From contig JAGVUA010000024.1 of NCBI GenBank assembly GCA_019136545.1, forward strand, positions 1-35,831: a stretch of DNA of 35,831 nucleotides, read 5' to 3'. This document shows positions 1-35,831 of this stretch, piece by piece. Every line of letters begins with the position of its first letter. Positions within the stretch are counted from its first letter, which is position 1. Source of the stretch: Betaproteobacteria bacterium (lineage in GTDB: Bacteria > Pseudomonadota > Gammaproteobacteria > Burkholderiales > Rhodocyclaceae). Below the pieces are notes generated by a model that saw nothing but the letters and a program-made list of their open reading frames with translations, was not told where the DNA came from and made no database searches. Both the position numbers and the translations under genes were made by a program.

Positions 1-1346
1 CCCGCGGCGACCGCCAGGTCCTGCCAGCGGCGCCAGCGTTGTCGTGCCGCGCCGCTGGCCGCCGGCATGAATTCCAGGCAATGCCGGACCACATCGCTCA
101 GCGCCAGCGAGACCAGCGCGCCGCCGCCGGCGCGATGGGCGCTCCAGGCGGCGAGCGCAGCATGCGCGCCGGTCAGCGGATCGGCAATGGCATCGCCGCA
201 GAACATGAGGCGGGCGGTGGCGTCGCGCATCAGGCTCGACAGTCCCGCAGCGACGCCGGCGTCGTCGCCGTAGGCGATCCAGTCGGCTTCCTCGCCGTCG
301 CGTCCGTGGCCCGTGATGCTCAGCCAAGTCATGCGCTGGTTTTCGGCGAGCATGGTCTCCGCGTCGATGCCGAGCTGCCGGAACGCGCGCGGCCGCGCTG
401 ACTCGACCACGATGTCGGCCATGCCCAACAGGCGGTGCAGCTTGTCGATGTCGCCGGCAGACGAGAAGTCGAAGGCAACGCTGGCCTTGCCGGCGTTCAT
501 CAAGTCATTAAACAGGGCAGGGCCGCGACGCGCGCCATCCGGCCGTCTCAGGCTTTCGACCTTGACTACCTGCGCGCCCAGGGTGCCGAGCAGTTGGGCG
601 CACAAGGGGCCCGCCCAGAGCGAGGACAGGTCGACGACCAACGGCGTGTCGCGACGGCTGACTTTCGCATCGACGGTCCGGGCGCGCGCCTGCCAGCGGC
701 ACCATTGCGCCGGGCCCGGCAGCCGGTGATCGGGCGAGGTCGCCAGCGCCAGGCCGAGCAGGCGGCCGCGTTCGCGCAGAACGTCGATGTCGGCGTCGGC
801 CACTGCCTGGGCCACGGCAGGCCACGCGTCCAGCGGGCCGGACTCCAGCCACGCCGGGAGCAGTTGCCAATCGTCCGGTCGGGCGAGACTCAAGGCCAGC
901 CAACCGTTGGCGCCGGACAGCAGCCGGCAGGCGCCGCCGGCCGAGATGCGGCCGCTGCGGCGAAGACCGGCAATGGCGGCGCGCTCGCCGAGCAGGGAGC
1001 AGTCGGGCAGCGGCCGCGTCAAGTCGTCTTCGGCCAGCGCGCGCAAGGCCTTGAGCGTGCCGTCGAGGCAGGAGGCGATCGGCGCGGGACACATCTGCCC
1101 CGGCTGGTCGGGATTGCCGGTCAGCGCCATGGCGCCGCTGTAGGCCCAGGCCAGCGCGGGATGGAGATCGTCGGGGCCGGGGCGATGGCCGGTCCTGACG
1201 CCAAGCGAACGCAGCAGCTGGCCGGCGTAGTCGGTGGCCGCACCGTTCCCGGGCAGATCGCAGGCCAGGCCCTCGAGCGGCTGCCACGGCCGGCTGTCGG
1301 GCCGTTGGCCGCCGGCGGTGCGTGTCGTGTCGGGCTCGCTGGACAT
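1..1346 (-). CDS. CaiB/BaiF-type CoA-transferase (C-terminus beyond window)
   Basis: Likely transfers CoA between an acyl-CoA and a free acid in the cytoplasm. The first 448 residues are visible and the gene runs off the left edge. The family's Rossmann start appears late, at about residues 236-265 (VVDLSSLWAGP, then GAQVVKVES). It is followed by DIVVESARPRAFRQLGID near 311 and IADPLTG near 387, where Asp389 is the candidate catalytic aspartate. Residues 1-230 are an extra region; its SGAMALTG and LDGTLKALRAL stretches resemble the later half of a CaiB subunit, so the protein may be a rearranged or duplicated fold. The ATG shares one base with the stop of the emrB-like gene, so the two are co-transcribed. 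The family is fairly secure and the substrate unknown. Confidence 0.8.
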   Translation of the reverse strand, partial: MSSEPDTTRTAGGQRPDSRPWQPLEGLACDLPGNGAATDYAGQLLRSLGVRTGHRPGPDDLHPALAWAYSGAMALTGNPDQPGQMCPAPIASCLDGTLKALRALAEDDLTRPLPDCSLLGERAAIAGLRRSGRISAGGACRLLSGANGWLALSLARPDDWQLLPAWLESGPLDAWPAVAQAVADADIDVLRERGRLLGLALATSPDHRLPGPAQWCRWQARARTVDAKVSRRDTPLVVDLSSLWAGPLCAQLLGTLGAQVVKVESLRRPDGARRGPALFNDLMNAGKASVAFDFSSAGDIDKLHRLLGMADIVVESARPRAFRQLGIDAETMLAENQRMTWLSITGHGRDGEEADWIAYGDDAGVAAGLSSLMRDATARLMFCGDAIADPLTGAHAALAAWSAHRAGGGALVSLALSDVVRHCLEFMPAASGAARQRWRRWQDLAVAA

Positions 1347-2920
1347 CAGTGCGGGGCGGCCGTCTTGATGCGCGGCATCGCCGCGATGAAGGCGAGGCAG
1401 ACGACGTACAAGGCGACGCAGAACAGCGCGAAATCGTTGGCGGCCAGCATTTCCGACTGGTTGACGGCCATGCGCTCGATGACGGCCAGCGCGCCGGGGT
1501 TGCCGGTGGCCGGCGCCAGGACGGCCAACGCCTCCATCGCCGGCGGGTCGGCGAGCGAAATGTGGCTGGCCAGTTGCGCGCGATGAAGCGCCGTCCGGTC
1601 GTCCCAGATGCTCGTCGCCAGCGAGGCGCCGATGCCGGTGCTGAGGACGCGCACGAACGTGTACAAGCCGCTGGCGCTGGCGGTCTGCCACTGGGGCAGC
1701 CCTTCCAGCACGAGCAGCATCATCGGCATGAAGAATGCCGCGGTGCCCAGCCCCACCAATACTTGCGGCAGGACCAGGTGGCTCTTGTCGACGCCGGTGG
1801 TGAATCCGCTGCGCAGATAGACGCCAGACAACATGAGCGCGATGGCGGTCAAGGCCAGCGGACGAATGCCGACGAGCAGCAACAGCTTGCCGACGAAGGG
1901 CTGGACGAGCAGCATGGCGATGCCGCTGAACATCACCACCCAGCCGGCCAGCGTTGCCGTATAGCCGATGGTTTGCTGCAGCCACATGGCCGTGATGACG
2001 ATGTTGCCGAAATAGGGAATGCTGCACAGGCCGACGACGGCGACGCCCAAGGTGAAATTCGGCTTGCGGAACAGATGCAGGTCGACCACCGGATGCGGGT
2101 CGTACCATTCCCAGACCACGAAGAAGAGAAAGGCCACCAGGGCCACGAGGCCGATGACGACGACCAGGGGCGACTGGAACCATCCCTGTTCGCGTCCCAG
2201 GTCCAGCATGATCTGGAACGATGCGACCCACAGCACCAGCAGCGCCAGGCCGACATAGTTGACCGGCTGCCTGACGCGCTTGGATTCCCGGTGCCGGAAG
2301 ATGCGCCAGCTCGACCAGGCGGCGAACAGGCCGAACGGCAGATTGACGAAGAATATCCAGGGCCAGGACAAGTTGTCGGTGATCCAGCCGCCGAGCAGCG
2401 GTCCGACGATCGGCGAAATCATGGCGGTCATCATCAGCACGGTCATGGCGATGGCTGCCTTGTTGGCGGGGTAGGCGGCCAGCAACAGCGACATGGCCAC
2501 GGGCGTCATCGGTCCCGAGGTGAGGCCTTGCAGGGCGCGCGCCAGCACCAGCATTTCCAGGCTGGAGGCCAGTCCGCAGAGCACCGAGGCCAGTGTGAAC
2601 ATCAGGACCGACGCAACGAACAGCCGCACCTGGCCGAAGCGCGCAGTCAGCCAGCCGGTGAGGGGGATGACGATGGCGCTCGACACGGCATACGAGGTGA
2701 TCACCCAGGTGCCCTGGGTCAGCGACCCACCGAGATTGCCGGCGATGGTCGGCACCGAGACATTGGTCACGGCCAGATCGACGCCGTTCATGAAGCTGGC
2801 GAGCGACACGGCCACCGTGGCCATCAATCGCTCTTCGCGCGGCAACGGCGGCAGCGGCGCCTGGCCGGCCACCGTCGGCAGCACTTGCTCGTCGATGGTC
2901 AGCGGGGCTTGTTCGGTCAT
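1346..2920 (-). CDS. DHA2-family MFS efflux transporter, EmrB-like
   Basis: Inner-membrane proton-driven exporter of the 14-helix DHA2 family, 524 residues, a usual length for EmrB. Visible motifs are the first helix with NGVDLAVTNVSVPTIAGNL, motif A in the loop GWLTARFGQVRLF, and motif C with GPLLGGWITD followed by WPWIFFVNLPFG. It overlaps the upstream membrane-fusion gene by 4 bases (ATGA), the usual emrA-emrB arrangement, and overlaps the downstream CoA-transferase start by one base. No TolC-type outer-membrane channel is in the window. Lying in a catabolic block, it may export a toxic substrate or intermediate rather than a drug; BaiG of bile-acid operons is also an MFS protein, but this one looks closer to EmrB. 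Confidence 0.92.
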   Translation of the reverse strand: MTEQAPLTIDEQVLPTVAGQAPLPPLPREERLMATVAVSLASFMNGVDLAVTNVSVPTIAGNLGGSLTQGTWVITSYAVSSAIVIPLTGWLTARFGQVRLFVASVLMFTLASVLCGLASSLEMLVLARALQGLTSGPMTPVAMSLLLAAYPANKAAIAMTVLMMTAMISPIVGPLLGGWITDNLSWPWIFFVNLPFGLFAAWSSWRIFRHRESKRVRQPVNYVGLALLVLWVASFQIMLDLGREQGWFQSPLVVVIGLVALVAFLFFVVWEWYDPHPVVDLHLFRKPNFTLGVAVVGLCSIPYFGNIVITAMWLQQTIGYTATLAGWVVMFSGIAMLLVQPFVGKLLLLVGIRPLALTAIALMLSGVYLRSGFTTGVDKSHLVLPQVLVGLGTAAFFMPMMLLVLEGLPQWQTASASGLYTFVRVLSTGIGASLATSIWDDRTALHRAQLASHISLADPPAMEALAVLAPATGNPGALAVIERMAVNQSEMLAANDFALFCVALYVVCLAFIAAMPRIKTAAPH

Positions 2921-4095
2921 GGCACTGCCGGCGGCGTTCGGTTGGCCTTGATGATCTCGCGGACCCGCTGCTCGGCGGCGCGCAGGGCGGCCGAATTGCC
3001 CGGGCTGATGCGCGGGGCCGGCGCGACGGCGGGCGCGGCCTGATCGTTCGGCGGCGTATGCTCGTCGTGAGTATCGACGTCGACCGACATGGAGAGCCCG
3101 ATTCTCAGCGGATGGTCGGCCAGTTCGGTGGCGTCGAGCGCGATACGCACCGGCACGCGCTGCACCAGCTTGATCCAGTTGCCCGTGGCATTCTGCGCCG
3201 GCAGGATGGCGAAGGCCGAACCGGTGCCGGCACCCAGGCCGACGACCCGGCCGTGATAGATCTGGCCGCTGCCGTAAACGTCGGCGGTGAGGCGCGCGGG
3301 CTGGCCAATGCGCATGCGCTTGAGCTGGACTTCCTTGAAGTTGGCATCCACCCAGGCCGCGTCGAGAGGCACCACCGCCATCAGCGTGCCGCCGGGGCTG
3401 ACTCTCTGGCCCGGCTGGACGGTGCGCTTGGCGACGAGGCCGCCGACCGGCGCGACGATGGCGGTTCGATGATGATTGACGACGGCGTCCATGAGCCGCG
3501 CCGCCGCCGTGACGACGGCGGGATGCGTCGCAATGTCGGTGCCGAGGGTTTGCGCGATGTTGGCGGCCAGGTTCTCGTGCGCCTGCGCGAGCAAGGCCTC
3601 GGCGCTGGCGAGATCGGCCGCGGCGTGGGCGAGCTCTTCTTCCGGCAAGGCGCCGGTTCCGGCCAGCACGCGGCGCCGGCGCAGATCTTCGCGCGCCTTG
3701 GCTACTTCGGTGTCACGCAGGCGCGTTGCCGCCCGCAGGGCGCCCTGGTTGGCAAACAAGGCGCTGACGTCGCGCACTGCGCGCGCCAGGTCCGCCTCGG
3801 CATTGGCCAGCGCGAGGCGGCTGTCGGTCTCGTCGAGCTGGACCAGGGGGGCGCCGGCTTCGACGAAGTCGGTGTCGACCGCCGATACCGCGGTGACCGT
3901 GCCGGCGACTTGCGAGGTCACCATGACGACGTGTCCGGCGACGTAGGCATCGTCGGTCGTTTCGTGAAAACGGCCGTGCAGCGCCCAGTACGCGGTCCAC
4001 GCGCCGGCGGCGGCGATGAGGATCGTCGTCAGCCCTATGAGCAGCCGTTTTCGCCTGGCGGGATTGGCGGTCGGGGCCGGTGCTGGATCGGTCAT
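2917..4095 (-). CDS. HlyD/EmrA-type membrane fusion protein
   Basis: Periplasmic adaptor of a tripartite efflux pump, 392 residues, partner of the overlapping EmrB-like transporter. A short basic cytoplasmic tail (PARRKRLL) leads into one membrane anchor at about 18-38. The typical EmrA lipoyl half-motif TTDDAYVAGHVV follows, then a long alpha-helical hairpin at about 85-190 rich in Ala, Glu and Arg, and the second half-motif at APVGGLVAKRTVQPGQRVSPGG. The C-terminal beta-barrel has the EmrA-like AWVDANFKE and PVRIALD segments. The extreme C-terminus is Pro/Ala-rich and probably disordered. It lies 88 bases below the BaiE-like gene, with a small hairpin between them. Confidence 0.92.
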   Translation of the reverse strand: MTDPAPAPTANPARRKRLLIGLTTILIAAAGAWTAYWALHGRFHETTDDAYVAGHVVMVTSQVAGTVTAVSAVDTDFVEAGAPLVQLDETDSRLALANAEADLARAVRDVSALFANQGALRAATRLRDTEVAKAREDLRRRRVLAGTGALPEEELAHAAADLASAEALLAQAHENLAANIAQTLGTDIATHPAVVTAAARLMDAVVNHHRTAIVAPVGGLVAKRTVQPGQRVSPGGTLMAVVPLDAAWVDANFKEVQLKRMRIGQPARLTADVYGSGQIYHGRVVGLGAGTGSAFAILPAQNATGNWIKLVQRVPVRIALDATELADHPLRIGLSMSVDVDTHDEHTPPNDQAAPAVAPAPRISPGNSAALRAAEQRVREIIKANRTPPAVP

Positions 4096-4168
4096 GAGGG
4101 GAGCGTTAGCGTCGATCGGCGGATGGCGCGGGTGCCGCCGACGCTGCGGGCGCCCCGGTCACACCGAT

Positions 4169-4183
4169 CCTGCCGAGGGCAGG
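4169..4183 (-). terminator. Short perfect hairpin directly after a stop codon (weak terminator or RNA-stabilising stem)
   Basis: On the minus strand, immediately after the TAG of the BaiE-like gene, CCTGCC-CTC-GGCAGG forms a 6-bp perfect GC-rich stem with a 3-base loop. No U-tract follows (ATCGGTG), so complete intrinsic termination is unlikely. It may trim or attenuate the transcript between the catabolic genes and the emrAB-like pair. Confidence 0.3.
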
Positions 4184-4714
4184 CTAGGCCGGGCCGGAGC
4201 GGGCGCGGCCATGCTTGGCTAGGTAGTGCACAGTCAGTGGCGGCGGCGCGGCGATGACGTGGTCGATTTCGTAAACGCGTTCGTAGCGGCTTTCCAGAAT
4301 CTGCCAGCGGCCGTCTTCCTTGACGTAGCGATCGCGATACAAGGCGGTGCCGGTAACGAAATGCAAGTCCCAGAGCCGGTAGAAATTATCGTGCAGGTAC
4401 CAGGTGCCGGTGGCCTCGGTCTCGCTCAGCACGTCGATTTCCGGATGATGACCGTTGTGCTGGGCCACCACCTCCCGGTTGAAATTGGCGGCGATGGCCT
4501 CGAGGTATTGCTCGCGACCGCGCAAGGTCCATTCGTAAGTGCCGCCGATGAAGTGCACCACGACATCCCGGTGGAATATCGACTTGAGCTCTTCGATATT
4601 GGCCATGTCGATGCAGCGGAAGTACGCGTGCTTGACGCGCTTGATGGCCTCGATGTCCTTCAGGATGCGCACATCCTGTCGCAGTTGCTCCAGTTCCTCG
4701 GCGGTCATGGCCAT
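4184..4714 (-). CDS. NTF2-fold (SnoaL_4) dehydratase, BaiE-like
   Basis: Small cone-shaped NTF2-fold protein of 176 residues. From memory of the Clostridium scindens bile-acid 7-alpha-dehydratase BaiE, it aligns almost end to end: LKDIEAIKRVKHAYFRCID matches LNDIEAIKQLKAKYFRCLD, and GHHPEI, ATGTWYL and RWQILESRYERVYE have clear counterparts. The BaiE active-site residues Tyr30, Asp35, His83, Asp106 and Arg146 correspond to Tyr31, Asp36, His86, Asp109 and Arg146 here, so a catalytic dehydratase or isomerase is plausible. The start is supported by TAGGAG six bases upstream of the first ATG. It follows the acyl-CoA synthetase in the same direction, 52 bases apart, suggesting it acts on a CoA thioester. 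Other SnoaL_4 enzymes share part of this signature, so the substrate is not settled. Confidence 0.75.
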   Translation of the reverse strand: MAMTAEELEQLRQDVRILKDIEAIKRVKHAYFRCIDMANIEELKSIFHRDVVVHFIGGTYEWTLRGREQYLEAIAANFNREVVAQHNGHHPEIDVLSETEATGTWYLHDNFYRLWDLHFVTGTALYRDRYVKEDGRWQILESRYERVYEIDHVIAAPPPLTVHYLAKHGRARSGPA

Positions 4715-4766
4715 GGCCGGCTCCTATCGGGGAAAGTCATAGAACAAGGGGATTCGCCGCAAGCAT

Positions 4767-6281
4767 TCAGCGGGCGGGCGGGGCCGCCACCAACTCCTGC
4801 TTGACGACGCGCCTCAGGATCTTGCCCATTTCATTGTAGGGAAGCTGATCCTTGAAAACGATCGAGGCCGGCACGCGCGATGAGCGGAGCCGGTTCTTGA
4901 CCCACGCCTGCAAGTCGGCGACCGATGCGCTGGCGCCATCCTTGAGCACCACGGCGGCGCCGACGGTTTCGCCCCATTGCTCATCGGGAATGGCGACGAT
5001 GGCGGCATCGAGCACGGCGGGGTGCTCCAGCAGCACGTCCTCCACTTCGCCCGGGGAAATGTTTTCGCCGCCGCGAACGATCACGTCGTCGGCGCGTCCC
5101 TCGAGGTACAGGTAGCCGTATTGATCGAGATAGCCTCGGTCGCGCGTGGGGAACCAGCCGTTGGCGTCCAGCATGCTGCCCATGCCCAGATATTCTCCGG
5201 CGACCTGCCCGCCGCGCACGAAGATCTCGCCGGGCTGGTTGGGGCCGGCGGCCCGGCCCGCATCGTCGCGGATCTCGACTTCCACCGTGGCAATCGGCTT
5301 GCCGACCGAAGTCAGCCGCTTGCGCACGGCGGGATCGTCGCCGGCGATGGCGGAGCGGTGATCGTCGGGGTCGAGGATCGCAATGGTCGAACTGGTCTCC
5401 GTGAGACCGTAGGCATTGGTGAAGCCGGTATCGGGGAACAGCGCCATGGCGCGCTCGATGACCGACAGGGGCATCTTGCCGCCCCCATAGGCGATGGCCT
5501 TGAGGGCCGGGCAGCAGGCCTGTTCGCCGGTGGCAGTGAGGTGGTCGATCACGCGCGACAGCACGGTGGGAACGACGAAGGCGTTGGTGACATGCTCGTT
5601 CCTGCACAGTTCGAGCCACGCGGCGGCCTCGAAGTTCGGCAACTGGACCATGCGGCGGCAGGCATAGGTGGAACTGAGAACGGCGGAAATGCCGGCGATG
5701 TGATAAGGCGGCACCGAGATCAGCACCGCGTCGTCCTCGGCCGCGGCACCGAAATCGATGGTGCCGAGAATGTAGGACATCAGGTGCTCGTGGCGGAGAA
5801 TGGCCGCTTTCGGCTTGCCCGTGGTGCCGCTGGTGAAGAGTTGTATGGCAGTGTCGCCCGGCTCGCCGGCCGGCGCGATGCCGGCCGGCGCCGGAGCGCG
5901 GGCGAGCGCAAGAAATTCGTGCCGGGTAGTCACGCGCATGCCGGACGGCATCGACAAGCCGTCGACGTAGGCCGGATCGGCGATCAGGAATGCCGGTGCG
6001 ATGCGTCCCAGCAGTTCTTCCAGTTCCGGCCGGGTCAAGCGGTAGTTCATCGGCACGTAAGGAACGCCGGCATAAGCCGACGCGAAAAGGGCGACGGGCA
6101 CCGCCAGGCTGTTGATGTCGAGCAGGCCGACATACCGGTAGCCGCTGTCGCGGATCGCGGCACCGGCCGAGCGCGCCGCCGACAGAAGTTCGGCATACGT
6201 CAGGCCGGCGCCCCCCGAACTGACGGCGATCCGGTCCGGAAACGCCTCCGCCGCCATTTCAAGCGCCATGGCGATGTTCAT
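4767..6281 (-). CDS. Acyl-CoA synthetase (AMP-forming, class I adenylate-forming enzyme)
   Basis: Activates a carboxylic acid with ATP and CoA; 504 residues, normal for the family. The P-loop FTSGTTGKPKA lies at 149-159, the adenine-binding YGLTE at 291-295, the hinge GRADDVIVRGGENI at 395-408, and the catalytic lysine is Lys487 in NEMGKILRR. No signal peptide is seen. The chosen ATG at 6281 lies five bases after the stop of the small upstream gene, so the two are likely translationally coupled; upstream extension in the same frame only reads through that gene out of frame. Position next to the BaiE-like gene parallels the BaiB ligase of bile-acid operons, but chain-length or ring preference cannot be read from the sequence. 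Confidence 0.93.
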   Translation of the reverse strand: MNIAMALEMAAEAFPDRIAVSSGGAGLTYAELLSAARSAGAAIRDSGYRYVGLLDINSLAVPVALFASAYAGVPYVPMNYRLTRPELEELLGRIAPAFLIADPAYVDGLSMPSGMRVTTRHEFLALARAPAPAGIAPAGEPGDTAIQLFTSGTTGKPKAAILRHEHLMSYILGTIDFGAAAEDDAVLISVPPYHIAGISAVLSSTYACRRMVQLPNFEAAAWLELCRNEHVTNAFVVPTVLSRVIDHLTATGEQACCPALKAIAYGGGKMPLSVIERAMALFPDTGFTNAYGLTETSSTIAILDPDDHRSAIAGDDPAVRKRLTSVGKPIATVEVEIRDDAGRAAGPNQPGEIFVRGGQVAGEYLGMGSMLDANGWFPTRDRGYLDQYGYLYLEGRADDVIVRGGENISPGEVEDVLLEHPAVLDAAIVAIPDEQWGETVGAAVVLKDGASASVADLQAWVKNRLRSSRVPASIVFKDQLPYNEMGKILRRVVKQELVAAPPAR

Positions 6282-6286
6282 GATAT

Positions 6287-6595
6287 TCAGTCCGAGGAAG
6301 GCAGCGCCTTTGCCTGCTTGACCGTCAGCGTGGCGCCGTCGAGCGCCAGCGAGCCCTTGCCGCCCTTGGTGCACAGGAACTCGAACTGGTCGTTGACATC
6401 GACATAACGCTTGCCGACCAGGCAGCCGGCGGCGTGCGCGGCATCGATGACGGCGCTGGCTTTCGGGTCGGCCATGCCGATCATTTCGGCGCCGCCGCAT
6501 GTGACGCTGACTGCGGCCGGCGTTGCGCGAATGACCATCACCTCCGCGTCGCAGACGGCACTCCTGAGGCGGGTACCCGCTTTGAGAACTTTCAT
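6287..6595 (-). CDS. Small conserved protein of unknown function, ligase-linked
   Basis: A 102-residue protein with a good Shine-Dalgarno (ACAGGAG, spacing 6). It begins MKVLKAGTRLRSAVCDAEVM and contains VSVTCGGAEM and LVGKRYVD, then a C-terminal TVKQAKALP. I recall similar small proteins (RSxVCDxEVxVxRAP, then CGG and GKRYxD) in actinobacteria beside acyl-CoA ligases, but I cannot name a function. Cys15 and Cys33 are the candidate conserved cysteines, and Cys58 and Cys75 are also present. No signal peptide or membrane segment is visible. Its stop lies five bases before the synthetase start, so it may modulate or stabilise that enzyme; this is inference only. Confidence 0.75.
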   Translation of the reverse strand: MKVLKAGTRLRSAVCDAEVMVIRATPAAVSVTCGGAEMIGMADPKASAVIDAAHAAGCLVGKRYVDVNDQFEFLCTKGGKGSLALDGATLTVKQAKALPSSD

Positions 6596-6739
6596 TATGA
6601 CTCCTGTCGTCCCGGGGGATATTGGCCAGCGAAAGCACCAACTTCACGGCGAATCGCGTGCGGGGAAATTCTGGTTTTGTCGCGGCCGCCAATCATCGTC
6701 CACACGGACTAACGCTGGCGCAAGCGCTGGAATGGCGGT

Positions 6740-7612
6740 TCAATTCAATCGGGCGATGATCTCGTTGGCGAAGCGGCGAATACCTTCCAGTTTCTCTTCC
6801 CGCCCGGTGGTCGCGTCATAAACGTTCCAGGCGCTGGCGCAGATATCGGTGACGCCGATGTCGCGAAGCCGCTTGAAATCGTCGATCGTCTTGGCGTTCG
6901 CGTCGAAGGCATGAATCTCGAAGCTGCGCGTGTCCCGGGTGCCGAACTCGGTGCGGAGGGCATCGAGCTGCCCGATCAGCGACTTCAGCGTGTCGAGGTC
7001 GGTGTTGGCGGAAATCCAGCCGTCGCCGATCCGCGCCGCCCGGGCCAGAGCGGGCTTGGCATGGCCGCCGATCAGGATGGGCACGGGCTGGTCCGGCACC
7101 GGACACAGCTTCATCGGCCCGAAGTCATAGTGTTTGCCGTGATATTCGAAATAGTCGCCGGTCAGCGCGCCGCGAATGATCTCGATGCACTCGTCCATGC
7201 GAGTGCCGCGATCTTCGAACGGCACCCCGTTGTAGACGAAATCCTCTTCCCAGGGACTGATGCCCGCGCCGAGCGCATAGCGGTTGCCGCTCATGACCGC
7301 GAGGGAGGCGATGGACTTCGCCAACAGCAAGGGCTGGCGCACCGGAACCTTGAGCACGCCTGGATAGAAGCGGATTCTGCTGGTGACCGCGGCCATGCCG
7401 GCGATGGCGACGGAAGGTTCGATGACCGGCGCCACGGCGAGAAACTGGCGGACCGCTTCCGTGTCCGCGTAGGGATATTGGGATGCGGTCTTGCGCGGAA
7501 AAAATATGCTGTCGGGCACGGACAGCGCGGACCATCCCGCCGCCTCCGCAACACGGGCAATTTCCAGGTAGTCCTGGTATCCGCCAAGTCCAAGCATCAG
7601 GGTAAAACGCAT
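6740..7612 (-). CDS. LLM-class F420-dependent oxidoreductase
   Basis: Luciferase-like TIM-barrel oxidoreductase of 290 residues, of the branch that commonly uses coenzyme F420 rather than FMN. Visible features are the first strand MRFTLMLGLGGYQDYLEIAR, AAGWSALSVPDS at about 25-34, the core RYALGAGISPWEEDF at 111-125, and PVPILIGGHAKPALARAARIGDGW at about 176-199, typical of F420-binding LLM proteins. The start at 7612 is chosen because GAGGAG lies seven bases upstream; an in-frame ATG five codons earlier contains that ribosome site. It is next to cofD, which supports F420 use. FMN use cannot be ruled out from sequence. It probably oxidises an alcohol or reduces a double bond of the pathway substrate. 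Confidence 0.85.
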   Translation of the reverse strand: MRFTLMLGLGGYQDYLEIARVAEAAGWSALSVPDSIFFPRKTASQYPYADTEAVRQFLAVAPVIEPSVAIAGMAAVTSRIRFYPGVLKVPVRQPLLLAKSIASLAVMSGNRYALGAGISPWEEDFVYNGVPFEDRGTRMDECIEIIRGALTGDYFEYHGKHYDFGPMKLCPVPDQPVPILIGGHAKPALARAARIGDGWISANTDLDTLKSLIGQLDALRTEFGTRDTRSFEIHAFDANAKTIDDFKRLRDIGVTDICASAWNVYDATTGREEKLEGIRRFANEIIARLN

Positions 7613-7657
7613 CGTTCGGCTCCTCATGTTGTCGACGGCGGCACATGCCGTCGGAAA

Positions 7658-8632
7658 TTATCGGCCTTCGGCCTGTTGTCCTGCTTTGGTCAGGGTGCCG
7701 GCGAACCGCAGCACCTCGAGCGCCAGCCGCTCCCGGTCGGCAAGGCTGGTCATCAGGGTTTCCGTCAATAGAACAGGCAATTCGAACTGTTCCGCCAGGT
7801 GGCGGTCGCCGACGTCGACCACCAGGCCGTCGATGACACCCGCATAATGCCGCGCGATCTCCAGCGCCGAAACGGACAGATCGAGTTCCGCCATGATCTT
7901 GGCGGTGGGGCCTTTGACCGCCTTGCCGCCGATCAGCGGCGAGACCGCGACGACCGGGGCCCGGCAGTGGCGCAGCGAGGCTTTCAATGCCGGGATGGCC
8001 AGGATGGGATCGATGCTCAGGTAGGGGTTGGACGGGCAGATCACCACCGCCGCGAGCGCGGGATTCTGGAGTGCCGCGATCGCCTGCGGCACCGCGCGGG
8101 CGCTTTCGGCGCCGTTGAAACGCAGCGCAGTGACGCATGGCGCGCATTGCTGCCGCACGAAGTAATCCTGGAAGGCCAGTTCGCCCGACGCGGTGCCGAC
8201 GAGCGTCGCGACGACGTCGTCGGTCATGGGAATGATGTTTGCCGGAATCTTCAGGCGCTGCGCGATATCCGCGGTGATCCGGCTCAAGGGTTCTCCGCTC
8301 GCCAGTCGACGCGTGCGTTCGACATGCATGGCCAGGTCTCCGTCGCCCAGCCGGAACCAGGTTTCGCCACCCAGCGCGGCGGTAGCGGCCATGAACGTCC
8401 AGGTCTCGTCGCGCCGCCCCCAGCCGGTCAGCGGGTTGACCAGGTTCGCCAGGGTGTACACGGTGGTGTCGATGTCCGGCGCGATGCGCAGGCCAAGATG
8501 GGTGAAGTCGTCGGCAGTATTGACGATCACGGTCAGGCTGTCGGGCGGCAGGACGCGCAGCAGTCCGAGGGAAAGCTTGGCGCCGCCGACGCCGCCTGAC
8601 AGCGAAACGATGGAAGTGGAGGTCATCGACAC
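7658..8632 (-). CDS. cofD: 2-phospho-L-lactate (or related) transferase CofD, coenzyme F420 biosynthesis
   Basis: Transfers the phospho-lactyl (or phosphoglyceryl/PEP-derived) group from its guanylyl-activated form to Fo, making F420-0 or its dehydro form in the cytoplasm. The 324-residue length fits. Diagnostic motifs are SLSGGVGGAKL at 10-20, NTADDFTHLGLRIAPDIDT at about 38-56, GETWFRLGDGDLA at about 89-101, and VAVSPLIGGKAVKGPTAKIM, where the phosphate groups bind. The start is uncertain: GTG at 8632 or ATG at 8626, neither with a strong ribosome site. It lies 45 bases upstream of the LLM oxidoreductase and is probably co-transcribed with it. The other pathway genes (cofC, cofE/fbiB, cofG/cofH or fbiC) are not in the window. 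The phosphoryl donor used cannot be read from the sequence. Confidence 0.95.
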   Translation of the reverse strand: MSMTSTSIVSLSGGVGGAKLSLGLLRVLPPDSLTVIVNTADDFTHLGLRIAPDIDTTVYTLANLVNPLTGWGRRDETWTFMAATAALGGETWFRLGDGDLAMHVERTRRLASGEPLSRITADIAQRLKIPANIIPMTDDVVATLVGTASGELAFQDYFVRQQCAPCVTALRFNGAESARAVPQAIAALQNPALAAVVICPSNPYLSIDPILAIPALKASLRHCRAPVVAVSPLIGGKAVKGPTAKIMAELDLSVSALEIARHYAGVIDGLVVDVGDRHLAEQFELPVLLTETLMTSLADRERLALEVLRFAGTLTKAGQQAEGR

Positions 8633-8722
8633 GAAGGGCTCATCGAAAGAAAAACCGCATTGTCACGTCGAGTCGCGCGATCATCAATATCTGGCTGCCG
8701 GTCGGCGTATCGCCATGGCTGA

Positions 8723-9979
8723 CTATTCGACACGCGGGTGCACCGCCGTTTTCAATGCCCGGTGGTGGTACAGCAGCCAGGCGGTCGCTAGGGTCAGGAG
8801 CGCGCCCAGGGCGAGCAGGGTCGCTGCCAGGCCTGTTTCGGTGGCGACGAAGCCGTTCACGAGGGAGCCGAGGGCGTCGGAACCGAATCGCGCCGCCACG
8901 ACCAGGGCGATCAGCCGTCCTCGCAGCGCGGGCGGCGCGAGCGCTTGCACCAGCGTGCCGATGGCGACGTTGGCCACCGATGTTCCGTAGCCGAGCAGCA
9001 ACAGCGCCATCAGGGCGGGCCACAACGAGGATGACGTCCCCAGCAACAGCAGCCCCCCTGCGCTTATAGCGGCTCCGGAGGCGGTGGCATCGACCAAATG
9101 GACCATGGCGGTTCGCCGGGCAAGGTCGATCATGGCGATGAGTGCCCCCAGGCCGGCGGCACCCGACAGGAGCCCCAGCGTGCGAGCGTCACCCGCCAGC
9201 ACGTCTTTGGCGAAAGCCGGCAGCAAGACGATGGAAGCGGAGGCGGTGAGATTGACCAGCGCCATCATGACGACGAGCGTGCGAACCGGAAAGTCGGCGA
9301 GCGCGTGTTGGATGCCTTCGGCCAGCAGGCGCCGCAGCGGGCCGCTGGTCGCGGGCGGCGTTTGTTGTCGGAGGCGTGCCACCACGATCAGCGGCGCAAT
9401 GAAGGAGCAGGCGTTGATGATGAAACAGGTCGCTTCGGAACTTGCCGCGATCACCAGGCCCGCCAGCGGCGGGCCGAGCAGGCGGCCGGCGTTGAACGTC
9501 ATGCTGTTCAGCGCCATGGCGCTCGGCAGGTCGCGGGCATTGGTGACCAGATGGCCGATCAGCGTCTGACGAAGCGGAATGTCGAATGAGGCGAGCACTC
9601 CGAGCAGGACGGACATGGCGACGAGCAGGGCGGGATCGATGAGCGCCGTCCAGGTCAGCCAGGCCAGCAGGGCCGCATGCACGACGAGCAGCGCCTGGAC
9701 CGCGATGAACAGTCTGCGCGCATCGTGGCGGTCGATCCAGGCGCCGGCGATCGGGCCGACGATCAACTGCGGCGCCATGGTGGCGAAGGCCGTGATGCCG
9801 AGGAGGCTGATCGAGTCGGAGAGGCGATACACCAGCCAGTGGATGGCGATTTGCTGGATCCAGGTACCCAGCACCGAAACGCCCTGGGTGAAAAAGTACA
9901 GGCGAAAGCCCTCGCTGGCCAAGGCTCGCCATGGCGAATTCGAGTTGATAGCCAGCGCTCGGGAAGAGGATGAGGACAT
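8723..9979 (-). CDS. MFS transporter, EntS/MFS_3-like
   Basis: A 12-helix major facilitator of about 418 residues from the enterobactin-exporter-like MFS_3 branch. It shows FFTQGVSVLGTWIQQIAIHWLVYRLS in helix 1, the motif A loop GAWIDRHDARRLF, FDIPLRQTLIGHLV, and SMTFNAGRLLGPPLAGLVIA in the helix 5 region. The C-terminal half has ALRGRLIALVVAARFGSDALG. The start is unsure: ATG at 9979 gives a short hydrophilic tail, and ATG at 10024 adds 15 residues; neither has a clear Shine-Dalgarno. It is divergent from etfA, sharing a roughly 150-190-base promoter region, and is probably a solute exporter linked to the catabolic island. Substrate unknown. Confidence 0.88.
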   Translation of the reverse strand: MSSSSSRALAINSNSPWRALASEGFRLYFFTQGVSVLGTWIQQIAIHWLVYRLSDSISLLGITAFATMAPQLIVGPIAGAWIDRHDARRLFIAVQALLVVHAALLAWLTWTALIDPALLVAMSVLLGVLASFDIPLRQTLIGHLVTNARDLPSAMALNSMTFNAGRLLGPPLAGLVIAASSEATCFIINACSFIAPLIVVARLRQQTPPATSGPLRRLLAEGIQHALADFPVRTLVVMMALVNLTASASIVLLPAFAKDVLAGDARTLGLLSGAAGLGALIAMIDLARRTAMVHLVDATASGAAISAGGLLLLGTSSSLWPALMALLLLGYGTSVANVAIGTLVQALAPPALRGRLIALVVAARFGSDALGSLVNGFVATETGLAATLLALGALLTLATAWLLYHHRALKTAVHPRVE

Positions 9980-10172
9980 GGGGGCGACAGGGCGCATCGA
10001 TGAACGGCAATGCCGAGCCGGCATTTTCCGTCGCGCGGCACCGAAACGCGGTGCGTGGCCAACTATGACCCAGCAAAGGCCGGAACAGATTCGTGGCGTT
10101 GGCGAGCTCGAAAAGCGCGCTTGGATAAACTGCCATCGTGGGCAGATTCCCTATTGATCGAGGATTGGCGAG

Positions 10173-11129
10173 ATGAGCATCGTTCTATGTACCTGGGGCA
10201 GCTTTATCGAGGGCGGTACCGAGGAGGCCCTGACGCTGGCGCGGAAACTGGCGGCCTCGGTGGGTGCCGAACTTCACTGGGCGGTGCTCGGCGCCGCCGC
10301 GACCGAGGCGCCCGCGCTGGCCGAAAGACACGGCGTGACCAGTCTTGATGTCATCGACGATCCAAAGCTTGCCGATTTCCAGCCGGATGCCTTGGTGGAA
10401 GCGCTGGTTCAGTATTGTGGCCAGCTCAAGCCGACCACCATCCTTTTCAACCAGACGGTCGCGGCGCGCCTGATCGCGCCGCGCGTGGCGGGGCGGCTCG
10501 GCGCGGCCGTGGTGATGAACGCCTTTGCCTTCGCCGCCCATGAGGGCGGGCTCGATGTCACGGCGACGGCATTCGGGGGCGACACCCATGTCGTGTATCG
10601 CCTGACGGCGCCGCTCAGCGTGGTTTCCATCGTGACGACCACGGTCGTTGCCGAACCGGCGGCGCAAGCGGCCCCCCCCGCTCGGCGAGCCGTCGCCGTC
10701 GATCTGTCGGGCGTGACAGAGCGTTTCCGGGTGGTCTCGTCGCCCAAGGCGGAGGGGCCGCGCCTGGAGGATGCCCAGATCATCGTGTCTGGCGGCAGAG
10801 GCCTGGGCAGCGCGCAGAACTACGACCTGGTCAAGCAGCTGGCCGATGCCCTGGGCGGCATGTGGGGCGGGTCGCGCGCGATCGTGGATGACGGCTGGAT
10901 CGATTCGTCGCGCCAGGTCGGCCTGACCGGCAAGATCACCCGTCCGGGGTTGTACCTGGCGGCGGGCATTTCAGGGGCGAGCCAGCACATGGCGGGTTGT
11001 TCGGCGGCCAAGACCATCGTGGCCATCAACAAGGACAAGGATGCGTCGATTTATCGTTATGCGCGCTACGGCATCGTGGCCGATTGCCTGGAAGTGCTGC
11101 CCGAGCTGATCAAGGCGGCCAGGGCCTGA
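10173..11129 (+). CDS. etfA: Electron transfer flavoprotein alpha subunit (orphan, no etfB nearby)
   Basis: FAD-carrying subunit of an electron transfer flavoprotein, 318 residues, normal length. Residues 1-170 form the N-terminal domain. A Pro/Ala linker (AQAAPPARRAV) follows, then the FAD-binding C-terminal domain with IIVSGGRGLGS, SRAIVDDGWID, RQVGLTGK, GISGASQHMAG and VAINKDKDASI. An ETF normally needs the beta subunit, usually encoded just upstream, but here the upstream neighbour is a divergent transporter and the downstream one a DUF35 gene. EtfB must therefore be encoded elsewhere or replaced. Electrons would come from an acyl-CoA dehydrogenase (none in the window) and could pass to the Hdr-like membrane protein at 15504. 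A run of eight C lies in the linker. Confidence 0.93.
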   Translation: MSIVLCTWGSFIEGGTEEALTLARKLAASVGAELHWAVLGAAATEAPALAERHGVTSLDVIDDPKLADFQPDALVEALVQYCGQLKPTTILFNQTVAARLIAPRVAGRLGAAVVMNAFAFAAHEGGLDVTATAFGGDTHVVYRLTAPLSVVSIVTTTVVAEPAAQAAPPARRAVAVDLSGVTERFRVVSSPKAEGPRLEDAQIIVSGGRGLGSAQNYDLVKQLADALGGMWGGSRAIVDDGWIDSSRQVGLTGKITRPGLYLAAGISGASQHMAGCSAAKTIVAINKDKDASIYRYARYGIVADCLEVLPELIKAARA

Positions 11130-11142
11130 CAAGGACAAGAAC

Positions 11143-11628
11143 ATGGCGGAAAAGCGTTCGAGCGGAGTGGAGGGGGCTTTCGTCGAGGAAGGCTCGGTGG
11201 CGGGCGGCAGTTTCGTGCCGGCCTTGCGCGTACCGGCCGTTCCCGGTCTTTTCGCCGACGAGGGCGGGGCGAAAGTATTCGGCAACAAGTGCGTTTCTTG
11301 CGGAACACCGTATTTCCCCAAGGCGGCGGATTGCCACAACCCGCACTGCCAGGCATCGCGGATGGAAGATTGCGCCTTCAGCGGCAAGGGTGTGGTCTGG
11401 AGCTATTCCGTGGCCGATTTTCCGCCGCCGCCGCCGCACAAGTATGACAAGCCCTTCAAGCCTTACGTGATCGGCGTCATCGACATGGACAACGGCTTGC
11501 GCATGGTCGGGCAGATGGTCGATCCGCTCGAGCGCGTCCGGATCGGCGCGCCCGTCGAATTGGTCATCGATACGCTCTACCACGAGGATGACAAGGCTTA
11601 TACCTCCTGGAAATTCAAACTGGTCTAG
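11143..11628 (+). CDS. DUF35 zinc-ribbon/OB-fold acyl-CoA-associated protein
   Basis: A 161-residue member of the DUF35 family (rubredoxin-like zinc ribbon plus OB-fold), which partners SCP2-type thiolases and hydratases; ChsH2 of steroid side-chain degradation is a known relative. The zinc ribbon is Cys50-x2-Cys53 and Cys64-x4-Cys69. The OB-fold follows, with GVVWSYSVADFPPPPP and PYVIGVIDMDNGLRMVGQMVD. About 40 residues precede the ribbon, longer than the second DUF35 protein at 23330. It lies 13 bases after etfA and 19 bases before the thiolase gene, so it probably forms a complex with that thiolase. Confidence 0.88.
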   Translation: MAEKRSSGVEGAFVEEGSVAGGSFVPALRVPAVPGLFADEGGAKVFGNKCVSCGTPYFPKAADCHNPHCQASRMEDCAFSGKGVVWSYSVADFPPPPPHKYDKPFKPYVIGVIDMDNGLRMVGQMVDPLERVRIGAPVELVIDTLYHEDDKAYTSWKFKLV

Positions 11629-11647
11629 GCGGCCGCGGAGAAAGCAG

Positions 11648-12841
11648 ATGCGAGAAGTCAGTGTTCTGGGCGTGGGCGTGCACCGATTCGGCAAGACCGG
11701 CGACGACGTGGTCGGTACCAAGTCCGTGACCGAACTATGCCGTCACGCGGTACAAATGGCGCTCAAGGATGCCGGCGTATCCTGGGGGCAGATCGAGGCG
11801 GTGGCGGCTGCCAGTTCCCGCTTTTCCGGCGGCAAGGGCTGGGGCCTGAACGGCAACGACGTGGTCGAGGACATCGGCTCGACAGGCATTCCCGTCTATA
11901 ACCTTTCGGCGGGATGCGCCGCGGGGGGCAATGCCTTCAACGTCGGCTATGCGCTGGTGGCCGGCGGCGTTTATGACATAGTCCTGGTGGTCGGCGGCGA
12001 GGTGATGCCCAAGGGCATGATCCAGACCTCGGGCGTCGAGGAAGCCACGGACCCGGAGTTCCTGCGGCAGCGCTGCGTCGGCATGCCGGGCCCCTCCTTC
12101 TGGGCGACGCTGGCGCGTCGGCGCATGTTCGACCACGGCACGACCGAGGAACAATACGCGCGCGTCACGGTCAAGGCGCGCAAGTGCTCGGTCGGCAATC
12201 CGTTTGCGCGCTTCCAGAAGGAAATCGGCATCAATGACGTGCTGGCCTCGCCGTATGTCAGCAATCCCCTGCGGCTGTTCGAGATCTGTCCGGTTTCGAA
12301 TGGCGCGGCAGCGGCCGTGATCTGTTCGGCGGCCAAGGCCAGGCAATTCACGGGCAAGCCGATCACGGTGGCGACCAGCGCGGTGGCGACCTTGGATTTC
12401 AGCGATGCGCTGCCCCGCGGCCTGGCCGGGCCGGTGCCCGCCGGCCCGAGCTTTCACACCGAGGCCAAGGCCGCCGTCATGCGCGCCTTCGAGCAGGCCG
12501 GCGTCGGCCCCCGCGACATCAGCTTCACCGAACTGCAGGACAACACCTGCTATTACGAACTGGCCTTCCCCGAGGAATGGGGCCTGTGCGAACCGGGTGA
12601 AGCGCAAACGCTGCTGGAAAGCGGCCAGACCACGCCGGTCGGACGCATGCCGATCAATCCGTCGGGAGGTTTCGTGTCGTTCGGCGAGGCGACCACGGCG
12701 ATGGGCGTCTGGCAGATCGCCGAGTTGACCTGGCAACTGCGCGGCCAGGCGGGTGCCCGCCAGGTACCGGGCGCCAAGGTCGGCCTGGCGCAAACGAACG
12801 GTTTGGGCGGCAACGCCACGGCGGCGATTCTCAAGCGGTAG
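11648..12841 (+). CDS. SCP2-type thiolase-like protein (lipid-transfer protein family)
   Basis: Thiolase-fold protein of 397 residues. The start at ATG 11648 is supported by GGAG seven bases upstream. The nucleophile region YNLSAGCAAGGNAF keeps a cysteine, Cys90. The usual C-terminal GHPxGATG block is altered: NPSGGFVSFGEATTAMG, so the conserved His is replaced, and the usual HD-F motif reads LQDNTCYYEL. The last glycine-rich block is QTNGLGGNATAAILKR, in place of the usual C-G-G motif. It may therefore be a divergent thiolase or another Claisen/aldol enzyme rather than a standard acetyl-CoA acyltransferase. It pairs with the DUF35 protein directly upstream, the arrangement known for Ltp-type enzymes in actinobacterial sterol catabolism. 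Confidence 0.85.
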   Translation: MREVSVLGVGVHRFGKTGDDVVGTKSVTELCRHAVQMALKDAGVSWGQIEAVAAASSRFSGGKGWGLNGNDVVEDIGSTGIPVYNLSAGCAAGGNAFNVGYALVAGGVYDIVLVVGGEVMPKGMIQTSGVEEATDPEFLRQRCVGMPGPSFWATLARRRMFDHGTTEEQYARVTVKARKCSVGNPFARFQKEIGINDVLASPYVSNPLRLFEICPVSNGAAAAVICSAAKARQFTGKPITVATSAVATLDFSDALPRGLAGPVPAGPSFHTEAKAAVMRAFEQAGVGPRDISFTELQDNTCYYELAFPEEWGLCEPGEAQTLLESGQTTPVGRMPINPSGGFVSFGEATTAMGVWQIAELTWQLRGQAGARQVPGAKVGLAQTNGLGGNATAAILKR

Positions 12842-12917
12842 TACGGCCGGATCATCGGCGCCCGGTGGCGGCTGACTTTCGAGCGAGGGCGAGCAGCAAC
12901 CAAGGAAAGGACGAGCA

Positions 12918-13436
12918 ATGACAACGGACAATCGCGACAAGATGGTGAAACCGGACTTCCTCAACGACGAAGCCTGGGAAGGCCTCAAGGATGCCACCGC
13001 ATCGCTGGCGCGGATACGCGGCGATGCCAAGGCGGACGTGCAGCGCTACCTCGATAATCCCGACGGCTGGTCCACCGGAAAAGGTTCGCCCTCGGGTCTG
13101 CCGACGCTGCTGCTGACCGTGGTGGGTCGAAAATCGGGCGAACAGCGCACGACGCCGCTGGTCTTCCTGCAGGACGGGGAGCAGATGGTGGTGGTCGGCT
13201 CGCTGGCGGGATATGACCAGCACCCGACCTGGTACCTGAATATCAGCGCCAATCCCAACTGCTGGGTGCAACTCGACCGCAAGAAGATGACCGCTGTGGC
13301 GCGGGATGCGACGCCGGAAGAGCGCGAGGCGCTTTGGCCGAAGCTGGACGCGGTCTTCCCCGCCTGGAGCTATTTCCAGAGGCAAACCGATCGGCCGTTC
13401 GCGATCGTCATCCTCACGCCGACCGGTCCGGCTTGA
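12918..13436 (+). CDS. Ddn-like deazaflavin (F420)-dependent nitroreductase-family protein
   Basis: A 172-residue split-barrel protein of the deazaflavin-dependent nitroreductase (Ddn/F420H2-dependent quinone reductase) family. The diagnostic core is LLLTVVGRKSGEQRTTPLVF at about 64-83, then DGEQMVVVGSLAGYDQHPTWYLN at 86-108 and ANPNCWVQL at 111-119; this region binds the phosphate and deazaflavin of F420. The N-terminal 60 residues are longer and more acidic than in typical Ddn. It has no signal peptide. It is placed between the thiolase and the old-yellow-enzyme gene in one direction, so it probably reduces a pathway intermediate or a quinone with F420H2. Family assignment is firm; substrate unknown. 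Confidence 0.9.
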   Translation: MTTDNRDKMVKPDFLNDEAWEGLKDATASLARIRGDAKADVQRYLDNPDGWSTGKGSPSGLPTLLLTVVGRKSGEQRTTPLVFLQDGEQMVVVGSLAGYDQHPTWYLNISANPNCWVQLDRKKMTAVARDATPEEREALWPKLDAVFPAWSYFQRQTDRPFAIVILTPTGPA

Positions 13437-13466
13437 GCGCCATCGAGGATACAAGGAGGAGCAGCC

Positions 13467-15464
13467 ATGACAAGCATGAAATTCGAGCACTTGTTCGCGC
13501 CATTGCAAGTGGGGCCGATGCGCGTGCCGAACCGTATCTGCGAGACGACCAACACCATCAATTCATCGATGGCGCCGGGATTGATCGACGATCATTTCAT
13601 CGCGCATCACGGCGCCAAGGCGCGGGGCGGCACCGGCTGGATCGGCGGAGAAACCTGGTTGCTCAACTTGCCGCTGCCTCCCGGGGCGCCCGACGAAATA
13701 TCCCTGCGCGGGGGCTTCGGTTGTCGTCAGGCCGCCTACCAGAACCCTGCGTTTGCCGAGGGCTGGAAAAAGTTTACCGACGAGGTGCATCGGCATGGCG
13801 CCGTGGTGGTCGTCCAGTTGACGCATCTGAACGCGCTGTGGTCGCCCTCGCCGGTGCCGGTCGTCGGCGCGCAGGACTACACGCCGCATGTGCTCGGCGA
13901 GGAGGAGATCGAATTCCTCCTGCAGACCTACGCCGATGCCGCGGAAGTGGCGAAGAACACCGGCGCCGACGGCATCGAGATTCATTGCGCGCACGAAACG
14001 GTGGGGTATAGCTTCCTGTCGCCGGTGACCAACCGGCGCACCGACCGCTGGGGCGGCGGCCCCAGGGAGCGCATCCGTTTCGTCGTCGAAGCGCTCAGAC
14101 GCGTCCGCGAGCGCGTGGGCGACGCCCTCGCCCTGGGCATCCGCATCAATGGCCAGGAGTCCCGGCAGGGCGGCTACGACAACATGGAATTGCGCGAGAT
14201 GCTCTATGCCATCGGCGAAACCGGCCTGCTCGACTTCGTCGATATCGATACCGGCCATTGTTGGGGCGCACCTTCGTATGTGCCGTCGTCGTATCACCCG
14301 CATGCCGAGTACCGCGAGACGGGCAAGGCTTCGCGGGCGGACCTCGGCGAGATGGGCAGGAAGATCGCCGTCCTGTTTACCGGCCGCATCAACGACCCGG
14401 TGCTGGCCGAGGAACTGCTCAAGGGCGGTTACTGCGACCTGGTGGGCATGGTGCGCGCCGGCATCGCCGACCCCGATTTCGCCAACAAGGCCCGCGAAGG
14501 CCGTTTGGGCGAGATTCGCCGTTGTATCGGCTGCACGCGTTGCATCGACGAAGCCTCGGAGCCGGTGTGCATTCCCTATACGCCCACCTGCTCGATCAAT
14601 CCGGTGATCGGCAACGAGCTCCGCTGGGAAGCGGAATACCGGCCGGCCGGAACGCCGAAGCGGGTGGTGGTGGTCGGTGGCGGCGCCGCCGGTTGCGAGG
14701 CCGCGCGCATCGCCGCCATGCGCGGACACAAAGTGACCTTGCTGGAGCGGGGCAAGCGCCTGGGCGGGCAGCTCCTGATCGCCGCCAAGGCGCCGGGGCG
14801 GGATTCCTTCGAAGACCAGGTGTATTTCGAGGAAAACGAAATGATCCGCCTGGGCGTCGATGTCAGGCTCGAAGCCCGCGCCGATATCGATTCGATCAAG
14901 GCCCTGGCGCCCGACACCGTGGTCATCGCCACCGGTTCCTCGCCGCGCCTCCCGGAGGAGGTGCCGGGCATCGCCCTGCCGCACGTCGTGCAGGGCTGGG
15001 ATGTGATGCTGGGCAAGGTGTCGGTGGGCGAACGGGTCGCGCTGGTATCCCAGGAGGATTATTACCAAACGCCGTGCGTCGCCGAGTATCTGGCCGAGCG
15101 CGGCAAGAAGGTGGAGATCTTCCACAAGTCGGTTCATTTGGCCACCGAAGTGGCCCGATACTCGATCGGCATGGTGTTGAACCGCATGGAGAAGTTCGGC
15201 GTGACGGTTCATCCCAACCTGATCCTCGCCGAAGTGAAGCCGGAGGCGCTGACGTTCGTATCGTCCTGGGGCGGCAACACCTATCTGAAGCAAGGGTTCG
15301 ACAGCGTCGTGCTGGTCTACGGTTCGGTGCCGCAGTCCGATCTCTACGATCAGTTGAAGGCTGAAGGCAGCGTTCGCGAGGTTTATCTGGCCGGCGGCGC
15401 CTGGGTGCCGCGCCGTCTGGCGGAGGCGACCCGCCACGGCGCCAACATTGGCTTGATGATTTAA
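13467..15464 (+). CDS. NADH:flavin oxidoreductase, 2,4-dienoyl-CoA reductase / BaiCD-like (FMN, 4Fe-4S, FAD)
   Basis: A 665-residue old-yellow-enzyme fusion with a strong Shine-Dalgarno (AAGGAGG). Residues 1-345 form the FMN TIM barrel, with PVTNRRTDRWGG near 186-197 and the phosphate-binding AVLFTGRIND near 301. Cysteines at 353, 356, 359, 368 and 375 supply a 4Fe-4S cluster, and the last, in CSINP, matches FadH. The FAD/NAD(P) domain starts at VVVVGGGAAGCEAA near 400, with VVIATGSSPRLPEE further on. Family members reduce conjugated double bonds of dienoyl-CoA or 3-oxo-4-ene steroid CoA (BaiCD/BaiH). One oddity: where relatives have AHGYLLxxFLSP, this protein has AHETVGYSFLSP, so the usual catalytic Tyr position is Thr and a Tyr sits three residues on. 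Confidence 0.9.
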   Translation: MTSMKFEHLFAPLQVGPMRVPNRICETTNTINSSMAPGLIDDHFIAHHGAKARGGTGWIGGETWLLNLPLPPGAPDEISLRGGFGCRQAAYQNPAFAEGWKKFTDEVHRHGAVVVVQLTHLNALWSPSPVPVVGAQDYTPHVLGEEEIEFLLQTYADAAEVAKNTGADGIEIHCAHETVGYSFLSPVTNRRTDRWGGGPRERIRFVVEALRRVRERVGDALALGIRINGQESRQGGYDNMELREMLYAIGETGLLDFVDIDTGHCWGAPSYVPSSYHPHAEYRETGKASRADLGEMGRKIAVLFTGRINDPVLAEELLKGGYCDLVGMVRAGIADPDFANKAREGRLGEIRRCIGCTRCIDEASEPVCIPYTPTCSINPVIGNELRWEAEYRPAGTPKRVVVVGGGAAGCEAARIAAMRGHKVTLLERGKRLGGQLLIAAKAPGRDSFEDQVYFEENEMIRLGVDVRLEARADIDSIKALAPDTVVIATGSSPRLPEEVPGIALPHVVQGWDVMLGKVSVGERVALVSQEDYYQTPCVAEYLAERGKKVEIFHKSVHLATEVARYSIGMVLNRMEKFGVTVHPNLILAEVKPEALTFVSSWGGNTYLKQGFDSVVLVYGSVPQSDLYDQLKAEGSVREVYLAGGAWVPRRLAEATRHGANIGLMI

Positions 15465-15503
15465 GCCAGGCCAGCGGCGTCGACCCTGGCTTATTCGGAC
15501 TGC

Positions 15504-17504
15504 GTGAACTTCGGGCTGGCCATGTATTCGATATCCGCCACCAACTATGTGATTCTCACGGCGCTTCTGTGCGGGGCGCTGTTCATGTTTCTGCAGGGGC
15601 TGCGCAAGCGCTGGGCGCTGCTTGCCCGGGGCAGGCCGTGGTTTGGCCAGACCCTTTCCCGCCCAGCGGTGCTGGCGAAGCTGAACTGGCGGGCCTTCCT
15701 GGCCAGGGGCGTGCTGCTGTCGCGCTTGATCAAGCGCCCGGCATCGGGCATCGCTCATCTGCTCTTGTTTTTCGGCGCCATCGTCGAAATCGCCGGACAT
15801 GGCCTGTTCCCCTTGTCCTGGCTGGGCGTGGATGTTTATGACGGCTGGTTCGGCCGCTTCGTCATGGGCGGCGGGCGCGAAGTGGCGGGAATCGCCATGC
15901 TGCTCGGCATCCTGTTCTTGACGCTGCGCAGGACCTTTCCTCCCGAGCGGCTGACGGTGCGCAAGGTTCGGCACGGCTTCCTGTCGATGGAACTCCTGCT
16001 GCTGCTGATCGTGATCGCCGGTTTCGTGGCCGAGGCTTTCCGCTTGACCGACCCCGCCGCGCGCGGGTACGGGGAATTCCTCGGCCGCGGCATGGCGTCG
16101 ATGATGCGCGGGCTGGGCGCGGATCTTCTCGTCACCGGCAACCAGGCCATGTGGTGGCTTCATGGCTTGATGGGCGTGGCATTCATTGCCTTGATCGCCC
16201 GCACGCCGATGTCCCACATGGTATTGGGTCCGGTCAATTCGGCCTTGGCCAACCGACGTTCGGGAATCAACCTGCCGCCCATCGATTTCGAAGCCGAGGA
16301 CGATGCCGGCAAGGAGCCGGTGTTCGGCGCCGCCAAGCTTGCCGACCTGAACCAGAAGCACCTGATCGATTTGTCGACTTGCCTTTGGTGCGGCCGCTGC
16401 CACGAGGCCTGCCCCGCCGCCCAGACCGGCAAGCCGTTATCGCCGAAAAACATCATGGCGACCTGCGCCGAATACCTGGAGCGGAGCGACATCGAAAATG
16501 CCGGCCTGATCGACGCGCTGGGCCAGGATGCCATTTTCAATTGCACGACGTGCGGCGCTTGCATTGAGCAATGCCCCGTGAGCAACAATCCGGCCGAAGT
16601 CGTCCTCGAATTCCGTCGGCATTTCGTGATGGATCGCTCCGAGATGCCGGATACCATGGCCGCCGCCAACCGGAATCTCGAGTCGCGGGGGCACCCGTTC
16701 GTGGGCACGGGCGCCAATCCCGAAGACTGGCGCAAGGGCCTCGACGTTCCCTTGTTCGCGCCTGACGAAACCGAGTACCTTCTCTGGATCGGCTGTTCGG
16801 TGACTTACGAGGAGCGCGCCCAGCAGATCGCCCGAGCCATGGTCAGCATCCTGGAAGCCGCCGGTGTGTCCTACGGCATCCTCGAGGAGGCGCGATGTAC
16901 CGGCGATCCCGCGAAGATGATGGGCAACGAGATGCAGTTCCAGGAAATCGCGACGGGCAACATCGAAGCATTCCAGGAAATGAAAGTCCGGAAAGTGATC
17001 ACCATGTGCGCTCACTGTTTCAACAGTTTCGATCGCTACTACCCGGAGCTCGGCGCAACTTGGGAAACGGTTCCGCATTCGGTGCTGATCGACCGCCTGA
17101 TACAGTCCGGCCGGCTGAAGGTGGCGAGAAACGACGCCGAGAAAATCACTTTTCACGATCCCTGCTATCTGGCCCGCCATAACGACATCGTCGACGAGAC
17201 CCGCAGCGTCGTTGCCGCCGTCGGTCGGCTGATCGAAATGCCGCGCAACCGGAAGGACAGCTTTTGCTGCGGTGCGGGCGGCGGAAATTATTGGGGGGGG
17301 CAGGGCGGCACCGCCAGGATCAGCGACGTGCGTGCCGAGGAGGCGCTGGCGACCGGCGCCGACAAGATCGCAACCTCCTGTTCCTTCTGCCTCTTGATGC
17401 TGACCTCAAGCGCCAGCAAGCACACGGAGGAGCGCAAGGTGTTCGATATTGCCGAATTGGTGGCCGCGGCGCTTCCGCCCGGCCAGGAAGCCGGAGTTCG
17501 ATGA
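15504..17504 (+). CDS. Membrane heterodisulfide-reductase-like Fe-S protein (ETF:quinone oxidoreductase-type)
   Basis: A 666-residue fusion. The N-terminus carries about five or six membrane helices (roughly 14-30, 83-105, 124-141, 161-177, 215-232) with histidines such as His85, His99 and His220 that could bind b-type heme, as in NarI-like subunits. Two 4Fe-4S motifs follow: Cys293-x2-Cys296-x2-Cys299-x3-Cys303 and Cys347-x2-Cys350-x2-Cys353-x3-Cys357. Two CCG domains come next, with GCSVTYEER, MCAHCFNSF, HDPCYLARHN, FCCGAGGGNYW and SCSFCLLM. This layout is known from the ETF:menaquinone oxidoreductases (EMO) of anaerobic degraders. It probably passes electrons from EtfA-linked oxidations to the quinone pool. 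The start may be GTG 15504 or ATG 15522. A run of eight G occurs at about 17293-17300. Confidence 0.88.
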   Translation: MNFGLAMYSISATNYVILTALLCGALFMFLQGLRKRWALLARGRPWFGQTLSRPAVLAKLNWRAFLARGVLLSRLIKRPASGIAHLLLFFGAIVEIAGHGLFPLSWLGVDVYDGWFGRFVMGGGREVAGIAMLLGILFLTLRRTFPPERLTVRKVRHGFLSMELLLLLIVIAGFVAEAFRLTDPAARGYGEFLGRGMASMMRGLGADLLVTGNQAMWWLHGLMGVAFIALIARTPMSHMVLGPVNSALANRRSGINLPPIDFEAEDDAGKEPVFGAAKLADLNQKHLIDLSTCLWCGRCHEACPAAQTGKPLSPKNIMATCAEYLERSDIENAGLIDALGQDAIFNCTTCGACIEQCPVSNNPAEVVLEFRRHFVMDRSEMPDTMAAANRNLESRGHPFVGTGANPEDWRKGLDVPLFAPDETEYLLWIGCSVTYEERAQQIARAMVSILEAAGVSYGILEEARCTGDPAKMMGNEMQFQEIATGNIEAFQEMKVRKVITMCAHCFNSFDRYYPELGATWETVPHSVLIDRLIQSGRLKVARNDAEKITFHDPCYLARHNDIVDETRSVVAAVGRLIEMPRNRKDSFCCGAGGGNYWGGQGGTARISDVRAEEALATGADKIATSCSFCLLMLTSSASKHTEERKVFDIAELVAAALPPGQEAGVR

Positions 17505-17507
17505 TCG

Positions 17508-18602
17508 TCAGGCGATCGCGTCGATGAGTCCCCATTCGAGCGCTGTCGTCGCCCGGATGCGGCGGGCCGAAAGCGTCCACCGGGCCATGCGCTGTCGCCC
17601 GATGCGTTTCAGGATGCTGACGGTGCCGCCCGCGCCCGGGATCAGCCCCATGGTGATCTCCGGCAGTTGAAAGAAGGTGTCGGCGGTTGCTGCGACATGG
17701 CCGGCAAATGCCGGCAATTCGATCCCGGCGCCAATGCAGGCGCGGTGCACATGGAAAGCGACGCGATGACGCAAGCGATGAATCAGCAAACCCACTGGCC
17801 TGGCCATCCTGATCAAATGGGCTTCAGCCGGATCGGTGGCCAAACCGAACTCCGACAGGTCGCCGCCGGTGCAAAAGCAGTCGCCGATGCCGCGAATCTC
17901 GGCCCGCGTCAGGCTGGCATCGGTTTCCAGCCACCGCAAGGCTTCGTGAAAGGCATCCCGCATGCGCGCCGAGTATGCGTTGCGTCGATCGGGCCTGCTG
18001 AGCGCAATGTCGAGGGTATCGCCGATGCGGGTCGCCGTCAGCGGCGCTCGGTCATCGGCTGGTGCGGTGGGTGCCGGGCGTCCGGCCAGGAAGGCGCGGA
18101 AGTCACGGCTGCCCTGAAGCGTCGCGTAGGCCAGGGATTCGGCGTGGAGACCGGTGTCGACCGAGGCCGATTCGTTGTGCCGCAACAGTTGGACCAGCGT
18201 GGCGGCGGCGAGTGGATGCGCGTCGATATTCTTGAGGATGGCGGTCAGTTCCCCGACGTCATCCAGCACGATATCGAGCGCATTCACAAACCCCGAAGAT
18301 TGCGCGGCATCGACGCGCGGGCCGACGCCAATGCTTGGACAGGGCAGGTCCAGCAAGAACCGGCTGACTTGGTCATCCGGAGGCATCGGCAACGGCTGGC
18401 GAAGATCGACCAGCAGACAAGGGCTGCCGGCAAACGGGAAGTACGCGTCCCGGCCCCAGGGGTTGCGGCAGAGTTCGAGCAAGCCGCTCGGGGAAAGCAT
18501 CGGGATGGGGGTGGTCACGGCAGGCGGGACGATTGCTTCATGCCAGGCAATGCTAGCGGAAAGCGCTTGTCGCGTGGTGAAGGATTCGCCGGAAGCCGGC
18601 AT
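17508..18602 (-). CDS. Enoyl-CoA hydratase/isomerase family protein with degenerate N-terminal crotonase-like domain
   Basis: About 364 residues from ATG 18602, chosen because GAGGA lies eight bases upstream; a GTG at 18656 would add 18 residues but has no ribosome site. The functional crotonase core is C-terminal: LSRPDRRNAYSARMRDAF near 201-218, oxyanion segment GIGDCFCTGGDLSEF near 238-252, GAGIELPAFAGHVAAT near 291-306, and PEITMGLIPGAGGT near 314-327. Residues 60-175 also look like a worn crotonase half, including HAESLAYATLQGSRDFRAFLA, so this is a double-domain protein with one decayed copy. It faces the Hdr-like gene, with stop codons 4 bases apart. It is probably a hydratase, isomerase or thioesterase in the same pathway. 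Confidence 0.85.
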   Translation of the reverse strand: MPASGESFTTRQALSASIAWHEAIVPPAVTTPIPMLSPSGLLELCRNPWGRDAYFPFAGSPCLLVDLRQPLPMPPDDQVSRFLLDLPCPSIGVGPRVDAAQSSGFVNALDIVLDDVGELTAILKNIDAHPLAAATLVQLLRHNESASVDTGLHAESLAYATLQGSRDFRAFLAGRPAPTAPADDRAPLTATRIGDTLDIALSRPDRRNAYSARMRDAFHEALRWLETDASLTRAEIRGIGDCFCTGGDLSEFGLATDPAEAHLIRMARPVGLLIHRLRHRVAFHVHRACIGAGIELPAFAGHVAATADTFFQLPEITMGLIPGAGGTVSILKRIGRQRMARWTLSARRIRATTALEWGLIDAIA

Positions 18603-18666
18603 TTTCAGCGTCCTCAACGGAGCCACTCCTGGCCGGAATTGATTCGTTGCCAGCACGGGGCATTGA

Positions 18667-18695
18667 TTGTGAGGGGCAGGCTGTGACGGTATCCT
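18667..18695 (+). promoter_or_regulatory. Candidate sigma-70 promoter for the CoA-transferase operon
   Basis: TTGTGA (18667-18672), a 17-base spacer and TATCCT (18690-18695) lie in the divergent gap between the double crotonase and the first tandem CoA-transferase. The spacing is ideal and both hexamers match at four positions. It would give a leader of about 45 bases before the GAGGAG ribosome site. Seen by eye only, so low confidence. Confidence 0.35.
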
Positions 18696-18746
18696 TTCCT
18701 GTCAAAACGGGAATGCCAAAAATACTGATGCTCTTGAGGAGAAGCG

Positions 18747-19940
18747 ATGAGCCGCGCACTGGATGACGTCATCGTGCTGGATTTTGGCCGGCAGTTTTTC
18801 ACCGCGTTGTCGGCCGCTTTCCTGGCGGATTTCGGCGCGCGCGTCATCCGGCTGGATGCGCTGCCGGCGCAATCCGTCGAGGCGCGGCCGGGGCCCGTCC
18901 GCTGGAATCACGAAGCCGATCTGATCCATCGCAACAAGGAAAGTCTGGCGCTGGATCTGCGGAGCAGTCAAGGGCAGGCGGTATTGCGCGATCTCGTCGC
19001 CAAGGCCGATGTCGTCGTTACCGACTGGCAGCGGGACGAGTTGGCCGCCGCCGGCCTGGACTATGCGGGCGTGACGTCGAGCCGCCCTGACATCGTCTAT
19101 GGCCGGCTTTCAGGCTTCGGCCCGTCGGGGCCGGATGCGGATTTGCCGGCCATCGACGAACTGGCCGCCGCGCGCACCGGCATGATGCCGATCCTGCCGC
19201 AACCCGGGCAGCCGCCCGTGTACACCGGGTCCGGCGCCATGCATGCGTCGGTGATGATGGCGTTCGGCATCGTGATGGCGCTCTTCCATCGGCGGGTGAC
19301 CGGCGAGGGGCAGGAGGTCGACGTTTCATTGTTCGGCGCCAACATGTACGGGGCGGCCCTCGACTTGCAGGCCTTCCTGGCCATCGGCAAGGGCGACAGG
19401 CTGCTCAACCCGATTTCGCGGCTGGACGTATCGAATCCGATGTCCGGCGCGTTGTATCCGAGTGCCGACGGCCGCTGGGTGACCTTGACCATGCCCGATA
19501 CCGATCGCTGGTGGCCGGTGTTCTCCAGGATGGTGGGGATTGCCGATGACGATCCGCGTTTCGACACGCACGACAAAAGAACGGAAACTCACCGACTGGA
19601 ACTGATCCAGGCGCTCGAGCAGGCTTTCCAGCGCCATCCCGGCGCCTACTGGCGTCAGGCCTTCATGGACAATCAGATGTCCGCCGACGTCATCGAACAG
19701 TTCGATTATCCGGCCAGCGATCCGCAAGTCGTCGCCAATCGCTACATTCTCGAACTCGACCATCCCAGCTTCGGCAAGGTCAAGAGCCTCGGCTTCCCGA
19801 TCTTCATGAGCGACAGCACGGCGCGCCTGGAGCGCCTGGCCCCGTGTGTCGGCCAACATGGCGGACAGGTGCTGCACGAGCTGCTCGGCTATTCCGCCGA
19901 GACCATTCATCAACTGGCCGCCGCCGGCGTCGTCGCGTAA
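18747..19940 (+). CDS. CaiB/BaiF-family CoA-transferase subunit lacking the catalytic Asp
   Basis: A 397-residue class III CoA-transferase with a good ribosome site (GAGGAG, spacing about 6). The Rossmann start is VIVLDFGRQFFTALSAAFLA, with FGARVIRLD and later LSGFGPSGP. At the catalytic position the protein reads GSGAMHASVMMAFG, so Ala164 stands where its downstream neighbour has Asp171. It is followed 12 bases later by that second CoA-transferase. I infer a heterodimer in which this is the non-catalytic subunit, as described for the benzylsuccinate CoA-transferase BbsEF. It starts a rightward operon running to npdG. Confidence 0.88.
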   Translation: MSRALDDVIVLDFGRQFFTALSAAFLADFGARVIRLDALPAQSVEARPGPVRWNHEADLIHRNKESLALDLRSSQGQAVLRDLVAKADVVVTDWQRDELAAAGLDYAGVTSSRPDIVYGRLSGFGPSGPDADLPAIDELAAARTGMMPILPQPGQPPVYTGSGAMHASVMMAFGIVMALFHRRVTGEGQEVDVSLFGANMYGAALDLQAFLAIGKGDRLLNPISRLDVSNPMSGALYPSADGRWVTLTMPDTDRWWPVFSRMVGIADDDPRFDTHDKRTETHRLELIQALEQAFQRHPGAYWRQAFMDNQMSADVIEQFDYPASDPQVVANRYILELDHPSFGKVKSLGFPIFMSDSTARLERLAPCVGQHGGQVLHELLGYSAETIHQLAAAGVVA

Positions 19941-19952
19941 GCGGAGGAAATC

Positions 19953-21161
19953 ATGTCCAAGGCACTCGAAGGCATTCGCGTCGTCGATCTCACCGTCTGG
20001 TTTCAAGGGCCGGTGGCCGCGCAGCATCTCGCCGACTTCGGCGCCGATGTGATCAAGGTCGAGCGACCGCAGGGCGGCGATCAAGGGCGCGGCGTCCGCA
20101 GCATCAAGTCGCTCGAAGTGGGCGACTGGAACCAGTATTTCCTGGTCATCAATCGCAACAAGAAGAGCATGGCCATCGATCTCAAGAAAGCCGAGGGACA
20201 GGAAATCCTTTACCGGCTGATCGAAAAGTCCGACGTGTTCCTGTCCAATCTGTCGCCGGAGCTGTTGGCCAACTGGAATCTTTCCTACGACAAGCTTGCC
20301 TCGATCAATCCTCGCCTCGTTTATGCCACCAACACGGGTTACGGACGTTTCAGCACGGCCTCGAAGCCTTCGTTCGACATGACGGTGCAGGCCCTGACCG
20401 GCGCCATGGCCCGACTGGGCGAACCCGGCCAGCCGCCCATCTACATGGGCATGGGCTCGGGCGACGCGTTCGGCGGCATCATGTCGGCGCTCGGCATCAT
20501 GCTGGCGCTCTATCAGCGCCTCCGCACGGGCAAGGGACAGTATCTCGACGCTTCGCTCTACGGCGCGCAGCTGTACCTGGCCGCGCCGCACCTGCAATCC
20601 TTCCTTGCCGGTCATCGCGAAAGCGCCCTGCAGCAATCGCGCAAGCAGGTGAAGAATCCGCTCTGGAACCTGTATCCGACCCGCGGCAAGTGGGTCTATG
20701 TCTGCGAGCCGAACCGCGACGACCGCTTTGCCGCCGTCGGGCGCGCGCTGGCCGCCGCCGGGATGCTGCGCGACCCGCGCTTTGCGGATGCCGCCGGACG
20801 CGCGACGCACAACGAAGCCCTGATCGAGGTGATCGAGAACGCCACCCGGCAACTCGGTCACGAGGAGATCATGGCGTCGTTCAAGCGGGAAGGCGTGATC
20901 GCCAGCCCCATCAACAATCTGGCGGATGTCATTCGCGACGAGCAGGCATGGCGGAACCGCTACTTCATGAAGACCTACTGCGAGGAAGTGGACCGCGATG
21001 TCGATGTTCGCGGCATGCCCATCACTTTGTCCAAGACCCCTGGCGAACTGCGCTGTCTGGGACCGCAATTGGGCCAGGACACCGAGCTGCTGATGATGGA
21101 ATTGCTCGACTACCCGTGGGAAGAAATCGAGGCCATGAAAGCCAAGGGGGCAATCCCGTGA
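19953..21161 (+). CDS. CaiB/BaiF-family CoA-transferase, catalytic subunit
   Basis: A 402-residue class III (formyl-CoA transferase-like) CoA-transferase with a strong ribosome site (GGAGGAAATC). It begins with GIRVVDLTVWFQGPVAAQHL, followed by GADVIKVERP, NRNKKSMAIDL and VYATNTGYGRF. The catalytic aspartate is Asp171 in GMGSGDAFGGIMSALG, which is intact. It very likely forms a complex with the preceding paralogue, which lacks this residue. Class III enzymes move CoA between an acyl-CoA such as succinyl-CoA and a free acid through a mixed anhydride at that Asp. The natural acid is unknown. Confidence 0.92.
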   Translation: MSKALEGIRVVDLTVWFQGPVAAQHLADFGADVIKVERPQGGDQGRGVRSIKSLEVGDWNQYFLVINRNKKSMAIDLKKAEGQEILYRLIEKSDVFLSNLSPELLANWNLSYDKLASINPRLVYATNTGYGRFSTASKPSFDMTVQALTGAMARLGEPGQPPIYMGMGSGDAFGGIMSALGIMLALYQRLRTGKGQYLDASLYGAQLYLAAPHLQSFLAGHRESALQQSRKQVKNPLWNLYPTRGKWVYVCEPNRDDRFAAVGRALAAAGMLRDPRFADAAGRATHNEALIEVIENATRQLGHEEIMASFKREGVIASPINNLADVIRDEQAWRNRYFMKTYCEEVDRDVDVRGMPITLSKTPGELRCLGPQLGQDTELLMMELLDYPWEEIEAMKAKGAIP

Positions 21162-21195
21162 GCGCGGCGATATTTTCGGAGCAAGGAGAGCGACG

Positions 21196-22110
21196 ATGAG
21201 CTGGACCGACTGGAGCACCGTGACCGGCGATGGCTTGGATGCGTTCAAGGAAATCATTTACGAGAAAAAACAGCACGCGGCCCTGGGCGGCGGCGTCGCC
21301 CGGGTGTCCTTGAACAAGCCCGAAAAAATGAACACCCTGACCATGTCGACGGTCGAGGAGATGTTCCGGGCGTTCTACGATGCCAACCACGATCCCGCGA
21401 TCGGCGTGATCATCGTCGCGGCGCGCGGCAAGCATTTCGGCGCCGGTGGCGACGTCGATTGGGAGCGCTGGGGGCTGCGGGAAGCTTTCTACAACCGCTA
21501 TCCGCACAATCGGCTGGTGCGCATGTCGCGCAAGCCGATCATCGCGCAAGTACAAGGCTACTGCATCGCCGGCCACAACCACATGGCCTATTGCTGCGAC
21601 TTCACCATCGCCGCCGACAATGCCGTCTTCGGCCAGGCGGGCCCGCGGGTTTCTTCTCCCGCCGATGGTTTTTTCGTGCCCTATCTCACCAAGGTCGTCG
21701 GCGCCAAGAAGGCCCGCGAGATGTGGATGCTCTGCCGCAAGTACAAGGCGGATCAGGCGCTGGCCATGGGCCTGATCAACACCGTGGTGCCGCTCGATCA
21801 ACTCGAAGCCGAGGTGGACCGGTGGTGTGAGGAACTGCTGGCCGTCAGTCCGGGCTGCCTCGAGGTATTGAAGGCGGCCTTCGATCAGGAAATGGACGGC
21901 TACAAGGAATCCTGCGTCACCTCGGCGGCGCTTTATCCGGACTGGTTCGACATGCCCGAGGGCAAGGAAGGCGGCGCCGCCTTCGTGGAGAAGCGCAAGG
22001 CCGAGTTCTGGGCCATACGCCGGCGCGAGGCCGAGGCGCGCAGCCAGTTGCTTGCCGAGTATGAAGATGCGCAAGCCGAGCGCGCGCGCAAGGCCGAGGA
22101 CGATCAATAG
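21196..22110 (+). CDS. MenB/BadI-like crotonase (possible ring-forming or ring-cleaving CoA enzyme)
   Basis: Crotonase of 304 residues. Its core is closest in pattern to 1,4-dihydroxy-2-naphthoyl-CoA synthase MenB and the ring-cleaving BadI: FGQAGPRVSSPADGFFVPYL near 145-164, KKAREMWMLCRKYKADQALAMGLINTVVPL near 171-200, and the C-terminal EGGAAFVEKRKAEFW. The oxyanion stretch is HFGAGGDVDW near 80-89. A charged helical tail (RRREAEARSQLLAEYEDAQAERARKAEDD) extends beyond the family core. Members of this branch do Dieckmann-type C-C chemistry instead of simple hydration, so ring opening of a 2-oxo-cycloalkyl-CoA is a reasonable guess. It follows the CoA-transferase pair 34 bases on, with GCAAGGAGAG as ribosome site. 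Confidence 0.85.
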   Translation: MSWTDWSTVTGDGLDAFKEIIYEKKQHAALGGGVARVSLNKPEKMNTLTMSTVEEMFRAFYDANHDPAIGVIIVAARGKHFGAGGDVDWERWGLREAFYNRYPHNRLVRMSRKPIIAQVQGYCIAGHNHMAYCCDFTIAADNAVFGQAGPRVSSPADGFFVPYLTKVVGAKKAREMWMLCRKYKADQALAMGLINTVVPLDQLEAEVDRWCEELLAVSPGCLEVLKAAFDQEMDGYKESCVTSAALYPDWFDMPEGKEGGAAFVEKRKAEFWAIRRREAEARSQLLAEYEDAQAERARKAEDDQ

Positions 22111-22119
22111 GCGTTTGTC

Positions 22120-23295
22120 ATGGAGCGCGATGTGATCAAGGACAAGGCCTGCATCGTCGGCATCGGCGAGACGGCGGTTTGCCGCAAACCCGGCTCCGGC
22201 CTGAGCGAAATGGCCTTGCAACTCAAGGCCGCCGTCGCGGCCATCGAGGATGCAGGCCTGAAGGCCAGGCAAATCGACGGCATCCTGCCATTCCCGAATC
22301 TGGGCAAGGCCGAGGCCTATGCCGCCAGCCTCGGCTGCGTCGACCTGCGCTTCGCCGCGACGATCAACATGGGCGGAGCCATGCCGGTGGCGGCGCTGCG
22401 CGTCGCCGCCATGGCGGTCGCCTCCGGCGCCGCCAACCATGTTCTGGTGCCGGCGGGCTGGAACGGCTTTTCGGGGGTACGGGTGCGCGAGACGGCGGCC
22501 AACGATTCCGACGCGATTCCCGGCGCGGCCATCGCCCGCGATTTCTACATGCCGTTCGGCCTGAATGCGCCGCCGCAATGGTATGCGTTGATGGCGCGGC
22601 GCCACATGCACGAGTACGGCACCCGTGCCGAACATCTCGGCGCAGTGGCATTGGCCATGCGCAAGCATGCCCAGTTGAATCCCGGTGCCCTCATGCATGG
22701 CAAGCCGTTGACAATGGAAGCCTATCTGGCCTCGCCGATGATCACCGACCCCTATCGGCTGCTCGACTGCTGCCTGGAAACCGATGGCGCCGCGGCCTAC
22801 GTGGTGACCACCGCCGAGCGCGCGCGCGATCTCGGCAAGACGCCGATCTACATCATGGGGGCCGCCGCGGGGCAGCCGTATCCCGCCGATGAAATCATGA
22901 ATCGTCCCGAGTTCCATCGCATCGGTCTCACCACCGCGGCGCCAGAGGCGTTCGCGATGGCCGGCGTGCGACCGGGAGATGTGGATTTTGCCCAGATCTA
23001 CGACTGCTTCACGTTCGAGGTCATTCAGCAGATCGAGGAAGCCGGTTTCTGCGCGCGCGGCGAAGGTGGGGCGTTCGTCGAAAATGGCGGCATCGAATTG
23101 GGTGGTCGGCTGCCGGTCAACACGCATGGCGGCTTGTTGTCGCAAGCGCATCTCCTGGGCCTCGGCCACGTCGTCGAGGCCGTTCGGCAACTGCGGGGCG
23201 AAGCCGGAGAACGCCAGGTCAAGGATGCCGAAATCGGCGTCGTCACCGGCTGGGGCGATTTTGGCGACGGCAGTATCGCCATCCTGAGGCGGTAA
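22120..23295 (+). CDS. Thiolase-like aldolase, Ltp2 type
   Basis: SCP2-thiolase-fold protein of 391 residues. The thiolase nucleophile is missing: the stretch reads INMGGAMPVAAL, with Gly86 where a Cys is expected. The HD-F motif becomes YDCFTFEVIQQIEEAG, placing a tyrosine at 294, and the last catalytic block is NTHGGLLSQAHLLGLGH. Loss of Cys and gain of Tyr are hallmarks of Ltp2, the retro-aldolase that works with a DUF35 protein in steroid side-chain removal. From memory, Ltp2 has a second active Tyr near position 344, where this protein has His344. It is followed by the matching DUF35 gene. I infer retro-aldol cleavage of a beta-hydroxyacyl-CoA. Confidence 0.85.
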   Translation: MERDVIKDKACIVGIGETAVCRKPGSGLSEMALQLKAAVAAIEDAGLKARQIDGILPFPNLGKAEAYAASLGCVDLRFAATINMGGAMPVAALRVAAMAVASGAANHVLVPAGWNGFSGVRVRETAANDSDAIPGAAIARDFYMPFGLNAPPQWYALMARRHMHEYGTRAEHLGAVALAMRKHAQLNPGALMHGKPLTMEAYLASPMITDPYRLLDCCLETDGAAAYVVTTAERARDLGKTPIYIMGAAAGQPYPADEIMNRPEFHRIGLTTAAPEAFAMAGVRPGDVDFAQIYDCFTFEVIQQIEEAGFCARGEGGAFVENGGIELGGRLPVNTHGGLLSQAHLLGLGHVVEAVRQLRGEAGERQVKDAEIGVVTGWGDFGDGSIAILRR

Positions 23296-23329
23296 GCATG
23301 ACGATTGACTTGGGCAGGAGGAAAGCGAG

Positions 23330-23737
23330 ATGCCAATGATTCCCAAGCCGCTACCGGTCCTGGCAGGACTCGTCGGCGAGTACTACGGCTGGTGTCGCCA
23401 GGGCGAATTGCGCTTTCAGCGCTGCCGCCAATGCGGCGCATTTCGGCATGTGCCGCGCGACATCTGCGCCGCATGCAGTTCCTTCGACTGGGACTGGGTC
23501 AAGTCGAGCGGGCGCGGCGCGGTTTACACCTGGACGGTGGTGGCCCGCGCCCTGCACCCGGGGTTTGCCGGCGATGAGCCCTATGCGCCGGTGGTGGTCG
23601 AAATGGAAGAAGGTGTGCGGGTGTTGAGCCAGGTGCGGGACTGCCCGCCGGATCAGCTGCAGGTGGGCATGCCGGTGCGGGTCGAATTCGTCGCCGTCGA
23701 TGACCAGGTGACGCTGCCCTATTTCTGCCGCGCCTGA
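23330..23737 (+). CDS. DUF35 zinc-ribbon/OB-fold protein, partner of the Ltp2-like aldolase
   Basis: Compact 135-residue DUF35 protein with a strong ribosome site (CAGGAGG). The zinc ribbon is Cys32-x2-Cys35 and Cys46-x2-Cys49, followed by the OB-fold with GAVYTWTVVARALHPGF, PYAPVVVEMEEGVRVLSQV and VRVEFVAVDDQVTLPYF. The ordering thiolase-fold gene then DUF35 is the reverse of the pair at 11143-12841. In Ltp2-ChsH2 the DUF35 protein anchors the aldolase to the hydratase, so a similar aldolase complex is expected here. A crotonase gene lies 32 bases further on. Confidence 0.88.
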   Translation: MPMIPKPLPVLAGLVGEYYGWCRQGELRFQRCRQCGAFRHVPRDICAACSSFDWDWVKSSGRGAVYTWTVVARALHPGFAGDEPYAPVVVEMEEGVRVLSQVRDCPPDQLQVGMPVRVEFVAVDDQVTLPYFCRA

Positions 23738-23769
23738 GCAGGCGCGGTGCATTCGAAAGGAACGAACCG

Positions 23770-24549
23770 ATGGCTTTGAATCTGCCGGAAACTTTCACCT
23801 ATGAGAAGCGTGGCCACGTTGCGGTGATGACGCTCAATCGGCCGCAGGCGATGAACGCGCTGACCAAGGACATGATGCTGGGACTGGAAGCGGCCGTCGA
23901 GGACTTCAACGGCGATCCCGACCTGTGGGTGGCGATTTTTACCGCCACCGGCGACAAGGCCTTCTGCACCGGCCTCGATCTCAAGGTGGCGTTGCCGGCG
24001 TTGAACGAGGGCGACGACATGGGCTATGCCGATCCGGCCACCCGGCCTTTCCACAAGGTCTACAAGCCGGTCATCTCGGCCATCAACGGTATCTGCGTCG
24101 CCGGCGGCCTCGAGTTCATGCTGGGCACGGACATCCGCATCGCCGCCGAACACGCCACTTTCGGCTTGACGGAAGTGCGCTGGGCGGTGATTCCGGCGGG
24201 CGGTTCGCACGTGCGCCTCCCCAGGCAGATTCCCTGGGCCGTCGCCATGGAGATGCTGATGACCGGCAAGACCATCGACGCCAAGCGCGCCTACGACATC
24301 GGCCTCATCAATAAAGTGGTGCCAGCGGCTAATCTGACGAGTGAAGCGCTTGCCATGGCCGCCAAGATATGCGAAAACGGCCCCTTGGCGGTTCGTACCG
24401 CCAAGGAAATCGCCGTGCGCGCGCAGAACCTCGAACCGGCCTTCGTGCTCGAAAAGACCATGTCGGCTCGCGTCTTCGCTTCCGAAGACGCCCGCGAGGG
24501 GCCGCGCGCATTCGCGGAGAAACGTAAACCTGTCTATAAGGGAAAGTAA
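23770..24549 (+). CDS. Enoyl-CoA hydratase (crotonase family)
   Basis: Canonical 259-residue crotonase. It shows VMTLNRPQAMNALTKDM near 19-35, oxyanion segment ATGDKAFCTGLDLKV, and GICVAGGLEFMLGTDIRIAAEHATFGLTEVRW with both candidate catalytic glutamates (the GGLE Glu and the TEVRW Glu), then AVIPAGGSHVRLPR. Both acids present favours a true hydratase adding water to an enoyl-CoA. The C-terminus FAEKRKPVYKGK is usual. The ribosome site GAAAGGAAC lies just upstream of the start. It would supply the beta-hydroxyacyl-CoA that the Ltp2-like aldolase could cleave, and its stop lies five bases before npdG. Confidence 0.92.
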   Translation: MALNLPETFTYEKRGHVAVMTLNRPQAMNALTKDMMLGLEAAVEDFNGDPDLWVAIFTATGDKAFCTGLDLKVALPALNEGDDMGYADPATRPFHKVYKPVISAINGICVAGGLEFMLGTDIRIAAEHATFGLTEVRWAVIPAGGSHVRLPRQIPWAVAMEMLMTGKTIDAKRAYDIGLINKVVPAANLTSEALAMAAKICENGPLAVRTAKEIAVRAQNLEPAFVLEKTMSARVFASEDAREGPRAFAEKRKPVYKGK

Positions 24550-24554
24550 ATCAG

Positions 24555-25238
24555 ATGAGCGAAGCAAGACCGATCATTGCCATTCTTGGTGGAACCGGCG
24601 ACCTGGGTACCGGCCTGGCGCGACGTTGGGCGCAGGCCGGTTATACGGTCATCATTGGCTCCCGGACCCAGGAAAAGGCCGAGGCGGCGGTTGCCGATCT
24701 GTCGAAGGTGATGAGCGAGCGCGGAGTGAAGGATATCTCGGTCCGGGCGATGGACAATCTTTCAGCGGCCCAGGCGGCGAATATCGTCGCCATGACCGTG
24801 CCCTTCAGCCACCAGGCCAGCACGCTCGAGTCGGTGAAGAGCGCTCTGGCCGGCAAGATCCTGATCGACGTGACGGTACCGCTGGTTCCGCCGAAAGTCG
24901 CCAGAGTCCAGCTGCCGCCGCAAGGCTCGGCGGGACAGATTGCCCAGGCGCTGCTCGGCGACGAGGTGAAGGTGGTTTCGGCGTTCCAGAACGTCGCCGC
25001 TCACCACCTGCAGGAAGGCCAAGGTCTCGAGTGCGATGTGCTGGTCTGCGGCGACAGCAAGGAGGCGCGGGCCGAGGTCATCAAGCTGGTCGAGGCGGCG
25101 GGCATGCGCGGCTTCCATGCCGGCAGCATCGCCAACGCGGCGGCCGTCGAGGCCATGACCTCGGTGCTGATCTTCATCAACAAGCAGTACAACTGCCACG
25201 CCGGCATCCGTGTCACCGGCATCGGGTCGGGCGCATGA
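24555..25238 (+). CDS. npdG: NADPH-dependent F420 reductase (NpdG/Fno)
   Basis: Hydride-transfer enzyme linking the NADP and F420 pools, 227 residues, as expected for Fno/NpdG. The N-terminal Rossmann motif is ILGGTGDLGTGLARRWAQAG. NADP selectivity residues of archaeal Fno (Thr9, Ser31, Arg32, Lys36 as I recall) line up with Thr14, Ser36, Arg37 and Lys41 in IIGSRTQEK. Further family signatures are LIDVTVPL, VVSAFQNVAAHHLQ and CDVLVCGD, and the C-terminal ANAAAVEAMTSVLIFINKQY. It sits at the end of the rightward operon, five bases after a hydratase gene. It implies that F420 is reduced or re-oxidised during the pathway, supplying the Ddn-like and LLM enzymes. Confidence 0.94.
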   Translation: MSEARPIIAILGGTGDLGTGLARRWAQAGYTVIIGSRTQEKAEAAVADLSKVMSERGVKDISVRAMDNLSAAQAANIVAMTVPFSHQASTLESVKSALAGKILIDVTVPLVPPKVARVQLPPQGSAGQIAQALLGDEVKVVSAFQNVAAHHLQEGQGLECDVLVCGDSKEARAEVIKLVEAAGMRGFHAGSIANAAAVEAMTSVLIFINKQYNCHAGIRVTGIGSGA

Positions 25239-25295
25239 ACTAGCTCGTCTCGGGCCTGCGCGATACCGGTACAGTCATCCTAACGGAGGTGTGAT

Positions 25296-25772
25296 ATGTA
25301 TGCCATGTCCAAGCTCGCGGTAGCGTTGACCGGGATCGCGATGGTCGCCGCCGGCTGTGCCAACGGGCCGGCGGTGGCCGATCGCAATCCCGCCGCGCAG
25401 GTGAATATCGCCGGTCCGGAGACCTGCGTTTTCATTCGCAGCATTTTCGACTGGCGGGTGGTCGATGACGAGCGGATCATCGTCCGCGAGACGGCCGGCG
25501 ACGACAATGCCTACCTGGTGTCGTTGGCTTCGCCCTCGTTCAATCTGCACACGGCCGACGCCATCGCTTTTGCCGACGGCAATGGCGACGGTCGTCTGTG
25601 TTCGTTCGGTGGCGATGCGGTGTTGCTGCCCGGCACGATCGGCGAGCGCAGGCCGATTGCGTCGCTCAAGCGGCTTACCGGTGCCGAAGTCAAGGCCCTG
25701 CTCGGCCGGGCGGCAGCGCCCGCCGCCAAGCCGGTCGCGCCTACCACGCCCGCTGCCCCCGAGCAGCGCTGA
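25296..25772 (+). CDS. Small exported protein, DUF6491-like, possible lipoprotein
   Basis: A 158-residue protein with a strong ribosome site (CGGAGGTGTG, spacing about 7). A hydrophobic signal at residues 6-20 ends in VAAGC, giving a probable lipobox with Cys21, although Ala at -3 is not ideal. The mature part has CVFIRSIFDWRVVDDE and CSFGGDAV with two cysteines that may pair. The tail is Pro/Ala-rich (PAAKPVAPTTPAAPEQ). The pattern resembles DUF6491 proteins, whose function is unknown. It has its own leader after npdG, so it need not belong to the catabolic operon. It faces the PEP-CTERM gene. Confidence 0.8.
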   Translation: MYAMSKLAVALTGIAMVAAGCANGPAVADRNPAAQVNIAGPETCVFIRSIFDWRVVDDERIIVRETAGDDNAYLVSLASPSFNLHTADAIAFADGNGDGRLCSFGGDAVLLPGTIGERRPIASLKRLTGAEVKALLGRAAAPAAKPVAPTTPAAPEQR

Positions 25773-25785
25773 GCCGGTCGTCCTG

Positions 25786-26589
25786 TCAGCGGCGGCGGCG
25801 ACGTATGCCGGCGAGACCGGCAAGACCCAGACCGAGCAGCGCGAGCGAGCCCGGTTCCGGCACGCGGCTGGGATCGGTGAGGATGCTGTCGTTGGCGCAG
25901 TTCTCGGTCCAGTGGATGTTGAACGCCGAACCATCCCAACCGGCGGCGGTCAGCCACGAAGTCGGTACGCTGATCTCATAGAAGTAATGCAGGTCGGCGG
26001 GGTTGGCACCGTAGCCGGTGGCGCCCGTCGTGGTATAGGCAAAGTTGGCGTTACCGAGCCAAGTGCCGCCATTTAGCGAGGTGGGATGAGTGGTATCGGG
26101 GTTTCCGGGGTTATAGCTGCCGTTGGCAGCCCAGAGACCGTAGTTCCAGCTGGCGCCGCCATAGACGCCGCCGGCTACGCCGAACCCGCCGGTGATGACG
26201 TTGATGCCTACCTCGTAGCTGCCGTTCTTGCCGAAATCGATGGCGAAGTCTCCCGCGCCGTAGCTGTTTGCGCCGGGATTCTGCGCGGTCGTGGGGTTAT
26301 GGCCGGTGGCCAGCGCGATGTACAAGGTATTGCCGAGGATCTGGGCGTACAAGGCTTCGGCGTCGTAGGCTTGGCCACCCCAGCCGGGGGCCAGGAAGAA
26401 ACTGCCGCTGCCGGTCTGGTCCTCGACGGTGGCATGAATGCCTGCGCTTGGCGCCCAGGTCGTGTGATTGATGCCCCAGTCGTTCAGGTTGCCGTCGATG
26501 GTGAAGGCGGCTGCAGCAGCGCCGGAAAACGTGAGCACGGCGCCGAAGGCGGTGGAGACGGCGGCGGAAACAAGGCTGCGAGTGTTCAT
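25786..26589 (-). CDS. PEP-CTERM sorting domain protein, exported
   Basis: A 267-residue secreted protein. The start at ATG 26589 is supported by AAGGA eight bases upstream. The signal peptide is about residues 1-28 (SAAVSTAFGAVLTFSGAAAAA). The mature domain is rich in Gly, Asn, Tyr and Trp with few Cys, typical of extracellular matrix proteins, and begins FTIDGNLNDWGI. The C-terminus is a textbook PEP-CTERM signal: VPEPGS, a hydrophobic helix LALLGLGLAGLAG, and the basic end IRRRRR, recognised by exosortase EpsH/XrtA. A good -24/-12 promoter lies upstream. Its role may be biofilm or floc formation; no enzymatic motif is seen. Confidence 0.93.
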   Translation of the reverse strand: MNTRSLVSAAVSTAFGAVLTFSGAAAAAFTIDGNLNDWGINHTTWAPSAGIHATVEDQTGSGSFFLAPGWGGQAYDAEALYAQILGNTLYIALATGHNPTTAQNPGANSYGAGDFAIDFGKNGSYEVGINVITGGFGVAGGVYGGASWNYGLWAANGSYNPGNPDTTHPTSLNGGTWLGNANFAYTTTGATGYGANPADLHYFYEISVPTSWLTAAGWDGSAFNIHWTENCANDSILTDPSRVPEPGSLALLGLGLAGLAGIRRRRR

Positions 26590-26628
26590 GATCGGATTCC
26601 TTGGGTGGAAACGAGATGAGAACACTTA

Positions 26629-26645
26629 AGCAAGCACAATGCCAA
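26629..26645 (-). promoter_or_regulatory. Sigma-54 (-24/-12) promoter of the PEP-CTERM gene
   Basis: The minus strand reads TTGGCATTGTGCTTGCT: a GG at -24 and a GC at -12 exactly 12 bases apart, matching the RpoN consensus TGGCAC-N5-TTGCW except for one base. The start codon is about 40 bases downstream, leaving a leader of roughly 30 bases with AAGGA. The region beyond it (26646-26760) is unusually AT-rich for this DNA, with a TATATATATAT tract, suitable for bending or activator binding. PEP-CTERM genes in Rhodocyclales are known to be under RpoN with the PrsK/PrsR system. Confidence 0.75.
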
Positions 26646-26810
26646 GTCTATATATATATGAAAATAAACGACTAATTATTTTCTTCGATCGGGGCGTGTA
26701 AGGAATGGCGACGAAATATTATTGGATGTGTAAGTAAAGCCGACATCATTGATGGGGATTTCGCCGCCTGAACCAAAGTCAGCCGTCGCGAGCCGCCGAC
26801 GGTATGAGGA

Positions 26811-27413
26811 TCAGAGCAGTCCCTCGGCTTTCAGCGCGGCCTGCACCGCCGGCCGTTGGGCGATGCGCCCGGTGTACTCGGCCAGTTTCGGCCATTGGGC
26901 GATATCGATGTCGCAGTACTTGCCCCAGCTGAGCACGGTGAACAAGTAGGCGTCCGCCACCGAGAATTGATCGCCGAACAGGAAGGGGCCCTTGAGTTGG
27001 TCCTGGACAGAGGCTAAGCGCGCGCCGATCTGGGTGCGCGCGGCTTTCTTCCAGTCGTCGCCAGCGGCGGGATTGAAGAGAGCGCCGAAGGCCTTGTGCA
27101 ATTCCGTGGCGATGAAATTGAGCATGGCCTGCAAGCGGTAGCGTTCCAGGGTGCCATTGGGAGGGGCCAGTTTTTTCTCGGGAACGCGGTCGGCGAGATA
27201 CTGGACGATCGCCGGTCCTTCCATGAGCAGGCTGCCGTCGTCGAGCACGAGGACAGGCACGTAGCCGTTGGGGTTGACCGTCGCGAAGTCGGCGCCGGTC
27301 TCGGTCTTGCCGGTGGCCAGATCGACGCGCGTCATGTCGAAAGCCAGTCCGGCTTCGCGCAGGACGATATGCGGCGACAGGGAGCAGGCGGCGGGAGCGT
27401 AATACAGCTTCAT
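26811..27413 (-). CDS. Glutathione S-transferase, beta-like
   Basis: A 200-residue cytosolic GST. The N-terminal thioredoxin-fold domain begins MKLYYAPAACSLSPHIVLREAGL, in which Cys10 and Ser11 sit at the GSH-binding position typical of bacterial beta-class GstA. NGYVPVLVLDDGSLLMEGPAIVQYLAD carries the cis-Pro and the Glu-Gly GSH contacts. The helical C-terminal domain contains FLFGDQFSVADAYLFTVLSWGKY, the N-capping box. It stands alone between the PEP-CTERM gene and the PEP/pyruvate-binding protein and probably serves general detoxification. Confidence 0.94.
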   Translation of the reverse strand: MKLYYAPAACSLSPHIVLREAGLAFDMTRVDLATGKTETGADFATVNPNGYVPVLVLDDGSLLMEGPAIVQYLADRVPEKKLAPPNGTLERYRLQAMLNFIATELHKAFGALFNPAAGDDWKKAARTQIGARLASVQDQLKGPFLFGDQFSVADAYLFTVLSWGKYCDIDIAQWPKLAEYTGRIAQRPAVQAALKAEGLL

Positions 27414-27561
27414 GGCGTTCTATCCTCCTCGGGTGGGTTGACCGATCATCGTAGCAGAAGCGCGCATGGCAGCCCAGACCGCCTCGCCAGGAGCCCTGGA
27501 CAAGCCGCGGCGGCAACGGCAGGCGCTGTACATCGAGGCGCGGTCGCGCTAGGGTGTGGCC

Positions 27562-30132
27562 ATGGATGCGCTGCCGCTTTCCGGTTTCGCCCCGACCACC
27601 GGCCTGTCGGGACTCGACGACGTTCTCGCCGGCATCCGGCGCGGCGACAACATCGTCTGGCAGATCGAATCGCTGGACGAATACCTCGCGCTCGTGAAGC
27701 CGTACGTGGCGGCGGCGCGGCAGCAGCATCGCCGCCTGATCTACTTCCGCTTCGCCCACCATCCGCCGCTGATGGGCGACGACGGCGGGGTCGATATCGT
27801 CCGCCCGGACATGACGGCCGGCTTCGACGTCTTCGTGGACCAGGTGCATTCGGCGATCGAAGCGGCGGGACCAGAGACCATGTACGTTTTCGATTGCCTG
27901 TCCGAACTGGCGGATTGCTGGCAATCCGACCGCATGATGGGCAACTTCTTCCGCCTCACCTGTCCGCGCCTGTTCGATCTCGACACCGTCACCTATTTTG
28001 CCGTCTACCGGAACCGGCACGCGCGCTCGGGCATGGCCGTGATCGCCGACACGACCCAGTTCCTGCTCGACGTGTTCCGCCGCCACGGCCGTCTCTACAT
28101 CCGCCCCATCAAGGTCCAGCATCGCTCGGCCGCCGCCATGGACCTCATGCATGCCTGGGAAGCGGGCGACCGCTTCCGGGCCGTCGCCGACAGCGGCACG
28201 GTGGCGGAGATCCTGGCCGAGTCCGCCTGGCCCGATCTCGACGGCAACCGGATCGTCGGCCATTGGGAACGGCAGTTCGCGGCCGCAAAGTCAGTCATGG
28301 CGGCACGCCGCGCCGGCTATCCCGATCCGGCGGAAGCCGAATGGTTCGAGCGTCTCGCCAGGCTGATCGTCCCCGACGACGGCCCGATGTGGCGGCTGAT
28401 CTGCGAATACCTGACGCTCGACGACCTGATCACCGTCCGCTCGCGCATGATCGGCGCCGGTACGATCGGCGGCAAGGCGCTCGGCATGCTGCTGGCGCGC
28501 GCCGTCCTGCGCCGCGACGCGCCGGACGTGCACGCGCGCCTGGAGGCGCACGATTCGTTCTACGTCGGCACCGAGGTGTTCGACACCTTCTTCGTGCACA
28601 ACGGCCTCTGGTGGCTGCGTCGGCGCCAGCGCGAGCCGGCCACTTTTCTCACCGACCTCGACGAAGCGCAGCGGCGCATCACCACCGGCGACTTCCCGCC
28701 TTCGGTGCTGCGCCAGTTCGAGGGCATGCTCGACTACTTCGGCGAATGGCCGTTCATCGTGCGCTCGAGTTCGCGCCTGGAGGATCGCTACGGCAACGCC
28801 TTCGCCGGGCAGTACGACAGCGTCTTCTGCATCAATCGCGGCCCCTGGGAAAGCAGGCGCGTCGCCTTGCTCGACGCCGTGCGCCAGGTCTATGCCAGCA
28901 CGCTGTCGGAACGGGCGCTGCGCTACCGCGCCCGGCGCGGCCTGATGCGCGAGGACGAGCAGATGGCGCTGCTGATCATGCGCGTCTCCGGCACCGCCGG
29001 CCGCCGCTACTTCCATCCGCACGCCGCCGGTGTCGGCCTGTCGCTCAACCCTTATCCCTGGAACCCGCGCATCGACATGGAGGCGGGCGTGATCCGGCTC
29101 GTCGCGGGCCTCGGCACCCGGGCGGTCGACCGCACCGACGACGACTACACGCGGCTGGTGGCGCTCAATGCGCCGGAGCTGCGGCCCGAAACCAACTTCG
29201 GCGCCATCGCCCGCCACAGCCAGCGGCGCATGGACGCCCTCGACCTGACGACCGGCCAGTTCGTCAGCGGCCCGTTCGCCGCCATGATCGAAGGCCAGGC
29301 GGATTTTCCGCTCGACCTCCTGACCAGCCGGGAAGCCCGGGACAAGCCGGCCTTTCTCACCTTCGACGGCCTGATCGAACGCACGCCCTTCGTGGCCGAC
29401 ATGCGCCACATCCTCGCCGCGCTGCAGGGCGCCTACCAGCATCCCGTCGAGATCGAGTTCGCCCTCAACGCTACGTCCGGCGGCTACCGCATCAACCTCC
29501 TGCAGTGCCGGCCGATGCAGGTGCGCAAGGTCGAAGGCGCAGCCAGCCTCGAGCCGCCCGACGGCGTGCCGATCCTGGTGGCGGCGCGCGGCGCGGTGAT
29601 CGGTCCGAGTCGCGTCATTCATCCGGACAGGATCATTTACGTGGCGCCCTCGATCTATGGCCGGCTCAGCCAGGCCGAGCGGTTGGCGGTGACGCGGCTG
29701 GTCGGCCACATCAACCAGGCCAGCCGCGACCACCGTCCCTTGATGCTCGGCCCGGGGCGCTGGGGCACGCGCGATGCATGGCTCGGGTTGCCCGTAGTGT
29801 TCAACGAAATCAACCATGTCGTCGCCTTGTGCGAGATCGTCGACATGCACGAGAACCTGACGCCCGACGTGTCGCTGGGCACGCATTTCCTCAACGAATT
29901 GATCGAGGCCGACATGCTCTACTTTGCCCTGTTTCCGCGGCGCGCCGGCAATCGCATCGACGAGGCGGCGATCCTGGCGCGGCCGAATCGGTTGACGGAC
30001 ATCGTCGCCGACGCCGGGGCGTGGGCCGAGGCTGTGCGCGTCGTCGATTTTCCGGCCGGCGCCCTGACGCTCCATGGCGATGCCGAACGCCAGCAGGTGG
30101 CGGTGACGCTGGCGCCGACGGTGACGCCCTAA
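27562..30132 (+). CDS. PEP/pyruvate-binding-domain protein with degenerate KaiC-like N-terminus
   Basis: An 856-residue protein of unknown function; the start at ATG 27562 is favoured by AGGG seven bases upstream. Residues 10-200 resemble a KaiC/RecA-type module (PTTGLSGLDDVLAGIRRGDN), but the Walker A site is lost, replaced by QIESLDEY. An ATP-grasp domain of the pyruvate phosphate dikinase type follows at about 320-670, with GGKALGMLLARA and RSSSRLEDRYGNAFAGQYDS (from residue 401). There is no swivelling phosphohistidine domain and no PEP-utilising TIM barrel. Instead the C-terminus has MLGPGRWGTRDAWLGLPV and SLGTHFLNELIEADMLYFALFP, which I recall only from uncharacterised homologues. Its stop overlaps the convergent prmB by 4 bases. 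Confidence 0.85.
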   Translation: MDALPLSGFAPTTGLSGLDDVLAGIRRGDNIVWQIESLDEYLALVKPYVAAARQQHRRLIYFRFAHHPPLMGDDGGVDIVRPDMTAGFDVFVDQVHSAIEAAGPETMYVFDCLSELADCWQSDRMMGNFFRLTCPRLFDLDTVTYFAVYRNRHARSGMAVIADTTQFLLDVFRRHGRLYIRPIKVQHRSAAAMDLMHAWEAGDRFRAVADSGTVAEILAESAWPDLDGNRIVGHWERQFAAAKSVMAARRAGYPDPAEAEWFERLARLIVPDDGPMWRLICEYLTLDDLITVRSRMIGAGTIGGKALGMLLARAVLRRDAPDVHARLEAHDSFYVGTEVFDTFFVHNGLWWLRRRQREPATFLTDLDEAQRRITTGDFPPSVLRQFEGMLDYFGEWPFIVRSSSRLEDRYGNAFAGQYDSVFCINRGPWESRRVALLDAVRQVYASTLSERALRYRARRGLMREDEQMALLIMRVSGTAGRRYFHPHAAGVGLSLNPYPWNPRIDMEAGVIRLVAGLGTRAVDRTDDDYTRLVALNAPELRPETNFGAIARHSQRRMDALDLTTGQFVSGPFAAMIEGQADFPLDLLTSREARDKPAFLTFDGLIERTPFVADMRHILAALQGAYQHPVEIEFALNATSGGYRINLLQCRPMQVRKVEGAASLEPPDGVPILVAARGAVIGPSRVIHPDRIIYVAPSIYGRLSQAERLAVTRLVGHINQASRDHRPLMLGPGRWGTRDAWLGLPVVFNEINHVVALCEIVDMHENLTPDVSLGTHFLNELIEADMLYFALFPRRAGNRIDEAAILARPNRLTDIVADAGAWAEAVRVVDFPAGALTLHGDAERQQVAVTLAPTVTP

Positions 30133-31022
30133 GCGCCCAGATCGGCCCGACGCAGCATGAACACCTTGCCCTCGGCGCTTGCCGAGTCGATCCAGGTAAA
30201 CGGCAGGTCGGGAAAGGCCGCCTCGACGATGTCGGCGTTGTGGCCGACCTCGACGAACAGCAGGCCATCGTTGCCGAGATGATCGGCGGCGCCCACGAGC
30301 AGCCGTCGTACCACATCGAGGCCGTCCTCGCCGGCGCCGAGCGCCAGCGCCGGTTCGTGGCGGTATTCCGTGGGCAGGCTGGCCATCGATTCGGCGGTGA
30401 CGTAGGGCGGGTTGCAGATGATCAGGTCGTAGCGGCAAGCGGTCAGGCCTTCGAGCAGGTCCGATTGCACCAGCCGGATGCGATCCTCGCGGCCGTGTTC
30501 GACGACATTGCGGCGCGCCACCGCAAGCGCGTCGGCAGAGAGGTCGACCGCATCGATATGGGCATTCGGCAGCGCGTCGGCCATGATGATGGCGAGGCAG
30601 CCCGAACCGGTGCACAGGTCGAGCGCGGCAGTCACCGACAGCGGATCGTCGAGCCAGGGCGCCAGGCCATCGGCCAGCAGCTCGCCGAAATAGGAGCGCG
30701 GCACGATGACGCGCTCGTCGACATGAAAGCGATAGCCGCACAACCAGGCCTCGTGCGTCAGATAGGCGGCGGGCAGGCGACGGACGATGCGCTGTTCGAG
30801 CAGGTTGAGCACGCCGAGCCGTTCGTCGCGCGTCAGGCGGGCGTCCAGGAAAGGCTCGAGATGGTCGTGGGGCAGGTGCAGCGCGTGCAGGATGAGCCAG
30901 GCGGCCTCGTCGTGCGCGTTGTCGGTGCCATGACCGAAATGCAGCCGGGCCTCGGTGAAACGGCTGACCGCCCAGCGCAGCCAGTCGCGAATGGTGATCA
31001 GTTCGTCGAGGAGCGACGTCAT
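30129..31022 (-). CDS. prmB: Ribosomal protein L3 glutamine methyltransferase PrmB
   Basis: SAM-dependent N5-glutamine methyltransferase, 297 residues. The substrate-binding NPPY is at 204-207 and the SAM motif [11 protein letters not shown] at about 134-144. The segment [10 protein letters not shown] near 107-116 is characteristic of PrmB (L3 target), rather than PrmC, which has a PRPETE-type sequence there. Residues 1-100 form the helical N-terminal domain. The ATG overlaps the dapE stop by four bases. It acts on ribosomal protein L3 in the cytoplasm. Confidence 0.94.
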
Positions 31023-32167
31023 GGCTTCAGCAGGCGTGCCAGAGCCTCTTGGTAGATCCCGGCCAGCGGTTCGAGGTCGGCTACCGCGACGTGCTCATTC
31101 ACCTTGTGGATGCTGGCGTTGATCGGTCCGAATTCGACCACTTGCGAACAGATGTCGGCGATGAAGCGTCCGTCCGAAGTGCCGCCGGAAGTCGATAGCA
31201 TCGGTTTGCCGCCGGTGACGGCCTGTATGGCTTCCTCCATCGCCGCCACCAGGCGTCCGCGCGGCGTCAGAAAAGGTTGGCCGCCGATCGTCCAGTGAAT
31301 CTCGTATTCGAGCTGGTGGCGATCGAGCAGGGCATGCACGCGCGCCTGAAGGTTCTCGACGCTGCTGGCCGTGGAAAAACGGAAGTTGCACAGGACTTCC
31401 AGCGTTCCCGGCACCACGTTGGTGGCGCCGGTGCCGGCGTGGATGTTGGATATCTGGAAGCTGGTCGGCGGAAAGTACTCGTTGCCATCGTCCCAATGGG
31501 CCGACGCCAGGTCGGCCAGCGCTGGCGCCGCCAGGTGAATGGGATTGCGCACCTGCTCGGGATAGGCGACATGTCCCTGGAGGCCCTTGACGACGAGGCG
31601 GGCCGACAGCGAGCCGCGCCGGCCGTTCTTGATGGTATCGCCGAGCCTGGCCGTCGATGTCGGTTCGCCGACGATGCAGAAATCGATGCTTTCGCCGCGC
31701 GCGCGCAGCGCCTCGACGACGCGGACGGTGCCGTCGGTGGCGTCGCCTTCCTCGTCGGAGGTCAGCAGCAAGGCGATGCTGCCGCCGGCGTCGGGGCAGG
31801 CGCCCACGAAGCGCTCGACGGCGACCACGAAAGCCGCCAGCGATGCCTTCATGTCGGCGGCGCCGCGGCCGTGGAGCAGGCCGTCGCGTTCGCTCGGCTC
31901 GAAGGGATCGGACTGCCATTGCTCGCGCGGTCCCGGCGGCACCACGTCGGTGTGGCCGGCCAGGCAGACCAGCGGCGCCGTCTGGCCGCGCCGCGCCCAG
32001 AGGTTGCAGACCGGCCCCGTCGGGCCGGTGCTGTCCAGGCGCTCGATGGCGAAGCCGAGCGGACGCAGGCGGTCGGCAATGATGTCGAGGCAGCCGGCGT
32101 CGGCGGTGGTGACGGACGGTCGGGCGATCAGCTGCCGGGCGAGCGCGAGCGTGGCGGCCGACGTCAT
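31019..32167 (-). CDS. dapE: Succinyl-diaminopimelate desuccinylase DapE
   Basis: Zinc-dependent hydrolase of N-succinyl-LL-diaminopimelate in the succinylase branch of lysine and peptidoglycan synthesis; 382 residues, normal. Metal ligands and catalytic acid are visible: His72 and Asp74 in [10 protein letters not shown], Asp105 in GRGAADMK, and Glu139/Glu140 in TSDEEGDA. The dimerisation domain has LQGHVAYPE, and [11 protein letters not shown] and [12 protein letters not shown] lie toward the C-terminus. The start at 32167 shares one base with the pilU stop, so it is co-transcribed with dapD and dapC through pilU. Confidence 0.96.
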
Positions 32168-33342
32168 CAGTCGTCCAGCTTCAGCGTGAATGCCGCGAAC
32201 GAGCTCCCTCCCGAGGCCGGCTCGGCCTGGTCGTCCGGCATCCCCGTCAACGGCGCCAGCGTGGTGTTGGCCGCGGGCGCCTGCAGCTGCGCGTTGTTGA
32301 TCAGCCACGACAGGTTGGTGGGCGAATCGGCGTTGGCCAGCGCTTCGTCGAGGGTGATGGTGTTTTCCTTGTAGAGGCGGAAGAGATCCTGCTCGAAAGT
32401 CTGCGAGCCCGGCGCCAGGCTTTGCTCCATGGCCTCCTTGATGCCGTTGATTTCGCCTTTTTCGATCAGTTCCGAGATGTGGCGCGTGTTCAGCAGAATT
32501 TCCACCGACGGAATGCGATGGCCGTCGGGCTTGCGCACCAGGCGCTGGGAGATGATGGTCTTCAGCGTCGACGACAGGTCGAGATAAAGCGCCGTGCGGT
32601 TTTCCAGCGGGAAGAAGTTGATGATCCGGTTGAGGGCGTGATAGGCGTTGTTGGCGTGCAAGGTGGCGACGCACAGGTGGCCGGTCTGGGCATAGGCGAT
32701 GGCCGCGCTCATGGTTTCCTTGTCGCGAATCTCGCCGATCAGGATGCAGTCGGGCGCCTGGCGCATGGCGTTCTTCAGCGCGTCGTGCCATGAATGCGTG
32801 TCGAGACCGACTTCGCGCTGATTGACGATCGACTTCTTGTGCTTGAAGAGAAACTCGATCGGGTCCTCGACGGTGAGAATGTGGCCCGAACGATGCGTGT
32901 TGCGATGGTCGAGCATCGAGGCGATGGTGGTCGACTTGCCCGAACTGGTGGCGCCCACCACCAGCACGAGGCCGCGCTTTGCCATGATGAGGTCGGACAG
33001 GATGCTGGGCAGCGCCAGTTCCTCGATGCGGGGAATCGCGCTGGTGATGAAGCGCACGACGATGCCGATGCTGTTGCGCTGCCAGAACATGTTGATGCGG
33101 AAATTGCCGACATCGGCAATGCCGACCGACAGGTTGAGTTCGCGTGCCGTATCCAGCTGCTCGAACTGCTCCGGTTTGAGCAGTTCGCGGGCCATGCGCT
33201 CGATGGTGGCCGGGTCCATCACCTGCTGGTTGATCGGGATGCAGTTGCCATGGATCTTGATGCTGATCGGCGCGCCGGCCGAAATGAAGATGTCCGAGGC
33301 TTTCTTTTCGGCCATCAGCATGAACAGCTTGTCGAGGATCAT
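32167..33342 (-). CDS. pilU: Type IV pilus retraction ATPase PilU
   Basis: Cytoplasmic hexameric ATPase of the PilT family, 391 residues. The Walker A is GATSSGKST at 130-138, the Asp box region [10 protein letters not shown] near 155-164, the Walker B region [11 protein letters not shown] near 201-211, and the His box [20 protein letters not shown] near 221-240. The [15 protein letters not shown] form and the longer C-terminal tail favour PilU over PilT. The start at 33342 has GGGAG upstream; an open frame extending 84 bases further is arginine/proline-rich and not real. It is inserted between dapD and dapE, a gene order I associate with betaproteobacteria. Confidence 0.93.
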
Positions 33343-33376
33343 GGTGTCTCCCGCGGGCGTCGTGGGCGCGTCGGAA

Positions 33377-34195
<819 letters not shown>

Positions 34196-34232
34196 GATGC
34201 GTTCCTTGTGGTCCCTGTAGGTTCGGTTGAGT

Positions 34233-35435
34233 TCAGAGCGTCTGGCAGAAATCGGCGATGCGCTGCGCCGCCTCGATGCATTCGTCCGGGTCGGCGACCA
34301 GCGCGATGCGCACGAAGCCGGCGCCGGGATTGATGCCGCCGGCCGCGCGGGCAAGGTAGCTGCCCGGTAGCACAATGACATTGTAGCGGTCGCGCAGGCG
34401 CCGGGCGAAGTCGGTATCGGCGACGCCGTGGCGGGCGACCGAGGCCCAGAGGTAGAAGCCGGCATCGGGCATGCGCGTATCGAGGCAGTCGGCGAGGATC
34501 GGCGTCACCCGCGCGAATTTTTCCTTGTACAGCCGGCGGTTGTCGAGCACATGGCCCTCATCGCGCCAGGCGACGGTCGAGGCCACCTGCACCGGCGGGC
34601 TCATGGCGCAGCCGTGATAGGTGCGATAGAGCCAGAACTGCTTGAGGATGGCGGCATCGCCGGCGACGAAACCGGAGCGCAGCCCCGGCACGTTGGATCG
34701 TTTCGAGAGGCTGGAAAACACCACCAGCCGGCGGTAGTCGTCGCGGCCGAGCTCCCGGGCGGCCCGCATGGCGCCCAGCGGCGGCTGACTTTCGTCGAAA
34801 TAGATCTCCGAATAGCACTCGTCGGCGGCAATGACGAAACCGTGGCGGTCCGACAGTTCGAACAACTGTCGCCATTGCTCGAAGGACACGACGTTACCGG
34901 TCGGATTGCTCGGCGAGCAGACGTAGACCAGCTGCGTGCGTTTCCAGGTCTCTTCCGGCACGGCGGCGAAATTCATGGCGAAGCCGTCGTCGGGCAACTG
35001 ATGGATGAAGGCCGGCGTCAGGCCCGCGAGATAGGCCGCGCCTTCGTAGATCTGGTAGAAGGGATTCGGGCACAGCACCAGGCCGCCGGGGCGCGACGGA
35101 TCGGCCACGCACTGCGCGAAGGCGAACAGCGCCTCGCGCGATCCGTTGACCGGCAGCACCTGATGGACCGGGTGGGGCGGCGGAATGCCGTGGCGCCGGG
35201 CCAGCCAGTCGGCGATGGCATGGCGCAGTTCGTCCGAGCCGTTGGTGATGGGATAATTCGCCAGTCCCGACAGATTGGCCGCCAAGGTTTCCTTGATGAA
35301 TTCGGGCGTGCCGTGCTGCGGCTCGCCGATGGAAAGCTTGATTTCCTTTATGTCGTCCGGCGGCTCGCCGCCAGCGAACAGCTGCCGTAGTTTCTCGAAG
35401 GGATAAGGCTGAAGCTGGGCGAGATGGGGATTCAC
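34233..35435 (-). CDS. dapC: Succinyldiaminopimelate aminotransferase DapC
   Basis: PLP-dependent class I/II aminotransferase making N-succinyl-LL-DAP; 400 residues from GTG 35435. The N-terminus (V/M)[19 protein letters not shown] is the form usual for betaproteobacterial DapC, which decides the start; a TTG four codons upstream is less likely. The PLP lysine is Lys245 in [16 protein letters not shown]. Asn177 in SPSNPTGN and Asp205 in [10 protein letters not shown] bind the cofactor. It leads the dapC-dapD-pilU-dapE-prmB transcript and is divergent from the EamA-type gene, whose start is only 15 bases away. Confidence 0.94.
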
Positions 35436-35449
35436 GGAGAGGAGCAAGC

Positions 35450-35831
35450 GTGGCGGGAAGCTCGGATTATAGGGCAGGGTCGGCGGCCGCCGTGGCGGCG
35501 CTGTTTGCCGGGGCGACGGTCTGGGGCTTGGTCTGGTATCCCTATCGCCTGATCGAGGCGGCCGGCATGTCCGGCCTCCTGGCGACCACGCTGACCTATG
35601 CGGTGGCGCTGGGGCTCGGACTGGCCCTGTTTTACCGGCAGCTGCGGGGTGTCCGCGTCGACCGCTGGCTGGTGGCCATCGCTATCGCTTCGGCCGGCTG
35701 CAACCTCGGTTACGTGCTGGCGGTGCTCCACGGCGAAATCATGCGCGTACTGCTGCTGTTCTATTTGGCGCCGCTGTGGACGGTGCTGCTGGCGCGCCTG
35801 CTGCTGAACGAACGGCTGACGCGGGCCGGCC
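35450..35831 (+). CDS. EamA/DMT-type membrane transporter (N-terminal part, cut by window)
   Basis: Reading from GTG 35450 gives 127 residues with no stop up to the right edge, with a strong ribosome site GAGAGGAG just upstream. The sequence has four hydrophobic segments (AAAVAALFAGATVWGLVWYP, then about 43-61, 73-91 and 97-115). LLLFYLAPLWTVLLARLLLNERLT near 101-124 is the typical EamA helix-4 end with the conserved Glu in NERL. It is likely a 10-helix drug/metabolite exporter of the inner membrane; substrate unknown. The ribosome site lies in the 14 bases between its start and the divergent dapC start. Confidence 0.8.
   Translation, partial: MAGSSDYRAGSAAAVAALFAGATVWGLVWYPYRLIEAAGMSGLLATTLTYAVALGLGLALFYRQLRGVRVDRWLVAIAIASAGCNLGYVLAVLHGEIMRVLLLFYLAPLWTVLLARLLLNERLTRAG

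What the first reader, a model, noticed from the sequence alone, without database searches (positions are those of the whole stretch)
6740..25238. A coenzyme F420 module inside a betaproteobacterial catabolic island
Four genes point to F420: cofD (7658-8632), an LLM-class oxidoreductase (6740-7612), a Ddn-like reductase (12918-13436) and an NADPH:F420 reductase (24555-25238). F420 is best known from actinobacteria and methanogens; it is sparsely described in betaproteobacteria (Paraburkholderia rhizoxinica is a known producer). Here a biosynthesis gene, a recycling gene and two likely users are interleaved with CoA-ester genes, so deazaflavin redox chemistry may be integral to the pathway. The motifs are seen directly; the pathway role is inference.
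Basis: partly seen in the sequence, partly recalled or inferred. Interest (0 to 1): 0.85.

Follow-up and report, generated by a model that had tools for sequence, protein, structure and literature searches.

The report
F420-linked ring-degradation gene island
A betaproteobacterium carries a gene island that probably breaks down an unknown ring compound, with genes that make, recharge and probably use the rare redox cofactor F420 placed among the degradation genes, and related islands occur in other bacteria, one of which is held in a culture collection.

Summary
In a same-family genome cofD lies between cofE and cofC; here it is missing there (22-bp gap), and the only cofD found in the genome is the island one. 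A betaproteobacterial MAG has the homologous island with a complete F420 gene set inside it; Aromatoleum diolicum has homologous genes and the F420 operon on one 55.7-kb contig. A Ddn-family gene lies within 600 bp of the OYE in 21 of 22 close OYE orthologues, from three phyla. LLM homologues occurred only in cofD-positive genomes of the order sample (7 of 7). CofD and NpdG group with same-family relatives, in trees without actinobacterial rows. F420 supply is unknown for 20 of the 22 loci. Substrate and cofactor use are inferred. New variant of a known kind.

The parts
7658..8632 (-). cofD, transferase of F420 biosynthesis; the only cofD found in the genome
   Evidence: TIGR01819 282.8 > 257.45; single match in G000; groups with G912 and MAG bin-321 CofD, support 89/92
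6740..7612 (-). TIGR03619-type LLM oxidoreductase, probably F420-dependent, 45 bp downstream of cofD
   Evidence: TIGR03619 180.0 > 166.9; homologues only in cofD+ genomes of the sample, 7 of 7; 65% to the LLM beside fbiC in L157; fold search does not separate F420 from FMN
4767..6218 (-). acyl-CoA ligase (AMP-forming); start not certain
   Evidence: PF00501, PF13193; 67-70% to a gene on the A. diolicum contig, read in two pieces because two fetched stretches meet inside it
4184..4714 (-). SnoaL_4/NTF2-like protein
   Evidence: PF13577 84.2 bits; 72% to the gene after LLM in L157, 58% to one next to LLM in L255
8723..10024 (-). MFS transporter, EntS-like
   Evidence: PF05977 176.6; below the EntS cut-off (116.3 against 324)
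10173..11129 (+). EtfA-like electron-transfer flavoprotein subunit
   Evidence: PF00766, PF01012; 65% in L153, 75% in L165
11143..11628 (+). ChsH2-type (DUF35) zinc-ribbon/OB-fold partner of ThiolA
   Evidence: PF01796 60.6 > 27.1 and PF12172 27.1 > 23.2
11648..12841 (+). SCP2-type thiolase/aldolase, here ThiolA (searched as 11645-12841)
   Evidence: PRK06059 383.9, cut-off 424; 77-85% in L153, L165, L166
12918..13436 (+). Ddn-like F420H2-dependent reductase (FDOR-A type, recalled label)
   Evidence: PF04075 110.3 > 22; Ddn 3r5l E 3e-28; Ddn-family gene within 600 bp of the OYE in 21 of 22 close orthologous loci
13467..15464 (+). OYE-family reductase of the 2-naphthoyl-CoA reductase / dienoyl-CoA reductase type
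   Evidence: PF00724 161.9 and Pyr_redox_2; best solved relative NCR 6qkg E 7e-71; TIGR03997 462.8, below cut-off 793
15504..17504 (+). Fe-S protein with CCG domains, Hdr/EtfD-like (recalled label)
   Evidence: PF02754 two stretches, Fer4; 68% in L153
17508..18656 (-). long protein with C-terminal enoyl-CoA hydratase domain
   Evidence: PF00378 83.4 bits; 45-53% homologues in L154, L155, L156, L159, L167, L249, L250, L255
18747..19940 (+). class III CoA-transferase subunit 1
   Evidence: PF02515 248.4 > 23.3; best solved relative a succinate-HMG CoA-transferase, E 2e-33; benzylsuccinate CoA-transferase 9fn0 E 1e-23
19953..21161 (+). class III CoA-transferase subunit 2
   Evidence: class III family hits below cut-offs; next to subunit 1 in L157 and near it in A. 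diolicum
21196..22110 (+). MenB/BadI-like crotonase, possible ring-opening hydrolase
   Evidence: PRK07396 227.8 (cut-off 380), BadI 210.2 (cut-off 467.6); MenB structures E 1e-57; 81-89% in nine related islands
22120..23295 (+). Ltp2-like thiolase/retro-aldolase, here ThiolB
   Evidence: PRK07855 351.7, cut-off 469; lipid-transfer protein 6ok1 E 1.7e-78
23330..23737 (+). ChsH2-type (DUF35) zinc-ribbon/OB-fold partner of ThiolB
   Evidence: PF01796 81.4 > 27.1 and PF12172 33.9 > 23.2; beside ThiolB in 7 of 22 close loci, plus a weak pair in L169
23770..24549 (+). EchA19-like enoyl-CoA hydratase
   Evidence: EchA19 286.5, cut-off 400
24555..25238 (+). NpdG/FNO, NADPH:F420 oxidoreductase
   Evidence: TIGR01915 201.4 > 149.8; FNO 5n2i E 1.9e-43; 82% to island NpdG of L157, support 98/94

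Best explanation
The window holds an F420-linked island for CoA-dependent degradation of a cyclic compound. Shown by sequence: the genome encodes FbiC (cut by a contig end), CofC, CofD and CofE, with the only CofD found in the island; NpdG, Ddn-like and LLM proteins lie among a CoA ligase, CoA-transferases, thiolases, hydratases and an NCR-like OYE. Inferred: the acid is activated by the ligase or CoA-transferase; NpdG moves hydride from NADPH to F420; the Ddn-like protein, working beside the OYE, uses F420H2 to reduce an electron-poor C=C bond of a ring intermediate; the LLM does a second F420 hydride transfer; the OYE exchanges electrons with the EtfA/Fe-S branch; the MenB/BadI-like enzyme opens a ring; the two thiolase-ChsH2-type pairs and the hydratases shorten the chain. 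The substrate is unknown; a steroid-like or other polycyclic isoprenoid acid is my leading guess (about 0.3).
For: Curated cut-offs; CofE, CofC, fused CofG-CofH in the genome. G873 (same family) has, in one stretch, counterparts of genes on C80 and C23, with cofE-cofD-cofC together; C80 and C23 meet inside one G873 gene, which ties both contigs to one genome and shows cofD missing from its usual place here. L157 has CofE, CofD and a CofC-FbiC fusion, all above cut-off, between Ddn-OYE and LLM-SnoaL. A. diolicum: F420 operon, LLM 58%, ligase 67-70%, CoA block, Ddn 78%, OYE 83% on one contig. Ddn family within 600 bp of OYE in 21 of 22 loci. LLM homologues only in cofD+ genomes of the sample, 7 of 7, while generic OYE hits do not track cofD (4 of 54, 4.2 expected). 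NpdG and CofD trees. Ltp2-like thiolase with ChsH2-type partners, MenB-like crotonase, NCR-like OYE.
Against: NpdG was seen in only 1 of the 22 close loci, and cof genes inside the held flanks only in L157; counting A. diolicum, F420 supply is unknown for 20 of 22. 0 of 5 congeners have cofD (they are 80-87% complete). Further OYE relatives at 47-64% mostly lack an adjacent Ddn gene (2 of 20 have one). FbiC is cut at a contig end and the rest of CofH was not found (where the fragment scored 327.6, below the 374.1 cut-off; 396.2 when translated). C80 is GC-poor, 57.7%, at the edge of the genome's range. The LLM model matches F420 and FMN enzymes alike. I recognised no etfB in the window. F420 itself has not been measured.
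Confidence: 0.72

Rival explanations
1. The F420 genes and the catabolic genes are neighbours by accident: a transfer hot spot gathered them, and F420 serves other enzymes elsewhere in the genome.
For: 11 LLM-family (PF00296) matches lie in the genome, 10 outside the window; cofE-cofC sit beside a Mo-hydroxylase and fbiC near another LLM; F420 operons without island genes in the stretches read are common in the order and family.
Against: Ddn-OYE closeness in 21 of 22 loci across phyla; full F420 set inside the L157 island; co-location on the A. diolicum contig; the only cofD found in the genome is in the island.
Confidence: 0.15
2. The LLM and Ddn-like proteins use FMN or another ligand, so the island's chemistry is flavin-based and cofD/npdG are passengers.
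For: Foldseek ranks FMN enzymes such as SfnG next to F420 enzymes for the LLM model; some FDOR-A kin bind fatty acids (recalled).
Against: LLM homologues occur only in cofD+ genomes of the sample; FMN-type LLM models score far below TIGR03619, e.g. SfnG 56.4; the Ddn-like protein shares the GRK[S/T]G and P-x-W-x-x-N blocks with solved Ddn, invariant in the 15 aligned rows apart from the S/T difference to Ddn.
Confidence: 0.1
3. The island is a variant of the anaerobic 2,3-seco steroid pathway.
For: Mo-hydroxylase genes of the xanthine oxidase type lie near the OYE in L152, L156, L158, L159, L171; AtcABC of that pathway is of that family, and its ring-cleaving hydrolase was called unidentified in 2019 (PMC5554518 and PMC6678751, passages); Ltp2-like, ChsH2-like and EchA19-like genes; Steroidobacteraceae and Sterolibacterium among carriers.
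Against: No AtcABC sequence was compared; the nearest OYE structure is an aryl-CoA reductase; the passages read on that pathway name no F420 step.
Confidence: 0.2
4. The island degrades an aryl-CoA or naphthoate-like compound reductively, with the OYE as ring reductase.
For: NCR is the nearest solved relative of the OYE (242.8 bits); BadI/MenB-like hydrolase; a benzylsuccinate CoA-transferase is among the CoA-transferase relatives.
Against: 2,4-dienoyl-CoA reductase and trimethylamine dehydrogenase score only somewhat lower (200.4 and 194 bits), so the family does not fix the substrate.
Confidence: 0.2

Closest known systems
Actinobacterial F420-dependent xenobiotic degradation (picrate npd genes; FDOR aflatoxin reductases)
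   Same: NpdG regenerates F420H2; LLM or FDOR enzymes reduce electron-poor rings or enones (recalled; FDOR papers PMC3288000 and PMC3034190 seen only as listing with start of abstract)
   Different: Here the carriers found are mainly Pseudomonadota and Myxococcota, the likely users sit in a CoA-thioester cluster, and CofD/NpdG group with same-family relatives in trees without actinobacterial rows
3PG-F420 of Mycetohabitans/Paraburkholderia rhizoxinica
   Same: Betaproteobacterial F420 biosynthesis
   Different: CofC has Gly at the diagnostic position here (all 42 rows compared, 41 distinct), so the 2-PL/PEP type is expected; that organism is reported to lack genes like known F420-dependent enzymes (PMC8498797 section 23)
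Compact proteobacterial F420 operons, e.g. Aromatoleum aromaticum EbN1 plasmid 2, Sinorhizobium meliloti pSymA, Paraburkholderia sp. PGU19 plasmid
   Same: Same biosynthetic genes and npdG; PGU19 also has a 47% LLM and NTF2-like genes nearby
   Different: In G000 the genes lie on three contigs, probably two sites, with cofD and npdG in the catabolic island
2-naphthoyl-CoA reductase (NCR, 6qkg)
   Same: Closest solved relative of the OYE, residues 4-664
   Different: No F420 partner is known for NCR (recalled); the substrate here is untested
Ltp2-ChsH2 steroid aldolase (6ok1; that it is this complex is recalled, names only 'Lipid-transfer protein')
   Same: ThiolB is closest to this chain and stands beside a ChsH2-type protein
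   Different: Falls below the PRK07855 lipid-transfer cut-off (351.7 against 469)

Membership tests
F420-producing organism (complete pathway) | Fo synthase CofG+CofH or FbiC | tested here: met
   CofG 470.4 > 213.35; CofH 396.2 > 374.1 although cut at model position 233 of 345 by the contig end; whole-protein model PRK09234 917, below 1018, as expected for a cut gene
F420-producing organism (complete pathway) | CofC, CofD and CofE | tested here: met
   CofE TIGR01916 260.3 > 180.65 and CofC TIGR03552 127.1 > 105; CofD 282.8 > 257.45
F420-producing organism (complete pathway) | F420 detectable in cells | not testable with these tools
   needs culture and LC-MS
3PG-F420 type | Ser/Thr at the CofC position of Mrhiz S162 (PMC8764529, passages) | tested here: not met
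   Gly in this genome's CofC and in all 42 rows compared
Ddn / PF04075 F420H2-dependent reductase | curated score and blocks shared with solved Ddn | tested here: met
   110.3 > 22; GRK[S/T]G and P-x-W-x-x-N shared; which residues touch F420 was not checked
Ddn / PF04075 F420H2-dependent reductase | oxidises F420H2 | not testable with these tools
   enzyme assay needed
TIGR03619 F420-dependent LLM | curated score | tested here: met
   180.0 > 166.9
TIGR03619 F420-dependent LLM | binds F420 rather than FMN | tested here: inconclusive
   co-occurrence 7 of 7 favours F420; fold search mixes both
NpdG/FNO | curated score over the whole protein | tested here: met
   201.4 > 149.8, residues 8-220
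2-naphthoyl-CoA reductase | sequence relation over full length | tested here: met
   E 7e-71 over residues 4-664
2-naphthoyl-CoA reductase | aryl-CoA substrate | not testable with these tools
   enzyme assay needed
mycofactocin OYE 2 / BaiCD | curated cut-off | tested here: not met
   462.8 against 793.15; 316.8 against 825
anaerobic 2,3-seco steroid pathway | AtcABC orthologue | not tested
   Mo-hydroxylases on C23 and near some islands belong to the broad family only

The most novel reading that the evidence does not exclude
An undescribed F420-dependent ring-degradation pathway, built around a Ddn-like/OYE reductase pair acting on CoA esters, has spread by horizontal transfer through Pseudomonadota, Myxococcota and Thermodesulfobacteriota, at least once carrying its own complete F420 gene set, and in this genome the island's cofD has become the cell's only one.
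Probability: 0.45. Interest if true: 0.82.

Novelty: new variant of a known kind. Interest (0 to 1): 0.68.

Why it matters
A 2021 review states that no F420H2-dependent reductase or F420-reducing dehydrogenase had been investigated experimentally in non-actinobacterial bacterial producers, and asks why Proteobacteria make F420 (PMC8498797, section 23 and outlook passage). Since then structures of an F420-dependent glucose-6-phosphate dehydrogenase of Thermomicrobium have been released (2025), so the field has moved, but outside Proteobacteria. This island gives a concrete answer to test: F420 as hydride carrier for a CoA-dependent degradation pathway. A. diolicum 22Lin, available from a culture collection (PMC7825797, passages), carries the F420 operon and homologous genes on one contig, so gene deletion, metabolite and enzyme tests are within reach. 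My ten paper searches (open-licence PubMed Central papers only, listings capped) showed no title or abstract start that I recognised as describing this association.

Tried and rejected
Actinobacterial origin of the F420 genes: no sign for CofD and NpdG (no actinobacterial rows were included); no Ddn or LLM tree was built. Contamination: unlikely for the window (PilT/PilU gene; composition) and for C23/C80 by synteny with G873. 3PG-F420: not supported by the CofC residue. Plasmid records as a source of close islands: no match to OYE, CofD, MenB-like, Ddn, LLM, ThiolB, ThiolA or the Fe-S protein reached 60% identity; the product names in the neighbourhoods read showed no homologous island. Order and phylum samples: no listed OYE match above 37% outside this genome's own protein. 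LLM structure to decide F420 or FMN: inconclusive. Promoter scan of 8500-10300: no sigma-70-like site. Steroid 2,3-seco pathway: kept as a rival only.

Rows left out of the 22-locus counts: the 20 loci L170, L172-L174, L176, L178-L192 with OYE at 47-64% identity (a Ddn-family gene within 600 bp in 2 of 20, L174 and L176; 5.7 kb away in L186); L227 (A. evansii, OYE in two ORF pieces); and L194-L226 and L228, which matched at 27-35%. In the cofD counts, 5 of 37 order matches and 9 of 39 family matches, all weak and partial, were set aside. In the composition test one of 20 reference pieces was too short and left out.

Full report
OBSERVATION. Nearest solved chains are Ddn (3r5l), FNO (5n2i), CofD (3c3d) and, weakly, F420-dependent Mer (8qpl).

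HOST. The window is C100:1-35831 of a 3.40-Mb, 162-contig genome, 94.8% complete, 2.05% contaminated. The PilT/PilU-type gene at the far end is 79-81% identical to its match in four of five congeners and 59-75% in the seven other family members sampled; the fifth congener gave only paralogues. Window composition fits the genome (65.5% GC, distance 1.61; 18 of 19 reference pieces 1.75-4.02, one at 7.0), as does C23 (63.0%, 1.95); C80 is at the edge (57.7%, 3.36). Pieces of other genomes lie at 3.0-8.5 in the same test, so it separates only weakly. The family also contains Aromatoleum: handle G945 is the A. diolicum contig by length and exact overlap.

F420 GENES IN THE GENOME. CofE and CofC lie 22 bp apart on C23 (L009 2878-3666 and 3689-4390), followed by Mo-hydroxylase genes; a fused CofG-CofH runs off the end of C80 (L010 8149-10131). 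CofD is found only in the window. In G873, same family, one stretch holds LLM2 (89% to C80), an NrfD-like protein (61%), an Fe-S protein (88%), CofE (79%), CofD (51%), CofC (52%) and CoxM/S/L-like genes (72-85%); one G873 ORF matches the open end of C80 (89%) and the open end of C23 (87%) over successive parts. So C80 and C23 probably adjoin, and the F420 genes of G000 probably lie at two sites: that block, and the island. G873 has cofD between cofE and cofC; G000 does not. The window CofD is not close to that of G873: in the tree it sits with G912 and the L157 island (89/92) inside a 16-row family clade (96/92), while G873 lies outside on a long branch whose place is unsure. Replacement of the operon's cofD by an island copy is my inference.

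DISTRIBUTION. cofD-family matches occur in 37 of 399 sampled genomes of the order; I set aside 5 weak partial ones, leaving 32 (26 over the cut-off). In 24 of the 31 stretches read around them at least three of fbiC, npdG, cofE, cofD, cofC stand together. In the family it is 39 of 365, of which 9 weak ones were set aside, leaving 30; 0 of 5 congeners have it. So F420 is patchy here. LLM homologues at E <= 1e-25 occur in 7 of 399 genomes, all cofD-positive; leaving out this genome, 6 of 6 fall among the 31 cofD genomes of 398, P 1.4e-7, while generic OYE hits do not track cofD (4 of 54, 4.2 expected). These genomes are related, so the P value is a guide only.

RELATED ISLANDS. A scan of the species-genome collection with the OYE gave 77 loci. 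Twenty-two carry an OYE at 71-83% identity (L152-L169, L171, L175, L177, L193; L158 and L171 are from one MAG, L171 is partial; recount). A Ddn-family gene lies within 600 bp of the OYE in 21 of 22 (57-78% identity in 20, 40% in L177; none found in L163); an LLM within 1 kb in 11 of 22 and within the held flank in 14 of 22; NpdG in 1 of 22. At least three of the six genes CoAT1, CoAT2, MenB-like, ThiolB, its ChsH2-type partner and ECH3 are present in 9 of 22 (L152, L154-L157, L159, L163, L167, L175). Flanks are cut at 10 kb or less, so these are lower bounds. Among the 20 further OYE relatives at 47-64% a Ddn-family gene is adjacent in only 2, so the pair belongs to the closer clade. The OYE tree (quick method, SH-aLRT only) puts the window in a 21-row clade at 100 that mixes Pseudomonadota with Myxococcota and a Geobacter MAG, which suggests transfer, if the MAG bins are right.

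TWO KEY RELATIVES. MAG bin-321 (L157): NpdG, ECH3, ChsH2-type partner, ThiolB, MenB-like, CoAT2, CoAT1 on one strand; Ddn, OYE, CofE, CofD, a CofC-FbiC fusion, LLM, SnoaL on the other. CofE 267.6, CofD 293.3, CofC 151.6, CofG 502.6 and CofH 549.2 all exceed their cut-offs. The window keeps the order CofD, LLM, SnoaL, with a ligase between the last two. A. diolicum 22Lin: on one 55.7-kb contig fbiC, cofC, cofD, cofE, npdG (6.6-12.0 kb), LLM 58% (14.6 kb), ligase 67-70% (19.3-20.8 kb), CoA block with MenB-like 86% and ThiolB 84% (34.8-40.6 kb), Ddn 78% and OYE 83% (43.7-46.3 kb), Mo-hydroxylase (51.8-55.6 kb). Its NpdG (56%) is not of the window type; the window NpdG groups with L157 (98/94), then A. 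tolulyticum and Azoarcus Aa7 (99/98). A 58-59% LLM and a 58% SnoaL stand a few kb from cof genes in G792 (L255), and a 47% LLM about 5 kb from an F420 operon on a Paraburkholderia PGU19 plasmid.

COFACTOR. The CofC residue diagnostic for 3-PG (PMC8764529, passages) is Gly in all 42 CofC rows compared, 41 distinct (alignment to the solved 3-PG enzyme), so ordinary F420 is expected. The Ddn-like family keeps invariant PTLLL, GRKSG and SLAGYD blocks over 15 rows, the window included; of these the GRK-x-G block, and P-x-W-x-x-N, are shared with solved Ddn. For the LLM an AlphaFold2 model (pLDDT 87) matches F420 and FMN enzymes alike: inconclusive.

MECHANISM. Shown: gene content, order and relatedness. 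Inferred: NpdG charges F420 with NADPH; the Ddn-like protein, beside an OYE closest to 2-naphthoyl-CoA reductase, reduces an electron-poor double bond; the LLM performs another F420 hydride transfer; EtfA and the Hdr-like Fe-S protein link the flavoproteins to the quinone pool; the MenB/BadI-like crotonase opens a ring; the Ltp2-like and PRK06059-like thiolases with ChsH2-type partners cleave side chains. Substrate: open. Steroid-like hints are the Ltp2, ChsH2 and EchA19 kinships, a PRK07798 ligase and PRK05864 hydratase above cut-off beside the island in Sterolibacterium sp. (L165), and steroid-named carriers. Aryl-CoA hints are NCR and BadI.

VERDICT. The finding is real and its interpretation supported, with the pathway role still inference. 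The parts are known families; the association, its spread and the cofD displacement are what is new. New variant of a known kind, interest 0.68.

Noticed in passing
window 643-667, 12857-12881, 34770-34794 (+), 26775-26799 (-); elsewhere in the genome: The 11-mer CGGCTGACTTT is the most over-represented 11-mer in 349 kb of this genome (23 copies, 0.2 expected), with each base of GGCG at a fixed distance upstream in 21-23 of 23; 11 pieces of other genomes hold 1 copy in all. It looks like a dispersed or uptake-type repeat.
   Followed up: partly
L157 13788-16802: CofC and FbiC are read as one 1004-residue frame, a CofC-CofG-CofH fusion, all parts above cut-off.
   Followed up: no
G000 contig C149 (L137, L138): Two tandem LLM genes at 51-53% and 40-44% to the window LLM: further members of the same clade.
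   Followed up: no
window 10173-11129: EtfA-like gene without an EtfB recognised in the window (Pfam run on the main ORFs, showed the ETF domain only here; not all ORFs were run); the partner may be elsewhere.
   Followed up: partly
L152, L153, L154, L157 (script family f25): A protein family that is an amidohydrolase by Pfam (PF04909, tested for the L157 member) follows ECH3 or NpdG in L152, L154 and L157; I did not see it in the window.
   Followed up: no
Aromatoleum aromaticum EbN1 plasmid 2 (L114): Complete F420 operon on a conjugative plasmid with several transposase genes around it.
   Followed up: no
L227, Aromatoleum evansii: OYE orthologue appears as ORF pieces of 86% and 65%; not examined further.
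   Followed up: no
window 25786-26625: Protein with a PEP-CTERM sorting motif just outside the island.
   Followed up: no
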